A DNA stretch of 64,000 nt, taken from positions 496,001-560,000 of the forward strand of contig NZ_AUFF01000001.1 in NCBI RefSeq assembly GCF_000426365.1. Direction: 5' to 3'. The DNA comes from Arenimonas composti TR7-09 = DSM 18010 (GTDB taxonomy: Bacteria; Pseudomonadota; Gammaproteobacteria; Xanthomonadales; Xanthomonadaceae). Shown here piece by piece: positions 1 to 64,000 of the stretch; within the stretch, counting starts at the first letter, position 1, and each line of letters starts with the position of its first letter. A program made the translations under genes and the position numbers. Under the pieces are notes generated by a model. That model was given only the letters and a program-made list of their open reading frames with translations. It was not told where the DNA came from and made no database searches.

Positions 1-77
1 ACGTGCTGCTGCTCGGGCTCGTGGGGGTGATGCTCCTCGGCGGTCTGCTGCGGTGGCGGCAGCGGCGCAGGGGCTGA
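1..77 (+). CDS. 3' end of a membrane-anchored protein (partial)
   Basis: Only the last 24 codons are in the window; the reading frame enters at base 3 and ends with TGA at 75-77. The visible tail is one hydrophobic helix (VLLLGLVGVMLLGGLLRW) followed by a strongly basic end (RQRRRG). This is the pattern of a C-terminal membrane anchor with a cytoplasmic positive tail, as in single-pass anchored proteins and in C-terminal sorting signals. Nothing more of the protein is visible, so no function can be given. The other two forward frames give no comparable segment. Confidence 0.55.
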   Translation, partial: VLLLGLVGVMLLGGLLRWRQRRRG

Positions 78-110
78 ACGAGGCAGCGTGTGCGCCGGGG
101 GACGTACCCC

Positions 111-116
111 TAGTAT
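111..116 (+). promoter_or_regulatory. candidate -10 element for the histidine phosphatase gene
   Basis: TAGTAT lies 31 bases before the ATG at 148, in the short gap after the preceding stop. No convincing -35 is seen. The call rests on resemblance to the -10 consensus and position only. Confidence 0.3.
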
Positions 117-147
117 TCGCTGGCCCACCCTTCGGACACCGGCCGCC

Positions 148-840
148 ATGCGCAAGTACCTGACCGCCTTCCTGTTCGCCGTGCTGCTTCCGGGCGCGGC
201 CCTCGCCGCCGATCCGGCACCGCGCACGATCGTGCTGGTCCGCCACGGCCAGTACATCGCCGATCCGGCGATCGACGAGGCGATCGGGCCGCCGCTGTCG
301 CCGCTCGGGCTGGCGCAGGCGCGGCTCGCGGGGGATGCGCTCGCCGGGCTCGGCGGGTTCGACGCGCTCTACGTCAGCCCGATGACGCGGGCGCGCGACA
401 CCGCCGCATCGATCGGCACGGAGATCGGGCGCCAGGACTTCGCGGTCATCGATGACATCGCCGAGTGCACGCCACCGACGCGGCGCAGCGAGATCACGAA
501 GGACGATGCGCCGGAGGATCTGGCGGCCTGCGCGGCGCGGCTGGACGCGGTGTTCGCGCGCCTGTTCGTGCCGGCGGAAGGACGGGCCGCGCGCGACATG
601 GTGGTCTGCCACGGCAACGTGATCCGCTACCTGGTGACGCGGGCGCTCGGCGTCGACACGCAGGCGTGGCTGGAGATGTCGGTGCGGCACGCCAGCATCA
701 CCGTGATCCGGGTCGAGGCCGACGGCCGCTTCAAGGTGATCGCCGTCGGCGACGCCGGGCACATCCCGCCGGGCCTGCACACCGGCGCCACCGGCGACCC
801 CGAACGCACCCTCTCGAATAACGGTGTCAGAGACAGTTAA
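148..840 (+). CDS. exported histidine phosphatase (phosphoglycerate mutase-like)
   Basis: A 230-residue protein of the histidine phosphatase superfamily. Residues 1-21 (MRKYLTAFLFAVLLPGAALA) form a signal peptide, which is why I start at 148 and not at the in-frame codon at 88. The family signature follows: LVRHGQ with catalytic H33, and the second histidine in VVCHGN (H155). Family members use a phosphohistidine intermediate to remove phosphate from small molecules or proteins; the substrate here is unknown, and export suggests a periplasmic substrate. The last residues (NGVRDS) and the stop codon are encoded by the perfect palindrome at 820-865, so the true ancestral C-terminus was probably altered when that repeat arrived. 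Confidence 0.85.
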   Translation: MRKYLTAFLFAVLLPGAALAADPAPRTIVLVRHGQYIADPAIDEAIGPPLSPLGLAQARLAGDALAGLGGFDALYVSPMTRARDTAASIGTEIGRQDFAVIDDIAECTPPTRRSEITKDDAPEDLAACAARLDAVFARLFVPAEGRAARDMVVCHGNVIRYLVTRALGVDTQAWLEMSVRHASITVIRVEADGRFKVIAVGDAGHIPPGLHTGATGDPERTLSNNGVRDS

Positions 841-865
841 TCCAGGAACTGTCTCTGACACCGTT
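820..865. repeat. perfect 19-bp inverted repeat overlapping a gene end
   Basis: Left arm 820-838 and right arm 847-865 are exact reverse complements (AACGGTGTCAGAGACAGTT) around an 8-base loop. The left arm lies inside the 3' end of the histidine phosphatase gene, whose TAA stop is at 838-840; the right arm lies 13 bases past the stop of the converging HTH gene. There is no T-tract after either arm, so an intrinsic terminator is not the obvious reading. The word resembles palindromes linked with REP-associated tyrosine transposases, a comparison made from memory. No such transposase gene is in the window. Confidence 0.85.
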
Positions 866-878
866 CGGAGAGGCGCTG

Positions 879-1313
879 TTATGCGGAGGCTTCGAGGCGG
901 CGCGCGGCTTCGCGCTTGCCGATGCCGCGCAGTTCGGCGAGTTTCGCCTGCTGCGCCGCGCGCGGCACGGTCTTGCCGGTTTCCCACTGGTAGATCGACT
1001 GGCCGCTGACGCCGGCGAGGCGGCCGAAGTCGGCGGCGGACAGGCCCAGGCGCGCGCGCAGCGAGCGCAGACCCTTGGCGACGAAACGCGTGCGCGGCGC
1101 CTCGCCCTCGTCCCCGGCGGGCGGCGCGGCGCGTCGGCTGGCCTTGGCGACCCCGCGCAGTTCGCGGCGCAGGGCTTCGACATCGCGCTTGAGCGCGGCG
1201 ATCTCGCGGCGGTACTGCGCGTTCGCCTTGCGCAGCGGTTCGACGGCGGTCTTGATCTCGCGACGGGCGAGGCGGGCGATCTCGGACTTCAGGACGACAG
1301 CGATATTGGCCAA
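879..1313 (-). CDS. coiled-coil protein with C-terminal HTH (XRE-like)
   Basis: A 144-residue protein. Residues 1 to about 57 are a charged heptad-like helix (EIARLARREIKTAVEPL, then KRDVEALRREL) likely to dimerise. A short Pro/Gly-rich linker follows, and residues about 80-125 form a helix-turn-helix of the XRE/Cro type (LGLSAADFGRLAGVSGQSIY, then WETGKTVPR). The start is TTG at 1313, chosen because AGGAG lies seven bases upstream (RC of 1321-1326); no better ATG is in frame. It is expected to bind DNA as a dimer, but the target is unknown. It is divergent from the DUF4142 lipoprotein gene across a 154-bp gap, which is a natural place for its operator. Confidence 0.75.
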   Translation of the reverse strand: MANIAVVLKSEIARLARREIKTAVEPLRKANAQYRREIAALKRDVEALRRELRGVAKASRRAAPPAGDEGEAPRTRFVAKGLRSLRARLGLSAADFGRLAGVSGQSIYQWETGKTVPRAAQQAKLAELRGIGKREAARRLEASA

Positions 1314-1467
1314 GCGGGGACTCCTGTTGTTGCAGCCGCGGCATTGTAGCGGCCCCGGCCATGTAACTTCTTCACGTCATTGGTTTTCTTTCACGGGTTC
1401 GTGCCCGCGCGGGCGACAGGGTGCCGGCACCGGTGCGTCTTGCGCCGCCCCACGAAGGAGTACACCG

Positions 1468-2175
1468 ATGAGCACGAAACCCCTGTTGCTGAGCTTCGCG
1501 ATCGCCACCTCGCTCGCCCTCGCCGCCTGCGCCGATCGCAGCGAAGTGGCCGACGTCGACACCCCGCGCGACGACAGCATCGCGATGCAGCCCACCGACA
1601 CCACGCAGCCCGACGGCAGCACGACCGGCGACGGCTACGGCGACGCCACCGCCAGCTACGACGATGCCGGCGATGCCTGGAACGCCGACGCCGACAGTGC
1701 CGCGGCCGGCAGCGCCAGCGCCGCGGTCACCGACGAACGCGCCGCGCTCGGCGTGCTGAACGCGATCAACGAACACGAGATCGCCGCCAGCCGCCAGGCG
1801 ATCGAGAAGGGCGTCGACGGCGAGGTCGCCGAGTACGCGCGCATGATGATCGACGCGCACACGCAGAACCGCGAACAGACCCTGGCGCTGAGCCCGGATC
1901 CGTCGGCCGCCCCGGTGCAGCTGCAGGTCGCCGAAGGCGAGGCGCGCCGCAATCGCCTCGCCGAGAACGATGGCGACGCCTACGCGCGTGCCTACGTCGA
2001 CGCGATGATCGCCGACCACAGCGCGGCGCTGACGAAGCTCGACGAGCAGCTGATCCCCGCCGCGCAGTCCGCCGACGTGCGCGAGCACCTGACGGTGACG
2101 CGCGAGCACGTCGCGCATCACCTGGAGCAGGCGCGCGCCCTCGCCGACCGGCCGACGACCGGCAGCGGCGAGTGA
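1468..2175 (+). CDS. DUF4142 family lipoprotein
   Basis: A 235-residue predicted lipoprotein. The signal peptide ends in a lipobox (SLALAAC), and a strong ribosome site (GAAGGAG, 1454-1460) precedes the ATG. Residues about 20-85 are a low-complexity acidic Asp/Ala/Thr/Ser linker. From about residue 90 there is a helical domain with the DUF4142 pattern: ALGVLNAINEHEIAASRQA, then ARMMIDAHTQNREQ, then DAMIADHSAALTKLDEQLI and HVAHHLEQARAL. DUF4142 proteins are ferritin-like four-helix bundles, usually secreted or lipid-anchored; their biochemical role is not settled. The His/Glu content would allow metal binding, but this is inference. It is followed by a 181-bp gap and the Asn/Gln-rich gene on the same strand. 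Confidence 0.8.
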   Translation: MSTKPLLLSFAIATSLALAACADRSEVADVDTPRDDSIAMQPTDTTQPDGSTTGDGYGDATASYDDAGDAWNADADSAAAGSASAAVTDERAALGVLNAINEHEIAASRQAIEKGVDGEVAEYARMMIDAHTQNREQTLALSPDPSAAPVQLQVAEGEARRNRLAENDGDAYARAYVDAMIADHSAALTKLDEQLIPAAQSADVREHLTVTREHVAHHLEQARALADRPTTGSGE

Positions 2176-2356
2176 CGTCGCATCCACGCCAGCGTGAAAG
2201 CGCGCGACGGCGAGGAAAAACTTTCTTCCACCGTCGCGCTTCGTCACCGCATCTCAACGCGACGAACGACTAACTGATCCCGACGTGAGACGGGACCGCC
2301 GGGACGGCGGAATCGACGGCAATCCAGCCCTCGCGCATGCCACGGAGCAAATCACC

Positions 2357-2662
2357 ATGAACCAGCAGAATCAGAACCAGAACCAGCAGAACCAGCAGAA
2401 CCAGAACCAGCAGAACCAGCAGGACCGCCAGAACCAGCAGGGCGGCCAGCAGAACCAGCAGGGTGGCCAGGGCCAGGGCGGCATGGGCGGCCAGGGCAAC
2501 CAGCAGCGCCAGGAAGGCGGCAACCAGCAGAACCAGCAGGATCGCCAGAACCAGCAGAACCGCGAACAGCAGAACCAGCAGCAGGAGCGCGAGCAGCGCC
2601 AGGACCGCGAGCAGCAGAACCAGCAGCAGGACCGCGAGCAGCGCCAGCGCGACCAGCGCTGA
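2357..2662 (+). CDS. Asn/Gln-rich low-complexity protein
   Basis: A 101-residue protein made almost only of Gln and Asn, with some Arg, Glu, Asp and Gly. It begins MNQQNQNQNQQNQQNQ, has a Gly-rich middle (GGQGQGGMGGQG), and ends in an Arg/Glu/Asp/Gln segment (REQRQDREQQNQQQDREQ). There is no signal peptide, membrane segment or recognisable domain. It starts at the ATG with GGAG ten bases upstream and ends just before a strong intrinsic terminator (2685-2711), so it behaves as a real single-gene transcription unit. Composition like this is typical of disordered, prion-like or coacervating segments. The repeats are mostly CAG AAC CAG codon triplets, so replication slippage probably shaped it. 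Function unknown. Confidence 0.7.
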   Translation: MNQQNQNQNQQNQQNQNQQNQQDRQNQQGGQQNQQGGQGQGGMGGQGNQQRQEGGNQQNQQDRQNQQNREQQNQQQEREQRQDREQQNQQQDREQRQRDQR

Positions 2663-2684
2663 GTCCGACTGCGGCGACGTAACG

Positions 2685-2711
2685 AACCCCGGCGCAAGCC
2701 GGGGTTTTTTT
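2685..2711 (+). terminator. intrinsic terminator after the Asn/Gln-rich gene
   Basis: A GC-rich stem (AACCCCGGC / GCCGGGGTT) closes a GCAA loop and runs into seven T residues (2705-2711). It starts 22 bases after the TGA stop and isolates this gene from the M14 peptidase gene downstream. Confidence 0.92.
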
Positions 2712-2812
2712 GTTCGCCCGACCGCCTGACCGCCGCGCCGCCGGCGCGGCCGGTGGCCGCCCGCGCGCGCGGCGGGGGATAATCGGCCGCATCTTCGTCC
2801 CGAGGTGCCGCG

Positions 2813-3733
2813 ATGTCGCCGATTCCGAATCCCCCCGGCCGCCCGGGCCAGCCCTGGACCGCCGACGACCGCGCCGCCTGGCGCGCGCAGCAGACGAAGA
2901 AGCGCAGCTACGCCGACGACGTGCTGGCGCCGATCGACGCGCTGCGCGAGGTCGCCGCGGTGATCCCCTACGGTGAACTCGACTACGCGCCCGACGGCGT
3001 CTACCCGCTGCTGTCGATCCGCAGCCACGACTGGAACGACGCACTGCCGGTGGCGCTGGTCACCGGCGGCGTGCACGGCTACGAGACCAGCGGCGTGCAC
3101 GGGGCGCTGGCCTTCGCCCGCGATCACCTCGGCGACTACGCCGGCCGGCTGAACGTGCTGGTCGCGCCCTGCGTCAGCCCCTGGGCCTACGAGCGCATCC
3201 ACCGCTGGAACCCGCTGGCGATCGATCCGAACCGCTCGTTCCGCGCCGGCAGCGACGCGCCCGAATCGGCGGCGCTGATGCAGCTGGTGGCGCCGCTGAA
3301 AGGCCGCTTCCTGGTGCACATCGACCTGCACGAGACTACCGACAGCGACGAGAGCGAGTTCCGCCCGGCGCTGGCGGCGCGCGACGGCAAGGTGTTCGAG
3401 CCCGGCACGATTCCCGACGGCTTCTACCTGGTCGACGACAGCGACAATCCGCAGCCGGATTTCCAGCGCGCGATCATCGCCGCGGTGGCGAAAGTCACCC
3501 ACATCGCGCCGGCCGATCCCGACGGCACGATCATCGGTTCGCCGGTGGTGGCGCCCGGCGTCATCGAATACGCCTTCGTGCCACTCGGCCTGTGCGCCGG
3601 CATCACCGGTGCGAAGTACACGACCACCACCGAGGTCTACCCCGACAGCCCGCGCGCGACGCCGGAGCAGTGCATCGCCGCCCAGGTCGCGGCGGTGCGC
3701 GCGGCGCTGGATTTCGCCCTGCAGGCCGGCTGA
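2813..3733 (+). CDS. M14 family zinc carboxypeptidase-like protein
   Basis: A 306-residue protein without a signal peptide. Zinc ligands fit the M14 pattern: GGVHGYET gives H88 and E91, and DLHET gives H173. The substrate-binding NR pair is seen in IDPNRSF (N140, R141), and E274 (TTTEVYP) is the likely catalytic glutamate. M14 enzymes remove C-terminal residues from peptides, or cleave other amide and ester bonds; the cytosolic location suggests turnover of imported or internal peptides. A GATAAT box at 2776-2781 could be the -10, giving a leader of about 25 bases. Substrate specificity cannot be read from the sequence. Confidence 0.85.
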   Translation: MSPIPNPPGRPGQPWTADDRAAWRAQQTKKRSYADDVLAPIDALREVAAVIPYGELDYAPDGVYPLLSIRSHDWNDALPVALVTGGVHGYETSGVHGALAFARDHLGDYAGRLNVLVAPCVSPWAYERIHRWNPLAIDPNRSFRAGSDAPESAALMQLVAPLKGRFLVHIDLHETTDSDESEFRPALAARDGKVFEPGTIPDGFYLVDDSDNPQPDFQRAIIAAVAKVTHIAPADPDGTIIGSPVVAPGVIEYAFVPLGLCAGITGAKYTTTTEVYPDSPRATPEQCIAAQVAAVRAALDFALQAG

Positions 3734-3734
3734 G

Positions 3735-3763
3735 GAAACCGGGGTCGGAGTACATTTCCGGTT
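3735..3763. repeat. short imperfect palindrome, REP-type word
   Basis: The stretch right after the M14 stop reads GGAAACCGGGGTCGGAGTAC, then ATTTCCGGTT. AACCGG (3737-3742) and CCGGTT (3758-3763) are complementary. The word GGGGTCGGAGTACATTTCC resembles solitary repeats seen near REP-associated transposases in other Gammaproteobacteria. Assignment is from memory. Confidence 0.4.
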
Positions 3764-3802
3764 GTGGCGGTTAGACTCCGCCGGGCATTCAGGGGGACAT
3801 CG

Positions 3803-4858
3803 ATGAAGTACGAGACCGACGCGAATTCCGGCTTCTATCTGGCCTGGCTGATCCTCAAGAACCACGCCGGCGAGCGCACCGCCGCGTTCGAGGACGCGCT
3901 GCGTGCACGCAGCCGCAGCGGCCGGCAGGTGCTGAACGAAGACCTCGGCGGCGTTCTCGACGACGACTGCTTCGACGGTGACGGCAACCTGTTCACCGCG
4001 ACCTATTACGCCGACCTGTTCCTGGCCGACGTGCGCCGCGCCTTCGCCGGCGACGACAAGGACGCCGACGGCGCCGTCGCCGACCGCTGGGAGAACCACG
4101 ATCGCCTCGCCGCGATGCTCGACCAGCGCTGGAAACAGTGGGAGGCCGGGCATCCGTTCGCGCCGCTGATGGCGCCGCCGTCGCGTTCGGCGCCGACCCT
4201 GGAACTGTCGCTGGAACCGCTCGACGACGCCGCGCCGAGCGAAGGCCGCGCGAGTTTCGCCGTCGGCGCCGCGCCGCCGGCCGGCGAGCCGCGCGAGATC
4301 CTGACCGCCTCCACCCAGGCGTTGCTCCACGGCGTGCCGCCGCTGCCGGACATCCTGGTCGACAAGGTCCGCCAGGCGCTGTCGCGTTTCCTCGGCTTCG
4401 ACGGTTTCGCGGCCGATGCCGCCGCGCGTCCCCTCGAGTCGACCGTGCTGTACGCGCTGCCGCTGACCGCCGAATTCCCCGGTGGCCGGCACTGGCTGGA
4501 GCTGCTGTCGGTCGACGATCGTCCGTCCGGCGCCCGGCCGGGCTGGGGCGTCAGCCTGCGGCTGCGTTCGCGCCCCGACAAGGCGATCGCCGCCGACGCC
4601 GCAGTCAATGCTCCCGGCTGGCAGCGCGAAGCCGATCCGGAGCAGCCCGACCAGGAGCTCTTCCGCCTGCCGCTCGAGCAGTGGTGGAGCGAACCCGAGG
4701 CACTGGCACGCACCGGCGACGGCACCGCCTACGTGCCGGTGAACCACCCGAACGACCTCGACGCCGCGCTGGAGAACCTGCGCACCCAGGTGCAGTCGAA
4801 GCTGCGCCCGTCGATGCGCGCGTTCGAGATCGCGGTGGTGCGGGCCGGCAAGGGCTGA
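3803..4858 (+). CDS. conserved hypothetical protein, cytosolic
   Basis: A 351-residue protein I do not recognise. The ATG at 3803 has a good ribosome site (AGGGGGA, 3791-3797), and TAGACT at 3772-3777 may be its -10. There is no signal peptide or membrane helix. The N-terminal 110 residues are mixed alpha/beta with an acidic patch (DDDCFDGDGN), and a Pro/Ala-rich linker follows around 120-165. The C-terminal half contains aromatic-rich segments (GGRHWLELLSV, LEQWWSE), ending in a helical segment (NDLDAALENLRTQVQSKL). No catalytic motif stands out. It ends 3 bases before the composite hairpin at 4861. Confidence 0.7.
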   Translation: MKYETDANSGFYLAWLILKNHAGERTAAFEDALRARSRSGRQVLNEDLGGVLDDDCFDGDGNLFTATYYADLFLADVRRAFAGDDKDADGAVADRWENHDRLAAMLDQRWKQWEAGHPFAPLMAPPSRSAPTLELSLEPLDDAAPSEGRASFAVGAAPPAGEPREILTASTQALLHGVPPLPDILVDKVRQALSRFLGFDGFAADAAARPLESTVLYALPLTAEFPGGRHWLELLSVDDRPSGARPGWGVSLRLRSRPDKAIAADAAVNAPGWQREADPEQPDQELFRLPLEQWWSEPEALARTGDGTAYVPVNHPNDLDAALENLRTQVQSKLRPSMRAFEIAVVRAGKG

Positions 4859-4860
4859 GA

Positions 4861-4940
4861 AAGGGGTACGGGGTCGCGCCCAGCACTCGCGTTCACACGC
4901 GCTGCGCGACGATCGGCCGTACCGCGTCCCCCCGTACCTT
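4861..4940. repeat. composite intergenic hairpin (word AAGG-TACGGGG-CGCG)
   Basis: Left arm 4861-4878 (AAGGGGTACGGGGTCGCG) and right arm 4923-4940 share the same ordered words in inverted orientation (reverse complement of the right arm: AAGGTACGGGGGGACGCG), with small length differences. The arms are separated by about 44 bases. It begins 3 bases after the stop of the gene at 3803-4858 and ends 7 bases before the ATG at 4948. See the findings for the group it seems to belong to. Confidence 0.6.
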
Positions 4941-4947
4941 CAGCCCG

Positions 4948-6030
4948 ATGCGTCGTGCGCTCACCCTCCTGCTGATCCTGTTCACCGCCGCCTGCACGAC
5001 GGCGCCGCCGGTCCATGGCCCGTCGGCGGAGCAGGTGCGTGCGGAAATCACGCGGCGCATTCCGGCGCGGGTGCCGGACCGCGAGGGCTGGGCGGCCGAC
5101 ATCCAGCGTGCGTTCGCGGCCCAGGGCATCCCGCCGACGCTCGAGAACCAGTGCGCGGTGCTGGCGGTGATCGAGCAGGAAGGCGGCTATGTCGCCGATC
5201 CGGTGGTGCCGGGCCTGGCCACGATCGCCCGCCGCGAGCTCGATCGACGCGCCGGCGAGAAACACATCCCGCGCTTCGCGGTCGACGCCGCGCTGCGCCT
5301 GCGGGACCGCGACGGCCGCGCCTGGAGCGAGCGCCTCGCGGCGGTGCGCACCGAGCGCGAGCTCAGCGAAATGTTCGAGGACATGGCGGCGCGGCTGTGG
5401 ATCGGCGAGGGCTTCTTCGCCGGCTTCAATCCGGTGCACACCGGCGGGCCGATGCAGGTGTCGATCGACTTCGCCGAGCGCAATGCGCGCGGCTACCCGT
5501 ATCCGCTGGAGGACACGACGATCCGCCGCGAGGTGTTCACCCGGCGTGGCGGCCTCTATTTCGGCATCGCCCATCTGCTCGGCTACCAGACGCCGTACAC
5601 GCGCAAGGTGCACCGCTTCGCCGACTACAACGCCGGCTGGTACGCGAGCCGCAATGCCGCCTTCCAGCGCGCGGTGGCGATCGCCAGCGGCCGCGAACTG
5701 GCACTCGACGGCGACCTGCTGCGCCCCGGCGCGCCACTGCGCCGCCCCGGCGAAACCGAGGCGGCGCTGCGCACGCTGTCGGCGCAGCTCGGCATGGACG
5801 ACGCCGCGATCCGCCGCGAACTGCAGCGCGGCAACCGCCTCGACTTCGGCGACAGCGCGCTGGTCGCGAAGGTCTATGCGCTCGCCGAAGCACGCCACGG
5901 CGCGCCGCTGCCCCGCGCGCAACTGCCCGGCATCCGCCTCGAAAGCCCGAAGATCACCCGCGAGCTGACGACCGCGTGGTTCGCCGAGCGGGTGAATGCG
6001 CGGTACCAGGAATGTCTGAGCAGAAAATAG
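4948..6030 (+). CDS. DUF1615 family lipoprotein (YaiW-like)
   Basis: A 360-residue predicted lipoprotein with a short signal peptide and lipobox (LFTAAC, Cys17). The rest fits the DUF1615 family: an early segment with NQCAVLAVIEQEGGYVADP, then GPMQVSIDFAERNARGYPYP, GLYFGIAHLLGYQTPY and ADYNAGWYASRNAAFQ. E. coli YaiW, the studied member, is an outer-membrane surface lipoprotein linked to uptake of some peptides. The glutamate in the early motif and the Tyr/Asn-rich late motifs recall lysozyme-like folds, but this is inference. The TAG stop lies at the start of another composite hairpin. Confidence 0.82.
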   Translation: MRRALTLLLILFTAACTTAPPVHGPSAEQVRAEITRRIPARVPDREGWAADIQRAFAAQGIPPTLENQCAVLAVIEQEGGYVADPVVPGLATIARRELDRRAGEKHIPRFAVDAALRLRDRDGRAWSERLAAVRTERELSEMFEDMAARLWIGEGFFAGFNPVHTGGPMQVSIDFAERNARGYPYPLEDTTIRREVFTRRGGLYFGIAHLLGYQTPYTRKVHRFADYNAGWYASRNAAFQRAVAIASGRELALDGDLLRPGAPLRRPGETEAALRTLSAQLGMDDAAIRRELQRGNRLDFGDSALVAKVYALAEARHGAPLPRAQLPGIRLESPKITRELTTAWFAERVNARYQECLSRK

Positions 6031-6127
6031 GGGATAGGAAGTAGCAAGTAGTGGCCGCGGCACGCACCTGTCGACCGCATGCTAGTCCCCGTTCTCTATT
6101 TGCTACTTCCTGGTCACTACTTGCTAC
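6028..6127. repeat. composite intergenic hairpin (word GGAAGTAGCAAGTAG)
   Basis: Left arm 6037-6051 (GGAAGTAGCAAGTAG) pairs with 6096-6110 at 14 of 15 positions. The right side also carries a second copy of the word GTAGCAAGTAGTG in reverse (within 6111-6127), so words are reordered as well as inverted. The element starts on the stop codon of the DUF1615 gene and reaches to about 60 bases before the next ATG. Confidence 0.7.
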
Positions 6128-6188
6128 CAGTTGTCCCCAGACGCGCGCGGCCGCCGTTGAAACCGGCAACCGCCGCCGGGGAACGCCG

Positions 6189-7475
6189 ATGTCACGCCGA
6201 ATCGCACTGACGTGCCTGCTCGTTCTTTCCTTCGTGCTCGCCGCCTGCAGCGGCAGCCGCTTCGAGCCGCCGCAGGTGCTCGGCCGGCCGGCACTGGTCG
6301 AAGGCGAACAACCGCGCCTCTGGGTGCTGACGAAGCAGGAGGAAGTGCGTGAGGTGCGCTTCGGCACCGGCGGCGGGCGCAACCGCAACACGAGCACGCG
6401 CCTGGACACCTTCTTCCACTTCGAACTGACCGCCTTCGATCCGCTGCTGATGCAGCCGGCATGGAAGCAGCGCCTGGTGAGCATCGGCGATCCGGATGCG
6501 CGCGGCCCGCTGCCGTCGCGCGTCATCGGCTCGGCGGTCGATGGCCGCCTGCTCGGCCAGGACGGCGACCTCGTGTGGCTGCTGATCGATGCGACCCCGT
6601 TCGCGCTCTCGGCCAGCGACGGCCGCATCGTCATCGACGGCCCGGCCCTCGAGGCGCGCCGGCACGAACTGGCCGGCCTGCTGCCGGCCGACGCGACCCA
6701 TTACGGCTTCGACCGCGGCCTCGTGATCACCACCGCGGATGCGCGCGTGGTCTCGGTGCGCGGGCCGGAGTTCACCGTGGCCGACTACGTGCCGCCGCCG
6801 CCGCCGGTCCCGGATGCGCCGCTGAAGGCCAACGGCAGCCCGCGCATCGTGCCGATGCGGCCGCTTTACAACCACGTGCGCCACCTGCAGCGCGGCGACG
6901 AATGGATTGGCCTGTACTCGCCGAAGGAGGCCGAGGCCGCGGCCGAGGATCCGTTCGGCGACCGCTACCTGTTCCCGTATTCGATCCTCGACGAGGGCAC
7001 GATGGCGCGCCGGCAGTTCTGGCGCGGGCGGATCGCCGAGAAGCAGCACTTCGACGAGCGCTTCCCCCACATCGCCGGCATGGACCCGGTGGCCGGCAGC
7101 CCGACCTTCCTGCGCGGCCGCTTCCTGCGCGATCCGCGCACCGACGCCGCCTTCGTTCCCGCCGACGGCGGCCTGCTGGTCTGGCACCTGACCCGCGTCG
7201 ACAGCGATGGCCGCCTCGCGCTCAGCCGCCTGGATGACGACTTCCAGCCGCGCTGGACGACCGAGCTGCCGCTGAGCGAATCGGGCACCGGCAATCCGGT
7301 CAGCACCTGGATCCTCGACGATCGGGTGGTCGCGGCGGGAGACCTGCAGTTCGAGGACGCCGAGCGCATTCGCCAGCGCGATTTCCATCTCGTCTCCATC
7401 TCCCTCGCCGACGGCGCCCGCCGCGCCTGGAACCTCACCCGCGAATCCCCCCTCACCGAACTCGAACCCCGCTGA
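6189..7475 (+). CDS. PA2928-like lipoprotein
   Basis: A 428-residue predicted lipoprotein with signal peptide and lipobox (FVLAAC). The body alternates beta-strand-like segments with repeated Asp/Gly turns (DGRLLGQDGDLVWLLI, SDGRIVIDGPALEARRHEL), suggesting a beta-propeller-type fold. A Pro-rich stretch (PPPPPVPDAP) lies near residue 200. It resembles the uncharacterised family named after Pseudomonas PA2928. I chose the ATG at 6189 because it starts the signal peptide. No enzyme motif is visible. The role is unknown; the location is the periplasmic face of a membrane. Confidence 0.72.
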   Translation: MSRRIALTCLLVLSFVLAACSGSRFEPPQVLGRPALVEGEQPRLWVLTKQEEVREVRFGTGGGRNRNTSTRLDTFFHFELTAFDPLLMQPAWKQRLVSIGDPDARGPLPSRVIGSAVDGRLLGQDGDLVWLLIDATPFALSASDGRIVIDGPALEARRHELAGLLPADATHYGFDRGLVITTADARVVSVRGPEFTVADYVPPPPPVPDAPLKANGSPRIVPMRPLYNHVRHLQRGDEWIGLYSPKEAEAAAEDPFGDRYLFPYSILDEGTMARRQFWRGRIAEKQHFDERFPHIAGMDPVAGSPTFLRGRFLRDPRTDAAFVPADGGLLVWHLTRVDSDGRLALSRLDDDFQPRWTTELPLSESGTGNPVSTWILDDRVVAAGDLQFEDAERIRQRDFHLVSISLADGARRAWNLTRESPLTELEPR

Positions 7476-7783
7476 TTTCGTCTGGCCGGCGGGGTGCTCG
7501 GGGCCGTTCCGCCGGAAAGGATTCGCGGGCTGGCGTGCGTGCGTCGGCGTTTTCCGGACACGCCGTGAACCCGTCCATGGGGGCTTCTCGGCGACGTCCC
7601 TGTCGCCGATCGTCCGGAGAACGCCGCCACGCAGCGGTCCACTCGCGAACCTTGTTCGGCCCTTCGCGCAGGACATCGGCGCGGCTCGTCCCGGCCCGGG
7701 ACTTTCGTCAGGCGCGGGGGTGGGGGAGAGGGGGCAGAGTGGCGCGACCGCGCGCGCAGACGCGCATTCCGGGGATCGAAGAG
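7476..7783. other. 308-bp intergenic region holding one Xanthomonad-type repeat
   Basis: No reading frame here looks coding. The middle (7552-7621) is a nested stem-loop repeat listed separately. The last 80 bases before the ATG at 7784 are very GC-rich and show no clear promoter. Confidence 0.6.
7552..7621. repeat. nested stem-loop intergenic repeat
   Basis: Outer arms TTCCGGAC (7552-7559) and GTCCGGAG (7612-7619) enclose a word GTGAACCCGTCCATGGGGGC and an inner perfect stem CGGCGAC (7589-7595) / GTCGCCG (7602-7608) with a 6-base loop. The word 'gccgtgaacccgtccatggggg' belongs to a repeat type I recall as common between genes in Xanthomonas and relatives. No T-tract follows. Confidence 0.6.
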
Positions 7784-8926
7784 ATGACTTCACGCCGCGA
7801 CCTGTTCAAGTACGCCGCCATCGCCACCGCCGCCGCCACCTTGCCGTCGATCGGCAGCGCGTCGGCGCCCGCCCGCATCGAGAAGGCGGCGCGGCCGCTG
7901 CGCATCCTGATCCTCGGCGGCACCGGTTTCACCGGGCCGTTCCAGGTCGCGTATGCGCTGGCGCGCGGGCACAAGGTGACGCTGTTCAACCGCGGCCGGC
8001 GGCCGTCGCCGGAGTGGCCGGGCGAGGTCGAGCAGCTGCACGGCGACCGCAACACCGGTGACCTGAAGGCGCTCGAGGGCCGCGAGTGGGACGTCTGCAT
8101 CGACAACCCGACCTCGCTGCCGTTCTGGGTGCGCGATGCCGGCAAGGTGCTGGCCGGCAAGGTCGGGCATTACCTGTTCATCTCGACGATCTCGGTCTAT
8201 GCCGACGGCTCGCAACACGGTATCGACGAGAATTCGCCGGTCGCGCCGTACAAGGGCAGCGATGCGATGGCGGAGACGCAGGACACGCTGCGCGCCGACA
8301 TCGGCAACCTCTACGGCCCGCTGAAGGCGCTGAGCGAGGCGGAGGCGCGCAAGCAGTTCGGCGAGCGCACGACGATCGTGCGCCCGGGTTACATCGTCGG
8401 CCCACGCGACGACACCGACCGCTTCACCTACTGGCCGAAGCGCATCGCCGAAGGTGGCGAGATCCTCGTGCCGGGCGACGGCCAGGATCCGGTGCAGATC
8501 ATCGATGGCCGCGACCTCGGCGAATGGATGATCCGCCTGGCCGAGAACGGTACCACCGGCACCTTCAACGCCGTCGGCCCGGACTACACGTTGACCACCG
8601 ACGCGATGGTGCACGGCTGCCACGCGGTGACCGGCGGGCCGGCGACCTTCACCCACGTGCCCTTCGAGTTCCTCGCGAACCAGGAAGGGGCCGACTTCCC
8701 GATCTGGGTGCCGCGCGCCGGCACGCCGTTCTCCGGCTACGGCACCGTCAGCAATGCGAAGGCGATCGCCGCCGGGCTGACGTTCCGGCCGTTGGCGACC
8801 ACGGTCGCGGAGCTGCTCGAGTGGTACCGCGGCCTGCCGGCCGAGCGCCAGGCGGAAGTCCGCGCCGGCATCTCCCGCGAGAAGGAAGCGGAGATCCTCG
8901 CGGCCTGGGCGGCGAACCGGGGCTAG
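7784..8926 (+). CDS. Tat-exported NAD-dependent epimerase/dehydratase-like protein
   Basis: A 380-residue protein that opens with a twin-arginine signal (TSRRDLFKYAAIATAAAT), so it is expected to be exported folded. Next is a Rossmann nucleotide-binding motif (ILILGGTGFTG, about residues 42-52), the extended-SDR segment HYLFISTISVYADG, and LYGPLKALSEAEA. That last segment holds the YxxxK pair of the catalytic site (Y and K of YGPLK). The C-terminal part resembles isoflavone reductase-like and NDP-sugar epimerase proteins. Export of a NAD(P)-dependent fold is unusual but known for Tat substrates. Substrate unknown. GAAGAG before the ATG may serve as ribosome site. Confidence 0.82.
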   Translation: MTSRRDLFKYAAIATAAATLPSIGSASAPARIEKAARPLRILILGGTGFTGPFQVAYALARGHKVTLFNRGRRPSPEWPGEVEQLHGDRNTGDLKALEGREWDVCIDNPTSLPFWVRDAGKVLAGKVGHYLFISTISVYADGSQHGIDENSPVAPYKGSDAMAETQDTLRADIGNLYGPLKALSEAEARKQFGERTTIVRPGYIVGPRDDTDRFTYWPKRIAEGGEILVPGDGQDPVQIIDGRDLGEWMIRLAENGTTGTFNAVGPDYTLTTDAMVHGCHAVTGGPATFTHVPFEFLANQEGADFPIWVPRAGTPFSGYGTVSNAKAIAAGLTFRPLATTVAELLEWYRGLPAERQAEVRAGISREKEAEILAAWAANRG

Positions 8927-9080
8927 TCGACCGCGGGGCGGAAGGCACGCGACGCCGCCTTGGCGCCGGCGCCGGAGGCCGGGCGTGCAGGGTTTCCGGG
9001 GAGGGTGACGCCGCCGCGTCCGCCGGCTAGGGTGTAGCCATCGCCGCGCGGGGAGCGCGGCGGGAAGGCGAAGGGGAGGC

Positions 9081-10919
9081 ATGCGGAAAGGCGCATTCGC
9101 GCGGGCCTGGCTCGCGATCCTGGGCACGTCGGCGCTGCTGGCGGCGATTGCCCCGTGGGCAGCGCCGGCGCCGCCGGTGACGGCACCCGCCTTCGACCTC
9201 GCCGCCTACCGCCTACTGGCGGCCAGCGACCGCGAGGCCGGCATCGCCGAGGGCCGGCGCGTCCTCGACGCCGGCCTCTTCGACGCCGATCCGAGCGGCG
9301 AACGCCAGCTGCTCTGGTACATGGGCGGCGCCGCGATCGGCATGCCGGACGACGTCGCCCTCGGTGAGGTCGTGCTGCGCCTGGAAGGCCTGAGCGCCAC
9401 CGGCCGCGACCCGCTCGGCGGCCATTACGCGGGCCTGCTGCGCGGCGCCCGCCTCATCGACCAGGGCAACACCGGCGACGGCCTGGCGCGGATACTGGAA
9501 GCCGCCAACGCGCTGATGCGCGAACCCGAGCGCAGCGAACGCATCGTCGCCGCCGCCGAGCTGTGCCGCGCCTACGTCGCCGCCGAGCGCCCGTCGCAGG
9601 CGCAGCCGCACTGCCGCGAGCACACCCGGCTGGTGCGCGAGTCCGGCGACGCGGTGGCGCTCGGCCGCGCCGAATACCTCGAAGCCAGCGTGCTCAGCCG
9701 GCTCGACCTCTACGAACAGGCGGTGCCGCTGTGGCAGCGCGCGCGCCGGCGTTTCCTCGAGGCCGGTCTGCCGGCGCTGGCGGGGCGCGCCGCCGGCAGC
9801 CTCGCCGGCGACCTGGTGGCGCTGCGCCGCTTCGACGAGGCGCTGACGATGGCGCGCGAGTCGTCGGAAGCCGCCGAAGCGGCCGGCAATCCGATCAGCC
9901 GGCTGTATGCCGAGTCCGCCATCGCCTCCGCCCAGCTCGGCCTCGGCCGCACCGGCGCGGCGCTGGCGACGATCGACGCGGCGATCGCCGGCATGGCCGC
10001 GATCGACCATCCCGGCCTGCTCGCCAGCCTGCTGGAAACGCGCCTGCAGGTCCTCGAGGCCAGTGGCGCCGATGCGGCCGTCCTGGCCGGGGAACAGGCG
10101 CGGCTGGTGGCGCTGGCGGCGCCGGAGATGGATGCGGAGGAACACGACCTGGTCACCGACCTCGAGCAGCGCTACCGCGAACGCGAGCAGGCGCTGCGCA
10201 TCCGCGAGCTGGAGAACGCCAACCAGGCCGCGGCGCTGGAACTGGAACGCCAGCGCGACCACGTCGCCCGCCGTGAGGCGGCGCTGGAGGCGCAGCAGCG
10301 CACGACCCTGTACGCGATCGTCGCCGCGAGCGCGCTGGCGCTGGCGCTGGTGGTCGGCGCGCTGCTGCTGCGCTCGCAGCGCCGGCTGGCGACCAGCCTG
10401 CACCAGCAGGCCTATCGCGACGCCCTGACCACGCTGCCGAACCGGCGGGCGATGCTCGAACAGGCGCAGGCGCTGCTGGCGGAAGCCGGCGCCGCGGGCC
10501 GCGGCCATGCGCTGCTGATGGTCGACGTCGATCACTTCAAGGCGATCAACGACCGCGGTGGCCACCCGTTCGGCGACCGCGTGCTGGCCGCCGTCGCCGG
10601 CTGCCTGCAGGTGGCCTGCGCGGATCGCGCCAGCGTCGGCCGCTTCGGCGGCGAGGAGTTCCTGGTACTGGCGCCGGCGCGCGGCCGCGACGGTGCCGTT
10701 GCGCTCGGCGAGGACCTGCGCGCCTGCGTCGCGGCACTGCGCCTCCAGGACGGCGACCGTCCCGAGCCGGTGGCGGTCAGCGTCGGCATCGCGGTGCTCG
10801 ACGCCTCGACGCCGAGTCTGGCGGCATGGATCGCGGCGGCGGATGCGGCCCTGTACCGGGCGAAGCGCGAGGGGCGGGATCGCGTCGTCCTCCACGCCAT
10901 CGCCCCCACCCCATTGTAG
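9081..10919 (+). CDS. membrane diguanylate cyclase with helical-repeat sensor region
   Basis: A 612-residue protein: an N-terminal signal/anchor helix (residues 10-30), a long helical, TPR-like region (about 45-350) expected in the periplasm, a coiled coil (YREREQALRIRELENANQA), one membrane helix (about 407-430), and a C-terminal GGDEF domain. The active-site loop is RFGGEEF near residue 521, and DVDHFKAINDRGGHPFGD carries the metal and GTP contacts, so cyclase activity is expected. The inhibitory RxxD site is missing: the aligned residues are Ala and Ala. Its TAG stop (10917-10919) is part of the REP repeat that follows. The sensed signal is unknown. Confidence 0.88.
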   Translation: MRKGAFARAWLAILGTSALLAAIAPWAAPAPPVTAPAFDLAAYRLLAASDREAGIAEGRRVLDAGLFDADPSGERQLLWYMGGAAIGMPDDVALGEVVLRLEGLSATGRDPLGGHYAGLLRGARLIDQGNTGDGLARILEAANALMREPERSERIVAAAELCRAYVAAERPSQAQPHCREHTRLVRESGDAVALGRAEYLEASVLSRLDLYEQAVPLWQRARRRFLEAGLPALAGRAAGSLAGDLVALRRFDEALTMARESSEAAEAAGNPISRLYAESAIASAQLGLGRTGAALATIDAAIAGMAAIDHPGLLASLLETRLQVLEASGADAAVLAGEQARLVALAAPEMDAEEHDLVTDLEQRYREREQALRIRELENANQAAALELERQRDHVARREAALEAQQRTTLYAIVAASALALALVVGALLLRSQRRLATSLHQQAYRDALTTLPNRRAMLEQAQALLAEAGAAGRGHALLMVDVDHFKAINDRGGHPFGDRVLAAVAGCLQVACADRASVGRFGGEEFLVLAPARGRDGAVALGEDLRACVAALRLQDGDRPEPVAVSVGIAVLDASTPSLAAWIAAADAALYRAKREGRDRVVLHAIAPTPL

Positions 10920-11048
10920 GAGCGGCTTCAGCCGCGATCGCTCCCTCGCACTAAGCCGCGATCGCCCGATCGCCCGATCGCGAGAAGCTCCGGCGGCACG
11001 GGGAAAGGGAATGGGATACAGCAGAATCGCGGCTGAAGCCGCTCCTAC
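10916..11048. repeat. inverted REP-like pair between converging genes
   Basis: A forward copy of GTAGGAGCGGCTTCAGCCGC plus GAT (10916-10938) and an exact inverted copy (11026-11048) flank 87 bases that include tandem CGATCGCC words (about 10958-10980). The forward copy supplies the TAG stop of the cyclase gene, and the inverted copy supplies the TAG stop of the yihY gene on the other strand. Each copy contains its own small hairpin (GCGGC-TTCA-GCCGC). Confidence 0.95.
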
Positions 11049-11932
11049 GAGGGGCGTCGGATCTGGGTGGGGCGTTTGCCGGCGGTCTCGTCGAGCACCG
11101 CCGTGACCAGCGCGCTGCCGAAGAACACCAGCGCCGCGTAATACATCCACACCAGCATCAGCACCGGCGCCGCGAACGCGCCGTAGGGGCTCGCCGGCGC
11201 CGAGTAGGCCAGCCACTGGCCGATGCCCCAGCGGCCGAGCACGAACAGCGAGGCGGTCAAGGTGCCGCCGACGAAGGCCATCGCCCAGCGCACGCGGCGG
11301 TCGGGCAGGAAGCGGTAGAGCAGGGCGAACGCGAACGCGTACACCAGCAGCGACACGATGTCGGCCATCGCCGGCACCAGCGTCGGCACCCGCGCGAACG
11401 CGAACTGCACCGCCGTCGTCAGCGTCATCGACACCAGCAGCAGGAAACCGAGCGCGAACACGATGCCGAACGAGAACACCCGCTTGCGCAGCCAGGCGAG
11501 GGCGCCGCCGCGCAGCTCGTCCGGGCTCGTCGCGAAGATCAGGTTCAGCGTCGACTGCAGGTGCGCGAACACGATCGTCGCGGCGACGAAGAGCAGGGCG
11601 GTGTTCCACCAGCCGGCCACCGAACCCAGGTCCGGCCGCGATTCCGCGTTGGCGATGATCGTCGCCGCGACCTCACCGGCGGCGTCGCCCGCGAGCCCGG
11701 CGATCTGCGCCACCAGTGCGTCCTGCGCGCTCGGCATCAGCGAGGCGGTCAGCCACAGCACGATCAGCAGCAGCGGCGCCAGCGAGATCAGCGCGTACAG
11801 GCTCAGCGCCGCCGCCTGCGCCAGCAGGTCGATCGCGATGAAGCGGCTCGCGACCTTCCACGCGAAGCTCGATTCCAGGCGGGCGGCGGCCCGCTGCAGC
11901 CAGGGGTGTTTGCGTTCTCCGGGCGTCGCCAT
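11045..11932 (-). CDS. YihY/BrkB family inner-membrane protein
   Basis: A 295-residue integral membrane protein with about six hydrophobic helices (for example LAQAAALSLYALISLAPLLL, VFSFGIVFALGFLLLVSM, PYGAFAAPVLMLVWMYYAAL). The layout and the late motif PYGAFAAPVLMLVWMYYAALVFFGSAL match YihY/BrkB proteins. Function in the family is not settled; the old RNase BN name is wrong for it. It lies 3 bases downstream of the VOC gene on the same strand, so the two are probably one transcript. The stop codon TAG (11045-11047) comes from the REP repeat. Confidence 0.9.
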   Translation of the reverse strand: MATPGERKHPWLQRAAARLESSFAWKVASRFIAIDLLAQAAALSLYALISLAPLLLIVLWLTASLMPSAQDALVAQIAGLAGDAAGEVAATIIANAESRPDLGSVAGWWNTALLFVAATIVFAHLQSTLNLIFATSPDELRGGALAWLRKRVFSFGIVFALGFLLLVSMTLTTAVQFAFARVPTLVPAMADIVSLLVYAFAFALLYRFLPDRRVRWAMAFVGGTLTASLFVLGRWGIGQWLAYSAPASPYGAFAAPVLMLVWMYYAALVFFGSALVTAVLDETAGKRPTQIRRPS

Positions 11933-11935
11933 CGC

Positions 11936-12247
11936 TCAGAACGTGATGCGCACCGAGGGCGCGCTGCGCTCGGCCTCGCCGTGGAAGACCGCCTCGATGT
12001 TGTTGCCGGCGGGATCGAGCACGAAGGCGGCGTAGTAGCCGGGGTGGTAGGAGCGCTCGCCGGGAGCGCCGTGATCGCTGCCGCCGGCGGCGAGCGCGGC
12101 GTGGTGGAAGGCGTCGACCATCGCCCGGTCGCGGGCCTGGAAGGCCAGGTGCAGGCGTCCGGTGAGACGGCCGTCGGCGGCGAGGTCGGGCACGACCAGC
12201 TGGACGTGGTCGATCAGGCGGCCGCGGTGCAGTTCGTTGGTTTCCAT
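11936..12247 (-). CDS. VOC (glyoxalase-like) protein, internally shortened
   Basis: A 103-residue protein of the vicinal oxygen chelate superfamily. The N-terminal strand is present (LIDHVQLVVPDLA), then the sequence jumps to GRLHLAFQARDRAMVDAF, then GERSYHPGYYAAFVLDPAGN and NIEAVFHGEA. Relatives have about 125-130 residues, with a helix and three strands between the DHV strand and the HLAF strand; here about 25-40 residues are absent at residues 22-30. Metal ligands H (DHV) and E (NIEAV) are kept. It could be a working short form or a decaying gene. Start is the ATG at 12247; the gene precedes yihY by 3 bases. Confidence 0.75.
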   Translation of the reverse strand: METNELHRGRLIDHVQLVVPDLAADGRLTGRLHLAFQARDRAMVDAFHHAALAAGGSDHGAPGERSYHPGYYAAFVLDPAGNNIEAVFHGEAERSAPSVRITF

Positions 12248-12427
12248 GCGGGTTCTCCTCGGGCGGAGTGTGGATTCAGCCTTGCGGGCGTCGCGTGAAT
12301 CGAGACGGGGGGTCCCATTCCCTGCACGAGTCCGGCCTGCAGCTGAACGCGGAGGGCGGGTTTCACGCGGACCGTGCCGCCGCGACTGCGAGGCTTTCCG
12401 CCAGATCCCTTCGCGAGAGCCCCCGCC

Positions 12428-13171
12428 ATGAACGCTGCCGTCGCTTCCCCCGAACTGGCGCCTTGCCGGCCGCCGCTGTCCCTGCTCGGCAGCGAGCCGC
12501 TGCGCGCGGCGATGGAACTCGTCCGCCACACGCTCGCCGATACCGTGCCCGAGGAGGAGGCCAGCGACGGTCACCCGGTGCTGGTGATCCCCGGCCTCGG
12601 CAGCGACGGCCTCGCGCTGGCGCCGCTGCGTCGTTTCTGCGCGTCGCGCGGCTACCCGACCCTGGACTGGGAATACGGCCGCAACATCGGCCCGCGCGGC
12701 GACATCGACGCATGGCTCGACGGCCTCGCCGGACATGTCGGCCGGCTGCTGTCGCCGTACCGCCACCGCGCGACCCTGATCGGCTGGAGCCTCGGCGGCC
12801 TGTATGCGCGCGAGCTGGCCAAGCGCATGCGGCCGCGGGTCCGCCAGGTCATCACCCTCGGCACGCCCTTCGACCTCAATGCCGACCACACCAATGTCGG
12901 CTGGGTGCTGAAGCTGCTCGGTGGCCCGAGCGCAGACACCCTGGACGAAGCGATGGCGCAGCGCCTGCGCACGCCGCCACCGGTGCCGACGACCTCGATC
13001 TACAGCCGCGCCGACGGTGTCGTCGCCTGGCAGTGCTGCCGCCACGTCGGCAACCGCCGCCGCACCGTGCGCGACATCGAGGTCGAGGGCAGCCACCTGG
13101 GCATGGGCTGGAATCCCGAGGTGATGCGCATCGTCGGCGAACTCCTGAAGCCCGCCAGAAAGAACGCCTAG
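12428..13171 (+). CDS. alpha/beta hydrolase (lipase/esterase-like)
   Basis: A 247-residue hydrolase of the alpha/beta fold. The oxyanion region VLVIPGLGSDG comes first; the nucleophile elbow IGWSLGG puts the catalytic serine at S121. The acid is probably the Asp in SRADGVV and the base the His in VEGSHLGMG. No signal peptide is present. Similar proteins are annotated as cytosolic lipases or acyltransferases acting on hydrophobic substrates; specificity is unknown. The TAG stop overlaps the TAG stop of the converging kinase gene in a shared CTAG (13168-13171). Confidence 0.85.
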   Translation: MNAAVASPELAPCRPPLSLLGSEPLRAAMELVRHTLADTVPEEEASDGHPVLVIPGLGSDGLALAPLRRFCASRGYPTLDWEYGRNIGPRGDIDAWLDGLAGHVGRLLSPYRHRATLIGWSLGGLYARELAKRMRPRVRQVITLGTPFDLNADHTNVGWVLKLLGGPSADTLDEAMAQRLRTPPPVPTTSIYSRADGVVAWQCCRHVGNRRRTVRDIEVEGSHLGMGWNPEVMRIVGELLKPARKNA

Positions 13172-15642
13172 GAACCCCGTAGGAGCGGCTTCAGCCGCGA
13201 TGCCGTACCAATTCCAGGCCGGTTTCCCGCAACAGCATCGCGGCTGAAGCCGCTCCTACAGGGGGGGAGGAGGGCGCGGACGAGCTCGGGGTAGTCGACC
13301 GGCTTGACCAGGTGCACGTCGACGCCGGCCTCGCGCGAGCGCCGGCGGTCGCCTTCCTGGCCCCAGCCGCTGAGCGCGACGATCCGCAGCGACGCCGCCC
13401 AGGCGCGCCGGCGCAGTTCCCCGGCGACCTCGAAGCCGTTGCGGCCCGGCAGGCCGATGTCGAGCAGCAGCGCGTCCGGTCGCATCGCTTCGGCGCGGGT
13501 GATCGCAGTGTCCCCGTCGTGGGCGGTTTCGACGACCGCGCCCTCCACCTGCAGCAGCTCGGCGAGCGAGTCCGCGGCATCGACGTTGTCGTCGACGACC
13601 AGGATCTTCCAGCCGGCGAAGGTGGCGCCGCAGCGCGCGCTGCCGGCCGCGGCCGCCGCCACGGCGCCGGGATCGGCGGCGCGCGGCAGGGTGACCACGA
13701 ATTCGCTGCCGTGGCCGCGGCCGGCGCTGTGCACCGCGATGCTGCCGCCGTGCATCTCGACCAGCCCGCGCGCCAGCGCCAGGCCGATGCCGAGTCCGCC
13801 CTGGGCGCGATGCAGCGAGGGTTCGGCCTGCGAGAACATCTCGAACACCCGGGCCTGCATTTCGGCGGGAATGCCGACGCCCTGGTCGCGCACCCGCACG
13901 CGGACGACGCCGTCGCCGGCCTCGGACACCAGCTCGATGCGGCTGCCACGGTCGCTGTACTTGCAGGCGTTGATCAGCAGGTTGGCGAACACCTGCGCCA
14001 GGCGCACGCCGTCGGCGTCGACGAACAGCGGTGTGGCCGGGGCGCTGAGCTGCAGGGGGTGGTCGCCGCGTTCGACGTAGGGCGCCGCGGTCTCGAGCGC
14101 CGACTGCAGCACCGCGTCCAGGCGCAGCCTCTCGCGGCGCAGCTCGATGCGGCCGTTGGTGACGCGCACGACATCGAGCAGGTCCTCGAGCAGGCGCACC
14201 ATCTGCCGCAGCTGGCGGTCGATCACCTCGTGGGCCTGGCGTACCACCGCGTCTTCGGGGCTGCCGTGGCGGATCAGGTAGAGCGACGTCGCGATCGGTG
14301 CCAGCGGATTGCGCAGCTCGTGCCCGAGGGTCGCCAGGAATTCGTGCCGGCGCACGTCGGCGAGCCGGGCCTCGGTGATGTCGCGGGCGGTGCCGACCAC
14401 GCGTTCGGCGACGCCGTCGCGGAAGCTGGCCTTGCCGGTGAACTGCACCCAGCGCAGGCGGCCGTCGGCCTGGCTGCGGACGCGGAACTCGGCGGCGAAG
14501 TGACCGTCGCCGGCCGGGTCGAGGGCGCGCGCCAGCGCCGCTTCCATGACCGGGCGATCGGCGGCTTCGATCGCATCGACGAAGCCGGCGTAGTCCACCG
14601 GCGCGTCCGGCGCCAGGCCCCAGAGCGCATGCATGCGCGCGTCCCAGTCGATCGCTCCGGTCGCCGGGTCGTAGACGTGGATGCCGAGGTCGGCGGCGTC
14701 GCAGGCCAGATGCAGCTGTTCGGTGCGCCGCTGCAGCGCTTCCTGGGCGAGGTGGCGGCTGGTGACGTCGGAGCCGATCACGAAAATGCCGTAGATGCGG
14801 CCGCGCTCGTCGCGGATCGGCTGGTAGACGAAGTCGAGGCGGCGTATGCCGCCGCCGAGATGGTCCGGGAGTTCGACCTCCGCATCGAGGGCGATGTGCG
14901 GTTCGCCGGTGGCCAGCACGCCGTCGAGAAGGTCGACGAAGCCCTGGCGGACGGCCCAGGGCAGGACTTCCGCGACCGGTTTGCCGAGGATCTCGTCACC
15001 GGCACCGATCAGTGCGTGGTAGCCCGGATTCGCGAACCGGAACACGTGCCGTGGCCCCTCGAGCAGGCAGACGAAGCCCGGCGCCTGCTGGAAGAGCTGG
15101 CGCCAGCGCAGCTCGGCGGCGCGCACGCGCCGTTCGGCCAGCACCTGTTCGGTGGTCTCGGTGCACAGCACCAGCACGCCACCGATGCCGTTGGCGGCGG
15201 TGGCGTCGTCGATCGGGCTGTAGCTGTAGGTCCAGTAGACCTCGTCGCGGCGGCCGTGGCGGTCGATCGGCACCAGCGCGTTCTCGTGCCAGGTCGACCC
15301 CTTGCCGTCCATGACGTACTGGATCTGCGGGCCGATGATGTCCCAGATCTCCGGCCACCAGTCGCGGCCGCGGCCGCCGAGCATGCCGGGATGCTTTTCC
15401 GGGCCGAGCGAACGCGCGTAGGCGTCGTTGTACAGGCAGACCAGTTCCGGACCGAGGAACAGGAAGACCGGGTGGTTCGTCGTCAGCATCAGGCGAACGA
15501 CGGTGCGCCACGAGGGCGACCAGTCCGGGACGTCGCCCAGCGCTGTCCCTGACCACGGAAACGCGCGGATGCGCGCGCCCATCTCGCCGCCGCCGTGCAG
15601 GAAACCATGGTCGCGGTCGGGATCGGGACGCTCGTCGGCCAT
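13168..15642 (-). CDS. PAS-domain hybrid histidine kinase
   Basis: An 824-residue cytosolic sensor kinase without membrane helices. Order: an N-terminal PAS-like region with WPEIWDIIGPQIQYVMDGKG, further PAS domains (about 170-290 and 300-420), the phospho-acceptor HisKA helix (LGHELRNPLAP, H441), the ATPase domain (NLLINACKYSD, DQGVGIP, GLGIGLALARGLVEMHGG), and a C-terminal receiver (D728 in LLLDIGLPG, Lys in LVKPVD). This is a typical soluble hybrid kinase, probably passing phosphate to a separate partner; none is adjacent. The last 28 residues (beginning CRSGFSRDA and ending RLKPLLRGS) are translation of the REP pair at 13179-13259, so this tail is repeat-derived. Confidence 0.9.
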   Translation of the reverse strand: MADERPDPDRDHGFLHGGGEMGARIRAFPWSGTALGDVPDWSPSWRTVVRLMLTTNHPVFLFLGPELVCLYNDAYARSLGPEKHPGMLGGRGRDWWPEIWDIIGPQIQYVMDGKGSTWHENALVPIDRHGRRDEVYWTYSYSPIDDATAANGIGGVLVLCTETTEQVLAERRVRAAELRWRQLFQQAPGFVCLLEGPRHVFRFANPGYHALIGAGDEILGKPVAEVLPWAVRQGFVDLLDGVLATGEPHIALDAEVELPDHLGGGIRRLDFVYQPIRDERGRIYGIFVIGSDVTSRHLAQEALQRRTEQLHLACDAADLGIHVYDPATGAIDWDARMHALWGLAPDAPVDYAGFVDAIEAADRPVMEAALARALDPAGDGHFAAEFRVRSQADGRLRWVQFTGKASFRDGVAERVVGTARDITEARLADVRRHEFLATLGHELRNPLAPIATSLYLIRHGSPEDAVVRQAHEVIDRQLRQMVRLLEDLLDVVRVTNGRIELRRERLRLDAVLQSALETAAPYVERGDHPLQLSAPATPLFVDADGVRLAQVFANLLINACKYSDRGSRIELVSEAGDGVVRVRVRDQGVGIPAEMQARVFEMFSQAEPSLHRAQGGLGIGLALARGLVEMHGGSIAVHSAGRGHGSEFVVTLPRAADPGAVAAAAAGSARCGATFAGWKILVVDDNVDAADSLAELLQVEGAVVETAHDGDTAITRAEAMRPDALLLDIGLPGRNGFEVAGELRRRAWAASLRIVALSGWGQEGDRRRSREAGVDVHLVKPVDYPELVRALLPPCRSGFSRDAVAGNRPGIGTASRLKPLLRGS
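13179..13259. repeat. inverted REP-like pair read through as coding tail
   Basis: A forward copy (13179-13201) and an inverted copy (13237-13259) of the GTAGGAGCGGCTTCAGCCGC repeat are separated by 35 bases. Unlike the pairs elsewhere in the window, it lies inside an open frame: the hybrid kinase gene on the minus strand continues through both arms and stops at 13170. Confidence 0.95.
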
Positions 15643-15781
15643 GCGGAAACTCGCCTGGGAATGGACGATTATTCATACGCGACGGACGGGGGTGTGAAGG
15701 GCACGCGAAGAATCGCGCGGCGGCCATTGCGACGGAGCGCCGCGACCCCAGATCATTCGGCGGACACGAGAGGAGACCGCC

Positions 15782-16048
15782 ATGGCCACCGGCTGGGCCG
15801 GCGACGGCGCCGTACAGGATCAGATCGACGCGACGGTGAAGGACGCCATCGAACGCGCGCGCGGGCAGCTGCCGAAGGGCGAGAGCCTGCGCCGCTGCGA
15901 GGAGTGCGATGCGCCGATCCCGGAAGCGCGGCGACGGGCGCTGCCCGGCGTGCGCCTGTGCGTGCCTTGCCAGGAAGCGCACGACCTCGACCAGAAGGCG
16001 ATGAGCGGCTACAACCGCCGCGGATCGAAAGACAGCCAGTTGCGCTGA
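15782..16048 (+). CDS. DksA/TraR-type zinc finger protein, YbiI-like
   Basis: An 88-residue protein closely resembling E. coli YbiI. It has the opening MATGWAGDGAVQDQIDATV, the C4 zinc finger with C39, C42, C60 and C63 (CEECDAPIPEARRRALPGVR, then LCVPCQ), and the near-invariant C-terminus GYNRRGSKDSQLR. The DksA coiled-coil arm is absent, as in YbiI and TraR-like short forms. DksA-family proteins bind RNA polymerase through the secondary channel; whether YbiI does so is not established. A ribosome site GAGGAG lies 8 bases upstream. The gene is divergent from the hybrid kinase. Confidence 0.92.
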   Translation: MATGWAGDGAVQDQIDATVKDAIERARGQLPKGESLRRCEECDAPIPEARRRALPGVRLCVPCQEAHDLDQKAMSGYNRRGSKDSQLR

Positions 16049-16227
16049 CGTGCCCGTTCCGTTGCAGCGCCGACGTCGACAGCCCGCGCGCATTCGGCAT
16101 CGGCGGAGAAACGTGCGCTGTTTCGCGGAATATCCGCTCGCACTGAACCGTCGCTGATTCTCACCCCGTAAGCAGCCATGACCGATGGCCCATACGGGCC
16201 GTGCGGGCCGGGGCGCAGGCTCCGCGC

Positions 16228-16851
16228 ATGAACACCTCGCTGCTGATCGTCGACGACTTCCTCGCCAACGCCGAGGCGCTGCGCGCGGCGGCGCTGCGCA
16301 TGGACTTCCCGCCGGTCGACGGCATGTTCCCGGGACGGAATTCGCGCGAGCGCCTGCTGATCGAAGGGCTCGACGCCCAGGTCTCGCGCCTGCTCGGTGA
16401 ATGCGTCGAAGGCATGCCCGGCCCGCAGGCCCACGGCCGCTTCCGCCTGGCGCTGGCCGGCGACCGTGGCCGCGCCGGCGTGCACGTCGATGCGGCGCAC
16501 TGGTCCGGCATCCTCTATCTGACACCGAACGAACACGCCCGCGGCGGCACCGAGTTCTACCGGCACCGGCCGACCGGTTTCGAGGTCGCGCCTTCCGACG
16601 ATGCCGATGCCCTGCGGTTCGGTCACCGCGACGCGAAGTCGATGGTCAGCAGCCTGCTCGCGAGCGACACCCTGGACCCGTCGAAATGGGAACTGACGAT
16701 GCGCGTGCCGATGCGCTTCAACCGCCTCGTGCTGTTCCGCCCGTGGCTCTGGCATACCGCCGGCGAAAACTTCGGCACCACCCCGGAAGACGGCCGCCTG
16801 GTCTACCTGATGTTCTTCCGCTCGGCCGCGGCGCTCTGCCGCGTCGCCTGA
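16228..16851 (+). CDS. DUF6445-type protein (2-oxoglutarate oxygenase-like)
   Basis: A 207-residue cytosolic protein. The pattern fits DUF6445: LIVDDFLANAEALRAAALRM at the start, GVHVDAAHWSGILYLTPNEH in the middle, and FNRLVLFRPWLWHTAGENFG near the end. The central HxD (HVD) and the late His (WHTAG) and Arg resemble the 2-His-1-carboxylate iron site and 2-oxoglutarate arginine of the Fe(II)/2OG oxygenase fold. Substrate unknown; relatives often sit in polysaccharide-use loci, but none is here. I start at the ATG at 16228; an in-frame GTG lies nine codons upstream. Confidence 0.75.
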   Translation: MNTSLLIVDDFLANAEALRAAALRMDFPPVDGMFPGRNSRERLLIEGLDAQVSRLLGECVEGMPGPQAHGRFRLALAGDRGRAGVHVDAAHWSGILYLTPNEHARGGTEFYRHRPTGFEVAPSDDADALRFGHRDAKSMVSSLLASDTLDPSKWELTMRVPMRFNRLVLFRPWLWHTAGENFGTTPEDGRLVYLMFFRSAAALCRVA

Positions 16852-16968
16852 GCGCGACGCCGGCGGCTTCTTCACGCCGGATCGCCGGCGCCGGCGCCAC
16901 GCTCCCGCGACCCCACGGAGAGCCGGCTCGGGTTCGTGCGCCGCGACAGCCCGAAGATCGCCCTCCTA

Positions 16969-16987
16969 CCTCGGACGAACTACGAAC
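16969..16987. repeat. lone arm of a composite hairpin (word GTTCGTAGTTCGTCCGAGG)
   Basis: Read on the minus strand, this 19-mer directly follows the stop of the M49 peptidase gene (16993). It matches the left arm of the composite hairpin at 47192-47210 at 18 of 19 positions. I see no complementary partner in the 120 bases to its left, so the hairpin is incomplete. Confidence 0.65.
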
Positions 16988-16992
16988 TGCCC

Positions 16993-18672
16993 TCAGTCCT
17001 GGCGCAGCACGATGTCGACCGGAATCTCGCGCGCCGCCAGCGCATCGAGGTCCGCCTGCAGCGCCGCCGGCACCTTGCCGTACTGGTCGCGGAAAGCGCG
17101 CGCGGCCTCGTAATCGCCGTCGCCCTGCAGGGTCAGGATCTTCGCCGACAGCGCGTCGACGGCTTCGCGCATCTTCGCGAAGTCGACCCGCCAGGTGCCG
17201 GACGCCGCGTTGCGCGCGAAGGCGCCGCGTTCGTGCAGGAAGTTGAACGCGACCATGTTCGCCTGGCCGTGGGCGCTGCCGGCGCCGAAGCGCACCGAGC
17301 GGAAGATGCCGGCGAGGAAGGTCACGTAGTTGTCGTCGAGCTTGTCGGCGTCGAGTTCGCCCATCCCGCCGAGCGCACCGATCATGTACAGGCCCAGGAT
17401 GTCGGCCTTGCCTTCCTCGTAGCTGGCGGTGAGGTCGGTCAGCGCCTCGCGCACGGTGCCGCGGCCGTCGAGCGTGTTCTTGATGCCGAGGCCGTGCGCG
17501 ACCTCGTGGAACATCACGTTCTCGAAGAAGGCGTCGAAGGTGATGCGCCCGCGCTGCGACGGGTCGATCAGCGCATCGGCGATCGGCACCAGGATGGTGT
17601 CGAACTTCGCGCGCATCGTGTTCTCGAGCTGCAGGCGGCGCGAGCCCTTGGCGAGCTGCACTTCCTCGTCGTTCGGCAGGTTGATCGCGATCGTCTTGGC
17701 GCCGGCATTGGCATCGCCGCCGTAATACAGCGCGAAGTAGGCGTTGAGGTCGGCATCGGTGCCGGGCATCTCGGCCTTGTAGCGGTCTTCGACCGGCAGC
17801 CCGCGCTGCAGCGCCGGCAGGTGCTGCGCGAAGCGCTGCAGGCGCGCGCTCCATTCGATGTCCTTGACCAGCACGAAGGCCTCGAACGCGGTCTTCAGGC
17901 CGTAGAGCTGGTCCTGGTAGCTCTCGATCGGCCCGATCACGACGTCGATCGGGCTGTCCTTCATGTCCATCCAGGCCATGTCGCTGGGCTGGTAGTCGCC
18001 GCTCAGCAGCGCGTCGGCGCGCAGGCGCAGGTAGTCGGCGAACTTCGGATCGCTGGCGACGTCCGCGGCCTTCAGCAGCAGCGCGGCGACCTGGTGCAGC
18101 TCGTCGGCGAACTCGACGTGGTAAGGAACGACGACGAGGGCGCCGGCTTCATCCCGGGCGATGATCGTGTAGGGCGAGTCCTTGCCGGGCAGGTCGGCCG
18201 CGGCGAACTCCTCCTTCGTCATGTCCGCCGGATAGAAACGGGCGCCGGGCGGCCGCGGACCGACGCCGGCGACGAACGGCCGGTGGTCGTCGAGGATGTC
18301 CCAGGGGCCGTAGTTGATCTCGACGAAGCGGCGGGTCGCCGGGTCGTCGATCGTCGACAGCAGGCCGTCGAGATCGCCGTAGACCTGGCGGCGGAACAGC
18401 GCGTCGACGATCCGCCCGGCCTGCAGCAGGTAGTCGATCGCCTGGCGGTCGCCTTCGGACAAATGCGAGAGGTCGGCGGTCAGCGGCACCTCGGCATAGG
18501 CGGCGACCTTCGCGGCGATCTCCGCCGGCGCCGGCACCGCGTCGGCGGTGGTGTCGCCGGCCGGGGCGGCCGCGGTGGGCGCGGAATCGGCCGGCGGAGC
18601 CTCCCGCGTGCAGCCCGGCAGGCCGGCGGCGAAGGTGAGGGCGATTGCTAGGGTCAGCGGACGGATGGACAT
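16993..18672 (-). CDS. lipoprotein of the M49 (dipeptidyl-peptidase III-like) family
   Basis: A 559-residue predicted lipoprotein: signal peptide with lipobox (AAGLPGC), then an Ala/Pro/Thr-rich linker to about residue 50. The catalytic zinc site is HEVAHGLG in FENVMFHEVAHGLGIKNTL, with the third ligand in the downstream YEEGKAD segment. Classical dipeptidyl-peptidase III has HEXXGH with an extra residue; this group has plain HEXXH but the same flanking pattern. Enzymes of the family clip dipeptides from peptide N-termini. Lipid anchoring places it outside the cytoplasm, fitting breakdown of external peptides. ATG at 18672 chosen because it begins the signal peptide. Confidence 0.82.
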   Translation of the reverse strand: MSIRPLTLAIALTFAAGLPGCTREAPPADSAPTAAAPAGDTTADAVPAPAEIAAKVAAYAEVPLTADLSHLSEGDRQAIDYLLQAGRIVDALFRRQVYGDLDGLLSTIDDPATRRFVEINYGPWDILDDHRPFVAGVGPRPPGARFYPADMTKEEFAAADLPGKDSPYTIIARDEAGALVVVPYHVEFADELHQVAALLLKAADVASDPKFADYLRLRADALLSGDYQPSDMAWMDMKDSPIDVVIGPIESYQDQLYGLKTAFEAFVLVKDIEWSARLQRFAQHLPALQRGLPVEDRYKAEMPGTDADLNAYFALYYGGDANAGAKTIAINLPNDEEVQLAKGSRRLQLENTMRAKFDTILVPIADALIDPSQRGRITFDAFFENVMFHEVAHGLGIKNTLDGRGTVREALTDLTASYEEGKADILGLYMIGALGGMGELDADKLDDNYVTFLAGIFRSVRFGAGSAHGQANMVAFNFLHERGAFARNAASGTWRVDFAKMREAVDALSAKILTLQGDGDYEAARAFRDQYGKVPAALQADLDALAAREIPVDIVLRQD

Positions 18673-18746
18673 GGTTCGGCTCCGTGGCAGGGACCGCGAT
18701 GATGCCAGCCCCGGTCGGGCCGCGGGCCGTGCCGGAGGCAACGGGG

Positions 18747-19862
18747 TCAGTCTTCCAGCGACGCCTGCGGGGCGGCCACTTCCGCACGATCGCGGCCCGC
18801 GGACTTGGCGGCGTAAAGCGCGCGGTCGGCGGCTTCCAGCCACTCGCGCAGCGCCGGTTCGCCGGCCGGTGCCGCGGCGAGGCCGATGCTTGTCGATACC
18901 CGCAGTTCCGGCGCGCGATCGAAGCGGCGGCCGGCGATCTCGACGCGCAGCGCGTCGGCGACCTCGCGCGCTTGATCGACCGGCAACGGCAGCGCGACGA
19001 CGAATTCGTCGCCGCCCAGGCGCCCGGCGACGCAGCCCTCGGGCAGCACGCGGTCGATGGCGACGGCGATCGCCCGCAGCACCTCGTCGCCGAGGCCGTG
19101 CCCCCAGCGGTCGTTGATCTGCTTGAAGCGGTCGGCATCCAGCAGCATCAGCGTGGCCTCGGCGTGGTCGGCGCGCTGGGTCGTCGCCAGCGCCAGCGCC
19201 CCTTCCTCCCAATGCCGGCGGTTGGCCAACCCGGTCAGGCCGTCGCGCTGGCTCAGCTCGGCCAGCTGCAGGTTCTGCCGCGACACCCGTCGCACCAGCT
19301 GGTAGGAGCTCTGCGCGACCGCCAGCGAATGCACCACCAGCAGCGGCGCGGTCGCCAGGATCACCGCGGTGCTCGACGGGAAGTCGACCGCGAAGCCGGT
19401 CGCCAGGCCGGCGAGCAGCAGGCCGGTCGCGAACCACGGCAGCGAGCGCAGCCACAGCCCGCGCACGCCGGAATGGATCTTGTCGGCGGTGACCATGGTC
19501 GCCAGCACCGCCGACGGCAGCAGGTTGAAATGCAGCATCGGCAGCCAGCTGCCGGCGAGGAAGGAATCGATGACGAAGTTGCGCAGTTCGGCCTTCAGCG
19601 GGTCACGGCTGGCGATCGCCCAGCGGAAAGCGACGTGCGGCCAGAGCACGCAGCTGAGCACGACCCAGGTCCAGGCCGCCCAGCCGGCGTCCAGCTCGAG
19701 CAGCACCGCCGCCAGCGGAAGCGCCGACAGGCTCATGCCGAGGATGCGGAACCTGTAGGTGCGGCGCGGCAGGCTTCGCAGCCGCTTCGCCGGATCGCCG
19801 TCGCCGCGGTGGGGATCTTGGCGACGCCTGACCGGTGGTTCGGAGGACGGGGAGGCGGGCAT
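18747..19862 (-). CDS. MASE2-domain diguanylate cyclase
   Basis: A 371-residue membrane cyclase of the AdrA/DgcC type. The N-terminal MASE2 region starts with LPRRTYRFRILGMSLSALPL and has about five or six membrane helices to residue 165. The GGDEF domain follows, with DADRFKQINDRWGHGLGD and the active-site loop RLGGDEF near residue 285. Cyclase activity is expected. The RxxD inhibitory site is absent (Pro and Cys at the aligned positions). A paralogue with the same architecture lies at 28403-29497. A start 14 codons upstream (19904) is possible; the adopted ATG leaves a shorter charged leader before MASE2. Confidence 0.88.
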   Translation of the reverse strand: MPASPSSEPPVRRRQDPHRGDGDPAKRLRSLPRRTYRFRILGMSLSALPLAAVLLELDAGWAAWTWVVLSCVLWPHVAFRWAIASRDPLKAELRNFVIDSFLAGSWLPMLHFNLLPSAVLATMVTADKIHSGVRGLWLRSLPWFATGLLLAGLATGFAVDFPSSTAVILATAPLLVVHSLAVAQSSYQLVRRVSRQNLQLAELSQRDGLTGLANRRHWEEGALALATTQRADHAEATLMLLDADRFKQINDRWGHGLGDEVLRAIAVAIDRVLPEGCVAGRLGGDEFVVALPLPVDQAREVADALRVEIAGRRFDRAPELRVSTSIGLAAAPAGEPALREWLEAADRALYAAKSAGRDRAEVAAPQASLED

Positions 19863-19978
19863 CGGTCGGCGAAGGCGGGAGCAATCGCGATCATAGCGTC
19901 TCATTCGGCGGGCGCCGCATACGCGGCGTCCACGGGCGGTGTCGTCTGCTGCACCTACCCCACGCGAGGAGCACGACG

Positions 19979-20164
19979 ATGCCCACCGGCAAGCGCGAGA
20001 AGATCAGCCCCAACGGCGATGCCCGTTTCGTCCGCCGCGACGAGCAGGGCCGCTTCAAGGAGAGCGACGACGTCGGCCGTTCGCTCGCCGCCGACCGCCG
20101 CCAGAAGGCGAAGACCACGGTGAAGTCCGGCCAGGGCGACCGCGGCGACCAGAAGCGTCGCTGA
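19979..20164 (+). CDS. small basic protein upstream of ligD
   Basis: A 61-residue, very hydrophilic, Lys/Arg/Asp-rich protein: MPTGKREKISPNGDARFVRR, then DEQGRFKESDDVGRSLAADR and a KTTVKSGQGDRG end. A good ribosome site (GAGGA) precedes the ATG. Short proteins of this type are widespread in Proteobacteria and often sit near ligD or Ku genes. It is only 5 bases from ligD, so the two are probably co-transcribed. No structure or function is known to me; disorder and nucleic-acid binding are plausible from composition. Confidence 0.8.
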   Translation: MPTGKREKISPNGDARFVRRDEQGRFKESDDVGRSLAADRRQKAKTTVKSGQGDRGDQKRR

Positions 20165-20169
20165 GGCCG

Positions 20170-22836
20170 GTGAGCCTCGCCGAATACCGCCGCAAGCGCG
20201 ACTTCGCGCGCACCGCCGAGCCCGAGCCGGGCAAGCCGATGCCGCGCGGCAAGCGGCCGCTGTTCGTGGTGCAGCTGCACCACGCCAGCCGCCGCCACTA
20301 CGACTTCCGTCTGCAGGTCGGCGATGCGCTGAAGAGCTGGGCGGTGCCCAAGGGGCCCAGCTACGACCCGGCGGTGAAGCGCATGGCGGTCGAGGTGGAG
20401 GACCATCCGCTCGACTACGCCGGCTTCGAAGGCGACATCCCGAAAGGCGAATACGGCGGCGGCCACGTCGCCCGCTTCGACACCGGCACCTGGAGCAGCG
20501 AGGGCGACGTCGAGGCGCAGCTGGCGAAAGGCCATCTGCGCTTCGAGCTGTTCGGCGAGCGCCTGAAGGGCGGCTGGCACCTGGTGCGCTCGGGCAAGCC
20601 GGCGCGGCAGCCGCAGTGGCTGCTGTTCAAGGAGAAGGACGAGTTCGCCGGCGAGCTGGAAGCGGACGACCTGCTGGAGGGCGTCACGAAGCCCGGCGGG
20701 AAGCCGGAATCGGGAAACGGGAAGCGGGTTTCGGAGCGCGGGGTGGCGAAGGGGAAGCGCAAGGGCGCGGCCTTGGTCGCCTCCGCTCCTGCTGTTTCGC
20801 CGGCAGCACGAAAGCGGCGGGTGGACTGGGCGGGACGGGCGGCGAAGTTGCCGGGTTCGCGCGAGCGCAAGCTGAAGGACGCGGCCTTCATGCCGCAGCT
20901 GGCGCGGCTCGGCGAGGCGCCGCCGGCCGGCGAGCAATGGCTGCACGAGCTGAAGTGGGACGGCTACCGGATCCTGGCCACGATCGTCGACGGCCGGGTG
21001 CGGTTGTGGTCGCGCAACGCCCTCGAATGGACCGACCGGCTGCCCGATGTCGCCACCGCGCTCGCGCAGCTCGGCCTGAAGGCCGCGGCCTTCGACGGCG
21101 AACTGATCGCCGGGCAGGGCACCCAGCAGGATTTCAACCGCCTGCAGGCGACGCTGTCCGGGCAGCAGGCCGGGGCGCTGGCCTACGTGATGTTCGACCT
21201 GCTGCACGTCGACGGCGTCGACATCTCGGAAGCGCCGCTGCGCGAGCGCAAGGCGCTGCTGGCGCAGTTGCTGGCGAAGCCGCCGCGGCACCTCGCCTAC
21301 AGCTCGCATGTCGAAGGCGAGGCGGATGCCGCCTATGCGCTCGCCGCCGAACAGGGCTTCGAAGGCCTGATCTCCAAGCGCGCCGATCGTCCGTACCGGC
21401 CGGGCCGCGGCGACGACTGGCGCAAGAGCAAGCGCCGCGACTCCGATGAATTCGCGGTGGTCGGCACGACACCGGGCAAGGGCGCGCGCGCCGCGGGCTT
21501 CGGTTCGCTGCTGCTGGCCCGCCCGGATGGCGACGGCGGCTGGTCCTATGCGGGCCGCGTCGGCAGTGGCTTCGACGACGCGACGATGCGGGCGCTGGTG
21601 AAGCGCCTCGGCGACGCCGGCAGCGCGACGCCCTCGGTGGCGATCACGCCGACGCAGCAGCGCGAACTCGGGCGCGGGGCGCGCTGGTTCGCGCCCGAAC
21701 TGGTCGTCGAGGTGATCGCCCGCGGCATCGGCAGCAGCGGCGTGCTGCGGCAGCCGTCGCTGAAGGCCCTGCGGCCGGACAAGACGCCGGCCGATCTCGG
21801 CGACAGCGACCGCGGCCCCGTCGGGCGGGCCGCACGGGGAGCAGCGATGGCAGCCAGGAAATCCGCGAAGAAGGCCACGAAGAAAGTGGCGAAGAAGCCG
21901 GCCGCCAAGGTCGCGAAGACCGCGGCGAAGAAGGCGACGAAACGCACGCGCGACGACGACACCGCGGGCCCGGTGCGCATCAGCAGTCCCGACCGGGTCG
22001 TGTATCCGGAGGACGGCTACACCAAGGCCGAGGTCGCCGCGTATTACGACGCGGTGATGCCGCAGCTGCTGCCGGAGATCGCCGGCCGGCCGCTGTCGGT
22101 GATCCGCTGCCCCGACGGCAGCCAGGGTGCCTGCTTCTTCCAGAAGCACCACACTGCCGGCCTGAAGCGCGTCGACAGCGTGCGCCTGAAGGAGGAATCG
22201 GAGGCGTCGGGCGAGTACCTGGTTGCCGGTGCCGCCGAAGACGTGATGGAACTGGTGCAGTTCAACGCGCTGGAGTTCCATCCCTGGGGTTCGCATGCCG
22301 ACCGTCCGGACCGCGCCGACCGCATCGTCTTCGACCTCGATCCGGGGCCGGAGGTCGCCTTCGCCGAAGTCAGGCGCGCCGCCCGCGACGTGCGCGAGCT
22401 GCTGAAGAAGGCGGGGCTGGAATCGTTCCTGCGCACGACCGGTGGCAAGGGCCTGCACGTGGTGGTGCCGCTGGCGCCGGCCGAGGACTGGGAACTGGTG
22501 CGCCGCTTCGCGCGGGGCTTCGCGGAGTCGCTGGCCGCCGCGGAGCCCGAGCGCTTCATCGCGGTGTCGACGCTGAAGAAACGCCCCGGGAAGATCTTCG
22601 TCGACTACCTGCGCAATGGCCGCGGCGCCACCGCGGTGGCCAGCTATTCGCTGCGCGCGCGGCCGGGCGCGCCGGTGGCGATGCCGCTGCCGTGGTCGGC
22701 GCTGCCGCGGCTGACCTCGGGGGCGCAGTACACGCTGGCGAACACGCCGGCCCACCTGCGCCGCCGGCGCAGCGATCCCTGGGCCGGCATGGCGCGGCTG
22801 AAACAGGGGCTGGCGCGCTGGCGTCAGCAGGACTGA
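20170..22836 (+). CDS. ligD: multifunctional ATP-dependent DNA ligase D
   Basis: An 888-residue non-homologous end-joining ligase with all three modules. Residues 1-165 are the 3'-phosphoesterase domain (QLHHASRRHYDFRL near 36-48). The ligase domain spans about 240-540, with nucleophile K262 in ELKWDGYR. The polymerase/primase domain spans about 595-880, with metal-binding D722 and D724 in FDLDPGP. The GTG at 20170 matches the usual family start (SLAEYRRKRDF). Two linkers are notable: residues about 173-225 are a Gly/Lys/Arg-rich stretch encoded by hairpin-like words, and residues 560-595 are a Lys/Ala-rich, histone H1-like stretch. LigD normally works with Ku, but no Ku gene is in this window. 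Confidence 0.95.
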   Translation: MSLAEYRRKRDFARTAEPEPGKPMPRGKRPLFVVQLHHASRRHYDFRLQVGDALKSWAVPKGPSYDPAVKRMAVEVEDHPLDYAGFEGDIPKGEYGGGHVARFDTGTWSSEGDVEAQLAKGHLRFELFGERLKGGWHLVRSGKPARQPQWLLFKEKDEFAGELEADDLLEGVTKPGGKPESGNGKRVSERGVAKGKRKGAALVASAPAVSPAARKRRVDWAGRAAKLPGSRERKLKDAAFMPQLARLGEAPPAGEQWLHELKWDGYRILATIVDGRVRLWSRNALEWTDRLPDVATALAQLGLKAAAFDGELIAGQGTQQDFNRLQATLSGQQAGALAYVMFDLLHVDGVDISEAPLRERKALLAQLLAKPPRHLAYSSHVEGEADAAYALAAEQGFEGLISKRADRPYRPGRGDDWRKSKRRDSDEFAVVGTTPGKGARAAGFGSLLLARPDGDGGWSYAGRVGSGFDDATMRALVKRLGDAGSATPSVAITPTQQRELGRGARWFAPELVVEVIARGIGSSGVLRQPSLKALRPDKTPADLGDSDRGPVGRAARGAAMAARKSAKKATKKVAKKPAAKVAKTAAKKATKRTRDDDTAGPVRISSPDRVVYPEDGYTKAEVAAYYDAVMPQLLPEIAGRPLSVIRCPDGSQGACFFQKHHTAGLKRVDSVRLKEESEASGEYLVAGAAEDVMELVQFNALEFHPWGSHADRPDRADRIVFDLDPGPEVAFAEVRRAARDVRELLKKAGLESFLRTTGGKGLHVVVPLAPAEDWELVRRFARGFAESLAAAEPERFIAVSTLKKRPGKIFVDYLRNGRGATAVASYSLRARPGAPVAMPLPWSALPRLTSGAQYTLANTPAHLRRRRSDPWAGMARLKQGLARWRQQD
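20695..20760. repeat. hairpin-arm-like words inside ligD linker
   Basis: Purine-rich words GGGAAGCCGGAATCGGGAAA and CGGGAAGCGGG occur in tandem inside the linker between the phosphoesterase and ligase domains. They look like the arms of the intergenic composite hairpins (compare ACGGGAAACGAG at 51220-51231). A complementary right arm is at best very degenerate (20780-20802). Confidence 0.4.
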
Positions 22837-22919
22837 GCAGCCCGCGCGACTACGGTCGCAGAAGCGGCGCGGCGGGGGTTGCTAGACTGCGCGCGGATTT
22901 CCCGGGCAGGCAGCCTGAC

Positions 22920-23927
22920 GTGCAGACGATCTATCGACTCGAGGCGCGCTGGACCGGCGGCGCGCCGCCGGCGGCGGTCGCCGCGGCGCTCGACGCGCTG
23001 CCGCGCTACGACGGCGATGCGCTGATGCAGGCGGTGCGGGCGCTGTCGCCGGCGGCGATGCACACCGGGTTCCTGCTGCACGAGCTGCGCGAACGGGTCG
23101 AACTGCGCCGGGTGCAGCGCGACGAGGCGCTGTGGAAACTCGAACTGCGCGGGCCGCGCGACGGCCAGGCCGACGTGATCTGCGTGCTCGATTTCCTCGC
23201 CGCGCTCGGCTTCCGGCACGTGTCGGTGAGCGGCCCCGACGCCGGCGGCGAGCAGCACGTGCTGAGTGCCGAACTGTGGCGCCAGCGCTTCGAGCTCGAC
23301 GACGCGTTCGTGTTCTTCGCCGAAGACGACGACGCCGTCGAGGACGATCTCGACGATGAAGCCGATGCCGCCGAGGAGGCCGGGGCCGAACTCGACGACG
23401 GCTTCGTCGATCATTTCGAACTGCATGCCGAAGGCTACGACGACGGCGAAGGCAATGCGCTGCCGGCGGTCGGGCCGCGCCTGAGCGGGGTCGAGCTGAT
23501 GCCGCTGCGCGGACTGTTCGCCGCGCTCGCGTCCGAACCGGAGGGTGGGGCGGGCGACTGCCTGGTGACCTTCGCGATGGTCGCCGAGCGGCTGCAGGCG
23601 CTGCATGAGCTGCACGCGTCGGAGGTCGAGTTCGGCGACGGCGACGGCGGCGCCGGCCTGTTCCTCGCGGCGGCGCACCGGCACGGCCGGGAACTCGACG
23701 GTGACGGCCTGCGCAGGCCGCTCTACGCCTGGTATGCCGGGCTCGCGGCGCAGGGCCTGGACATCGAGCATCTGGGCAGTCTGCGGTTGCTGGTCGCGCG
23801 CGCGGCCCAGTTCACCGGCGTGCTCTGCGGGCTGGTCGCCGAGCAGGGCCGGGGGCAGGGCGACCTCAGCGGGCTGGTCGGCATCGCGGCGGCCGCCGCC
23901 GGTTTCGTCGAATTCGGCGACGACTGA
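22920..23927 (+). CDS. acidic protein of unknown function
   Basis: A 335-residue protein I do not recognise. It begins at GTG 22920, 31 bases after a TAGACT -10-like box (22883-22888). The N-terminal 130 residues are mixed (VQTIYRLEARW, then LPRYDGDALMQAVRALSP). Residues about 135-180 are extremely acidic (EDDDAVEDDLDDEADAAEE), and the C-terminal part is helical. There is no signal peptide or membrane segment. The acidic linker resembles those of proteins that bind basic partners, but no interaction can be inferred. It follows ligD on the same strand after 83 bases, with its own putative promoter. Confidence 0.65.
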   Translation: MQTIYRLEARWTGGAPPAAVAAALDALPRYDGDALMQAVRALSPAAMHTGFLLHELRERVELRRVQRDEALWKLELRGPRDGQADVICVLDFLAALGFRHVSVSGPDAGGEQHVLSAELWRQRFELDDAFVFFAEDDDAVEDDLDDEADAAEEAGAELDDGFVDHFELHAEGYDDGEGNALPAVGPRLSGVELMPLRGLFAALASEPEGGAGDCLVTFAMVAERLQALHELHASEVEFGDGDGGAGLFLAAAHRHGRELDGDGLRRPLYAWYAGLAAQGLDIEHLGSLRLLVARAAQFTGVLCGLVAEQGRGQGDLSGLVGIAAAAAGFVEFGDD

Positions 23928-23931
23928 GGCG

Positions 23932-24222
23932 CTAGCGGCCGCGCACCGCGGCATCGGCCGCGTCGGCATCCGAAGCCGGCGGCTCGGCGGCCGTTTCGAT
24001 CCTGCCGTCGGTGGCGGTGCGCTCGAGTTCGTCGTCGCCGATCCGCGCCGCCGCCGCGGCGGCGGTTCGCGCCGGATCGTCGCCGCCCTTCGCGACCCGT
24101 TCCTTCGGCGGCGGCGGGCCTGGCTCGCGCGGCGCCGGCTCGCGCGGCCCGGGGTCCTTCTTCGCCGGCGGCGTTTCCGCCGGATGACGCTCCGCGTCCT
24201 GTGTTCCGTCCCGTCCGCTCAT
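23932..24222 (-). CDS. small Pro/Ala/Glu-rich hypothetical protein
   Basis: A 96-residue low-complexity protein: MSGRDGTQDAERHPAETPPA, then a Pro/Arg/Glu-rich part (PREPAPREPGPPPPKE) and an Ala-rich acidic end. No domain, signal or membrane segment is visible. It converges on the acidic unknown gene with a 4-base gap and is divergent from ybdK. The dense packing supports a real gene, but composition alone could also give a chance frame in GC-rich DNA, so confidence is moderate. Confidence 0.45.
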   Translation of the reverse strand: MSGRDGTQDAERHPAETPPAKKDPGPREPAPREPGPPPPKERVAKGGDDPARTAAAAAARIGDDELERTATDGRIETAAEPPASDADAADAAVRGR

Positions 24223-24352
24223 GGGCGCGCCCCGGTGAATGCCTGTCGACCTGATGCCACGGCGGCGGTGACGGCCGCGTAGCCGGCGGCGATGACCTCG
24301 CCTTTTCGGCCGGGCGCGCAAGCTCGCGCGGATCCCGCGACCGGAGCCGGCA

Positions 24353-25495
24353 ATGCCCAGCCACGAATGGACCTTCGGCATCGAGGAGGAATATTTCCTG
24401 GTGCACGCGCGCAGCGGCGAGCTGGTGCGGCGGGTGCCGGCGAAGCTGCTCGCACGGGCGCAGGCGCGGCTCGGCGAGGTGGTGGTACCGGAGCTGCTGC
24501 AATGCCAGCTCGAGGCCGCCTCGCCGGTGTTCGCCAGCAGTGCCGAAGCCCGCGAGCGGCTGCCGGCGCTGCGGCGCGAACTCGCCGAAGTGGTCGGCGC
24601 CGCCGGTTACCGGCTGGTCGCGGCCGGTACCCATCCGCTGGCCGGCTGGCATGGGCAGACGGTGACCGCGAAGCCGCGCTATGCCGAACTGGTCGAGGAT
24701 TTCCAGATCATCGGCCGCCGCAACGTGCTCTGCGGCATGCACGTGCACGCCGCGGTGCCGGCCGGCGTCGACCGGGTCGCGCTGATGAACCGGCTGATGC
24801 CCTGGTTGCCGCTGCTGCTGGCGCTGTCGGCCTCGTCGCCGTTCTGGGGCGGCCTGCCGACCGGACTGATGAGCTATCGCCAGGCGGCCTACGACGAATG
24901 GCCGCGCACCGGCATTCCCGATCCGTTCCCGGACCAGCGCGCCTACGACGCCTTCGTGCGCCGGCTCGTGCGCCAGGGCGCGATTCCCGACGCCAGCAAC
25001 CTGTGGTGGGCGATCCGGCCGTCGCTGCGGCTGCCGACGCTCGAGCTCAGGATCTGCGACGTTTGCCCGCGCAGCGCCGACGCCCTGGCGCTCGCGGCGC
25101 TGTATCGCTGCCTGGTGCGCCTGCACGTGCGGCGGCCGGCCCTCGGTGCGGGCTTCGACCCGGCCGGCCGCCGGCTGATCGACGAGAACCGCTGGCGCGC
25201 GAAGCGCTGGGGCGTCGCGGCCAGCTTCCTGGCGGCAAAGGGTCGCGGGCCGGTGCCGGCCAGGGCGCTGTTCGAACGCCTGCGCCGGCTGATCGGCCCC
25301 GACATCGCCGCCCTCGACTGCGCCCCGGAGATCGAGCACTGCGCGACGATCCTCGCCGAGGGCACGGCCGCCGATGCGCAGCTCGCGGTCTACCAGCGCG
25401 CCCGCGCGCAGGGCGCGGGCCGGCACGGCGCGGTGCGGCGGGTCGTCGACTGGCTCGCCGACGCCACCGTCGCCGGGGCACAATCGCGGCGATGA
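24353..25495 (+). CDS. YbdK-type carboxylate-amine ligase (glutamate-cysteine ligase 2 family)
   Basis: A 380-residue enzyme of the glutamate-cysteine ligase type 2 family. It opens with the family signature EWTFGIEEEYFLV; LLQCQLEAASPV, CGMHVHAAVP (metal/ATP site) and PSLRLPTLELRICDVCP follow. E. coli YbdK has weak gamma-glutamylcysteine ligase activity; the true substrates of most members are unknown. The 3' end overlaps the next gene by ATGA (25492-25495), so the ligase and the glutamine-amidotransferase-like hydrolase are translationally coupled. This suggests they make and hydrolyse the same kind of gamma-glutamyl or amide bond (inference). Confidence 0.9.
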   Translation: MPSHEWTFGIEEEYFLVHARSGELVRRVPAKLLARAQARLGEVVVPELLQCQLEAASPVFASSAEARERLPALRRELAEVVGAAGYRLVAAGTHPLAGWHGQTVTAKPRYAELVEDFQIIGRRNVLCGMHVHAAVPAGVDRVALMNRLMPWLPLLLALSASSPFWGGLPTGLMSYRQAAYDEWPRTGIPDPFPDQRAYDAFVRRLVRQGAIPDASNLWWAIRPSLRLPTLELRICDVCPRSADALALAALYRCLVRLHVRRPALGAGFDPAGRRLIDENRWRAKRWGVAASFLAAKGRGPVPARALFERLRRLIGPDIAALDCAPEIEHCATILAEGTAADAQLAVYQRARAQGAGRHGAVRRVVDWLADATVAGAQSRR

Positions 25496-26277
25496 ACACG
25501 CCGCCGCTGCTGATCGGCATCAGCCCCCGCACCCTGCGCGAAGTGCCCGTGGAACTGGGCTTCCGCGGCAAGACCCTGGAATTCCTCGAGAATTCGGTCC
25601 CGCACTGGCTGCTCGGCCTCGGCGCCCTGCCGGTGATGGTGCCGACGGTGGAAATCGAAGGCCCCTACCGGCCGGCCACCGCGACCGTCGGCGACTACGC
25701 CCGCCAGCTCGATGCGCTGATCCTGCAGGGCGGCTCCGACATCCACCCGCAGTTCTACGGCGAACCGATCCGGCATGCGCGCGGGCGCATCGACCCGCGC
25801 CGCGACCGCTTCGAGCTCGACCTGCTCGCGGCCTTCGTCGAAGCGGGCAAGCCGGTTCTCGGCATCTGTCGTGGCCTGCAGCTGATCAACGTCGCCTACG
25901 GCGGCAACCTGTACCAGGACCTGCACGAGGACGCGGCGACGTCCAGCGCGCACCACGTGCAGGACCTCTACGACGAACACCTGCACCCGATCGAGTTCGC
26001 CGCCGGCGGCTGGCTGCGCGGGGTCTACGGCAACGACGGCGGCATCGTGAACTCGATCCACCACCAGGGCGTGCGCGAGCTCGGCCGCGGCCTGAGGATC
26101 GAGGCCCGCGCCGACGACGGCGTGGTCGAAGCCGTGCGTGCCGAGGGCGACGGCTTCGTGCTCGGCGTGCAGTGGCACCCGGAATTCCACGACGGCCGCT
26201 GGGAAGATCTGCTGCCGACCGAGCCGCTGCTGCAGGCCTTCTTCGCCGCGGCGGCGGCCAGGCGCGAGCGCGGCTAG
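25492..26277 (+). CDS. class I glutamine amidotransferase-like gamma-glutamyl hydrolase
   Basis: A 261-residue peptidase C26-type protein. The nucleophile is C126 in GICRGLQLIN, and the rest of the triad is H229 and E231 in VQWHPEFH. LILQGGSDIHPQFYG is the usual oxyanion-side motif. Relatives such as PuuD hydrolyse gamma-glutamyl-gamma-aminobutyrate; others cleave poly-gamma-glutamyl compounds. It overlaps the upstream ligase by ATGA, and its TAG stop is followed immediately by the GTG of thpR. A CACAAT box (25479-25484) 7 bases before the ATG could also give a separate leaderless transcript. Confidence 0.88.
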   Translation: MNTPPLLIGISPRTLREVPVELGFRGKTLEFLENSVPHWLLGLGALPVMVPTVEIEGPYRPATATVGDYARQLDALILQGGSDIHPQFYGEPIRHARGRIDPRRDRFELDLLAAFVEAGKPVLGICRGLQLINVAYGGNLYQDLHEDAATSSAHHVQDLYDEHLHPIEFAAGGWLRGVYGNDGGIVNSIHHQGVRELGRGLRIEARADDGVVEAVRAEGDGFVLGVQWHPEFHDGRWEDLLPTEPLLQAFFAAAAARRERG

Positions 26278-26871
26278 GTGGTCACGCAGCACGCCGGCGT
26301 CAGCCGTCCCGCAGGCGCTTTCGCCTTCGACGGGACCGGCGGTGGCGACGAGCGCCTGTTCTTCGCGCTGTTCCCGCCGCCGGTGATCGCCACGGGCCTG
26401 GTCGAGCTGGGCCGTCGCCTGCGCGAGCGGCACGGACTGAGCGGGGCGGTCGCGCCGGCCGAACGCATGCACGTGACCCTGGCCTTCGTCGGCAGCTTCC
26501 GGCCGGTGCCGCCGGACCTGATCGGCGCCGCGAAGACCGCCGGCGATCTCGTGAGTGCGGCGCCGGTACCGGTGGCCTTCGCGCTCGCCGGCAGCTTCGA
26601 CGGCCGCGGCGGTCGCCACCCCTTCGTACTGCGCGGTGGCGAGCTCGCGGCGCTGCACGACCTGCGCCGGCAGCTCTGTGCCGCCCTCGTCGCCACCCGC
26701 GCGATCGCCTCGACCGCCGACTACGAACCCCACCTGACGCTGCTGTGCGACCGCAAGCTGGTCGCCACGGAAGCCCTGGCGGCGCCGCCCTGGCAAGCCA
26801 CCACCTTCTCCCTCGTCCTGTCCACCGCTGCCGGTTACCGCAGCCTGCAGACCTGGCCGCTGCAGGCCTGA
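26278..26871 (+). CDS. thpR: RNA 2',3'-cyclic phosphodiesterase (2'-5' RNA ligase family)
   Basis: A 197-residue member of the 2H phosphoesterase family with the two HxTx motifs that define it: HVTLAF (H65) and HLTLLC (H152). ThpR opens 2',3'-cyclic phosphates at RNA ends. The GTG start at 26278 abuts the upstream stop with no gap, making it the third gene of the ybdK-hydrolase-thpR operon. About 20 residues before the core (VVTQHAGVSRPAGAFAFDG) are longer than usual, so a start inside this stretch is possible. Specificity within the 2H family is inferred from length and motif spacing. Confidence 0.85.
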   Translation: MVTQHAGVSRPAGAFAFDGTGGGDERLFFALFPPPVIATGLVELGRRLRERHGLSGAVAPAERMHVTLAFVGSFRPVPPDLIGAAKTAGDLVSAAPVPVAFALAGSFDGRGGRHPFVLRGGELAALHDLRRQLCAALVATRAIASTADYEPHLTLLCDRKLVATEALAAPPWQATTFSLVLSTAAGYRSLQTWPLQA

Positions 26872-26963
26872 CGCCCGGGCGGGGCCGTTTGCGCGAGCGC
26901 TGCCCGGTGGCCAGCATGGACCGCGTTGGACAGGCAGACCTGCACGGGGAAGGGAGGCGATTC

Positions 26964-27434
26964 ATGCGTATCGCGATGGCCATGGCACTCATGACGGCGG
27001 CGGCGGCCCAGGCATCGACCGGGCCGGAAGCCGACAAGGCATCCGGATGGAACTGCGCGACGCTGGAGACGCGGCGGGTCTTCGCTGCCGACCAGCAGGA
27101 CGATGCGCTGGTGCGCGAAATCGCGACCCTGCTCGATCCCGTGGCCCGCGGGAACGGCGGCGGCGACCACCATCTCGTCGTCTCCGGCGCGCTGCCGGAG
27201 CGCGTCGAGCGGTTCGTGATCGAGGCCGAGCGCAAGGGGTGCCGGGACGGCAGCAACGTTCCCGTCATCGCGGAGCTGGAACTGCAGACGGTGCGCATCA
27301 CCGCCTGCGCCAGCATCGCCGGCGAGCACCCGGTCCCCGTCCGCCACGTCCGCCGCTGGACCCACGACGCGACCCTGGGCTGGCGCCTCGTCGAACGCCG
27401 CGAAGCGATCGACCCCGACTGCCGCATCGACTGA
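26964..27434 (+). CDS. exported hypothetical protein
   Basis: A 156-residue protein with a clear signal peptide (MRIAMAMALMTAAAAQAS) and a strong ribosome site (AGGGAGG, 26951-26957). The mature part contains cysteines in NCATLETR, KGCRDGS, ITACASI and DPDCRID, possibly two disulfides as expected for a periplasmic protein. I do not recognise a family. It converges with the SRAP gene, 7 bases apart. Confidence 0.7.
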   Translation: MRIAMAMALMTAAAAQASTGPEADKASGWNCATLETRRVFAADQQDDALVREIATLLDPVARGNGGGDHHLVVSGALPERVERFVIEAERKGCRDGSNVPVIAELELQTVRITACASIAGEHPVPVRHVRRWTHDATLGWRLVERREAIDPDCRID

Positions 27435-27441
27435 GCCGGCT

Positions 27442-28401
27442 TCAGGCCGCGAGCGAGTGTTCGTAGTAAGGGCGGTCGCGGTCGTCGAGGATGGCGTACT
27501 GCGCAGCGGGATCGTGCGGGTCCGGATTCAGCCACGCATCGAGGTTCTCCGCCCGGATCGGCACGATGCAGCGATCGTGCCCGGCGGCCGCGACCTCCGG
27601 CGGCGGCTCGTCGGTGATCGCCGCGAACGACCACAGCTCCTCGTCGCCGCGCTTCCAGTGCGCGTAGAGACAGGCGACCAGCATCGGCCGGCGGTCGCGC
27701 GGACGGAACTCCAGAACGAGGTTCTCCGGCGATTCCCCTTCGCGCAGCGGCCGGTGCTCGGCATCGTGGCGGGCGACGTTCTCGTAGAAGGCATCGGCGA
27801 CGATCACCGCGTGCCGGTAACCGAACAGCGGCTTCCAGAACCCGTCCAGACTGTCGCGGCGGGCGTTGTAGGTGCCCGGGAACTTGCGGTCGAAACCGGC
27901 CGGCACCGCCGGTGGCCGGCACTGGTAGCGCATCGGCACCAGGCTGCGCACGCCGTCGCGCTGGATCATCACCGGCGCGTACCAGCCGGGGTAGATGCGC
28001 GAATCCTGGGCATTCGGGGTGCTGCGGTGCAGGTCGGCGAGGCGGGCGCGCAGCTGGCCGACCTTGCCGCTGCCGATGCGCAGGTCCTCCTGCGCCTTCT
28101 TCGTGACCCGGGTCTGCAGGGCGCGTTCGGCGTCGGCGACGCGCCGCGACTGGCGGAACAGTTCCTGCTGCAGCTCGGCTTCGCGGGCGGCGGCGAGCTC
28201 GCGGATGCGCGCGGCGATGCGCCGCTCGGTCTCGCTGTCGCCGCGGGCGAAGGCGGCATCCAGGGCCCTCGGCGTGCGCGCGGCGCGCGACTTGTCCGGC
28301 GACCAGTACAGCTGCACGAACTGCTCCAGGCTCACCGCCTCGACGCCCCAGAGCCGGCGGTAGACGTGGTAGTCGGCCTGGATCTGCGCCGAGTAGCACA
28401 T
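27442..28401 (-). CDS. SRAP (SOS-response-associated peptidase, YedK/HMCES-like) protein
   Basis: A 319-residue SRAP protein. Catalytic C2 directly follows the start Met (MCYSAQ), and TYNARRDSL gives N179 and R181. FYE provides E207, and a late His is in GHDRCIVP. YedK-like proteins form a covalent thiazolidine link with abasic sites in single-stranded DNA, protecting forks. The usual length is about 220 residues; here about 100 extra residues (45-130), very rich in Arg/Glu/Ala and predicted helical or coiled-coil, separate C2 from the rest. The start overlaps the end of a MASE2 cyclase gene (stop TGA at 28405-28403, one base, ATG), so translation is coupled. Confidence 0.88.
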   Translation of the reverse strand: MCYSAQIQADYHVYRRLWGVEAVSLEQFVQLYWSPDKSRAARTPRALDAAFARGDSETERRIAARIRELAAAREAELQQELFRQSRRVADAERALQTRVTKKAQEDLRIGSGKVGQLRARLADLHRSTPNAQDSRIYPGWYAPVMIQRDGVRSLVPMRYQCRPPAVPAGFDRKFPGTYNARRDSLDGFWKPLFGYRHAVIVADAFYENVARHDAEHRPLREGESPENLVLEFRPRDRRPMLVACLYAHWKRGDEELWSFAAITDEPPPEVAAAGHDRCIVPIRAENLDAWLNPDPHDPAAQYAILDDRDRPYYEHSLAA

Positions 28402-28402
28402 C

Positions 28403-29497
28403 TCAGGCGGGGTCCGGTTCCAGCGAGTCGCCCTGGCGCACGAGCTGGTTGCGGCCGCCGTGCTTGGCCCGGTACAGGGCCTTGTCGGCGGCCTCACTCC
28501 ACTCGCGCAGGCCGAGGTGGGTCGGGCCGGCTTCGGCCAGGCCGAGGCTGATCGAGCAGCGCAGCGCCGGCGCATCCGCCAGCCGCAACTGCTCCACGCC
28601 GGCCCGCAGCTGCTCGGCGACGTGCTCGGCCTCGGCGATGCCGACCGGCAGCGCCAGCGCGAACTCGTCGCCGCCGAGCCGGCCGACCCGCGCCTGCGGA
28701 CCGGCGCCGCGACGGAGCAGGGCGGCGATCCCGCGCAGCACGTCGTCGCCGGCGGCGTGGCCGTGGCGGTCGTTGATCTGCTTGAACAGGTCGACGTCGA
28801 CCAGCATCAGGGTCGCCGGGCGGCCTTCGCGGTGGTGGCGCTGCAGCAGGGCTTCCGCCTGGTCCTGCCAGTGCCGGCGGTTGTCCAGACCCGTGAGCAC
28901 GTCGGTGCGGCTGAGTTCGTCGAGGCGACGGTTCTGCGCCTGCACCTTGCGCACCAGCTGGTAGCTCGCCAGCGACACCGCCAGCGTGTGCACGATCATG
29001 ATCGGCAGGCAGGCCAGCAGCACCGGCAGGCTGGTCTCCGGACGGAAGGCGAAGCCGGTCAGCAGGCCGCCGACGAGCACCGCGAGGAACATGCCCGGCA
29101 GCGAGCGCAGCCACAGCCCGCGGATGCCGGAATTGATCTTGTCGGCGGTGGCGACGGTCACCAGCAGGGCCGAGGGCAGGGCGGTGAAGTGCATCAGCGG
29201 CGCCCACAGGCCGGCGATCATCGAATCGGCCATCAGGTTGCGCAGCTCGGCGTCGAAGGGCGAGGCGCTGCGGCGGGCGATCACATAGGCGACCTGCGGC
29301 CAGACCAGGCAGGTCACCAGCAGCCACGCCCAGGTCCACATCGGCGCGCCGAGTTCCTGCAGCACCAGCGCGATCGGCGGCGCGCCGAGGCCCATCCCGA
29401 GCATGCGGAAACGGTAAACCCGGCGCGGCAGCAGATGCAGGTCGCTGAGGCGCGCGGTGCCGGCTTCCGGGTTGCGTGGCGGGTGGTCGTCTCGCAT
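28403..29497 (-). CDS. MASE2-domain diguanylate cyclase (second copy)
   Basis: A 364-residue paralogue of the protein at 18747-19862. The MASE2 region starts LLPRRVYRFRMLGMGLGAPP and spans to about residue 165; the GGDEF domain has DVDLFKQINDRHGHAAGD and RLGGDEF near 275. Cyclase activity is expected, and the inhibitory RxxD site is absent here too (Gly and Ala at the aligned positions). The gene is upstream of, and coupled to, the SRAP gene, an odd pairing of second-messenger synthesis with DNA damage tolerance; it may be no more than close packing. Confidence 0.9.
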   Translation of the reverse strand: MRDDHPPRNPEAGTARLSDLHLLPRRVYRFRMLGMGLGAPPIALVLQELGAPMWTWAWLLVTCLVWPQVAYVIARRSASPFDAELRNLMADSMIAGLWAPLMHFTALPSALLVTVATADKINSGIRGLWLRSLPGMFLAVLVGGLLTGFAFRPETSLPVLLACLPIMIVHTLAVSLASYQLVRKVQAQNRRLDELSRTDVLTGLDNRRHWQDQAEALLQRHHREGRPATLMLVDVDLFKQINDRHGHAAGDDVLRGIAALLRRGAGPQARVGRLGGDEFALALPVGIAEAEHVAEQLRAGVEQLRLADAPALRCSISLGLAEAGPTHLGLREWSEAADKALYRAKHGGRNQLVRQGDSLEPDPA

Positions 29498-29608
29498 TCC
29501 ACGCGATCATAGCGCCGGGTGTAGGCTCGCGCAGCGGTACTCCTGCCCGGGCCGCGTGCACCGTTCGGACGGGAAGGTTTAGATTGTCGCCATTCCCAGG
29601 AGCAGCCC

Positions 29609-31096
29609 ATGGCCGACGGTTCCGAAAGCAGGACGCGCATTCTCGTCGTCGACGATTCCAAGCTGATGCGCAAGGCGGCGCTGAAGATGCTCGGCGACGA
29701 ATTCGACATCGTCACCGCCGACGACGGCCTGCAGGCCTGGCTGGTGATCGAGGAGGACCGCAGCATCGAGGTCGTGTTCACCGACCTCAACATGCCCAAT
29801 TCCGACGGCTACGACCTGCTGAAGAAGGTCCGGTCGTCCGAGGACGCCGAGCTGTCCAGCCTGCCGGTGATCGTGGTCACCGGCGCCGAGAACGACGAGG
29901 CGGCGCGGATGTCGGCGCTGGACCTCGGCGCCACCGACTTCATCACCAAGCCCTTCACCGGCAGCGACCTGGTCGCCCGCGCCCGCGCCCACGCCGCCCA
30001 CCGCAAGGAGACCAGGGCGCTGCAGGCGACCTCGACGGTCGATGCGCTGACCGGCCTGGCCAACCGCGCCGGCTTCATGGCCCGGCTGCAGCAGGACCTG
30101 GCCTATTCGCGCCGCCACCAGCAGCCGCTGAGCCTGGTCCGGCTGGAGATCGACGACTTCCGCCGGATGTTCCTGAACTACGGCCGCGAGATCGCCGAGT
30201 CCGTGGTCACCCAGGTCGCCGAGCGCCTGCGTTCGCGGATCCGCAAGGAAGACACCGCGGCCCGGATCGGCCTCGGCAGCTTCGCGCTGTCGATGCCGGG
30301 CGGGAAGGCCGACGGGATCGCCGGGATGATCTCGCGGCTGCGCACGGAACTGGTCGAGAACGCGCCGACCGACGAGGCCGGGCTGGTGATCGCGGTGACG
30401 CTGTCGGCGGCCGTGCTCGGCACGTCGCCGGACATGGGCGATCCGCAGGCGGCCTTCGACATCGTCGACGCGCGCCTGCAGCAGGCCCTGCAGACCGCGG
30501 CCGCCCGTCCCGGCGAGGTCACCGAGATCGTCGGCGCCGAGGAGCATGCCGAGCTCGACCGGGCCGCCGCCGAGCGCGAGGCCGAGGCCGCGCGCGCGCA
30601 GGCCGAACGCGAGGCCGCCGAGCGCGCCGTCCGCGAGGCGGCGGAACGGGCCGAGGCCGAGCGCATCGCCGCGATCAAATCCGAGGAGGAGCGCGCCGAG
30701 GCCGCCCGCCAGGCCGCCGAGCGCGCGGCCGCCGAGCGCGCCGCTGCGGAGAAGGCCGAGGCCGAGCGTCGCGCCGCCGAGACCGCCGAACGCGAGGCCG
30801 AAGCGGCGCGGATCGCCGCCGAGCGCGAGGCCGCCGCCGAAGTCGCCCGCCGCGCCGAGGCCGCGCGCATCGCCGCCGCCCGCAGCGCCGCCCCGCAGGC
30901 CAGCGCCGCCGACAAGGCGAAGGCGCTGCAGGCCCTGCGCATCGATCCGCTGCTCGACGAACTGGTCGGCGGCAACCCGCGGCCGCTGCAGGAGCAGCTG
31001 CCCAAGGCGATCGGCCGGCTGCTGCCGCTGTTCCGCCTGCTCGGGCCGAACCAGCGCGCGCAGCTGATCAACTTCCTGCAGAAACTCGGGGGATGA
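29609..31096 (+). CDS. response regulator with degenerate GGDEF domain and coiled coil
   Basis: A 495-residue protein. Residues 1-125 are a receiver with acidic pocket DD15-16, phospho-acceptor D59 (FTDLNMP) and Lys in ITKPF. A GGDEF-like domain follows (about 145-300), starting STVDALTGLANRAGF. Its active-site loop reads RIGLGSF (221-225) instead of GGDEF, so it should not make cyclic-di-GMP. However, the inhibitory site RKED (R212, D215) is kept at the exact place, which in other proteins is a cyclic-di-GMP binding site. A long Ala/Glu/Arg coiled coil (about 320-430) and a helical end follow. The adjacent gene starts 1 base after its stop. Confidence 0.85.
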   Translation: MADGSESRTRILVVDDSKLMRKAALKMLGDEFDIVTADDGLQAWLVIEEDRSIEVVFTDLNMPNSDGYDLLKKVRSSEDAELSSLPVIVVTGAENDEAARMSALDLGATDFITKPFTGSDLVARARAHAAHRKETRALQATSTVDALTGLANRAGFMARLQQDLAYSRRHQQPLSLVRLEIDDFRRMFLNYGREIAESVVTQVAERLRSRIRKEDTAARIGLGSFALSMPGGKADGIAGMISRLRTELVENAPTDEAGLVIAVTLSAAVLGTSPDMGDPQAAFDIVDARLQQALQTAAARPGEVTEIVGAEEHAELDRAAAEREAEAARAQAEREAAERAVREAAERAEAERIAAIKSEEERAEAARQAAERAAAERAAAEKAEAERRAAETAEREAEAARIAAEREAAAEVARRAEAARIAAARSAAPQASAADKAKALQALRIDPLLDELVGGNPRPLQEQLPKAIGRLLPLFRLLGPNQRAQLINFLQKLGG

Positions 31097-31097
31097 C

Positions 31098-32687
31098 ATG
31101 GTCGCCCGGCGCGCCGCACTGCTGGTTCTGACGCTGGCCCTGCTGGCCAGCTGGTTCGGGTGGCGCTACGACGGCTTCGCGCCGGTGCGCGACGCGTGGC
31201 GGCCACTGCCGGCGACACCGGTCACGGCGCCGGCGGGCGAGGGGAATGCCGCCGCAGCCGCGCCGGTGCCGAGTCGCCTCGTCGACCAGCAGGTGGCGCT
31301 GCTGGCGATCCGCGCCGCCGAACGCACGCGCGACGCCGAGGCGCGCTGCCTGGCGATGCCGGACCCGCCGGGCACCGCCTGGCCCGCGGCGACGGTCGCG
31401 GCGCGCTGCGCCCTGCTGCGCAAGGCGGCGATGCCGCTGCCGGTGATGCGCGAGCTGCTGAGTCGCGGCCGCGCCGCCCGGCTGCACCAGGTGCATGCGG
31501 AACTGCTGGTCCAGCACTTCGAGGATCCCGGCCGGCGCGAACAGATCTTCAGCGCATTCCGGCAGTTCGACGGCAGCCGCGAGGCCGGGGCCATCGCCAC
31601 CGCCTGGCTGCGCGCGGCACCGCGCGATCCGTACGCGCTGACCGCGGCCGGCTGGCAGCGCCTGGCCGGGCTCGCCGGCGCCGACCCGGCGGCGGACGCG
31701 ACCCGGCGCGCCGTCGGCGAGGCACAGGACCAGTTCGAACGCGCCCTCGCCGCCGAGCCCCGGCTGGTGCCGGCCTGCGTCGGCGCCGCCCGCGGCGCCC
31801 GCCTGCTCGCCGACTGGCCGCGGCACGACGCGCTGATCGGTCGCTGCCGGGAAATCGATCCGGAAGGTTTCCATGTGCTGGCGGAAGTCGCCGAAGCGGC
31901 GCGCCAGCGGCCCGACGGGGCCGCCACGCTGCAGGCGCTGGCCGCCTTCGCCGCCGAGGCCGGCAGCCGCCGTCCGGTGCTGGCCAGCCTGGCGAACCTG
32001 CCGGCGAGCGCCGCGGCGGCCGCGGCCGGCGAGGGCGACGTCGTGGCGGCCTGGGACCGCGCGCTGCACGATGCGCCGCCGCCGGTCGAGGTGCTGGTCG
32101 CCGCGGCGACCCGGCTGACCTACGAGGACCCGCTGCAGGCGCTGCTGCTGCGTTCGCAGGCGCTGCGTTTCGATCCCTGCGGATGGGCCTGCCATCGCCG
32201 CGAGCGCCTCGAACTGCTGGTCAATGCCGGCCAGCTGCCCTGGGCCGAGACCGAGATGACGGCACTGCTGGCGGCGGCACCGGACGACTGGGCCCTGCTC
32301 GGACGGCTGGAGGCCGTGCGGCGGGTGATCGGCCCGGCGACGGCGATGGCCGACGGCGACACCGGCAGCGGCGCGACCTCGCCCTGGTTCGACCAGGTCG
32401 AGGCGTGCCTGCAGGCGATATCCGCCGGGAATCGTGCAGATGCTGCAGCCCCGGCCTGCAGCGCCGAGCTGGTGGAAGCCCGGCCCGACGATCCTTACGC
32501 CTGGTATGCGCGGCTGCGCTGGCTGGAAAGGAGCGGCCGGCCCGGCGCCCACCTCGCCCTGCGCCGCTTGATGGAGACCGTCGACCGCGGCAAACCCGAG
32601 CAGCGCGCTCTGCTCGACCGCACCCTGGCCGAACACGTCCCGGCGCCGCGCACTACCGGCGGCTGGGTCGCTGCCGGCGGCCGCTAG
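31098..32687 (+). CDS. membrane-anchored helical-repeat protein
   Basis: A 529-residue protein with an N-terminal signal/anchor (VARRAALLVLTLALLASWFGW) and otherwise helical, TPR-like content (for example AAGWQRLAGLAGADPAADAT, VACVGAARGARLLADWPRHD-like units and PDDPYAWYARLRWLERSG). Eight or more cysteines are scattered in the exported part. I do not recognise a named family with confidence. It starts 1 base after the degenerate-GGDEF response regulator, so the two form an operon and probably one functional unit. Its stop TAG is shared with the stop of the converging phzF-like gene through CTAG (32684-32687). Confidence 0.7.
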   Translation: MVARRAALLVLTLALLASWFGWRYDGFAPVRDAWRPLPATPVTAPAGEGNAAAAAPVPSRLVDQQVALLAIRAAERTRDAEARCLAMPDPPGTAWPAATVAARCALLRKAAMPLPVMRELLSRGRAARLHQVHAELLVQHFEDPGRREQIFSAFRQFDGSREAGAIATAWLRAAPRDPYALTAAGWQRLAGLAGADPAADATRRAVGEAQDQFERALAAEPRLVPACVGAARGARLLADWPRHDALIGRCREIDPEGFHVLAEVAEAARQRPDGAATLQALAAFAAEAGSRRPVLASLANLPASAAAAAAGEGDVVAAWDRALHDAPPPVEVLVAAATRLTYEDPLQALLLRSQALRFDPCGWACHRRERLELLVNAGQLPWAETEMTALLAAAPDDWALLGRLEAVRRVIGPATAMADGDTGSGATSPWFDQVEACLQAISAGNRADAAAPACSAELVEARPDDPYAWYARLRWLERSGRPGAHLALRRLMETVDRGKPEQRALLDRTLAEHVPAPRTTGGWVAAGGR

Positions 32688-33532
32688 CCGCCGGTTGACC
32701 GCAGTTCGCGGACCTCACCCGAGACGGTCACCGCGCCGCCGACGGCGTCGTCGAATTCGGCCGTGAGCCGCGAGGGCATGCCCATGTCCTCGCCCTGCAG
32801 CAGGGTGATCGCGCCGCCGTGCGGCCAGCCGAGGTCGCGCAGGTAGCCGGCGAAGGCCGCGGCCGCAGCGCCGGTCGCCGGATCCTCGAGCACGCCGCCA
32901 CTGGCGAAGGCATTGCGCACGTGGAAACGGCGCGGCGTGTCGACCCACAGCAGGGCGATCGTCACCAGGCCGTGCGCCCGCATCAGCCGGCGACCGGCAT
33001 CGAGCGCGTAGTGCATCGCCGCGAGCTCGGCGCGCGTGCGCAGGCTCAGCGCGAGGTGGTCGGCGCCGGCATGGATCCGTGCCGGCGGCAGCCGCGGATC
33101 GAGCGCGGCGTCGGTGAGCCCGAACAGCGCCAGCGCCTCGGCGAGCAGGCTGGATTCCGCCGGCGCGCTGCGGGTCGGCGGCGAACGCAGTGCGGCCGAC
33201 CAGCGTTCGCCCTCGCGGCGGCCGCGGACGCTGATCCGGGCATCGTTGAGCTGCAGCGCGTAGCCACCGTCACCGTGGGCGCGGGCGAGGGCGGCGCCGA
33301 GCGCGATCGTCGCGTGGCCGCAGAACGGCACCTCCGACTCCGGCGAGAAGTAGCGCACCCGCCAGCCGTCGCCGGCCGGGAGCGGGGCCGCGAACGCGGT
33401 TTCCGAATAGCCCACCTCGGCCGCGATGCGCTGCATCGTCTGCGCATCGGGCAGGGTGTCGGCGAGGACGACGCCGGCGGGATTGCCGCCGGCATCGGCG
33501 GTCGAGAAAGCGGCGTAACGCTGGATCTGCAT
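32684..33532 (-). CDS. PhzF family isomerase-like protein
   Basis: A 282-residue PhzF-fold protein. The catalytic glutamate is E44 in GYSETAFAAP; RYFSPESEVPFCGHATIALG and GGVLEDPATGAAAAAFAGYL are the other two family signatures. PhzF makes phenazine precursors in Pseudomonas, but most bacterial members are of unknown function, and no phenazine genes are near. It is a single gene converging on the helical-repeat gene and divergent from the S9 peptidase. Confidence 0.9.
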   Translation of the reverse strand: MQIQRYAAFSTADAGGNPAGVVLADTLPDAQTMQRIAAEVGYSETAFAAPLPAGDGWRVRYFSPESEVPFCGHATIALGAALARAHGDGGYALQLNDARISVRGRREGERWSAALRSPPTRSAPAESSLLAEALALFGLTDAALDPRLPPARIHAGADHLALSLRTRAELAAMHYALDAGRRLMRAHGLVTIALLWVDTPRRFHVRNAFASGGVLEDPATGAAAAAFAGYLRDLGWPHGGAITLLQGEDMGMPSRLTAEFDDAVGGAVTVSGEVRELRSTGG

Positions 33533-33602
33533 CGGAGACTCCGTGACGGGGTCGCGATCGGGCGGGGTGGCTTAACATAAGCCCGGAATCCGGGAGTCCC
33601 TC

Positions 33603-36101
33603 ATGTTCGAACACCTGCGCGCCGCGGCGCGCCTGCCCCTGCTTTACCTGCTGCTGGCGCTGTCGGCCGGTTCCGCCGCCGCCCGCGACTTCAAGGTGAA
33701 GCCCGGAGACCTGCCGGAGCTGCGTGCCGACGAGGGCTACCTGCTGGTGGCGATGGACACCGACCTGGCGGTGCGCTCGCTGAAGTTCCGCGCGGTCGAC
33801 AGCGCCTTTTCCGGCGGCCGCCTCGGCGGCATTCCGGTCGGCACGACGATGGCGCTCTACGTGGTGCCCGCGGGCGAATACCGCTGGGACCGGGTGAGCC
33901 TGGGCTGGTTCCGCTGGAGCCTGCGCGAAGACAGCGAGGCCCGCTTCGATGTCGTCGCCGGCAAGGTCAACTACGCCGGCGACCTGGTCTACCGCAACCT
34001 GCTGACCCGTCATTTCGCGAATCGCGGCCTGCGCGCGCTCGACTGGCTGCAGGACCAGCATCCGCGGATCGCGGAGCGCTACGAGTTCGCCTACAGCGGC
34101 CACTACCCGGATCCGTTCCCGGCCTTCTACCGCGAGCGGCTGGCGGCGACGCCGCGTCCGCCGGAGGACGCCCGCCTGCCGGCGCCGGCACCTGGGCCGC
34201 TGCCGCTGCCGGTGCGTGAGTTGTGGAAGGAGTCGCGGCTCGAGTCGATCGCGCTGAGCCCGGGCGGACGCTGGGCGGCGGCCGCCCTGCGCGCCGGCAA
34301 GGACGACTACCGGCTGGACGTGTTCGACCTCGACGCCGAGACCGGGAGCACGGTGCTGACCAGTGCCGGCGAGATCGCCGACGTGCTCTGGGTCGCCGAC
34401 GACATCCTCGCCGCCTACGTCCAGACCCTGCGCGGCGAGCGCACGATGTTCATCCGCCTCGCGCCCGACGGCGGCCCGCCGGCGGTCTACACGATGCCGC
34501 GCGGCGGCGTCGTCGTGGACAGCCTGCCGGCGGATCCCGACCACGTCGTGTTCGGCAGTTTCGGCAGCGACCGCCGCTTCATGCTGCACCGGATCGACGT
34601 GCGCGCGCCGCACTACCTGGACAGCTGGCGGTGGCCGGCACGCGAGCGCCTCAACGGCGGCCTCGAGCGCGACGAGCGCTGGTATCTCGATGCCCGCGGC
34701 GTGGTGCGGGCGGCGATCGTCGCCCGCGACGAGAAGGACGAGGAAGGCGAGGACAGCACGACCTGGGACCTCGTCTGGCGTCCGGGACCGGGCGCGCCGT
34801 TCGCGGCAGTGCTCAACATCGAGGACCCCGACGGCTTCCGCCCGCTGGCGATGTCGGCCGACGGCGGGCTGATCTACGGCACGATCGAGCAGGAACGGGC
34901 GCAGCGCGAGCTCGTGGCCTTCGATCCGGTGCAGAAGCGGATCACCGACACCCTGTTCTCCCGTCCCGGCACCGACGTCGTGCGGGCGCTGTTCGACCGC
35001 TCGCGCCGGCTGATCGGCGCCGGCTACTACGACGGCGGCTATCTGGTCAGCGAATACTTCGACGAGGCCGGGCGCGGGCTGACGGCGTCACTGGCACAGG
35101 CCTTCCGCGAACGCACGGTGTCGATCGTCGGCCGCGACCGCGACGACCGCCGCCTGTTGCTGATGGTCGACGGCGCCGACCAGCCGGCGCAGGTCTACCT
35201 GCTCGACCGCGCCTCGCGCCGTGCCAGCCTGCTCGAGGAAACCGCACCGTGGCTGCAGGACAAGCCGTTCGCGCCGGCGCGGACGCTGAAGGTCGAGACG
35301 GCCGACGGCTTCGCGATCGAGGCCTTCCTGACCCTGCCGCCCGGCGACGGTCCGCGACCGCTGGTGCTGATGCCGCACGGCGGCCCGATCGGTGTCGCCG
35401 ACCGCCTGCATTTCAACCGCAGCGTGCAGTTCGTCGCCTCGCTCGGCTACGCGGTGCTGCAGGTGAACTTCCGCGGCTCGGCCGGCTACGGCAACCGCTT
35501 CCGCGAGGCGGCTTATCACGGCTACGGCACGGTGATCGAGGACGACATCGAGGCGGCGCTGGAGGCCGCGCTCGCGCAGTTCCCGCTCGATTCCTCGCGC
35601 ATCTGCGTGGTCGGCGCCAGCTACGGTGGCTATTCCGGCCTGAGCCTGGCGGTGCGCCGGCCCGGGCGCTTCCGCTGTGTCGTGTCGATGTCCGGCGTCA
35701 GCGACCTGTCGCTGTTCTTCACCGCCAGCGACACCGGGCGCTCGGAGCGGGGGCGCGAGCTGCTGGAAGAGGCGATCGGCGATCCGAATACCGATCTCGA
35801 GCGGATGATCGCCACCTCGCCGCTGTTCCACATCGACCGCCTGACGACGCCGGTGATGCTGGTGCACGGCCGCGAGGACGTGCGCGTCGATTTCGAGCAC
35901 ACCCGCCGCCTGCTGCGCATGCTGAACCTGGCGGGGCGGCCGCCGGTGCTGCTCGAGTTCGAGAAGGAAGGCCACGGGCTGGACGACATCGACAACCTGG
36001 AAGCGACCTGGCACGCCGTGGCCGGCTTTCTGCGCCAGCATCTGGAGGGCAAGGTCTTCCCGGCGGAAGCGGGCGCGGCCGCGGCCGATTCCTCGAAGTA
36101 G
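33603..36101 (+). CDS. exported S9 (prolyl oligopeptidase-type) peptidase with extra N-terminal domain
   Basis: An 832-residue exported peptidase. After the signal peptide (ending SAGSAAA, about residue 27) there is an unusual 170-residue domain of beta character (ADEGYLLVAMDTDLAVRSLK, then VVPAGEYRWDRVSL) and a Pro/Ala linker at about 190-205. Next is a beta-propeller region (about 215-560) and the alpha/beta hydrolase domain. Catalytic S673 is in VGASYGGYSG, D759 in HGREDVRVD and H791 in KEGHGLDD. S9 enzymes cleave short peptides. Most secreted S9 members start directly with the propeller; the N-terminal domain here looks like a fusion. A TAACAT box upstream may be its -10. Confidence 0.87.
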   Translation: MFEHLRAAARLPLLYLLLALSAGSAAARDFKVKPGDLPELRADEGYLLVAMDTDLAVRSLKFRAVDSAFSGGRLGGIPVGTTMALYVVPAGEYRWDRVSLGWFRWSLREDSEARFDVVAGKVNYAGDLVYRNLLTRHFANRGLRALDWLQDQHPRIAERYEFAYSGHYPDPFPAFYRERLAATPRPPEDARLPAPAPGPLPLPVRELWKESRLESIALSPGGRWAAAALRAGKDDYRLDVFDLDAETGSTVLTSAGEIADVLWVADDILAAYVQTLRGERTMFIRLAPDGGPPAVYTMPRGGVVVDSLPADPDHVVFGSFGSDRRFMLHRIDVRAPHYLDSWRWPARERLNGGLERDERWYLDARGVVRAAIVARDEKDEEGEDSTTWDLVWRPGPGAPFAAVLNIEDPDGFRPLAMSADGGLIYGTIEQERAQRELVAFDPVQKRITDTLFSRPGTDVVRALFDRSRRLIGAGYYDGGYLVSEYFDEAGRGLTASLAQAFRERTVSIVGRDRDDRRLLLMVDGADQPAQVYLLDRASRRASLLEETAPWLQDKPFAPARTLKVETADGFAIEAFLTLPPGDGPRPLVLMPHGGPIGVADRLHFNRSVQFVASLGYAVLQVNFRGSAGYGNRFREAAYHGYGTVIEDDIEAALEAALAQFPLDSSRICVVGASYGGYSGLSLAVRRPGRFRCVVSMSGVSDLSLFFTASDTGRSERGRELLEEAIGDPNTDLERMIATSPLFHIDRLTTPVMLVHGREDVRVDFEHTRRLLRMLNLAGRPPVLLEFEKEGHGLDDIDNLEATWHAVAGFLRQHLEGKVFPAEAGAAAADSSK

Positions 36102-36110
36102 CGGCAGACC

Positions 36111-37049
36111 TCAGTCGCCGGCGCGGGCGGTGCCGCGCAGGCGCTGGATCATGCCCACGACGCCGACGACGAGCAGGCCGGCGATGATGCCGGCGACGGC
36201 GTTGAGCAGCATCGCGATCGCCCACGCCATGCCGCCGTCGCCGGCGACGTGATCGGCGAAGTGGTGCAGCGGCGGAATCGAGTGCACCAGGATGCCGCCA
36301 CCGACGAGGAACATCGCCGCGGTGCCGGCGAAGGTCAGGAACTTCATGAACCACGGCGCCGCGGCGAGGATCGCCCGCCCCGCCGCGCGGGTGGCGCGGC
36401 CGCCACGGGCGCTGAGGTGCAGGCCGAGGTCGTCGATCTTGACGATGCCCGCGACGAGGCCGTAGACGCCCACCGTCATGATCACGGCGATCGCGGCCAG
36501 GGTGCCGACCTGCACCGGAAAGGTTTCGCCGGCCGCTGTGCCGAGGCTCAGCACGATGATCTCCGCTGAAAGGATGAAGTCGGTGCGGATCGCGCCGCGG
36601 ATCTTCTGCTTCTCGTGCGCCACCAGGTCGATCTTCTCGTCGGCGACGGCCTGCACGAGGGCGCGGTGGTGCTCGGCCTCCTCGGCCTTGTGGAAGAACT
36701 TGTGCAGCAGCTTCTCGGCGCCCTCGAAACACAGGAAGGCGCCGCCGATCATCATCAGCACGACGATGATCGGCAGGTCGATCCCACGTCCGCGCAGCCA
36801 GCCCTCCAGCCAGCTGATGCCCAGCGCCAGTGGCACCAGGACCGCCTTGTTCACCGCCGAGCCCTTCGCCACCGCCCAGACCACCGGAAGTTCGCGGTCG
36901 GGCTTCACGCCGTTCACCTGCTGCGCGTTCAGTGCCAGGTCGTCGCCGAGCACGCCGGCGGTCTTCTGGGTGGCGACCTTGGTCATCGCGGCGACGTCGT
37001 CGAGGATCGAGGCGATGTCGTCGAGCAGTACGAGCAGGCTGGAGGCCAT
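36111..37049 (-). CDS. DUF808 family membrane protein (YedI-like)
   Basis: A 312-residue inner-membrane protein of the DUF808 family. The N-terminus MASSLLVLLDDIASILDDVA is nearly diagnostic; VATQKTAGVLGDDLALNAQQ, FLCFEGAEKLLHKFF and the C-terminal membrane helices follow. Function in the family is unknown. The start is the ATG at 37049, where the family sequence begins. It converges on the S9 peptidase with a 9-base gap and is divergent from the SRPBCC-like gene. Confidence 0.92.
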   Translation of the reverse strand: MASSLLVLLDDIASILDDVAAMTKVATQKTAGVLGDDLALNAQQVNGVKPDRELPVVWAVAKGSAVNKAVLVPLALGISWLEGWLRGRGIDLPIIVVLMMIGGAFLCFEGAEKLLHKFFHKAEEAEHHRALVQAVADEKIDLVAHEKQKIRGAIRTDFILSAEIIVLSLGTAAGETFPVQVGTLAAIAVIMTVGVYGLVAGIVKIDDLGLHLSARGGRATRAAGRAILAAAPWFMKFLTFAGTAAMFLVGGGILVHSIPPLHHFADHVAGDGGMAWAIAMLLNAVAGIIAGLLVVGVVGMIQRLRGTARAGD

Positions 37050-37134
37050 GAGCGGGTCCGTGGGGGCAGGGGGCGAATGGTAACAACGGTCCCGGACGGC
37101 GCTAGGCTTGCGGCAACCGTCACGGAGACCCGCC

Positions 37135-37725
37135 ATGCGCCGCGTCCGTCCACTCGCCGTTCTGGTCGCTGCCGCTTCGATCGCATTCGCCGCCGCCGCG
37201 CCGGCGCGGGTGCTCGACCGGTCCGCGTCCGGCTTCACCCTGCAGAACGAGGCGGTGGTGCCGGTGGCGCCGGACGCCGCCTGGGCCGCGCTGGTCGGCG
37301 AGGTCGATGCCTGGTGGCCGCGCGACCATCGCTGGTGGTCCGACAGCCGGCTTGCGATCGAGCCACGCGCCGGCGGCTGCTTCTGCGAACTCGCCGGCGA
37401 GCGCCAGGCGCTGCACATGCTGGTGACCTTCGTCGACCCGGGCCGCACGCTGCGGATGACCGGTGGGCTCGGCCCGCTGCAGGGGATGGGCCTGCATGGC
37501 GCGCTGGAGTTCCGGCTGCAGCCCGAGGCGGGCGGCGGCACCCGCATCACCCTCTGGTACCGCGCCGGCGGCTATCTGCCCGACGGCGCGCCGGCCGGCG
37601 ATCCGGCCGACCTCGTGGGCTTCGTGCCGATCATCGACCGGGTACAGGCGCAGCAGCTCGGCGGACTGGCGACGAAGCTCGGCGGCAGCGTCATCACCGG
37701 GCCGGCCGCGGCGACGGCGGACTGA
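37135..37725 (+). CDS. exported SRPBCC-like protein
   Basis: A 196-residue protein with a signal peptide (PLAVLVAAASIAFAAAAPA) and a domain like the START/SRPBCC fold: NEAVVPVAPDAAWAALVGEV, WWPRDHRWW, MTGGLGPLQGMGLHGALEF and TRITLWYRAGGYLP. Such proteins bind hydrophobic ligands. A good -10 (TAGGCT, 37103-37108, preceded by GC) and a CGGAGA ribosome site support the start. It is the first gene of an apparent operon with a 31-codon ORF and a glycerophosphodiesterase. Confidence 0.78.
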   Translation: MRRVRPLAVLVAAASIAFAAAAPARVLDRSASGFTLQNEAVVPVAPDAAWAALVGEVDAWWPRDHRWWSDSRLAIEPRAGGCFCELAGERQALHMLVTFVDPGRTLRMTGGLGPLQGMGLHGALEFRLQPEAGGGTRITLWYRAGGYLPDGAPAGDPADLVGFVPIIDRVQAQQLGGLATKLGGSVITGPAAATAD

Positions 37726-37726
37726 C

Positions 37727-37822
37727 ATGGCGCAGTCACTGGCCGAGGTCGCGCTGCGGGTGCGCGAATACGACGAGCTCTACGGCAATCGCTGGGACCT
37801 GCTGCAAGCGGCGGCCGCATGA
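37727..37822 (+). CDS. small coupled ORF (31 residues)
   Basis: A short frame starting 1 base after the preceding stop and ending in ATGA, which overlaps the start of the glycerophosphodiesterase gene (ATG 37819). The predicted peptide is MAQSLAEVALRVREYDELYG followed by NRWDLLQAAAA: amphipathic, with no signal. The position argues that ribosomes do pass through it, either to make a small protein or to couple translation. I recognise no family. It may instead be a remnant of a longer gene. Confidence 0.5.
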   Translation: MAQSLAEVALRVREYDELYGNRWDLLQAAAA

Positions 37823-38874
37823 GTACCGCCGTGCAGTGGCCGGTGGTGATCGCCCATCGCGGCGCCAGCGGTTCGCGCCCGGAGCACACGCTCGCGTCCT
37901 ACGCGCTGGCGATCGGCTGCGGCGCCGACTTCATCGAGCCGGACCTGGTCGCGAGCGCCGACGGCGTGCTGGTCGCGCGCCACGACAACGCGCTGTCGGC
38001 GACCACCGACGTCGCCGCGCGGCCGGAATTCGCCGGTCGCCGCTGCCGCAAGTGCATCGACGGCGAGGACGTCGAGGACTGGTTCGTCGAGGATTTCACC
38101 TGGGCCGAACTGGCGACGCTGCGTGCGCGCGAGCGCTTGCCGGAGCTGCGCCCGGCCTCGGCGGCGCACGACGGCCGCTACGGCATTCCGCGGCTGGCCG
38201 ACATCGTCGCGCTGGTGCGGGCGGCGGAGCGGCGGGGCCGCCACGTCGGCATCTATCCCGAGATCAAGCATCCGACCTGGTTCGCGGCCGAGGGTCGGCG
38301 TGGCGACGGCAGGCCGATCGGCATCGACCTCGGCGCGGCGCTGCTCCGCGAGCTGCAGGCGCTGGAATTCACCGATCCGGCGCGGATCCGCGTGCAGTCC
38401 TTCGAGCCGGCGAGCCTGCTGGCGCTGCGGCGGCGGCTGGATGCCGCCGGGCTGCGCTGGCCGCTGGTGCAGCTGCTCGGACGGCTCGATGCCGAAACGC
38501 CGTACGACCTGCGCTGGCACCACGCGCACGGCGACGCCGCCGGGGCGGTGTACGGGCCGCTCGCGCCGCTGTTCGCGCAGGGCGAGGTGAGCTACCGGCG
38601 GCTGGTGCAGGCGGATGCGCTGGCGGCACTGCGTGGTGTGGTCGACGTGCTGGCGCCGCACAAGGACGATCTGCTCGAGGCCGGGGAGGGCGACCGCGCC
38701 TGGCTGGCGCAGGCCTCCGCGCTCGGTTTCGCGGTGGTGCCCTACACGTTGCGCGCCGAATCCGGCGGTGCGGTGCAGGCGCGCCGGCTGCTCGAACTCG
38801 GGGTCGACGGCTGGTTCATCGACCAGCCCGCGCTGGGGGTCGCGGTCCGTGCCGCGTGGCGGCAGGAGCGCTGA
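37819..38874 (+). CDS. cytosolic glycerophosphodiester phosphodiesterase
   Basis: A 351-residue GDPD-family TIM-barrel enzyme. The catalytic and metal residues are visible: H13-R14 in IAHRGASG, E40 and D42 in FIEPDL, H55 in VARHDN, and later EIKHP. The enzyme cleaves glycerophosphodiesters to glycerol-3-phosphate and an alcohol. No signal peptide is present, so it should be a cytosolic UgpQ-like form, although its length and the insert around 65-110 recall periplasmic GlpQ. It overlaps the small ORF by ATGA. Confidence 0.9.
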   Translation: MSTAVQWPVVIAHRGASGSRPEHTLASYALAIGCGADFIEPDLVASADGVLVARHDNALSATTDVAARPEFAGRRCRKCIDGEDVEDWFVEDFTWAELATLRARERLPELRPASAAHDGRYGIPRLADIVALVRAAERRGRHVGIYPEIKHPTWFAAEGRRGDGRPIGIDLGAALLRELQALEFTDPARIRVQSFEPASLLALRRRLDAAGLRWPLVQLLGRLDAETPYDLRWHHAHGDAAGAVYGPLAPLFAQGEVSYRRLVQADALAALRGVVDVLAPHKDDLLEAGEGDRAWLAQASALGFAVVPYTLRAESGGAVQARRLLELGVDGWFIDQPALGVAVRAAWRQER

Positions 38875-38887
38875 ACGGCGCGCCGGC

Positions 38888-38893
38888 TATCAT
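38888..38893 (+). promoter_or_regulatory. -10-like TATCAT, 6 bases before the DUF6164 ATG
   Basis: TATCAT ends 6 bases before the ATG at 38900, which would place the transcription start at or next to the start codon (leaderless mRNA). No Shine-Dalgarno is present between them. Confidence 0.4.
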
Positions 38894-38899
38894 CCGCGC

Positions 38900-39262
38900 A
38901 TGGCGAAACTCGTGTTCAACCTGCGCAATGTGCCCGACGACGAAGCCGACGAGGTGCGCGCGCTGCTCGATGCGCGTCGCATCGACTGGTACGAGACCAG
39001 GCCCAGCCTGTGGGGAATTTCCGGCGGCGGCCTCTGGGTGAAGGACGACGCGCAGGCCGACGCGGCCAGGGCGCATCTGGCCGACTACCAGGCCGAGCGT
39101 GCCCGGTGTGCCCGCGCCGCGCGCGCGGAAGACCTGCGCGAGGGACGCGTCGAGGGCAGTCTGGAAGGCATGCGCCGGCGTCCGCTGCAGAGCCTGCTGG
39201 CGATCTTCGGCATCCTGATGATGCTCGCGCTGGTGATGCTGCCGGCGCTGCTGCTGCGCTGA
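38900..39262 (+). CDS. DUF6164 family membrane protein
   Basis: A 120-residue protein fitting DUF6164. The N-terminal soluble part (MAKLVFNLRNVPDDEADEV, then RIDWYETRPSLWGISGGGLW) looks like a small alpha/beta domain related to DUF2007-type signal-transducing domains. A helical linker (residues 60-90) leads to one C-terminal membrane helix (LLAIFGILMMLALVMLPALL). Function unknown. The mRNA may be leaderless, as the -10-like box is only 6 bases upstream. Confidence 0.8.
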   Translation: MAKLVFNLRNVPDDEADEVRALLDARRIDWYETRPSLWGISGGGLWVKDDAQADAARAHLADYQAERARCARAARAEDLREGRVEGSLEGMRRRPLQSLLAIFGILMMLALVMLPALLLR

Positions 39263-39322
39263 CGGGTTGGTCGGCGGCGGCGATCCGTGGACAATCCGGC
39301 GACCCCTTCGCCGGACACGCGC

Positions 39323-40951
39323 ATGACCCAGACCGTGAACGCCACCGACGCCGCCGGCCACGGCCGGATGCCGACGCAGATCAAGTACATCATCGGCAAC
39401 GAGGCCTGCGAGCGCTTCAGCTTCTACGGCATGCGCAACATCCTGGTGCCGTTCCTGATCGGGTCGATCCTGCTCGGTTACCTGCCGGACGAGGTGGCCC
39501 GCGAAGGCGCCGCCAAGGACCTGTTCCACAGCTTCGTCATCGGCGTGTACTTCTTCCCGCTGCTCGGCGGCTGGCTGTCGGACCGGTACTTCGGCAAATA
39601 CAACACGATCCTGTGGTTCTCGCTGATCTACTGCGCCGGCCACGCCTGCCTGGCGCTGTTCGAGTCGAATGCCACCGGCTTCTACACCGGCCTGTTCCTG
39701 ATCGCGCTCGGTTCCGGCGGCATCAAGCCACTGGTGGTCACCTTCTGCGGCGACCAGTTCGACCAGAGCAACAAGAGCAAGGCGAAGGTGGTGTTCGACG
39801 CCTTCTACTGGATCATCAACTTCGGTTCCTTCTTCGCCTCGCTGCTGATGCCGCGCGTGCTCGAGAGCTGGGGTCCGAAGTGGGCCTTCGGCATTCCCGG
39901 CATCCTGATGTTCGTCGCCACCCTGATCTTCTGGCTGGGCCGGCGCGAGTACGTCAACGTGCCGCCCTCGCGCGGTACCGATCCGGATTCCTTCCTCGAG
40001 GTCGTGAAGTCGGCGCTGCTGCGCAATGGCCACGGCACCGGCACCTTCCTTGCCGGCGCATCGGTGGTACTGGCGGCGGTCATGCTGCTGCTGTGGGCGG
40101 TGTCGGCGTCCACCGGCGCCGCCGTCTGGCCGCAGGGCTGGGGCTTCGTGATCACGTTCTGCCTCGCGCTCGGCGCACTGATCGCCGGCATCGGCATCGG
40201 CGCCTCGCTGCAGCTCGAGCGCGCGCGCGGCCGTCACCCCGATGTGGCGATCGACGGCGTGCGCGCGGTGCTGCGCATCCTGGTCGTGTTCGCGCTGGTG
40301 ACGCCGTTCTGGTCGCTGTTCGACCAGAAGGCTTCCACCTGGGTGATCCAGGGCACGAAGATGGTGGTGCCGCACGAGGCCTGGTGGTGGCCGAGCTGGC
40401 TGGTGACCAGCGCCACGCAGATGCAGGCGTTGAACCCGCTGCTGATCATGCTGCTGATCCCCTTCAACAACCTCGTGCTCTATCCGGCGTTGCGGAAGAT
40501 GGGCTTCCAGGTGACCTCGCTGCGGCGGATGGGCTGGGGCATCGGCATCTCGGCGCTGTCGTGGGTGATCGCCGGCGTGCTGCAGCTCTGGCTCGACGGT
40601 GGCGCCGAGGTCTCGCTGGCCTGGCAGACGTTGCCCTACCTGCTGCTGACCTTCGGCGAAGTGCTGGTGTCGGCCACCGCGCTGGAGTTCGCGTACAGCC
40701 AGGCGCCGATGGCGATGAAGGGCGTGATCATGGCCTTCTGGTACCTGACCAGCACCTTCGGCGGCCTCTGGGTGCTGCTGACGAACGCGACCGTGCGCCG
40801 CCCGGAGGTCGTGCAGTGGATCACCGCCCAGGGCTGGACCGAGAACGCCTTCCTGATGTTCTTCTTCGCCGGCTTCGCACTGGTCGCCGCCTTGGCCTTC
40901 GCGGCCTATGCGCGCGCCTATCCGATGCAGGAGAACTACCGCGCCGCCTGA
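39323..40951 (+). CDS. POT family proton-dependent oligopeptide transporter
   Basis: A 542-residue transporter with about 14 membrane helices. The proton-binding ExxER-type motif and the FYGMR motif are in NEACERFSFYGMRNILVPFL. GGWLSDRYFGKYNTI and KPLVVTFCGDQFDQSNKSK (family signatures) and late FWSLFDQKASTWV follow. POT carriers take up di- and tripeptides with protons. The ATG at 39323 is preferred; a GTG at 39287 would add 12 polar residues. Another peptide carrier (OPT) is at 45280. Confidence 0.92.
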   Translation: MTQTVNATDAAGHGRMPTQIKYIIGNEACERFSFYGMRNILVPFLIGSILLGYLPDEVAREGAAKDLFHSFVIGVYFFPLLGGWLSDRYFGKYNTILWFSLIYCAGHACLALFESNATGFYTGLFLIALGSGGIKPLVVTFCGDQFDQSNKSKAKVVFDAFYWIINFGSFFASLLMPRVLESWGPKWAFGIPGILMFVATLIFWLGRREYVNVPPSRGTDPDSFLEVVKSALLRNGHGTGTFLAGASVVLAAVMLLLWAVSASTGAAVWPQGWGFVITFCLALGALIAGIGIGASLQLERARGRHPDVAIDGVRAVLRILVVFALVTPFWSLFDQKASTWVIQGTKMVVPHEAWWWPSWLVTSATQMQALNPLLIMLLIPFNNLVLYPALRKMGFQVTSLRRMGWGIGISALSWVIAGVLQLWLDGGAEVSLAWQTLPYLLLTFGEVLVSATALEFAYSQAPMAMKGVIMAFWYLTSTFGGLWVLLTNATVRRPEVVQWITAQGWTENAFLMFFFAGFALVAALAFAAYARAYPMQENYRAA

Positions 40952-40969
40952 CGGTCGCGGCCAGCGAGC

Positions 40970-42013
40970 TCAGCCCGGCGGTGTTGCGATCGCCGCCGGG
41001 ACAGGTGGCGACGGCGGCGCCGACCCGTCCGGTTCGGCCGGTGCTGCGCCGACCACGCGCGGCGCCCGTCCGAGGAGTTCCGGCAGTCGGTTGTGGACCG
41101 GCCGGTTGTCGCGCCGCAGCAGTTCCCAGTGAGCGAAAGAAAACGGCGTGACGTGCAGCAGGTCGCAGGCGTGCGCCCCGAGCCGCGCCAGCCAGCCCGG
41201 GACCGGAATGACGCGTGCCGGTGGCCGACCGAGACCGCGCCGTAAGGCCGCGACGTGTTCGCGCAGCGGCCGGGCCTGTTCGCCGCCGAGTTCGTACGCG
41301 TCGAGGCCGGCATGCGCCCGCTCGGCGAGCCGCGCGATCGCCTCGCCGAGGTCGGCGACATCGAGGGCGGCGATGCGGCCGTTGGCATCCGCCGGCAGGG
41401 GCAGCAGCGGCCAGGCCGCGACCCGGCGCAGCCAGCGTGCGCCGTAGCCGCCCTCGGTGGCGTCGAGCAGCGAAGGCCGGACGATGCCGCCGCGCACGCC
41501 ACTGGCGCGCACCGCCGCCTCGCCGTCGCGTTTCGAGCGCAGGAAGCGGCTGCGCGCCGGGGCGTCGAGTCCGAGCGCGGAGATGTGCAGTAGCGGGATA
41601 CCCGCTGCGGCGCAGGCATGGGCCAGCGCGCCCGGGGCGAGGTGATGGACGCGGTCGTAGGTCTCGTGGCCGCGCTGGCGCAGGATGCCGACGCAGTTCA
41701 CGACGAGCGCGACGCCGGTCAGCAGCGGTCGCCAGGCGCGGGGGTCCAGCAGGGTTTCGAAACGGGCGCGACGCCGCTCGCAGTGGCGGGCTTCCGTCGG
41801 CAGCCGGCGGGCGGCGCGGGCCGGGCGCCGCGAACCCACGATCACCGGGTGTCCGCGGCCGAGCAGGGCGGTGACGACATGACCGCCGACGAAGCCGCTG
41901 CCGCCGAGCACCAGGATGGGCAGGGCATTCCGCGAGGGGTCGGCTTCGGCGAGGTCCTGGCCGGCGGCGTCCGCGGAGGACGGGGGCTGCACCGGAAACC
42001 GGAAGTCGCGCAT
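40970..42013 (-). CDS. NAD(P)-binding protein (atypical SDR, NDUFA9-like)
   Basis: A 347-residue Rossmann-fold protein. The dinucleotide motif is ILVLGGSGFVGGH (about residues 33-46); HISALGLDAPARSRFLRSKR replaces the classical YxxxK with the atypical-SDR pattern. The rest resembles complex-I NDUFA9/NmrA-like proteins, which bind NADP(H) and often lack catalysis. The Pro/Ala C-terminus is low complexity. It is divergent from the GbsR/MarR regulator, and the palindrome at 42040-42057 lies 26 bases upstream of its ATG, so it is likely controlled by that regulator. Confidence 0.82.
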   Translation of the reverse strand: MRDFRFPVQPPSSADAAGQDLAEADPSRNALPILVLGGSGFVGGHVVTALLGRGHPVIVGSRRPARAARRLPTEARHCERRRARFETLLDPRAWRPLLTGVALVVNCVGILRQRGHETYDRVHHLAPGALAHACAAAGIPLLHISALGLDAPARSRFLRSKRDGEAAVRASGVRGGIVRPSLLDATEGGYGARWLRRVAAWPLLPLPADANGRIAALDVADLGEAIARLAERAHAGLDAYELGGEQARPLREHVAALRRGLGRPPARVIPVPGWLARLGAHACDLLHVTPFSFAHWELLRRDNRPVHNRLPELLGRAPRVVGAAPAEPDGSAPPSPPVPAAIATPPG

Positions 42014-42039
42014 GACGGCAGATCCCCTTGTTCCAGTAA

Positions 42040-42057
42040 TTTCTGTCTTGACAGAAA
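42040..42057. promoter_or_regulatory. palindromic operator candidate of the GbsR/MarR regulator
   Basis: TTTCTGTC (42040-42047) and GACAGAAA (42050-42057) are perfect inverted repeats around TT. The site lies in the 87-bp gap between the divergent NAD(P)-binding gene and the regulator gene and covers the regulator's -35 element (TTGACA, 42048-42053). Position and symmetry suit a dimeric MarR-type repressor. Confidence 0.7.
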
Positions 42058-42076
42058 AGTACGACGAGACTAGCTT
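42048..42076 (+). promoter_or_regulatory. sigma-70 promoter of the GbsR/MarR operon
   Basis: A perfect -35 TTGACA (42048-42053), a 17-base spacer and -10 TAGCTT (42071-42076) lie 24 bases upstream of the ATG at 42101. The -35 sits inside the palindrome, so bound repressor would block RNA polymerase. Confidence 0.7.
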
Positions 42077-42100
42077 GACCGCAAGCCGGAATCCATACCG

Positions 42101-42658
42101 ATGAGCACCGAGCCCGCCCCGTATCCCGCCGATCCCCTGTCGCCCCTCGGCCGCCGCTTCGTCCTGCACTGGGGCGAGATGGGCTCACGCTGGGGGGTCA
42201 ACCGCACGGTCGCGCAGATCCACGCGCTGCTGTTCTTCACCGGTCGGCCGATGCATGCCGAGGAGATCGCCGAGATCCTCACGGTCGCCCGCAGCAACGT
42301 CAGCAACAGCCTGCGCGAGCTGATCAACTTCAAGCTGGTGCGCACCGTCCACCTGATGGGCGAGCGCCGCGACCATTTCGAAACCTCGCGCGACGTCTGG
42401 GAGCTGTTCCGCACCGTCGTCCGCGAGCGCAAGGCGCGCGAGTTCGATCCCACCGTGGCCACCCTGGAGGCGATCACTGCCGACCCCGCCTTCGCCGCGG
42501 AGGATGCCGATGCCCGCAGGCGCATCGCCGAGACGCTGGCGCTGATGCAGTCGCTGTCGGCCTGGGGCGAGGAGATGCTGCGGCTGGATCCGGCGACCCT
42601 GGTGAAGGTGATGAAGCTCGGGAACCGCATCCAGAAACTGCTGAGGGACGACGCATGA
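42101..42658 (+). CDS. GbsR/MarR family transcriptional regulator
   Basis: A 185-residue winged-helix regulator. The DNA-binding core is LLFFTGRPMHAEEIAEILTV, then ARSNVSNSLRELINFKLVRT (helix-turn-helix) and a wing ending in GERRDHFETSRDVW. Flanking helices form the dimer interface. The N-terminal segment GRRFVLHWGEMGSRWGVNRT is typical of GbsR-like proteins. It is predicted to repress its own operon and the divergent gene by binding the palindrome at 42040-42057. The gene ends in ATGA overlap with the DUF393 gene. The effector is unknown. Confidence 0.88.
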   Translation: MSTEPAPYPADPLSPLGRRFVLHWGEMGSRWGVNRTVAQIHALLFFTGRPMHAEEIAEILTVARSNVSNSLRELINFKLVRTVHLMGERRDHFETSRDVWELFRTVVRERKAREFDPTVATLEAITADPAFAAEDADARRRIAETLALMQSLSAWGEEMLRLDPATLVKVMKLGNRIQKLLRDDA

Positions 42659-43176
42659 GCACGCACACCGACGCTGCCGCCACCGTGGTGTGGCCGCTGA
42701 CGATCTTCTACGACGCGTCCTGCCCGCTGTGCCGGGAGGAGATGCATGCGATCAAGGCGTGGGACCGCGGTAACCGCCTGCGCCTGCGCGACGCCTCCGC
42801 GCCCGGCTTCGCCGATGCCCGCTGCGCCGCCGCCGGGGTCGACGTGCCGGCGCTGATGCAGGCGATCCATGCCGTCGACGGTGCCGGCCGCTGGTACCGC
42901 GGGGTCGGCGTGTTCGAACTGGCCTACGGCGCCGCCGGGCTGCACAGCGTCGCCCGAATGTTCGCGCATCCGCGCCTGCAGCCGCTGTGGGAGCGGCTCT
43001 ATCCGTGGATCGCGCGCTTCCGGCAACCGCTGTCGCGGCTCGGCATCAACCGGCTCTACGGCTGGGGCGTACGGCGGGCGGCGGCGCGCGCGGAGCGTCG
43101 TGCCGCGGGTTGCCGCGACGGCGTCTGCTCCCTCCCGGATCACCGGCAGGTGCCGGGTCCGCGTCGCGCTTGCTAG
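42655..43176 (+). CDS. DUF393 (DCC family) thiol-disulfide oxidoreductase-like protein
   Basis: A 173-residue protein of the DCC family: FYDASCPLCREEM gives the Dx2CxxC motif (D20, C23, C26), after which the family is named. LMQAIHAVDGAGRWYRGVGV and a C-terminal helical region (YPWIARFRQPLSRLGINRLY) follow. Family members are thought to be thioredoxin-like oxidoreductases, some fused to other redox or membrane domains. Start overlaps the regulator stop (ATGA), so it is its co-expressed partner. The last 30 residues are Arg/Cys-rich and less conserved. Confidence 0.88.
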   Translation: MSTHTDAAATVVWPLTIFYDASCPLCREEMHAIKAWDRGNRLRLRDASAPGFADARCAAAGVDVPALMQAIHAVDGAGRWYRGVGVFELAYGAAGLHSVARMFAHPRLQPLWERLYPWIARFRQPLSRLGINRLYGWGVRRAAARAERRAAGCRDGVCSLPDHRQVPGPRRAC

Positions 43177-43179
43177 GCT
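43174..43179 (+). promoter_or_regulatory. extended -10 TAGGCT before the acyltransferase gene
   Basis: TGCTAGGCT gives an extended -10 (TGC plus TAGGCT at 43174-43179), 25 bases before the ATG at 43205 and overlapping the stop of the DUF393 gene. The same word precedes other starts in this window (37103, 57061). Confidence 0.45.
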
Positions 43180-43204
43180 GCGCGGCGTTTTCCCGGACGC
43201 CACG

Positions 43205-44155
43205 ATGACTCCAGACCCCACCCGCCAGCCTCTGCCCAGCCCCGCAACCCCGCCGCCGCGCCGTCGGAATCCGCTCCTCGCCGCGATCGCTCCCTGGGTC
43301 GCGGCGGTCCTGCTGATCACCAGTACCTGCCTGCATGTGCCGGTGCTGCTGGCGGTGGCGCTGTTCAAGGCGGTGCTGCGGATTCCGGCCTGGCGGCGGA
43401 CCTTCGACGCGTGGCTGATGGCGATCGCCGAGAACTGGATCGGCATCAACAGCGCGATGATCGACCGCTTCACGAGCACGCGCTTCGTGATCGAAGGGCT
43501 CGAGGGCCTGCGCCCGGACGGTCACTACCTGGTGCTGGCCAACCACCGCAGCTGGGTCGACATCCCGGTGCTGCAGAAGGCCTTCAACCGGCGCATCCCC
43601 TTGCTGCGCTTCTTCCTGAAGAGCCAGCTGTTCTGGGTGCCACTGCTGGGCCTGGCGTGGTGGGCGCTGGATTTCCCCTTCATGCGCCGCTACACCAAAT
43701 CGCAGATCGCGAAGAACCCGGCCCTCGCCGGTCGCGATGTCGAAGCGACCCGGCGTGCATGCGCGAAGTTCCTGACGATCCCGGTGTCGGTGATGAACTT
43801 CGTCGAAGGCACCCGCTTCACCGGCGCCAAGCATGCCGCGCAGCAGCCGCCGTACCGGCACCTGCTGCGGCCGAAGGCCGGCGGCGTCGCCTTCGTGCTG
43901 GGGGCGATGGGGCAGGCGATCGACGCGGTGCTCGACGTCACGATCCACTACGACACCGGCACGCCGAGCTTCGCCGACCTGTTCGCCGACCGCATCGGCG
44001 TGGTGCGCGTGCACGTGCGCGAACTGCCGGTCCCCGAAGGCTTCGCCGGCGGCGACTACGAGAACGACCGCGCGTTCCGCGTCCGCTTCCAGGCCTGGCT
44101 GAACGGGCTGTGGCAGGAGAAGGACGCGCGGCTCGAAAGCTGGAAAGGCGAGTAA
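43205..44155 (+). CDS. membrane acyltransferase (PlsC-like, YihG-type)
   Basis: A 316-residue acyltransferase with an N-terminal membrane helix (PWVAAVLLITSTCLHVPVLL). The catalytic NHRSWVD block (N113-H114 to D119, the HX4D motif) is followed by FFLKSQLFWVPLLGLAWWAL, FMRRYTKSQI and the acceptor-binding FVEGTRFT. This set matches the YihG-type lysophospholipid acyltransferases, which add an acyl chain to lysophosphatidic acid-like acceptors. Its TAA stop (44153-44155) is part of a composite hairpin arm. It has its own -10 at 43174. Confidence 0.9.
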   Translation: MTPDPTRQPLPSPATPPPRRRNPLLAAIAPWVAAVLLITSTCLHVPVLLAVALFKAVLRIPAWRRTFDAWLMAIAENWIGINSAMIDRFTSTRFVIEGLEGLRPDGHYLVLANHRSWVDIPVLQKAFNRRIPLLRFFLKSQLFWVPLLGLAWWALDFPFMRRYTKSQIAKNPALAGRDVEATRRACAKFLTIPVSVMNFVEGTRFTGAKHAAQQPPYRHLLRPKAGGVAFVLGAMGQAIDAVLDVTIHYDTGTPSFADLFADRIGVVRVHVRELPVPEGFAGGDYENDRAFRVRFQAWLNGLWQEKDARLESWKGE

Positions 44156-44260
44156 CGAGCGGAGAGTAACGAGTAACGAGTAGCAACTCGCGCTTCGCGC
44201 GGCCGCGCCGCAGGCGCGGGCTTCCACTCGTTACTCGTTACTCTCCACTCGTTTCTCGCT
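44148..44260. repeat. composite intergenic hairpin (word GAGTAACGA)
   Basis: The left arm (44148-44184) carries GAGTAACGA words in tandem. The right arm (about 44224-44260) is its reverse complement with only two or three mismatches in about 37 positions. The loop is GC-rich with its own small hairpins. The first word supplies the TAA stop of the acyltransferase gene, and the left arm contains stop codons in all three frames. The right arm ends 1-2 bases from the stop of the converging metallopeptidase gene. Confidence 0.9.
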
Positions 44261-44261
44261 G

Positions 44262-45131
44262 TCAAAGTCGCGCGGCGGCGAAGGTGTCGCAGCGCGCGAA
44301 CTCGCCCGTTTCGAAGCCGATGCGGAACCAGCGGACGCGCTGTTCCGAGCTGCCGTGGGTGAAGGAGTCGGGGACCACGCGGCCCTGGCTCTGGCGCTGC
44401 AGGGTGTCGTCGCCGATCGCCGTCGCGGTGTTCAGCGCTTCCTCGAGGTCGCCCGCCTCGAGCCAGGCGTGGCGCTGCTGCGCATGGTGCGCCCACAGGC
44501 CGGCGAAGCAGTCGGCCTGCAGTTCCTGGCGCACCAGCGGGCCGTCGGCGCCCTCGGCACCGCCGCGGCTGTTGCGGCTGCGGTTCACCTGGTCGCTGAC
44601 GCCGATCAGCGTCTGCACGTGGTGGCCGACCTCGTGCGCGATCACGTAGGCCTGGGCGAAATCGCCGCCGCCGCCGAGCTGGGTACGCATCTGCTGGAAG
44701 AAGCTCAGGTCGATGTAGACCTTGCGATCGGCCGGGCAGTAGAAGGGCCCGACTTGGGCGGTGGCGCCACCGCATCCGGACTGCACCGCGCCGCTGAACA
44801 GCACCAGGGTCGGCGGCGGGTAATTCAGGTTGCTGGCGCGGAACACCTGCGTCCACACATCCTCGGTCTCGCCGAGGATCGCCGCGACGAACTGCCCCTG
44901 TTCGTCGGTCGGCGCGGTGTTCGGGCCGGACTGTTCCACCGGCGCCGGGCCGCCGGACTGCTGCATCAGTCCGAGCATCTCCAGGGGATTGATGCCGAAC
45001 AGCATGCCGATCACCAGCACCGCGACGGTCCCGCCGAGGCCGAGGCGCGCACCGCCGCCGCCGAGGCGGGCCGGGCCGGCACCCCGCCGGTCGTCGACAT
45101 TGGTGCTCTGCCGCGCGCTGCGCCACTTCAT
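44262..45131 (-). CDS. YpfJ-type neutral zinc metallopeptidase
   Basis: A 289-residue protein of the YpfJ/KPN_02809 family. The start has the family form MKWRSARQSTNVDDRRG; a single membrane helix (GGTVAVLVIGMLFGI) follows, then a Pro/Gln linker and the catalytic part. Zinc site: AYVIAHEVGHHVQTLIG (HEXXH), with a downstream ELQADCFAGLWAHHA supplying the third ligand. Orientation suggests an N-terminal anchor with the peptidase in the periplasm. Substrates are unknown. Confidence 0.92.
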   Translation of the reverse strand: MKWRSARQSTNVDDRRGAGPARLGGGGARLGLGGTVAVLVIGMLFGINPLEMLGLMQQSGGPAPVEQSGPNTAPTDEQGQFVAAILGETEDVWTQVFRASNLNYPPPTLVLFSGAVQSGCGGATAQVGPFYCPADRKVYIDLSFFQQMRTQLGGGGDFAQAYVIAHEVGHHVQTLIGVSDQVNRSRNSRGGAEGADGPLVRQELQADCFAGLWAHHAQQRHAWLEAGDLEEALNTATAIGDDTLQRQSQGRVVPDSFTHGSSEQRVRWFRIGFETGEFARCDTFAAARL

Positions 45132-45279
45132 GGTCCGGTCTCCGTCATGGGTCGGGCGATTGTTGCCCAAGGCCGTGCCATCGGCGAGTGAGGATGCGCC
45201 CGTCCCCCGGGGTGCCGCGTCCGCCCGTGAACGGGTAGAGTCCGGCAGTCACCGTCCATTGCGTTTCGCCGGAGCCTGC

Positions 45280-47199
45280 ATGAACCAGCCGTCCTCGCCA
45301 CGCCAGCTGACGCTGCGCGCGGTCGTCCTGTCGATCATCCTGGCGGTGGTGCTCGCCGCGGCCAATACCTACCTGGGCCTGTTCGCCGGCCTGACGATCG
45401 CCACCGCGATCCCGGCCGCGGTGATGTCGATGGGCGTGCTGCGCGTGCTCGGCGGCGGCACGATCCTCGAGAACAACATCGTGCAGACCGGCGCCTCCGC
45501 CGGCTCCTCGATCGCCGCCGGCGTGATCTTCACGATCCCGGCGCTGATCATCCTCGGCCACTGGCAGACCTTCGAATATTCCTGGGTGCTGGCGATCGCC
45601 GGCCTCGGCGGTCTGCTCGGCGTGCTGTTCTCGGTGCCGCTGCGGCGCTCGATGATCGTCGAGGAGCCGCTGCCGTTCCCCGAGGGCAAGGCGGCCGCGG
45701 AAGTGCTCAAGGCCGGCGAGAACCCCGGGCCGGGCCTGAAGATCCTCGGCATCGCCGCCGTCATCGGCGGCTTCGTGAAGCTGGCCGCGCAGAGCGGCCT
45801 GCGGCTGATCCCGGACACCGCGGCGGCTTCCGGCTTCTTCGGGAAGTACCTCGGCTACATGGGCACGAACCTGTCGCCGGCGCTGCTCGGCGTCGGCTAC
45901 ATCGTCGGACTGAACGTCGGCATCGTGGTCCTTTCCGGCGCGGTGATCAGCTGGCACATCGCGATCCCGGCCTACCACGCGATGTTCGCGGCCACCGATC
46001 CGGCCCTCGCCGGCATCGGCGCCGAGGACGCGGCGTGGACGATCTGGTCGACCCAGATCCGCTACCTCGGCGTCGGCGCGATGCTGATCGGCGGCATCTG
46101 GACCCTGTTCACACTGCGCAATTCCCTGCTCAGCGGCATCCGCAGCGGCATCGCCGCCGCCCGCCAGTCGCGCGACACCGTGATCGCCGACACCGAGCGC
46201 GACCTGCCGATGAAATGGATGCTGGTGGCGCTGGTGATCTTCGTGATCCCGCTGGCGCTGCTCTACCAGGCGGTGGTCCAGAGCTGGGGTGTGAGCATTC
46301 CGATGACGATCATCATGATCGTCGCCGGATTCGTGTTCGTGTCGGTGTCGGCCTATCTCGCCGGCCTGGTCGGCTCGTCGAACAATCCGGTGTCGGGCAT
46401 CACGATCGCGACGATCCTGTTCGCCTCGCTGGTGCTGATGCTGCTGCTGGGCAAGGACTCGCCGATCGGTGCGGTGGCCGCGATCATGATCGGCGCGGTC
46501 GTCTGCTGCGCGGCGGCGGTCGGCGGCGACAACCTGCAGGACCTCAAGGCCGGCTACCTGGTCGGCGCGACGCCGTGGAAGCAGCAGTTGATGCTGATGA
46601 TCGGCGCCTTCTCCTGCGCGCTGATCATGGCGCCGGTGCTGAACCTGCTGGCCGAGGCCTACGGCATCGGTGCGCCGACGCCGGATCGCCCGGATTCGCT
46701 GGCGGCGCCGCAGGCGACGCTGATGGCGTCGGTGGCGCGCGGCATGTTCGGCGGCGACCTGCCGTGGACGATGATCTGGATCGGCGCCGGCATCGGTGCG
46801 GTGATCATCGCCTTCGACGAGTTCCTGAAGGCGCGCAAGTCGAACTTCCGCGTGCCGGTGCTGGCGGCGGCGATCGGCATCTACCTGCCGCTGGAACTGA
46901 TGGTGCCGATCTTCCTCGGCGGCCTGCTGTCCTGGCTGGTCGAGCGCCGGCACGGCGTCGACCCGCACGACGAGGAGGCGCGCGACCGCGTGCACCGTCC
47001 CGGCACCCTGTTCGCCGCGGGCCTGATCACCGGTGAGGCGCTGATGGGCATCGCGATCGCGGTGCCGATCGTGGTCAGCGAAAACCCCTCGGTGCTGGCG
47101 ATGGACGGCCGCTGGAATGTCGGCGAGATCGGCGGCCTGATCGTGCTGGCGATCGTCGCGGCGTGGATCTACCGCGTCGCGGCCAAGCGTAGTTCGTAG
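45280..47199 (+). CDS. OPT family oligopeptide transporter
   Basis: A 639-residue carrier with 14-16 membrane helices. Family marks include NTYLGLFAGLTIATAIPAAV near the N-terminus, ENNIVQTGASAGSSIAAGVI, and VGSSNNPVSGITIATILFAS in the middle. OPT carriers move peptides or metal chelates with protons. The ATG at 45280 has GGAG just upstream. The final residues and TAG stop (47197-47199) lie in the left arm of a composite hairpin, so the last few codons (AAKRSS) may be repeat-derived. Confidence 0.92.
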   Translation: MNQPSSPRQLTLRAVVLSIILAVVLAAANTYLGLFAGLTIATAIPAAVMSMGVLRVLGGGTILENNIVQTGASAGSSIAAGVIFTIPALIILGHWQTFEYSWVLAIAGLGGLLGVLFSVPLRRSMIVEEPLPFPEGKAAAEVLKAGENPGPGLKILGIAAVIGGFVKLAAQSGLRLIPDTAAASGFFGKYLGYMGTNLSPALLGVGYIVGLNVGIVVLSGAVISWHIAIPAYHAMFAATDPALAGIGAEDAAWTIWSTQIRYLGVGAMLIGGIWTLFTLRNSLLSGIRSGIAAARQSRDTVIADTERDLPMKWMLVALVIFVIPLALLYQAVVQSWGVSIPMTIIMIVAGFVFVSVSAYLAGLVGSSNNPVSGITIATILFASLVLMLLLGKDSPIGAVAAIMIGAVVCCAAAVGGDNLQDLKAGYLVGATPWKQQLMLMIGAFSCALIMAPVLNLLAEAYGIGAPTPDRPDSLAAPQATLMASVARGMFGGDLPWTMIWIGAGIGAVIIAFDEFLKARKSNFRVPVLAAAIGIYLPLELMVPIFLGGLLSWLVERRHGVDPHDEEARDRVHRPGTLFAAGLITGEALMGIAIAVPIVVSENPSVLAMDGRWNVGEIGGLIVLAIVAAWIYRVAAKRSS

Positions 47200-47292
47200 T
47201 TCGTACGAGGTACGAGGTACGAGGTACGAGGTAGTGTCGGGACGGGCGATAGCACTCGCCGTCCTGACTACTGCCTCGTACGGACTACGAAC
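47188..47292. repeat. composite intergenic hairpin (words GTTCGTAGTTCGTACGAGG and TACGAGG x4)
   Basis: The left outer word (47192-47210) and right word (47274-47292) pair at 18 of 19 positions. The left arm also has four perfect tandem heptamers TACGAGG (47204-47231), of which the right arm has one match. The centre (GTCGGGACGG and CCGTCCTGAC) extends the stem. The element covers the stop of the OPT gene and abuts the stop of the converging transglycosylase gene at 47293. Confidence 0.9.
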
Positions 47293-48495
47293 TCATTCTT
47301 TTCGCAGGGCCTCGAGGATGGCGCGGCCGGCGCGGCCGTCGGGCGTGAGGCCGAGGCGGCGCTGTTCGGCGGCGATGGCGTCGCGGGTCTTCGCGCCGAT
47401 GAGGCCGTCGACGGCGCCGATGTCGTGGCCGCGGGCGAGCAGCCGTTCCTGCAGTTGCCGGCGTTCGGCGCGGCTCAGGCCCGGATCGTTGGTCGGCCAG
47501 TCCGCGACCAGGCCGGGACCGCCGCGCAGGCGGTCCGAGAGCAGGGCGATCGCCAGCGCATAGCTCTCGGCGGCGTTGTAGGAATAGATCGCATCGTAAT
47601 TGCGCTGCACGAGGAAGGCCGGGCCCTCGCGGCCCGCCGGCAGCAGCAGCGCCGCGGCCGTGTCGCCGGCGGGCAGGTGACTGCCGTCGGCGCGGACCAC
47701 GCCACGGCTGCGCCAGTGCGCCATCGGCTTTTTCGCCTGGCGCCCGGCCGCGTTGAAGTCGCCCGCCGGTAGCCTGACCTCGAAGCCCCAGGCCTCGCCG
47801 GGGCGCCAGCCGGCCTTGCGCAGGTAGTTGGCGGTGGAGGCGAGGGCGTCGGGGATGCTCGCGACGAGGTCGCGGCGGCCGTCGCCGTCGCCGTCGACGG
47901 CGATGCGCTGGTAGGTGCTCGGCATGAACTGGGTGTGGCCGAAAGCACCGGCCCAGGAGCCGGCGAGGCCTTCGGCGCGCAGGTCACCGGCCTGGATCAG
48001 CCTAATCAGCGCGAACAGCTCGCCGCGGAAGAAGGCCTGGCGGCGTCCGGCGCAGGACAGCGTCGCCAGCGACTGCAGCAGCGGCTTGCGGCCGAAGGTG
48101 CGGCCGTAGTCGCTTTCGACGCCCCAGACCGCGACGATGGTTTCGGCGTCGACCTGGTATTCGGCGGCCAGCCGGTCGAGCAGTTCGCGATGTTCGGCGA
48201 GGCGGGCGCGGCCGTCGTCGACACGCTCGTCGTCGACGAGGCCGGCAAGGTAGTCCCAGATCGGCGTGCGGAACTCCGGCTGGTAGTCGAGCGATTCCAG
48301 CACCGACGGATCCTTGCGCAGGTCGGCCGTCAGTGTGGCGAAGGTGTCGCTGCGGATGCCGGCGGCCGCCGCCGGTGCGCGCAGACTGGCGACGCAGGCC
48401 TCGAAGGCGGCGTCGCGCGGCAGTTCCGGCGCGGCGGGGGCGGGGGCCGCAGGCACGGCGAGGGTCGCGAGCAGGAACAGGGCGGGCGTGGTCAT
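47293..48495 (-). CDS. MltB-type lytic murein transglycosylase with peptidoglycan-binding end
   Basis: A 400-residue exported enzyme. After the signal peptide (ATLAVPAAPAPAAP) the GH103 domain contains the catalytic glutamate in VWGVESDYGRTFG; ALIRLIQAGDLRAEGLAGSW, GAFGHTQFMPSTYQRIAVDG and the calcium-loop-like DGDGDGRRDL follow. Residues about 335-400 are a peptidoglycan-binding domain 1 (LQERLLARGHDIGAVDG, then TPDGRAGRAIL). It cleaves peptidoglycan to 1,6-anhydro products in the periplasm. No lipobox is visible, so it is likely soluble. Divergent from dbpA. Confidence 0.92.
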   Translation of the reverse strand: MTTPALFLLATLAVPAAPAPAAPELPRDAAFEACVASLRAPAAAAGIRSDTFATLTADLRKDPSVLESLDYQPEFRTPIWDYLAGLVDDERVDDGRARLAEHRELLDRLAAEYQVDAETIVAVWGVESDYGRTFGRKPLLQSLATLSCAGRRQAFFRGELFALIRLIQAGDLRAEGLAGSWAGAFGHTQFMPSTYQRIAVDGDGDGRRDLVASIPDALASTANYLRKAGWRPGEAWGFEVRLPAGDFNAAGRQAKKPMAHWRSRGVVRADGSHLPAGDTAAALLLPAGREGPAFLVQRNYDAIYSYNAAESYALAIALLSDRLRGGPGLVADWPTNDPGLSRAERRQLQERLLARGHDIGAVDGLIGAKTRDAIAAEQRRLGLTPDGRAGRAILEALRKE

Positions 48496-48520
48496 GCGCG
48501 AACTCTGCCATCCCGGCACT

Positions 48521-48530
48521 GAACCGGTTC
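48521..48530. promoter_or_regulatory. palindrome GAACCGGTTC in a divergent promoter region
   Basis: A perfect 10-bp palindrome in the 94-bp gap between the transglycosylase (start 48495, minus) and dbpA (start 48590, plus). The same decamer forms the core of the 16-bp palindrome at 50322-50337. The form resembles LacI/GalR-family operators, but no such regulator is in the window. Confidence 0.4.
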
Positions 48531-48578
48531 GTGACGACCGCGGCTCAAGCTGCCGCCGGCCCGGGGCGGGGCGCGTGC

Positions 48579-48584
48579 GACAAT
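48579..48584 (+). promoter_or_regulatory. -10-like GACAAT, 5 bases before the dbpA ATG
   Basis: TGCGACAAT is an extended -10-like element ending 5 bases before the ATG at 48590, with no Shine-Dalgarno in between. It suggests a leaderless dbpA transcript. Confidence 0.4.
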
Positions 48585-48589
48585 CGCGC

Positions 48590-49957
48590 ATGGACGATTT
48601 CAGCGCTCTCGACCTGCCCCCGCCGTTGCGCCAGGCCCTCGATGTACTCGAATACCGCAGCCCGACCCCGGTGCAGGCAGCGACCCTGCCGGCCCTGGTC
48701 GCCGGACGCGATGTCAGTGCCCAGGCCCGCACCGGCAGCGGCAAGACCGCCGCGTTCGCGCTCGGGCTGCTGGCGCGCATCGACGCCGGTGCCGGCGGCG
48801 TGCAGGCCTTGGTGCTCTGCCCGACCCGCGAGCTCGCCGACCAGGTCGGCCGCGAAATCCGCCGCCTCGGCCGCTTCCTGCCGAACCTGAAGGTCTCGGT
48901 GTTCTGCGGCGGCGTGCCGCTGCGTCCGCACCTGGCGTCGCTGGTGCAGCTGCCCCAGGTCGTCGTCGGCACGCCCGGGCGCATCCAGGAGCTGATGGAC
49001 GAGGGCGCGCTGCCGCTCGACGGCCTGCGCGTGCTGGTGCTGGACGAAGCCGACCGCATGCTCGACATGGGCTTCGCCGACGCGATCGCCGGCATCGTCG
49101 GGCAGACCCCGGCGAGCCGGCAGACGCTGCTGTTCTCGGCGACGTTTCCGGAGGCGATCCGCGAGCTCGGTGGCCGCTTTCAGCGCGAGGCCGAGCAGTA
49201 CCGGCTCGACGATGGCGAGGCGCCTGTACGGCAGCGGTTCATCGAGGTCGAACCGGCGCGCAAGGCCGACGCGATCGCACTGCTGCTCGGCGACCTGCAG
49301 CCGGAGGCGGCGCTGGTGTTCTGCAATACCCGCCGCGACGTCGCCGCGCTGGCCGAGGACCTCGACCGCCGCGGCATCGCCGCGCTGGCGCTGCACGGCG
49401 ACCTCGAACAGCGCGATCGCGACGAGGTGCTGGTGCGCTTCGCCAACGGCAGCGCCGCCGTGCTGGTGGCGACCGACGTCGCCGCCCGTGGCCTCGACAT
49501 CGTCGGCCTGCCGCTGGTGATCAGCCATGGCCTGGCCAGCGACGCCGACATCCACACGCACCGGATCGGCCGCACGGGTCGTGCCGGCGCCCAGGGCCTG
49601 GCGCTGTCGCTGGTCGCCCAGGACGAGCGGCGGCGGGTGGTGGCGATCGAGGAGCGCCTCGGCGGCACGGTGGGATGGGAGCGCATCGACCTGTCCCGCC
49701 GCCCGAAACCGGCGCCGGCGGCGAAGATGACGACCCTCGTGATCGACGCCGGCCGTCAGGACAAGCTGCGGCCGGGCGACGTGGTAGGGGCGCTGACGGG
49801 GGCGGCGGGGCTGGACGCCGCGGCGATCGGCAAGATCGCCGGTTTCGCGACCCGGACCTATGTCGCGATCGAGCGCAGCCAGGCCAGCAGGGCCCTCGAG
49901 AGGCTGCGCACCGGCAAGATCAAGGGCCGCAGCTTCCGGATCCGGAAGCTCGACTGA
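48590..49957 (+). CDS. dbpA: DEAD-box ATP-dependent RNA helicase DbpA
   Basis: A 455-residue helicase with the full motif set: SPTPVQAATLP (Q motif region), ARTGSGKT (Walker A), PTRELADQ, GTPGR, VLDEADRM, FSATF, then the second RecA domain with ATDVAARGLDI and HRIGRTGRAG. The C-terminal 75 residues (MTTLVIDAGRQDKLRPGDVV, then IGKIAGFATRTYVAIER) form the DbpA RNA-binding domain, which binds hairpin 92 of 23S rRNA. It acts in assembly of the large ribosomal subunit. Confidence 0.95.
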   Translation: MDDFSALDLPPPLRQALDVLEYRSPTPVQAATLPALVAGRDVSAQARTGSGKTAAFALGLLARIDAGAGGVQALVLCPTRELADQVGREIRRLGRFLPNLKVSVFCGGVPLRPHLASLVQLPQVVVGTPGRIQELMDEGALPLDGLRVLVLDEADRMLDMGFADAIAGIVGQTPASRQTLLFSATFPEAIRELGGRFQREAEQYRLDDGEAPVRQRFIEVEPARKADAIALLLGDLQPEAALVFCNTRRDVAALAEDLDRRGIAALALHGDLEQRDRDEVLVRFANGSAAVLVATDVAARGLDIVGLPLVISHGLASDADIHTHRIGRTGRAGAQGLALSLVAQDERRRVVAIEERLGGTVGWERIDLSRRPKPAPAAKMTTLVIDAGRQDKLRPGDVVGALTGAAGLDAAAIGKIAGFATRTYVAIERSQASRALERLRTGKIKGRSFRIRKLD

Positions 49958-50026
49958 CGTTGCGAGCGGCTCGCGGGGCGGGCCCGGCGACTCCAGCGGG
50001 TGGTGGCGCGGGGAACGATCACCGCC

Positions 50027-50218
50027 TCAGCGACCCAGCGGCGCCGCCGCCACGGCCTTGCGGGCCGGCGCCTTCTGCGCGCGGCGACGGCTGATTTCGG
50101 CGTCGATGCGGCGGTATTCGGCACTGCCGATGTCGCCGGCGATGACCAGTTCCCAGAGTCGGATGGCCAGGTCGTCGTCGATGACGGCCTTGCTCGGGAA
50201 GGGGATGACGATGCCCAT
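50027..50218 (-). CDS. small hypothetical protein
   Basis: A 63-residue protein: MGIVIPFPSKAVIDDDLAIR, then LWELVIAGDIGSAEYRRIDA and a basic Ala/Lys/Arg end. The ATG at 50218 is preceded by GGGAG at a good distance. No signal or membrane segment is visible. The IPFP start and short two-helix form are seen in small conserved proteins of this bacterial group, but I know no function. It stands alone between dbpA and rluF. Confidence 0.6.
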   Translation of the reverse strand: MGIVIPFPSKAVIDDDLAIRLWELVIAGDIGSAEYRRIDAEISRRRAQKAPARKAVAAAPLGR

Positions 50219-50321
50219 GTGGAGCTCCCTGATGCGGTGGGGGGAAACGCAGGGAGGTGGAAGCAGGTTCCGTGCCACGAACGCGGCGAAATCAGGCGCG
50301 GGCGGGTCGCGCATCCGAAAG

Positions 50322-50337
50322 CGTGAACCGGTTCACG
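50322..50337. promoter_or_regulatory. 16-bp perfect palindrome CGTGAACCGGTTCACG
   Basis: A perfect palindrome in the 259-bp gap between the small gene (start 50218, minus) and rluF (start 50478, plus). It contains the decamer GAACCGGTTC also found at 48521-48530. There is no T-tract, and it is not next to a gene end, so an operator is more likely than a terminator. Confidence 0.45.
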
Positions 50338-50477
50338 GAACCGGGGCCCGGGATGCCAGCACCGGTAACCGCACGCCGGCCGCAGGTAAGCCGGTCTCAC
50401 TGCGGCGATGGCAGGACGGCTGCGGCCATGACAGCATTCGCGCCCACTTCTGACGCTTTACGGCACCTGCCGCTCCG

Positions 50478-51191
50478 ATGCGCCTCAATCGCCATATCGC
50501 CGACACCGGCCACTGCTCCCGCCGCGAGGCCGACCGCCTGATCTCGGAGGGGCGGGTGCAGGTCAACGGCATCCGCGCCCGCATCGGCGCCGAGGTCGGC
50601 GAGGGCGACCAGGTCCTGGTCGATGGCCAGCCGCTGCGCATCCGTGCGGGCAAGCCAGGCGCCCGGCGCCACGTCTACATCGCCCTGAACAAGCCGGTCG
50701 GCATCACCTGCACCACCGACACCACGGTCGCCGGCAACATCGTCGACTTCGTCGGCCACGAGCAGCGCATCTTCCCGATCGGGCGCCTCGACAAGGATTC
50801 GGAAGGGCTGATCCTGCTGACCAGCAATGGCGACATCGTCAACCGCATCCTGCGCGCCGAAGAGAAGAAGGAGAAGGAATACCTGGTCGGCGTGAACCAC
50901 GCGGTGACCGAGGAATTCCTGCGTGGCATGGCCCGCGGCGTGCGCATCCACGGGCAGATGACGCTGCCCTGCCGTACCCGCAAGATCGCCCGCTACGGCT
51001 TCTCGATCGTGCTGACCCAGGGCCTGAACCGGCAGATCCGCCTGATGGCCGCGGCTTTCGACTACCGCGTGACCCAGCTGCGCCGCATCCGCATCGCCAA
51101 CGTCCGTCTCGGCGAACTCAAGCCCGGCCGCTGGCGCAACCTCACCGATGCCGAGTTGCGGGGGCTGCTGCCGGAGCAGCAGGTCTGGTAA
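50478..51191 (+). CDS. rluF: 23S rRNA pseudouridine synthase RluF
   Basis: A 237-residue enzyme: an S4 RNA-binding domain (MRLNRHIADTGHCSRREADR, then LISEGRVQVNG) followed by the synthase domain with the catalytic Asp in PIGRLDKDSEGLILLT. KEKEYLVGVN and LTQGLNRQIRLMAAAF with the YRVTQLRRIRI segment fit the RluF rather than RluB/E branch. RluF makes pseudouridine at position 2604 of 23S rRNA. With dbpA nearby, this is a small cluster for large-subunit maturation. Its stop is 3 bases before a composite hairpin. Confidence 0.93.
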   Translation: MRLNRHIADTGHCSRREADRLISEGRVQVNGIRARIGAEVGEGDQVLVDGQPLRIRAGKPGARRHVYIALNKPVGITCTTDTTVAGNIVDFVGHEQRIFPIGRLDKDSEGLILLTSNGDIVNRILRAEEKKEKEYLVGVNHAVTEEFLRGMARGVRIHGQMTLPCRTRKIARYGFSIVLTQGLNRQIRLMAAAFDYRVTQLRRIRIANVRLGELKPGRWRNLTDAELRGLLPEQQVW

Positions 51192-51322
51192 AGCAGAAAC
51201 GAGAAACGAGAAACGAGGAACGGGAAACGAGTCGAAACTCCCGTCGGCCGATCCCGCCTTTCGCGCGCACCGCGCGCGCGTTCACTCGTTCCTCGTTCCT
51301 CATTTCTCATTTCTCATTTTCC
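51192..51322. repeat. composite intergenic hairpin (word GAAACGA)
   Basis: Left arm (51195-51232) carries AGAAACGAGAAACGAGAAAC and further GAGGAACGGGAAACGAG words. The right arm (51281-51322) is the inverted form with consistent C-to-T changes (GAAATGAG in reverse). The arms match at about 80 percent of about 38 positions. The loop is a GC-rich stretch with alternating GCGCGC. The element starts just after the rluF stop and ends 21 bases before the next ATG. Confidence 0.85.
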
Positions 51323-51343
51323 ATATCCACCCGGGGTAAGCGA

Positions 51344-52141
51344 ATGAAGTCGAAAGTGGAGTGGTTGCTGGTGCTGGTTCTGGCCACGACGGTGCAGGCC
51401 GCGCCGCCGCAGCCGTTGGCGGCGCCGCCGGCGCAGGCGGTGGAGGCGGCGAGTGGCATGGCCTATGTGGTGCTGAAGGCGGGGCCGGATCAGGGCAACC
51501 TGGTGCGCGGGGAGTTCGTCGAATACCGCGCCGACGTCTGGAGCGCCGACGGCGTCGCCCGGGCGAGCGCGCGCGAGGACGGCAACCGGGTGGTGCCGGT
51601 GCGGGCGCTGGCGCGGCAGCAGCCGGCGCTGGCGCGGGCGCTGATGCTGACGCCGGTCGGGGAAACCCGGCGCTGGTGGATCCAGCCGGAGCGGCTGGCG
51701 CCGGGCTATCCGGGCATGCCGAACCTGCCGCACGTGATCGAGCTGACGGTGATCGGCGAAGCCAACCCGCTGCAGGCGCCGCCGGACGTCGCCGCTGTGC
51801 CGGACGGTGCCCAGCGCAGCGCCAGCGGCCTGGCCTGGAAGGTGCTCCGGCGCGGCGGCGGCAGCGACCACCCGGGCCCGAATGCGGTGATCGAAATCGA
51901 CTACACCGGCTGGACCGCCGACGGCCGTCCCTTCGACAGCTCGCTGCGCAGCGGCGGTCACGCCTTCCTGCCGCTGGCGGGGCTGATCCCGGGCTGGCAG
52001 GAAGGGCTGCCGCTGATGTCGCGGGGCGACAGCTTCCGCTTCTGGATCCCCGGTCATCTCGGCTACGACGCCAGTCCCGACCCGACCGCGCCGCGCGGCA
52101 TGCTGGTCTTCGACGTGACGCTCTACGGCTGGTCGGAGTGA
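51344..52141 (+). CDS. exported tandem FKBP-type peptidyl-prolyl isomerase
   Basis: A 265-residue exported protein (signal VEWLLVLVLATTVQA). The second domain (about 155-265) is a standard FKBP: SGLAWKVLRRGGGSDHPGPN, IDYTGWTADGRPFDSS, LIPGWQEGLPLM and a GYDASPDPTAPRG loop. The first domain (about 35-140) has the same order of segments (SGMAYVVLKAG, VEYRADVWSADG, WWIQPERL, HVIELTVIG) but has lost the active-site residues; it looks like a decayed duplicate. Expected role is folding or assembly of exported proteins. The 3' end overlaps the converging flavoprotein gene by 19 bases. Confidence 0.87.
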   Translation: MKSKVEWLLVLVLATTVQAAPPQPLAAPPAQAVEAASGMAYVVLKAGPDQGNLVRGEFVEYRADVWSADGVARASAREDGNRVVPVRALARQQPALARALMLTPVGETRRWWIQPERLAPGYPGMPNLPHVIELTVIGEANPLQAPPDVAAVPDGAQRSASGLAWKVLRRGGGSDHPGPNAVIEIDYTGWTADGRPFDSSLRSGGHAFLPLAGLIPGWQEGLPLMSRGDSFRFWIPGHLGYDASPDPTAPRGMLVFDVTLYGWSE

Positions 52142-53406
52142 GCCTCGCGCCAGCGGGCCGCGGCGCTGCCGGCGCGGCGGCCGCTGGCGAAGCAGGCGGT
52201 GAGGAGATAGCCGCCGGTCGGTGCCTCCCAGTCGAGCATCTCGCCAGCGGCGAACACGCCGGGGCGCGCACGCAGCATCAGGTCGCGGTCGAGCGCCTGC
52301 AGGCGGATGCCGCCGGCGCTGCTGATCGCTTCCGGCAGTGGCCGCGGCCGTAGCAAGCTCAGCGGCAGCGCCTTGACCGCGGCGGCGAGGGCCGCCGGAT
52401 CCGCGGGCAGGGCAGTGCCGAGGACTTCCCGCAGCAGGGCCGCCTTGACCCCGTCGATGCCTACGCGCCGCCGCAGATGTTCGGCGATCGTGCGGCTGCC
52501 GCGCGGTGCCGCCAGCGCGGTCCGCAGCTGGTCGGGGCTGCGCCCGGGCGCGAGGTCGAGCAGGAGCGTGGCGCGGCCGTGCGCGGCGATGTGCTCGCGG
52601 ATCTCCGCCGAGCGTGCGTACACCGCGCTGCCCTCGATCCCGTCGGTGCTGCAGACGCATTCGCCCTGCAACCAGTCCGGCGCCTGGCCGTCGACCGCCA
52701 GCGCGATCCGTACCGGCTTCAGCGGCGCGCCGGCGAAACGCTGCACGAACCACGGCGACCAGGCGACATCGAAGCCGCAGTTGGCCGGCAGCAGGTCGCC
52801 GACGTCGATACCGGCTTCCCGCAGCGGCGCGACCCAGCGTCCGTCCGACCCGAGCTGCGGCCAGCTGCCGCCACCGAGGGCGAGCACGGTCGCGGCGGCG
52901 CGGTAGCTCGCCTCGTGGCCCGCGTTGTGGCCGGCGTCGGACGTGTCGGCGCCGAGGTCCGCGAAGCGCAGCGCGCCGTCGGCAGCGAAGCCCAGCCAGC
53001 GCCGGCGCAGGTGGAAGCGCACGCCCTGGTCGCGCAGGCGGCGCACCCAGCCGCGCAGCAGCGGCGCCGCCTTCAGGTCGAGCGGGAAGACGCGGCCGGA
53101 ACTGCCGACGAAGGTCTCCACGCCGAGACCGCGGGCCCAGCTGCGCAGCGCATCGGCATCGAAGTCGCGCAGCCAGGTTTCGACGGTCGGTGCGGCCTCG
53201 CGGAAGCGGCGTACCAAGGCGGGGAAGGGCTCGCCGTGGGTGAGGTTCAGGCCGCCCTTGCCGGCGATCAGGAACTTGCGGCCGACCGAGCCGCGGCTGT
53301 CGAACAGGTCGACCGGCACGCCGGCGGCGATCGCCGCTTCCGCGGCCATCAGTCCGGCCGGGCCGCCGCCGATGACGGCCACGCCGGGGAGGGAGATCGA
53401 GGACAT
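52123..53406 (-). CDS. YhiN-like FAD-binding flavoprotein (aminoacetone oxidase family)
   Basis: A 427-residue flavoprotein. FAD site: AVIGGGPAGLMAAEAAIAAG, then VGRKFLIAGKGGLNLTH. VLALGGGSWPQLGSDG lies in the middle, and the C-terminal FAD contact is GVFAAGEMLDWEAPTGGYLL. The form fits the TIGR03862 branch of the YhiN/HI0933 proteins, some annotated as aminoacetone oxidases; physiological function is open. Start at ATG 53406, where the family sequence begins. Confidence 0.9.
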   Translation of the reverse strand: MSSISLPGVAVIGGGPAGLMAAEAAIAAGVPVDLFDSRGSVGRKFLIAGKGGLNLTHGEPFPALVRRFREAAPTVETWLRDFDADALRSWARGLGVETFVGSSGRVFPLDLKAAPLLRGWVRRLRDQGVRFHLRRRWLGFAADGALRFADLGADTSDAGHNAGHEASYRAAATVLALGGGSWPQLGSDGRWVAPLREAGIDVGDLLPANCGFDVAWSPWFVQRFAGAPLKPVRIALAVDGQAPDWLQGECVCSTDGIEGSAVYARSAEIREHIAAHGRATLLLDLAPGRSPDQLRTALAAPRGSRTIAEHLRRRVGIDGVKAALLREVLGTALPADPAALAAAVKALPLSLLRPRPLPEAISSAGGIRLQALDRDLMLRARPGVFAAGEMLDWEAPTGGYLLTACFASGRRAGSAAARWREAHSDQP

Positions 53407-53456
53407 GCGCGATTGTCGCATGCGATCCTGCCGCCCCCGTTCCGCGCGAGGCGACG

Positions 53457-53945
53457 ATGCCCTATACCCCGATCCTGGCCACCCTCGGCTACGTGCTCTC
53501 GCCGGACCGCCAGCGCGTGCTGATGGTCCACCGCAATGCCCGCGCCGGCGACCATCATCTCGGCAAGTACAACGGCCTCGGCGGCAAGCTCGAACGGGAC
53601 GAGGACGTGGTCGCCGGGATGCGTCGCGAGCTGCACGAGGAGGCGGGCATCGAGGTCGTCTCGCTGCGCCTGCGCGGCACGATCAGCTGGCCCGGCTTCG
53701 GCAGGAATGGCGAGGACTGGCTCGGCTTCGTCTTCGTCATCGACGGCTGGACGGGTGAGGTGCCGCCCGCCAACGCCGAAGGGGATCTGGAGTGGGTGCC
53801 GTTGGACCGGCTGGATCGGTTGCCGCTCTGGGAAGGCGACCGCCATTTCCTGCCGCTGGTCTTCGACGCGGACCCGAGGACGTTCCACGGGCATATGCCC
53901 TATGCCTCCGGGCGGATGGTATCTTGGCAGTATTCGCGCTTATAA
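53457..53945 (+). CDS. Nudix hydrolase (MutT-like)
   Basis: A 162-residue Nudix protein. The box GGKLERDEDVVAGMRRELHE plus EAGIE fits Gx5Ex7REUxEExGU fully. The sequence around it (LMVHRNARAGDHHLGKYNGL) is like 8-oxo-dGTP diphosphatases of the MTH1/YfaO-type rather than classical MutT. It would clean oxidised or damaged nucleotides. It is divergent from the flavoprotein gene (50 bases). Confidence 0.9.
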   Translation: MPYTPILATLGYVLSPDRQRVLMVHRNARAGDHHLGKYNGLGGKLERDEDVVAGMRRELHEEAGIEVVSLRLRGTISWPGFGRNGEDWLGFVFVIDGWTGEVPPANAEGDLEWVPLDRLDRLPLWEGDRHFLPLVFDADPRTFHGHMPYASGRMVSWQYSRL

Positions 53946-54185
53946 GCGGCGAACGTCGGCGAAACGCGCCGCAAACATCGATTTCCGTCGCGCGTTTGGA
54001 AGTGCCGCCCGCCTGTGAATAACAGGATTCTAACGTCGTGGAACGTATCCTGAGCGGGCAGTGAATGCCCCCCCGGGGCGCATTGTCCGCTTTCCTTCGC
54101 GACCGTCCGGTCCTTCGGGACCGCCGCCCGCCGGCCTGGCAGGCGGTCCGGCCGCGCTGCCCATCACCTCGCCAAGGAGCGCCCG

Positions 54186-54623
54186 ATGACCGACACCAGC
54201 AGCAACCTGACCGACCTGATCGAGATCAGCGAGGACGGATACGCCTTCTACGAGGAAGCCGCGCAGAAGGTGAAGGACAAGAAGCTCAGTGCGCTGTTCG
54301 CGCGCATGGCCAAGGTGAAGTCGGAGCTCGCGCAGGAACTGTCCGGCGAGGTGAAGGCCCCGGCGGGTCGTCGCAAGCCGGCGAAGAAGGGCGAATCCAG
54401 CCTCGGCGACCTCGCACGCGCCTACGCCGGTCTGCGCAAGCAGGAGCCGGGCAGCGAGCGTTTCGTGCGCATGGCCGAAGTCGAAGGTCAGCTGCAGACC
54501 ACCTTCCAGAAGGTCGTGCTCGACCGTGACCACAGCTTCGTCGTCCGTGTCCTCGCCAAGCAGTACGTCAGCAAGGCCGAGGTGCTGAACAAGGAACTGC
54601 GCGCGGCCAACCGCGGCGCCTGA
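54186..54623 (+). CDS. DUF2383/PA2169-type four-helix protein
   Basis: A 145-residue helical protein fitting the DUF2383 or PA2169 type: SNLTDLIEISEDGYAFYEEA, LFARMAKVKSELAQEL, SSLGDLARAYAGLRKQ and DRDHSFVVRVLAKQYVSKAE. These are ferritin-like four-helix bundles often linked to stress conditions; function unknown. A ribosome site (AAGGAGC, 54174-54180) lies 5 bases before the ATG. The 240-bp leader region upstream holds a small hairpin (GGTCC-TTCG-GGACC, 54109-54122) and may carry regulation. Confidence 0.8.
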   Translation: MTDTSSNLTDLIEISEDGYAFYEEAAQKVKDKKLSALFARMAKVKSELAQELSGEVKAPAGRRKPAKKGESSLGDLARAYAGLRKQEPGSERFVRMAEVEGQLQTTFQKVVLDRDHSFVVRVLAKQYVSKAEVLNKELRAANRGA

Positions 54624-54641
54624 TCCGCCCCCCTCCCACCT

Positions 54642-54724
54642 GTAGGAGCGCCTTCAGGCGCGATGTAGGAGCGCCTTCAGGCGCGATTCGACTGCAAAGG
54701 CATCGCGGCTGAAGCCGCTCCTAC
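54642..54724. repeat. REP-like cluster with two subtypes
   Basis: Two direct copies of subtype 2 (GTAGGAGCGCCTTCAGGCGC plus GAT; 54642-54664 and 54665-54687) are followed by one inverted copy of subtype 1 (54702-54724). The subtypes differ by a paired change: GCGGC-TTCA-GCCGC becomes GCGCC-TTCA-GGCGC, so the inner stem stays intact. Confidence 0.95.
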
Positions 54725-54736
54725 AGGAAGCAGGAA

Positions 54737-54768
54737 GAAAAACCGCCCGGTCGCCCGGGCGGTTTTTT
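54737..54768. terminator. bidirectional intrinsic terminator
   Basis: AACCGCCCGG (54741-54750) and CCGGGCGGTT (54755-54764) pair around TCGC. Six T residues (54763-54768) follow on the plus strand, and GAAGAAAAA before the stem gives a T-tract on the minus strand. It can end both the DUF2383 gene and the converging dcp gene (stop at 54790). Confidence 0.92.
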
Positions 54769-54789
54769 GTTGCCGAGCGGCAGCTGGCG

Positions 54790-56964
54790 TCAGTTGCCGC
54801 CCGTCTCCAGGCCACGCCGGCGCAGCAGCGGCCCGACCTGCGGATCGCGGCCGCGGAAGTCGCGGAACAGCTGCATCGCGTCGACGCTGCCGCCCTTCGA
54901 CAGCAGGGTGGCGCGGAAGTGGTCGCCGTTGGCGCGGCTCAGCCCACCGTTCTCCTTGAACCACTCGACCGACTCGGCATCCAGCACCTCGCTCCACAGA
55001 TAGGCGTAGTAGCCGGCCGAGTAGCCGCCCATGATGTGGCTGAAGTAGGTGCTGCGGTAACGCGGCGGCACCGGCGCGTAGTCGACGCCGGCGGCCTTCA
55101 GCGCCTGTGCCTCGAAGGCGAGGGCGTCGGTCGGCACCTGGTCCGGCTTCAACTGGTGCCAGGCCTGGTCGAGCAGCGAGGCCGCCAGGTATTCGGTGGT
55201 CGCGTGGCCCTGGCCGTATTGCTCGGCGGCCAGCACCTTGTCCAGCAGCGCCTGCGGAATCGGCTCGCCGGTCTGGTAGTGCTTCGCGTAGTTCGCGAGC
55301 ACGCTCGGCCAGGTGGCCCACATCTCGTTGACCTGCGAGGGGTACTCGACGAAGTCGCGCGGCACGCTGGTGCCGGCGAACTGCGGGTAGCGGGTGCTCG
55401 AGAACAGGCCGTGCAGCGCGTGCCCGAACTCGTGGAACATCGTCGTGACCTCGTCGAAGGTCAGCAGGGTCGGCTGGCCGGCGGCGGGCTTCGGGATGTT
55501 GAGGTGATTGCCGACCACCGGATGCGTACCGGTCAGGCCGTTCTGCGGCACGTAGGCGTTCATCCAGGCGCCGCCACGCTTGCTGGCGCGGGCGTAGAAA
55601 TCGCCGATGAACAGGCCCAGCGAGCTGCCGTCGGCCTCGAACACCTCCCACACCCGCACGTCCTGCTGGTAGACGGGTAGGTCGGTGCGCTCCTTGAAGC
55701 TCAGGCCGTAGAGCTGGCCGGCGGCGTAGAACACGCCGTCCTCGAGCACGCGGTTCATCTCGAAGTAGGGGCGCAGCTGCGACTCGTCGAAGTCGTAGCG
55801 CTGCTGGCGCACCTTCTCGGCGTAGAAGGCCCAGTCGGCGGCCTCGAGCTGGAAGCCGCCGCCTTCGGCGTCGATGATCGCCTGCATGTCCGCGGCTTCG
55901 CGCCGGGCATTGGCGACCGCCGCCGGGGCGAGGTCGGACAGCAGCTTGTTGACCGCGGCGACGGTGCCGGCGGTCTCGTCCTCGATGATGTAGGCGGCGT
56001 GGCTGTCGTAGCCGAGCAGGGCGGCACGCTCGGCGCGCAGGCGGGCGACGCGGGCGATGATTTCGCGGTTGTCGAACTCGTTGCCGCGGGTGCCGCGGGC
56101 GAGCGAGGCGGCCATGATTTCCTGGCGCAGGGCGCGGTCGGTCAGGCTGGCGAGCGGCGGCTGGCCGCTGGTGTTCATCAGCGCGATCAGGTAGCGGCCT
56201 TCCTGGCCGGCCGCCTTCGCGGCCTCGGCGGCGGCGGTGATCGCCTCGTCGGACAGGCCGTCGAGGCGGGCGACGTCGTCGACCCAGACACCGGAGGCAT
56301 TGACCTCGTTGAGCACGTTCTGGCTGAACTTCGTCGACAGCGTCGCGAGCTCGGCGTTGTAGCCGCGGAGCACGTCCTTGTCGGCGTCCGAGAGATTGGC
56401 GCCGGCGCGGACGAAGTCGGTGTAGTAGCGCTCGAGCAGGCGCTGCGACTCGGCGTCGAGGCCGAGTTCGGCGCGGCCGTCGTACAGGGTCTTGATACGG
56501 GCGAACAGGGCCGCGTCGAGCAGGATCGCGTCCTGGTGGGCGGCCATCTTCGGCGCCATCTCGGCCTGCACGGCCTTGATCGCGTCGTTGGTGTGGGCAC
56601 CGGCCAGGTTGAAGAACACCGCGCCGACCCGGTTGAGCAGGGCGCCGGAGTTCTCCATCGCGACGATGGTGTTGTCGAAGCTCGGCGCCTCCGGGTTGTC
56701 GGCGATCGCGCGCACCTCGGCGATCTGCTCGGCCATGCCGCGCTCGAGCGCCGGCTGGTAGTGCTCGTCGCGGATCAGGTCGAAGCGCGGGAACTGGTAC
56801 TGCAGGGTGCTGGGTGCGAAGAAGGGATTCTCGGTCACGGCGTCGGTGGCGGCATCGGCCGCGGTGGTCGGGGCGGCGGAGGCCTCACCGGCCGGCTGCT
56901 GGCAGCCGCCGACGGCGAGGGCGATCGCCAGCGCCAGCGGCGCGGCGACGAGAGACTTGTTCAT
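54790..56964 (-). CDS. lipoprotein M3 peptidyl-dipeptidase (Dcp-like)
   Basis: A 724-residue M3 metallopeptidase. The N-terminus is a lipoprotein signal (LALAIALAVGGC) with an Ala/Thr linker to about residue 45. The zinc site is TMFHEFGHALHGLFSSTRYP, with a third ligand Glu in DFVEYPSQVNEMWA. GGWL-type substrate loops and HIMGGYSAGYYAYLWSEVLD complete the family marks. Dcp removes C-terminal dipeptides. A lipid-anchored Dcp is typical of Xanthomonadales, whereas E. coli Dcp is cytosolic. It joins the M49 and S9 enzymes as an extracytoplasmic peptide degrader. Confidence 0.93.
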   Translation of the reverse strand: MNKSLVAAPLALAIALAVGGCQQPAGEASAAPTTAADAATDAVTENPFFAPSTLQYQFPRFDLIRDEHYQPALERGMAEQIAEVRAIADNPEAPSFDNTIVAMENSGALLNRVGAVFFNLAGAHTNDAIKAVQAEMAPKMAAHQDAILLDAALFARIKTLYDGRAELGLDAESQRLLERYYTDFVRAGANLSDADKDVLRGYNAELATLSTKFSQNVLNEVNASGVWVDDVARLDGLSDEAITAAAEAAKAAGQEGRYLIALMNTSGQPPLASLTDRALRQEIMAASLARGTRGNEFDNREIIARVARLRAERAALLGYDSHAAYIIEDETAGTVAAVNKLLSDLAPAAVANARREAADMQAIIDAEGGGFQLEAADWAFYAEKVRQQRYDFDESQLRPYFEMNRVLEDGVFYAAGQLYGLSFKERTDLPVYQQDVRVWEVFEADGSSLGLFIGDFYARASKRGGAWMNAYVPQNGLTGTHPVVGNHLNIPKPAAGQPTLLTFDEVTTMFHEFGHALHGLFSSTRYPQFAGTSVPRDFVEYPSQVNEMWATWPSVLANYAKHYQTGEPIPQALLDKVLAAEQYGQGHATTEYLAASLLDQAWHQLKPDQVPTDALAFEAQALKAAGVDYAPVPPRYRSTYFSHIMGGYSAGYYAYLWSEVLDAESVEWFKENGGLSRANGDHFRATLLSKGGSVDAMQLFRDFRGRDPQVGPLLRRRGLETGGN

Positions 56965-57089
56965 CGGGATCCTCGGAAGTTTTTGCGGGAAGCCGCCGGA
57001 GCCTACCCCGAGCGGACGGTCGCTGCCCATGACGAAAGGCAGGGGTGGCCGCTCCTGCGCTAGGCTGCCGCGATCAACCGGAGCCGACC

Positions 57090-57569
57090 ATGACCACCGC
57101 CCACGATTTCTCCGCCACCACGATCGACGGCAGCCCGCAGTCGCTGGCCGACTACCGCGGCAAGGTGCTGCTGATCGTCAACACCGCTTCCCGATGCGGC
57201 TTCACGCCGCAGTACGCCGGCCTCGAGCAGCTGTGGCGTGAGCGCCGCGATCGCGGCCTGGTGGTGCTCGGTTTCCCCTGCGACCAGTTCGGGCACCAGG
57301 AACCCGGCGACGAGGCGGAGATCCGCGAGTTCTGCTCGCTGACCTACGAGGTCAGCTTCCCGATGTTCGCCAAGATCCAGGTCAACGGCGGCGAGGCGCA
57401 TCCGCTGTACCGCTGGCTGAAGAAGGAGAAGCCCGGCCTGCTCGGCCTCGAGGCGATCAAGTGGAACTTCACCAAGTTCCTGGTCGACCGCGACGGCCGG
57501 GTGGTGAAGCGTTACGCGCCGACCGACAAGCCCGAGAGCATCGCCGCCGACATCGACGCGCTGCTGTAG
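57090..57569 (+). CDS. glutathione peroxidase family protein (Cys type)
   Basis: A 159-residue peroxidase. The active cysteine is C36 in NTASRCGFTP; Q66 and the late W in IKWNFTKFLV complete the catalytic set. A second cysteine (C82) is placed as in thioredoxin-dependent members, so thioredoxin may be the reductant. The codon for C36 is TGC, so no selenocysteine is involved. Its TAG stop (57567-57569) is supplied by the REP cluster. A TAGGCT -10 (57061-57066) lies 23 bases before the ATG. Confidence 0.93.
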   Translation: MTTAHDFSATTIDGSPQSLADYRGKVLLIVNTASRCGFTPQYAGLEQLWRERRDRGLVVLGFPCDQFGHQEPGDEAEIREFCSLTYEVSFPMFAKIQVNGGEAHPLYRWLKKEKPGLLGLEAIKWNFTKFLVDRDGRVVKRYAPTDKPESIAADIDALL

Positions 57570-57696
57570 GAGCGGCTGTAGGAGCGGCTGTAGGAGCGGC
57601 TTCAGCCGCGATGCTTTTCATCGATGCTTTTCATCGATGCCCTTCATCGCGGATCACGATCCACGGCGAAGGCATCGCGCCTGAAGGCGCTCCTAC
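57566..57696. repeat. REP-like cluster with tandem partial copies
   Basis: GTAGGAGCGGCT is repeated in tandem (57566, 57578), then a full subtype-1 copy (57590-57612) follows. Next come tandem GATGCTTTTCATC words (57611-57650) and an inverted subtype-2 copy (57674-57696). It lies between the converging gpx-like and fpr genes and supplies the stop of the first. Mixed subtypes in one pair are notable. Confidence 0.93.
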
Positions 57697-57705
57697 GGGG
57701 GCGCG

Positions 57706-58482
57706 TTACTTCTCGACGAAGGCGCGCTCGAAGACGTAATGGCCGGCCGTGCCGATCCGCGGCGCCGCGACGAAACCGCGGCCGTCGAGGATCGCGCGGA
57801 AGTCGGCCAGCATCTGCGGGCTGCCGCAGATCATCGCCCGGTCATTCTCTGCGTCCAGCGCGTCGAGGCCGAGGTCGGCGGCGAGCTTGCCGGACGCCAG
57901 CAGCGTCGTCAGGCGGCCGGTGTTGCGGAAGTCCTCGCGGGTGACGGTCGGGTAGTACAGCAGTTGCCTGGCGATCGTCTCGCCGAGGTATTCGTGCCGC
58001 GGCAGTTCGTTGACGATGTAGTCGTGGTAGCAGAGGTCGGCGACCGTGCGCACGCCGTGGGTCAGGACGACCTTTTCGAAGCGCTCGTAGGTGCCCGGGT
58101 CCTTGATGATCGACAGGAAGGGCGCCAGGCCGGTGCCGGTCGACAGCAGGTACAGGTTGCGGCCCGGATGCAGGTCGCTGATCAGCAGGGTGCCCGTGGG
58201 CTTGCGGCTGACCAGCAGGTCGTCGCCCGGCTTGATGTGCTGCAGGCGCGAGGTCAGCGGCCCGTTCTGCACCTTGATGCTGAAGAACTCGAGCTCCTCC
58301 TCCCAGTTGGCCGAGGCGATCGAATAGGCGCGCATCAGCGGCCGGCCGTCGACCATCAGGCCGATCATCACGAACTGGCCGTTCTCGAAGCGCAGGCCGT
58401 CGTCGCGGGTGGTGGTGAAGCTGAAGTAGTCGTCGTTCCAGTGGCGGACGACCAGCACGCGCTCGGTGGCGAAGGCGGACAT
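57706..58482 (-). CDS. fpr: ferredoxin--NADP+ reductase
   Basis: A 258-residue FNR of the bacterial Fpr type. FAD site: RPLMRAYSIASANWEEELEF. NADP site: LLSTGTGLAPFLSIIKDPGT, with AMICGSPQMLADFR near the end and the C-terminal aromatic region HYVFERAFVEK. The length equals typical Fpr. It passes electrons between NADPH and ferredoxin or flavodoxin, often under oxidative stress. Single gene, divergent from the cold-shock gene. Confidence 0.94.
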   Translation of the reverse strand: MSAFATERVLVVRHWNDDYFSFTTTRDDGLRFENGQFVMIGLMVDGRPLMRAYSIASANWEEELEFFSIKVQNGPLTSRLQHIKPGDDLLVSRKPTGTLLISDLHPGRNLYLLSTGTGLAPFLSIIKDPGTYERFEKVVLTHGVRTVADLCYHDYIVNELPRHEYLGETIARQLLYYPTVTREDFRNTGRLTTLLASGKLAADLGLDALDAENDRAMICGSPQMLADFRAILDGRGFVAAPRIGTAGHYVFERAFVEK

Positions 58483-58654
58483 GGGGGAGGGCGGAACCGT
58501 AGGGGAGTTTTCGGGAGGCGCGGCCAGGCCGGCAAGCCCGCAATTCTAAGGCATTCGCAATTTCGCCGATATCGGGTAGGCTCAGCGGACTGCGCTCGCC
58601 GTCACACAACGGTTGATCGTGGGATACCCTCAACCGTTACAAGGATACAGAGTC

Positions 58655-58864
58655 ATGTCTGACCGTCAGACCGGCACCGTCAAGTGGTTCAACGACGCCA
58701 AGGGCTTCGGCTTCATCACCCCGGAAAGCGGCGAGGATGTGTTCGTGCATTTCCGCTCGATCATGGGCACCGGCTTCAAGTCCCTGCAGGAAGGCCAGAA
58801 GGTCTCCTTCAAGGTGGTGAAGGGCCAGAAGGGCATGCAGGCGGACGAGGTTCAGCCGCTCTGA
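58655..58864 (+). CDS. CspA-type cold shock domain protein
   Basis: A 69-residue cold-shock domain: [20 protein letters not shown] holds RNP1 (KGFGFI), and DVFVHFRSI holds RNP2. It binds single-stranded RNA and DNA. The 172-bp gap upstream contains a TAGGCT -10-like word (58575-58580), leaving a leader of about 70 bases, which is long for this genome and may act in cold regulation. A strong terminator follows. Confidence 0.95.
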
Positions 58865-58889
58865 GCGCTGCCATCGTGCGCTGATGAAC

Positions 58890-58925
58890 GAGCCCCGGCC
58901 GGCGACGGCCGGGGCTCTTCTTTTG
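58890..58925 (+). terminator. intrinsic terminator after the cold-shock gene
   Basis: GAGCCCCGGCC (58890-58900) pairs with GGCCGGGGCTC (58907-58917), followed by TTCTTTTGT. It is 25 bases after the stop. Confidence 0.92.
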
Positions 58926-59067
58926 TGCGGAACGGACGCGGGCGCGTTCACGCCGGGTCGATCCCGGATGCCGGAGCCTGTTTGCGCGGGCCAGCCCGCT
59001 CGCCTAGCCTATGCGCCCTTTTCGCCCCCCGGGTTCTCCGGATCGGGCCTTCCCCAGAGGTATTGCC

Positions 59068-59550
59068 ATGCAGATCGCCGAGCGCACCGTCGCGTCCTTC
59101 CACTACACCCTGACCGACGACGACGGCAAGGTGATCGACTCCTCGGCGGGCAACGAGCCGCTGGCCTACCTGCACGGCGTCGGCAGCATCGTTCCGGGCC
59201 TGGAGAAGGCGCTCGAGGGACGCGGCGTCGGCGACCGCTTCGACGTCACGGTGTCCCCCGAAGAAGGCTACGGCACCCCGAACGACATGCTGATCCAGGA
59301 AGTGCCGCGCGAGGCCTTCCAGGGCATCGACGAGATCGAGCCCGGCATGGCCTTCCAGGCGCAGACGCCGCAGGGCGCGATCTCGGTGACCGTGACCAAG
59401 GTCGAGAACGGCATCGTCACCGTCGACGGCAACCATCCGCTCGCCGGCAAGAACCTGCACTTCGCGATCGAAGTCGTCGAAGTCCGCGAGGCCAGCGTCG
59501 AGGAATGCCTGCACGGCCACGTGCACGGCGCCGGCGGCCACCACCACTGA
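59068..59550 (+). CDS. SlyD-like FKBP-type peptidyl-prolyl isomerase
   Basis: A 160-residue SlyD-type protein: FHYTLTDDDGKVIDSSAGNE, then PLAYLHGVGSIVPGLEKALE, the insert-in-flap domain (GYGTPNDMLIQEVPREAF), and a short His-rich C-terminus (CLHGHVHGAGGHHH) able to bind Ni or Zn. In E. coli SlyD the metal tail is longer. It acts as foldase and in nickel delivery. Its TGA overlaps the ATG of the next gene by one base. Confidence 0.92.
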   Translation: MQIAERTVASFHYTLTDDDGKVIDSSAGNEPLAYLHGVGSIVPGLEKALEGRGVGDRFDVTVSPEEGYGTPNDMLIQEVPREAFQGIDEIEPGMAFQAQTPQGAISVTVTKVENGIVTVDGNHPLAGKNLHFAIEVVEVREASVEECLHGHVHGAGGHHH

Positions 59551-59987
59551 TGGCCACCGCGGGGCGCGCGCTGCAGACCGACGCCGAGCTGCGCGAGCTG
59601 CTCGCGCGCACCCAACGTATCGCCGTGCTGGGTATCAAGACCGAGTCCCAGCGCGGCCAGCCGGCGATCGAGGTGCCGCGTTACCTCGAGCGCGCCGGCT
59701 TCGACGTGGTTCCGGTGCCGGTGTACTACCCGGAAGTCGAGACGATCCTCGCCCGGCCGGTGTTCCGCCGGCTGGTGGACGTGCCCGGCGACATCGACCT
59801 GGTGGACGTGTTCCGCCGGTCGAAGGACCTGATGCCGCATCTGGACGACCTGCTGGCCAAACAGCCGAAGGCCGTCTGGCTGCAGTCCGGCATCCGCGAC
59901 GACGCCTTCGCGGCGCGCCTGATGGAAGCCGGCATCGACGTCGTCCAGGACCGTTGCCTGATGGTCGAGCACCGGCGCCTCGCCTGA
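59550..59987 (+). CDS. CoA-binding domain protein (YccU-like)
   Basis: A 145-residue Rossmann-type protein: RIAVLGIKTESQRGQPAIEV, then VPVYYPEVETILARPVFRRL, DIDLVDVFRRSKDLMPHLDD and VWLQSGIRDDAFAARLMEAG. This is the CoA-binding fold found in YccU and in succinyl-CoA synthetase alpha. Function unknown. Start overlaps the SlyD-like stop (TGATG at 59548-59552), so translation is coupled. Confidence 0.9.
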   Translation: MATAGRALQTDAELRELLARTQRIAVLGIKTESQRGQPAIEVPRYLERAGFDVVPVPVYYPEVETILARPVFRRLVDVPGDIDLVDVFRRSKDLMPHLDDLLAKQPKAVWLQSGIRDDAFAARLMEAGIDVVQDRCLMVEHRRLA

Positions 59988-60082
59988 CCGAAGTCACCGT
60001 GCGCATCGGCACGGGCGAACTAGTGTCGAGTTACGGATAGTCCCTGAAGGCGGCCGGTCCCGGGCCGCGAAAGGGCAATCCC

Positions 60083-60964
60083 ATGCAATGCCAACTCGAC
60101 GTCGACGGCGTCGACTACACCTACCGTGGCGGCCACGAGGCGCTGGCCGGCATCGACCTGCACCTGGGCCCCGGCATCGTCGGCCTGCTCGGCCCGAACG
60201 GCGCCGGCAAGTCGACCCTGATGCGCATCCTCGCGACGCTGGCGAAGCCCGCCACCGGCAGCGTGCGCTGGAACGGCACCGACATCGTCCGCGCGCCGGA
60301 CGTACTGCGTGCCGCGCTCGGTTACCTGCCGCAGGACTTCGGCGTCTACCAGGCGCTGAGCGCGCGCGAGTTCCTCGCCTACCTGGCAGCGGTGAAGGGC
60401 ATGTCCGCGCAGCGCGCCCGCGAGCGCATCGAGGTCTGCCTCGCCGAGGTCGGCCTCGCCGACGCCGCCGACCGCCGCCTCGGCGGCTTCTCCGGCGGCA
60501 TGCGCCAGCGCGTCGGCATCGCCCAGGCCCTGCTCGACGATCCGCGGCTGCTGATCGTCGATGAGCCCACCGTCGGACTCGACCCGGAAGAGCGCCTGCG
60601 CTTCCGCCACCTGATCACCGCGCTCGCCGGTGAGCGGCTGGTGATCCTGTCGACGCACATCGTCTCCGACATCGAGGCCAGCGCCACGTCGCTGGCCGTG
60701 CTGGCACGCGGGCGACTGCGTTTCCAAGGCGATCCCGAGGCCCTGATCGCCCAGGCCCAGGGCCATGCCTGGGACTGGACGGTGCCGGCGTCGGCGCTCG
60801 CCGAGGCGCGCGCGCGGCATGCGGTGACCAGTTCGCTGCGTCGTCCCGACGGCATCCGCCTGCGCGTGGTCGCGGCGGCTGCGCCCTCGGCCGATGCGGT
60901 CGCGGTGACGCCGAGCCTCGAGGACGCCTATCTGTGGCTGCTGGAATCGCAGGGCGCGCGCTGA
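60083..60964 (+). CDS. ABC transporter ATP-binding protein
   Basis: A 293-residue ATPase: Walker A GPNGAGKST (about residues 38-46), Q-loop LGYLPQDFG, signature FSGGMRQRVGIAQALL, Walker B LLIVDEPTVGLD and H-loop LSTHIVSD. The form (one ATPase, ABC-2-type partner, no binding protein) is that of an exporter. The C-terminal 80 residues are a regulatory extension. It is the first gene of a two-gene operon; its TGA overlaps the ATG of the permease. Confidence 0.92.
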   Translation: MQCQLDVDGVDYTYRGGHEALAGIDLHLGPGIVGLLGPNGAGKSTLMRILATLAKPATGSVRWNGTDIVRAPDVLRAALGYLPQDFGVYQALSAREFLAYLAAVKGMSAQRARERIEVCLAEVGLADAADRRLGGFSGGMRQRVGIAQALLDDPRLLIVDEPTVGLDPEERLRFRHLITALAGERLVILSTHIVSDIEASATSLAVLARGRLRFQGDPEALIAQAQGHAWDWTVPASALAEARARHAVTSSLRRPDGIRLRVVAAAAPSADAVAVTPSLEDAYLWLLESQGAR

Positions 60965-62511
60965 TGGAAGCCGCCCGCCGCTTCTACGCGATCGTGCTCG
61001 CCGACTTCCGCGAGCGTTGCCGGCGTACCGGTTTCCTGGTCGTGCTGGCCGCAGTCGCGATCGCGACCTGGTGGTGCTTCCCGCCGGCGGACGCCGGCTA
61101 CGTCACCGTCGCGGTTGGCGACGCGCGCGGCGCCTATTCGCCGGCCTGGATCGGCATGGTGCTGGCGCTGGTCCACGCGGTGATCCTCGGCCTGGCCGGC
61201 TTCTACATCGTGCGCGGCACGATCACCCGCGACTTCGAGACGCGCGTCTGGCAGCTGCTCGTCGCCACGCCGATGACCCGCTTCGGCTGGCTGCTGGCGA
61301 AGTGGACGAGCCATCTGGCGCTGCTTTCGCTGCTGGTGGGCGTGGGCCTGCTGGTCGGGCTCGCCGCGCAGTTCCATCGCGGCGAATCCACCGCGATCGC
61401 GCCCTGGCAGCTGCTGCAGCCGGCGCTGGTGCTGACCCTGCCGGCGATGGCGCTGACGGCCTTCTTCGCGGTGCTGTTCGATGTCGTGCCGTGGCTGCGC
61501 CGCAGCGGCGGCAATGTCCTCTACTTCTTCCTGTGGGTGTTCGTGTTCGTCTCGCCGGCCGACATGGCGGCCGACGCGGCGACGCAGGCGGCGAGTGCGT
61601 ACAGCGAACCCGGCGGCATGTCGCTGGCGATGCGCGACATCCGGGCCGACCTGCAGGCGCGCGGGCTGCCGGCGGACGGCGGTTTCAGCATCGGTGTCAG
61701 CATCGTCGAAGGGGGCGTCACGACCTTCGCCTGGGACCGCTGGTCGCCGCGCGCGGCCGACGTCGGCGGGCGCCTGCTCTGGGTCGGCGTTTCGCTGCTC
61801 GGGCTGCTCGCGCTGGCGCCGCTGCTCGACCGTGCGGCCGCCCGCAGCGAGGTACGCCAAACTGGCCAGCGCGCCGTGCCGGGCCTGCGCCTGGCCTGGC
61901 TGGACCTGCTGCTGGCGCCGCTCGACCGCTTCGGCTTCGGCCGGCTGCTCGCGGCGGAAATCCGCCTCGTCCTGCGCCAGCGCCGCGTCAGCTGGTGGCT
62001 GGCCCTGCTCGTGCTGCTGGCGGTGCAGGCCTTCGCGCCGGCCAAGGGCATGGCGATCGCGGTGATCGGCGCCTGGCTGGCCTGCATCGACGTGTTCGCC
62101 CGCGCCGCATTGCGCGAACGCGAAACGGGCACCGCGGCGATGGTGTTCAGCGCGCCCGGCGCCGGCTGGCGTCTGCTCGGCGTTCGCCTGGCGGCCTCGG
62201 TGCTGCTGGCGCTGGGGGTGGTGCTGCCGGCGCTGGTGCGGGCCGGCATGAGCGGGTCCGGGACGCTGGCGGCGCTGGTCGCGACCGCAGTGGCGATCGC
62301 GGTCGTCGGCCTGGCGCTGGCGGCCGCCTGCCGCAATCCGCGCCCGTTCGAGCTGCTGCTGGTGTTCGTCGCCTACATCGGCGTGCAGGGCGATCCGCTG
62401 TTGAACCCGTTCGCCGATCCGCCGGCGACCCTGGCGCGGCAGGGCGTGGTGATCGCCGTCGCCGTCGCGCTGCTGCTGGGCGCGTGGGCGGTGTCGATTC
62501 GCCGGCATTGA
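60964..62511 (+). CDS. ABC-2-type membrane permease
   Basis: A 515-residue membrane protein with about 10-12 hydrophobic helices in two halves (residues 15-280 and 320-515). It has a soluble periplasmic loop near 205-260 and a cytosolic link rich in Arg (RSEVRQTGQRAVPG). The second half again starts with a cytosolic helix (LLAAEIRLVLRQRRVSWWLA) as in a duplicated ABC-2 permease. It pairs with the ATPase upstream (1-base overlap). Substrate unknown. Confidence 0.85.
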   Translation: MEAARRFYAIVLADFRERCRRTGFLVVLAAVAIATWWCFPPADAGYVTVAVGDARGAYSPAWIGMVLALVHAVILGLAGFYIVRGTITRDFETRVWQLLVATPMTRFGWLLAKWTSHLALLSLLVGVGLLVGLAAQFHRGESTAIAPWQLLQPALVLTLPAMALTAFFAVLFDVVPWLRRSGGNVLYFFLWVFVFVSPADMAADAATQAASAYSEPGGMSLAMRDIRADLQARGLPADGGFSIGVSIVEGGVTTFAWDRWSPRAADVGGRLLWVGVSLLGLLALAPLLDRAAARSEVRQTGQRAVPGLRLAWLDLLLAPLDRFGFGRLLAAEIRLVLRQRRVSWWLALLVLLAVQAFAPAKGMAIAVIGAWLACIDVFARAALRERETGTAAMVFSAPGAGWRLLGVRLAASVLLALGVVLPALVRAGMSGSGTLAALVATAVAIAVVGLALAAACRNPRPFELLLVFVAYIGVQGDPLLNPFADPPATLARQGVVIAVAVALLLGAWAVSIRRH

Positions 62512-62533
62512 GCCCGCGGCCACCCCGCGTGGC

Positions 62534-62539
62534 TACAAT
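62534..62539 (+). promoter_or_regulatory. -10 element TACAAT
   Basis: GGCTACAAT is an extended -10-like element in the gap after the permease gene, 29 bases before the TTG start at 62569. No strong -35 is present at 16-18 bases. Confidence 0.45.
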
Positions 62540-62568
62540 GCAGCGCCCCGGCCGCCCGACCATCGCCC

Positions 62569-62958
62569 TTGAACCCACTGCCCGACGATATCCAGTTCCA
62601 GGTCGAAGACCGCGGCGACTACCTCTACGTCGCCGTCAGCGGCCCCCGTGACAGCAACGAGATCACGGTCGCGTACTGGCAGCGGATCATCGAGGAATGC
62701 CAGCGCCGCGGCACCCGCCGGCTGATGGTCTACGAGAATCTCGGCGATCACGAGGGCGAGCGCGACCTGCAGGCCCTGGTCGAGTGGCTGATCGAGGAAG
62801 GCCTCGGCGAGCTGCAGGTGGCCTTCGTCGTCGCCCGCATCGAGCTGCTGGCGCACATGGAGTTCGGCGAGATCCTGGCGATGGAGCGCGGCGCCCACGG
62901 GCGCGTGTTCGCCGACCGTGCGCTGGCGGAACGCTGGCTGCGGCACGGCAGCGCCTGA
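62569..62958 (+). CDS. SpoIIAA/STAS-like protein of unknown role
   Basis: A 129-residue cytosolic protein: IQFQVEDRGDYLYVAVSGPR, then YWQRIIEECQRRGTRRLMVY and FVVARIELLAHMEFGEILAM. The strand-helix order resembles the SpoIIAA-like (STAS/SEC14) fold. The only suitable start is TTG at 62569; it has no clear ribosome site, so the exact start is uncertain. It is a single gene between the ABC exporter and uup. Confidence 0.7.
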   Translation: MNPLPDDIQFQVEDRGDYLYVAVSGPRDSNEITVAYWQRIIEECQRRGTRRLMVYENLGDHEGERDLQALVEWLIEEGLGELQVAFVVARIELLAHMEFGEILAMERGAHGRVFADRALAERWLRHGSA

Positions 62959-62989
62959 ACCCGGCCGCCGGCGAGGGCGCCGGCGCCGG

Positions 62990-62995
62990 TAGAAT
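62990..62995 (+). promoter_or_regulatory. -10-like TAGAAT, 6 bases before the uup ATG
   Basis: GGTAGAAT followed by GCGCGC and ATG (63002). The distance puts the predicted transcription start at the start codon. No Shine-Dalgarno is present. Confidence 0.45.
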
Positions 62996-63001
62996 GCGCG
63001 C

Positions 63002-64000
63002 ATGTCCCTGATCACCCTTCAGGCCGTCGACTTCAGCGTCGGCGGTCCGCTCCTGCTCGACGGCGTCGACCTCACGGTCGAGCGTGGCGAGCGCCTGTGC
63101 ATCGTCGGCCGCAACGGCGCCGGCAAGTCGACGCTACTGCGGCTGATCGCCGGCGGACTGCAGCCGGACGATGGCTTGATCCGCCGCGAGGGCCGCGTCG
63201 CCGGTCTCGCACAGGAGGTGCCGCGCGATCTCGCCGGAAGTGTCTTCGATGTCGTCGCCGCGGGTCTTGGCGCGCTCGGCGCCGACATCGCCCGCTATCA
63301 CCATCTGGTCCACGCCGGGGACGCGATCGACATGGACGCGCTGGCCACGGTGCAGGCGCGCATCGAGGCGGGCGGCGGCTGGCAGATCGAGCAGCGGGTC
63401 GAACAGGTCGTGGCCCGCCTCGACCTGCCGGCCGACGCGGAGTTCGGGGCGCTGTCGGGCGGCATGAAGCGGCGGGTCCTGCTGGCGCAGGCGCTGGTCG
63501 CCGAACCCGACGTGCTGCTGCTCGACGAACCGACGAACCACCTGGACATCGCGTCGATCGCCTGGCTCGAGGGTTTCCTGAAGGAGTTCGCCGGCAGCGT
63601 CGTCTTCGTGACCCACGACCGCGCCTTCCTGCGCGCGCTGGCGACCCGCATCGTCGAGATCGATCGCGGCCAGGTGACGAGCTGGCCCGGCGACTACGAC
63701 AACTTCCTGCGCCGCCGCGAGGAGCGGCTGCACGCCGAGGCGCAGGCGAACGCGCATTTCGACCGCAAGCTGGCGCAGGAAGAGGTCTGGATCCGCCAGG
63801 GCATCAAGGCCCGCCGCACCCGCAACGAGGGTAGGGTGACGGCGCTGAAGGCGATGCGCCGCGAGCGTGCCGCCCGCCGCGAGCAGACCGGCGACGTGCG
63901 GATGGCGGCCGCCAACGCCGAGAAGTCGGGGCGCAAGGTGTTCGATGCGCGCGACGTGGGTTTCGCCTACGGCGACCGGGTGCTGGTGCGCGCCTTCTCG
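63002..64000 (+). CDS. uup: ABC-F family ATPase Uup (5' part)
   Basis: The first 333 codons of an ABC-F protein; the gene runs off the window. The first ATPase domain has GRNGAGKST (Walker A), LSGGMKRRVLLAQAL (signature), LLLDEPTNHLDI (Walker B) and FVTHDRAFL. The interdomain linker with EVWIRQGIKARRTRNEGRV, typical of Uup, follows, and the second domain begins at KVFDARDVGFAYGDR. ABC-F proteins act on the ribosome or, for Uup, also on branched DNA. No membrane part is expected. Confidence 0.92.
   Translation, partial: MSLITLQAVDFSVGGPLLLDGVDLTVERGERLCIVGRNGAGKSTLLRLIAGGLQPDDGLIRREGRVAGLAQEVPRDLAGSVFDVVAAGLGALGADIARYHHLVHAGDAIDMDALATVQARIEAGGGWQIEQRVEQVVARLDLPADAEFGALSGGMKRRVLLAQALVAEPDVLLLDEPTNHLDIASIAWLEGFLKEFAGSVVFVTHDRAFLRALATRIVEIDRGQVTSWPGDYDNFLRRREERLHAEAQANAHFDRKLAQEEVWIRQGIKARRTRNEGRVTALKAMRRERAARREQTGDVRMAAANAEKSGRKVFDARDVGFAYGDRVLVRAFS

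Follow-up and report, generated by a model that had tools for sequence, protein, structure and literature searches.

Heptad-built inverted repeats at gene ends in Arenimonas composti and other Lysobacteraceae

Inverted repeats in the 64-kb window

The window, i.e. the whole stretch of DNA that was analysed (64,000 nucleotides), holds five intergenic sites which the initial annotation had described as long inverted repeats with arms of short purine-rich words. Their features are located as follows:

44148-44182, plus strand: left purine-rich arm of the GAGTAAC family (from the family places and the inverted-repeat scan)
44183-44224, no strand: loop between the GAGTAAC arms, containing a GC-rich hairpin of its own (CGCGCTTCGCGCG-like module)
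44225-44259, minus strand: right arm, reverse complement of GAGTAAC heptads (C1:540225-540257, minus strand)
47188-47235, plus strand: left arm with TTCGTAG-TTCGTAC-GAGGTAC-GAGGTAC heptads (from sequence, family search and folding)
47260-47293, minus strand: right TTCGTAG/GAGGTAC arm, where convergent gene 47293-48495 ends
51197-51232, plus strand: left arm with GAGAAAC-type heptads, 5 nt past the stop of gene 50478-51191
51284-51319, minus strand: right GAGAAAC arm, 24 nt ahead of the start of gene 51344-52141
6022-6060, plus strand: left arm with AAGTAG-type heptads, overlapping the end of gene 4948-6030
6087-6138, minus strand: right side of the AAGTAG site, two overlapping partial partners (6087-6125 and 6112-6138)
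4858-4941, no strand: weak hairpin (GGGGTACGGGG), placed in no heptad family here

The first heptad of the 44148 left arm gives the TAA stop (44153-44155) to the upstream gene 43205-44155, and the right arm at 44225-44259 abuts the stop of the convergent gene 44262-45170. Similarly, the 47188-47235 arm gives the TAG stop (47197-47199) to gene 45280-47199. Gene 50478-51191 is presumably rRNA pseudouridine-synthase-like.

The best ungapped inverted-repeat score of each of the five sites was compared with 300 dinucleotide shuffles of the same stretch. None of the 300 shuffles reached the scores of the 44148 (28; RNA-folding z -12.0), 51190 (21; z -6.9), 47186 (17; z -7.8) or 6022 (13; z -3.9) sites, whereas four reached that of the 4858 site (9; z -2.0). 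On these shuffle scores and folding z-scores, four of the five sites are real long hairpins and 4858 is marginal, barely above chance, so that the description of five long inverted repeats holds for 44148, 51192, 47188 and 6028 but not for 4861-4940. A stable stem-loop, a feature of intrinsic terminators, was present by RNA folding at four of the five. The words given in the initial annotation do occur in the sequence, but their list was out of step with its positions: AAGG-TACGGGG lies at 4861, GGAAGTAG at 6028, GAGTAACGA at 44148, GTTCGTAG/TACGAGG at 47188 and GAAACGA at 51192. The heptad words of four arms are GAGTAAC (44148), GAGAAAC (51192), TTCGTAG/GAGGTAC (47188) and AAGTAG (6028); their common period of 7 had been missed. 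Rfam gave no match at gathering score within the 64-kb window.

Heptad families in the genome and in relatives

A sample of 864 kb (27% of the genome), chosen without regard to the finding, yielded 66 intergenic inverted repeats with a score of at least 18, against none in ten shuffled sets. Together with the four window sites lying beyond 300 shuffles, this bears out that arm complementarity exceeds that of shuffled DNA. Among the five window sites only 44148 and 51192 pass this threshold, 47188 and 6028 falling short, and GTAG REPs form a separate class (24 of the 66 repeats). Queries with GAGTAAC, GAGAAAC and TTCGTAG each found at least 40 places, which merged into at least 112 distinct places, some of them single-arm, and the AAGTAG word has a few copies in the genome. 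The earlier statement that the sites are not copies of one sequence is thus correct between words and incorrect within each word: three words are dispersed families, and with AAGTAG present in a few copies each word is largely one copied family, a result that by the terms of the initial annotation itself goes largely against its reading. Across 1.14 Mb, the arm thresholds retained 53 pairs of GAG type and 20 of TTCGTAG type. In each pair two inverted arms of 30-36 nt, tandem runs of four or five 7-nt words, enclose a variable loop. Lag-7 periodicity has z = 14.2 (14 arms), 12.3 (7 arms) and 2.6 (2 arms), and the heptads show a recurrent order U-B-U-U-GAGTG, in which B, the odd second heptad, resembles GAGTGGA.

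The families come and go between species. A match to the 44148 hairpin was found in none of 26 congeners, and the hairpin is absent from this position in the eight congeners with both flanks aligned (one has a 625-nt gap, of which the first 400 nt were read). No heptad hairpin follows the orthologue of gene 50478-51191 in 80 relatives, eight of which carry any inverted repeat scoring at least 15 there. No clean empty site was found because the closest genomes are only ~80% identical in genes, and most gaps could not be aligned when synteny with G026 was used to seek further ones; in G026 and G002, other hairpins seem, by eye, to lie in the same convergent gaps. A degenerate U-B-U-U-GAGTG pattern matched in 72 of 395 genomes, covering 26 of the 54 genera of the family, with U varying by lineage; since the pattern itself sets five letters out of seven in the second heptad, the conservation of that heptad is partly built in. 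In some genomes the matches are plain heptad arrays. Plain arrays of GAG heptads fit the pattern in either direction, so that its backward control also matches in several genomes (54 forward vs 59 backward in G088, 11 vs 127 in G144). For this reason the unit order is firm in genomes such as G000 (61 vs 0 backward), G349 (136 vs 27) and G029 (37 vs 3), and not in all 72. The heptad hairpins of L070 (Pseudoxanthomonas composti), G088 and G026 came from an inverted-repeat scan independent of the pattern; a first pattern, CGAGTAACGAGTAACGAG, was badly chosen, with 8 places even in this genome, and was used only as a lead to G088. TTCGTAG arms, which follow the same plan with unrelated sequence, occur in one of the 395 genomes. 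The proposal of one architecture with different word sets is upheld by the heptad plan with other words in other genera and, likewise, by the TTCGTAG family.

The initial annotation could name no described family that fits; the literature searched for one yielded only the comparison systems discussed here, the nearest precedent being the GGGAATC heptamer inverted pairs of Xanthomonas (Rehm et al. 2015, PMC4692102). These are described as dispersed, intergenic repeats of 7-nt units, preferably four per arm. Two genomes hold 70 and 75 convergent inverted pairs, the shares at divergent genes are 8% and 7%, and the authors left the role open. The repeats described here share the 7-nt tandem unit and the convergent inverted pairs near stop codons. 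As far as that account extends, they differ in their words (GAGTAAC, GAGAAAC, TTCGTAG/GAGGTAC and AAGTAG), in having several word families per genome and a U-B-U-U order with an odd second heptad, in taking stop codons from the arm, and in the absence of the GAGTAAC hairpin from 26 congeners; since the words carry no GGG tracts, the G-quadruplex reading of GGGAATC does not apply. The TAACTGA heptamers of Beggiatoaceae (PMC4679880) are likewise abundant intergenic 7-nt repeats of a gammaproteobacterium, but they are reported as direct repeats, the draft genome in question having a single indirect one.

Polarity, stop codons and gene context

The claim of a purine-rich left arm against the stop codon applies widely, left arms being purine-rich in 21 repeats, pyrimidine-rich in none and neither in 66, but fits 47188 poorly, where the arm is only about 56% purine by hand count (class mean 59%). 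A left arm that is purine-rich on one strand is hence purine-rich on the other as well. Of 30 arms taken from 30 genomes, 18 had their inverted partner downstream (17/29 without this genome), as did 27 of 30 arms of G349 (25/28 distinct); no arm of either set had it upstream.

Heptad sites lie close against stop codons, and the arm itself often contains the triplet on which the gene ends. TGGA-type arms contain the stop at 25 of 41 gene ends, and 20 of these 25 stops lie at 8, 22, 29 or 36 nt, the consensus TAA/TGA positions. Gene ends were taken from a home-made hexamer gene caller, a first version of which called antisense frames and was dropped. A tandem of a stop-bearing 7-nt word (GAGTAAC, GAGGAGT, TTCGTAG) stops all three frames within 20-23 nt, which suggests why some such repeats tolerate gene ends. 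Stops cannot explain everything, since the GAGAAAC and GAGGAAC words contain none and the TTCGTAG consensus arm stops only two of the three frames. Termini of GTAG- and CGTC-tagged REPs often give TAG stops to flanking ORFs (PMC3733652), as TTCGTAG and GAGTAAC arms supply TAG and TAA stops here; in the available account, however, tagged REPs are short tagged palindromes, whereas these arms are heptad tandems and genuine GTAG REPs are separate in this genome. With respect to gene orientation, the 53 GAG hairpins comprise 28 at convergent, 24 at tandem and one at divergent gene pairs, against a background of 108 divergent among 775 gene pairs, and are thus rare between divergent genes.

Candidate origins of the hairpins

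It is proposed, with a probability of about 60%, that the hairpins belong to several dispersed, non-coding repeat families of Lysobacteraceae (Xanthomonadaceae) that resemble REPINs and are tolerated or used as gene-end hairpins. Existing paired arms would be copied into gene 3' ends, in a transposition-like way or through gene conversion, and the new copies would be tolerated there because the hairpin sits past the end of translation and some heptad words carry stops that close any reading frame. Once in place, a copy would fold into a strong stem, either in the 3' UTR or in the gap of a convergent gene pair; judging by position, the stem would probably protect mRNA ends or hinder read-through, and the arms would then decay independently. 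Several observations count against this reading: TTCGTAG hairpins are not depleted at divergent pairs (2/20), and the loops of G349 are mostly unrelated, 5 of 25 matching another, which is odd for an element copied whole. The stop-free words, the greater likeness of arms within a site, and the lack of a clear target-site duplication, of a transposase tied to the arms and of a clean empty site weigh against it as well.

A broader and more tentative possibility is that the heptad hairpin is a repeatable evolutionary product, unrelated words (GAGnnnn, TTCGTAG/GAGGTAC, AAGTAG and the Xanthomonas GGGAATC) having independently become paired-arm, purine-left, gene-end hairpins in Lysobacteraceae and then spread. 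One shared process would choose both period 7 and polarity; for example, heptad slippage might seed an arm, inverted duplication make the pair and genome-wide conversion homogenise the word, and words with built-in stops in every frame would permit landing at gene ends. One architecture with changing words is easy to miss, because a sequence search picks up the families one at a time, and often from a single species, as for TTCGTAG. With its period 7, recurrent unit order, purine-left polarity, stop-flush position and arm-borne stops, the plan makes the Xanthomonas heptamer puzzle a comparative system for the whole family, one that allows tests of word turnover, spread and gene-end effects.

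Another explanation, which we regard as rather unlikely, is that the hairpins are transcription terminators or 3'-UTR stems kept by selection for base pairing in the transcript. Their location past stop codons, folding as strong as z = -12, the excess of GAG hairpins at convergent pairs with one of 53 at divergent pairs, and the other hairpins apparent in the same gaps of G026 and G002 would all agree with it. Like intrinsic terminators, which often lie between convergent genes, the hairpins place a stable stem behind stop codons. They differ in that the stem is ~35 bp long, its loop varies and a T run is lacking: four T in a row within 12 nt past the stem occur at 3/73 and 1/73 sites on the two strands. 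The sense-strand mismatches of tandem GAG sites comprise 34 G-U vs 30 A-C and thus show no preference for RNA-allowed pairs, giving no signal of selection on RNA pairing, and the few relatives with an inverted repeat after the orthologue of gene 50478-51191 have no heptad one.

Mobility as ordinary MITEs or REPINs, moved by a Y1 (RAYT) transposase of this genome, is still less probable. Like the REPINs and REP doublets of Bertels and Rainey (2011, PMC3116915), the hairpins pair conserved inverted units around a spacer that is less conserved and of variable length, in many extragenic, hairpin-forming copies; the genome has five PF01797 matches and GTAG-type REPs, and REP-like sequence occurs in 17 of 53 loops. 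Unlike the REPINs of the available account, the units are heptad tandems rather than REP palindromes, the arms themselves are not tagged palindromes, and no RAYT could be tied to them among the four Y1 loci examined out of five, of which one has REPs at its flanks, none has GAGnnnn arms and one has a TTCGTAG-type motif ~1.4 kb off. A clear target-site duplication did not emerge. With element edges assumed from the arm consensus, flanking 4-mer duplications were slightly above the shuffles, at 9 of 73 sites (shuffled mean 4.0, maximum 10), and duplications of k=3 and k>=5 lay within the shuffles.

The initial annotation favoured a local process making the arms, such as fold-back templating or strand-switching. 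In fold-back templating or quasi-palindrome correction, a strand switch in the hairpin would copy one arm from the other, so that each site would keep making its own matching arms. Arms of one site are indeed more alike than arms of different sites (1502 vs 1403.6 identical positions, sd 19.3), the third heptad of G349 matches between arms in 19 of 25 cases vs 10.8 shuffled, and some arms are perfect (e.g. C1:80648, 35/35). This coupling, however, lies mostly between word sub-families, which had inflated a first covariation count (z about 5); the within-subtype test that replaced it left a small excess, with 40 and 115 of 2000 shuffles reaching the observed value. Rare variants were mirrored in 1/34 and 1/57 cases (2/91 in all), as in shuffles, which differs from REPIN hairpins, where compensatory changes are called common in the available text of PMC3116915. 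The second, freely varying heptad of G349 matched in 3/25 vs 3.9 shuffled, and a site's own partner was strictly the nearest arm in 1/53 sites (5 ties) and 3/20 (2 ties). Rare variants, second heptad and nearest-arm ranks speak against local arm-to-arm correction as the main process, and with three words being dispersed families and arms usually lying closer to those of other sites, this origin is improbable. Since likeness within a site still exceeds that of random arm pairs, the small within-subtype excess may reflect some remaining pairing constraint.

Chance palindromes in purine-rich low-complexity DNA are very unlikely: the near-chance 4858 site and the partner-less plain GAG-heptad arrays (e.g. 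L304, L313, L322) would suit them, but the shuffles refute them for four of the five window sites, and the 66 sampled repeats stand against none in shuffled sets.

Heptad-built intergenic hairpins

The window represents bases 496001-560000 of contig 1 of the 3.16 Mb A. composti genome (29 contigs, G+C ~71%), and the protein encoded at 50478-51191 has its nearest relatives in Arenimonas species (87% in A. caeni). The initial annotation listed five composite hairpins here, and strong hairpins were confirmed at four of these sites by two controls: ungapped inverted-repeat scores were 28 (44148), 21 (51190/51192), 17 (47186/47188) and 13 (6022/6028), each reached by 0/300 shuffles, with RNA-folding z-scores of -12.0, -6.9, -7.8 and -3.9, respectively. 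The fifth, 4858-4941, was left out of the count because it was weak in both (score 9, reached by 4/300 shuffles; z -2.0). The observation is real and general: 864 kb of the genome, made up of the window and two 400 kb blocks and containing 422 intergenic regions, yielded 66 inverted repeats with a score ≥18, a threshold passed by only 44148 and 51192 among the five sites, versus 0 in ten shuffled sets. By arm class these comprise 24 REP (GTAGGAGCGGCTTCAGCCGCGAT), 14 GAGnnnn, 7 TTCGTAG/GAGGTAC, 2 AAGTAG, 3 CGGATGAA with period 10, 7 with GGAC ends and 9 others. Rfam gave no family match anywhere in the window.

The words of the four confirmed sites are heptamers. At lag 7, GAGnnnn arms had a self-match of 0.69 (z 14.2), TTCGTAG/GAGGTAC arms one of 0.64 (z 12.3) and AAGTAG arms one of 0.48 (z 2.6; two arms only), and the same scan of REP arms gave no peak at this lag. 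The 44148 arm reads GAGTAAC-GAGCGGA-GAGTAAC-GAGTAAC-GAGTA and the consensus of its family in A. composti GAGTAAC-GAGTGGA-GAGTAAC-GAGTAAC-GAGTG, a repeated word (U) with an odd second heptad (B) in the order U-B-U-U; a second GAG sub-family reads GAGAAAC-GAGAAAC-GAGGAAC-GAGAAAC-GAGTG. Hairpins with CGGATGAACA-like arms, at C1:74037-74190 and C1:130119-130203 and in Arenimonas metalli (L037, 14230-14411), resemble the heptad hairpins in plan, but their period is 10, not 7.

Polarity, gene ends and stop codons

Inverted repeats of score ≥16 were classed by their left arm as purine-rich (≥64%) or pyrimidine-rich (≤36%). In the 864 kb survey, taken without bias, the left arm was purine-rich in 21, pyrimidine-rich in 0 and in between in 66; purine-left versus pyrimidine-left counts were 2 vs 0 in the congener G026, 6 vs 0 in genome G088 and 16 vs 4 in loci of 80 relatives, where eight of the 16 come from a single orthologous position shared by Stenotrophomonas and a close relative. 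This position (~5591-5680 in L071, L081, L087, L090, L094, L096, L102 and L106; seven titled Stenotrophomonas, one [Pseudomonas] hibiscicola) carries a purine-left, AAAAGGGGACGGAGGGGATTAAGTCG-like hairpin which, unlike the heptad hairpins, is common to several species.

The 53 GAG-type hairpins lie between convergent (28), tandem (24) or divergent (1) genes, against a background of 108/775 divergent pairs; the 20 TTCGTAG hairpins (6 convergent, 12 tandem, 2 divergent) showed no depletion at divergent pairs. TGGA-type arms, mostly GAGTAAC, have the adjoining gene's stop within the arm or ≤10 nt away in 38/41 cases, and inside it or on its inner boundary at 25/41 gene ends. Of these 25 stops, 13 lie at 8 nt, 4 at 22, 1 at 29, 2 at 36 and 5 elsewhere, the four named positions being those of TAA/TGA in the consensus, which covers all three frames. 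Other GAG arms, mostly without TAA, hold the stop at 13/39 ends, and TTCGTAG arms, whose consensus provides stops for two of the three frames, contain the gene end in 17/24 (9 at 10 nt, 4 at 3 nt). Two such stops lie in the window:

44153-44155, arm-borne stop codon
47197-47199, arm-borne stop codon

None of 12 words tested has an antisense-strand stop, so that only the purine-left orientation provides stops to genes on both sides; since GAGGAAC, GAGAAAC and GGGAATC lack stops, stop supply cannot fully explain the polarity. GTAG REPs are likewise described as supplying stop codons (PMC3733652).

The GGGAATC heptamers of two Xanthomonas genomes, described by Rehm et al. 2015 (PMC4692102), are of the same kind: they form 70 and 75 convergent inverted pairs, follow stop codons at a distance of ≤50 bp on the coding strand, are found at divergent genes in 8% and 7%, and had their function left open by the authors. 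The GAGnnnn and TTCGTAG families are set apart as a variant because the defining GGGAATC word and its G-tract are absent. The literature searched held no description of either family, of the U-B-U-U order or of a multi-word reading.

Dispersed families and a plan shared across Lysobacteraceae

By the refutation that the initial annotation itself set, its idea of a process that keeps making the hairpins largely fell, each word proving to be a repeat family. Whole-genome searches with three of the hairpins returned at least 40 places each and, merged, at least 112 distinct places, 8 common to both GAG sub-families and some with a single arm; the AAGTAG hairpin matched three further places. A TTCGTAG-type arm match at 16962-16988 (minus strand), with no partner reported, exemplifies a single arm.

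The companion insight of one plan with many words is borne out at the level of the bacterial family. A degenerate pattern (GAGNNNN-GAGNGNA-GAGNNNN-GAGNNNN-GAGTG, ≤1 mismatch) was present in 72/395 genomes and 26/54 genera of Lysobacteraceae (Xanthomonadaceae), A. composti included; in a class sample (369 genomes, four from the family) exact matches occurred only in A. composti. The backward control gave 0 vs 61 hits in A. composti, but for several genomes, such as G088 and G144, it equals or exceeds the pattern, since arrays of plain GAG heptads are matched in either direction. The repeated word varies with lineage, being GAGTAAC in A. composti and GAGGAAC and GAGGAGT in genome G349; arms found without the pattern repeat GAGGAAC in Pseudoxanthomonas composti (L070), GAGAAGT in G088 and GGAAGTA in G026, with second heptads GAGCGCA, GAGCGGA and GAGAGGA, respectively. 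When one arm per genome was examined in 30 positive genomes including A. composti (within 330 nt; partner ≥22/33, unrelated stretches of the same loci reaching ≤19), an inverted partner lay downstream in 18/30 and upstream in 0/30. In G349, 27/30 arms (25/28 distinct hairpins) have a downstream and none an upstream partner, and 29/30 are not between divergent genes. TTCGTAG/GAGGTAC arms, at 47 places in A. composti and, at ≤3 mismatches, in no other genome among the 395, have period, size, pairing and position in common with GAG arms.

The families are lineage-specific. The 44148 hairpin had no match in 26 congeners and was not seen in the gap of any of the eight in which both flanks align (one gap, of 625 nt, was covered over its first 400 nt). 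Judged by eye, other, unrelated hairpins stand at this position and at 47188 in G026 and G002; in G002 (L188), the 135 nt between the same convergent genes, orthologous to 44156-44261, seem to hold a different composite hairpin of CCCCTGCTTGCAGGGG with GGGAGGGG words. After the orthologue of 50478-51191, 0/80 relatives have a heptad hairpin, two have a lone heptad-like word and eight another inverted repeat.

Arm divergence, origin and neighbouring repeats

Local templating, by which fold-back or strand-switching would make each hairpin anew, is not supported by how the arms vary. The two arms of a site share 1502 identical positions versus 1403.6 (sd 19.3) for random arm pairs, an excess which is mainly sub-family membership: within same-subtype sites (22 and 22) little of it is left, the observed value being reached by 40 and 115 of 2000 shuffles, and 9/53 sites pair different subtypes. 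Rare variants (found in ≤2 sites) occur in both arms in 1/34 and 1/57 cases (shuffled means 0.56 and 0.65), and the own partner is closer than any other site's arm at 1/53 GAG sites (5 ties) and 3/20 TTCGTAG sites (2 ties). In G349, third heptads agree between arms in 19/25 (shuffled 10.8; 0/2000 reach it); arm-to-arm copying would bring the second heptad along too, and this agrees in 3/25 (shuffled 3.9). From these results, arms appear to come from a genome-wide pool and to decay independently thereafter, although slow homogenisation of the repeated heptads is possible. Loops in A. composti share short GC-rich stretches (47/49 match another loop, 42/49 with REPs masked, control 0); those of G349 are mostly unrelated (5/25).

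Paired arms would be moved by some route, and the hairpins may have a role at gene ends. Paired arms with a variable spacer are also a feature of REPINs, as outlined in PMC3116915, but heptad arms are not tagged palindromes, which argues against REP/RAYT membership; of five Y1 transposase matches in the genome, four loci were read, one REP-flanked and none flanked by GAGnnnn arms. A classical MITE is made less likely by the lack of a clear target duplication, although 4-mers are slightly above shuffles (9/73; mean 4.0, maximum 10). Two results speak against a classical terminator: T runs come after the stem in 3/73 and 1/73, and sense-strand mismatches have no G-U preference (34 G-U to 30 A-C).

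GTAG-type REP pairs (GTAGGAGCGGCTTCAGCCGCGAT plus variant) outnumber every other class of intergenic inverted repeat in the part of the genome sampled (24/66), lie at window 10916-11048, 13175-13263, 54639-54727 and 57590-57696, and border the REP-flanked Y1 locus (L295). The palindrome AACGGTGTCAGAGACAGTT recurs intergenically at window 820-865, C3:296359-296445 and L293 1354-1399 and 2175-2224; standing on both sides of the Y1 match in L293, it suggests a repeat belonging to that transposase itself. Further hairpins, whose arms mostly have GGAC or GGGG ends, occur at C1:115998, C1:221332, C1:221804, C3:42984, C3:201892 and C3:304052, and similar ones in G026 at C1:37842, 38113, 144883 and 173863; unlike in the heptad hairpins, their loop length is fixed, at exactly 52 nt in 6/7 in A. 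composti.
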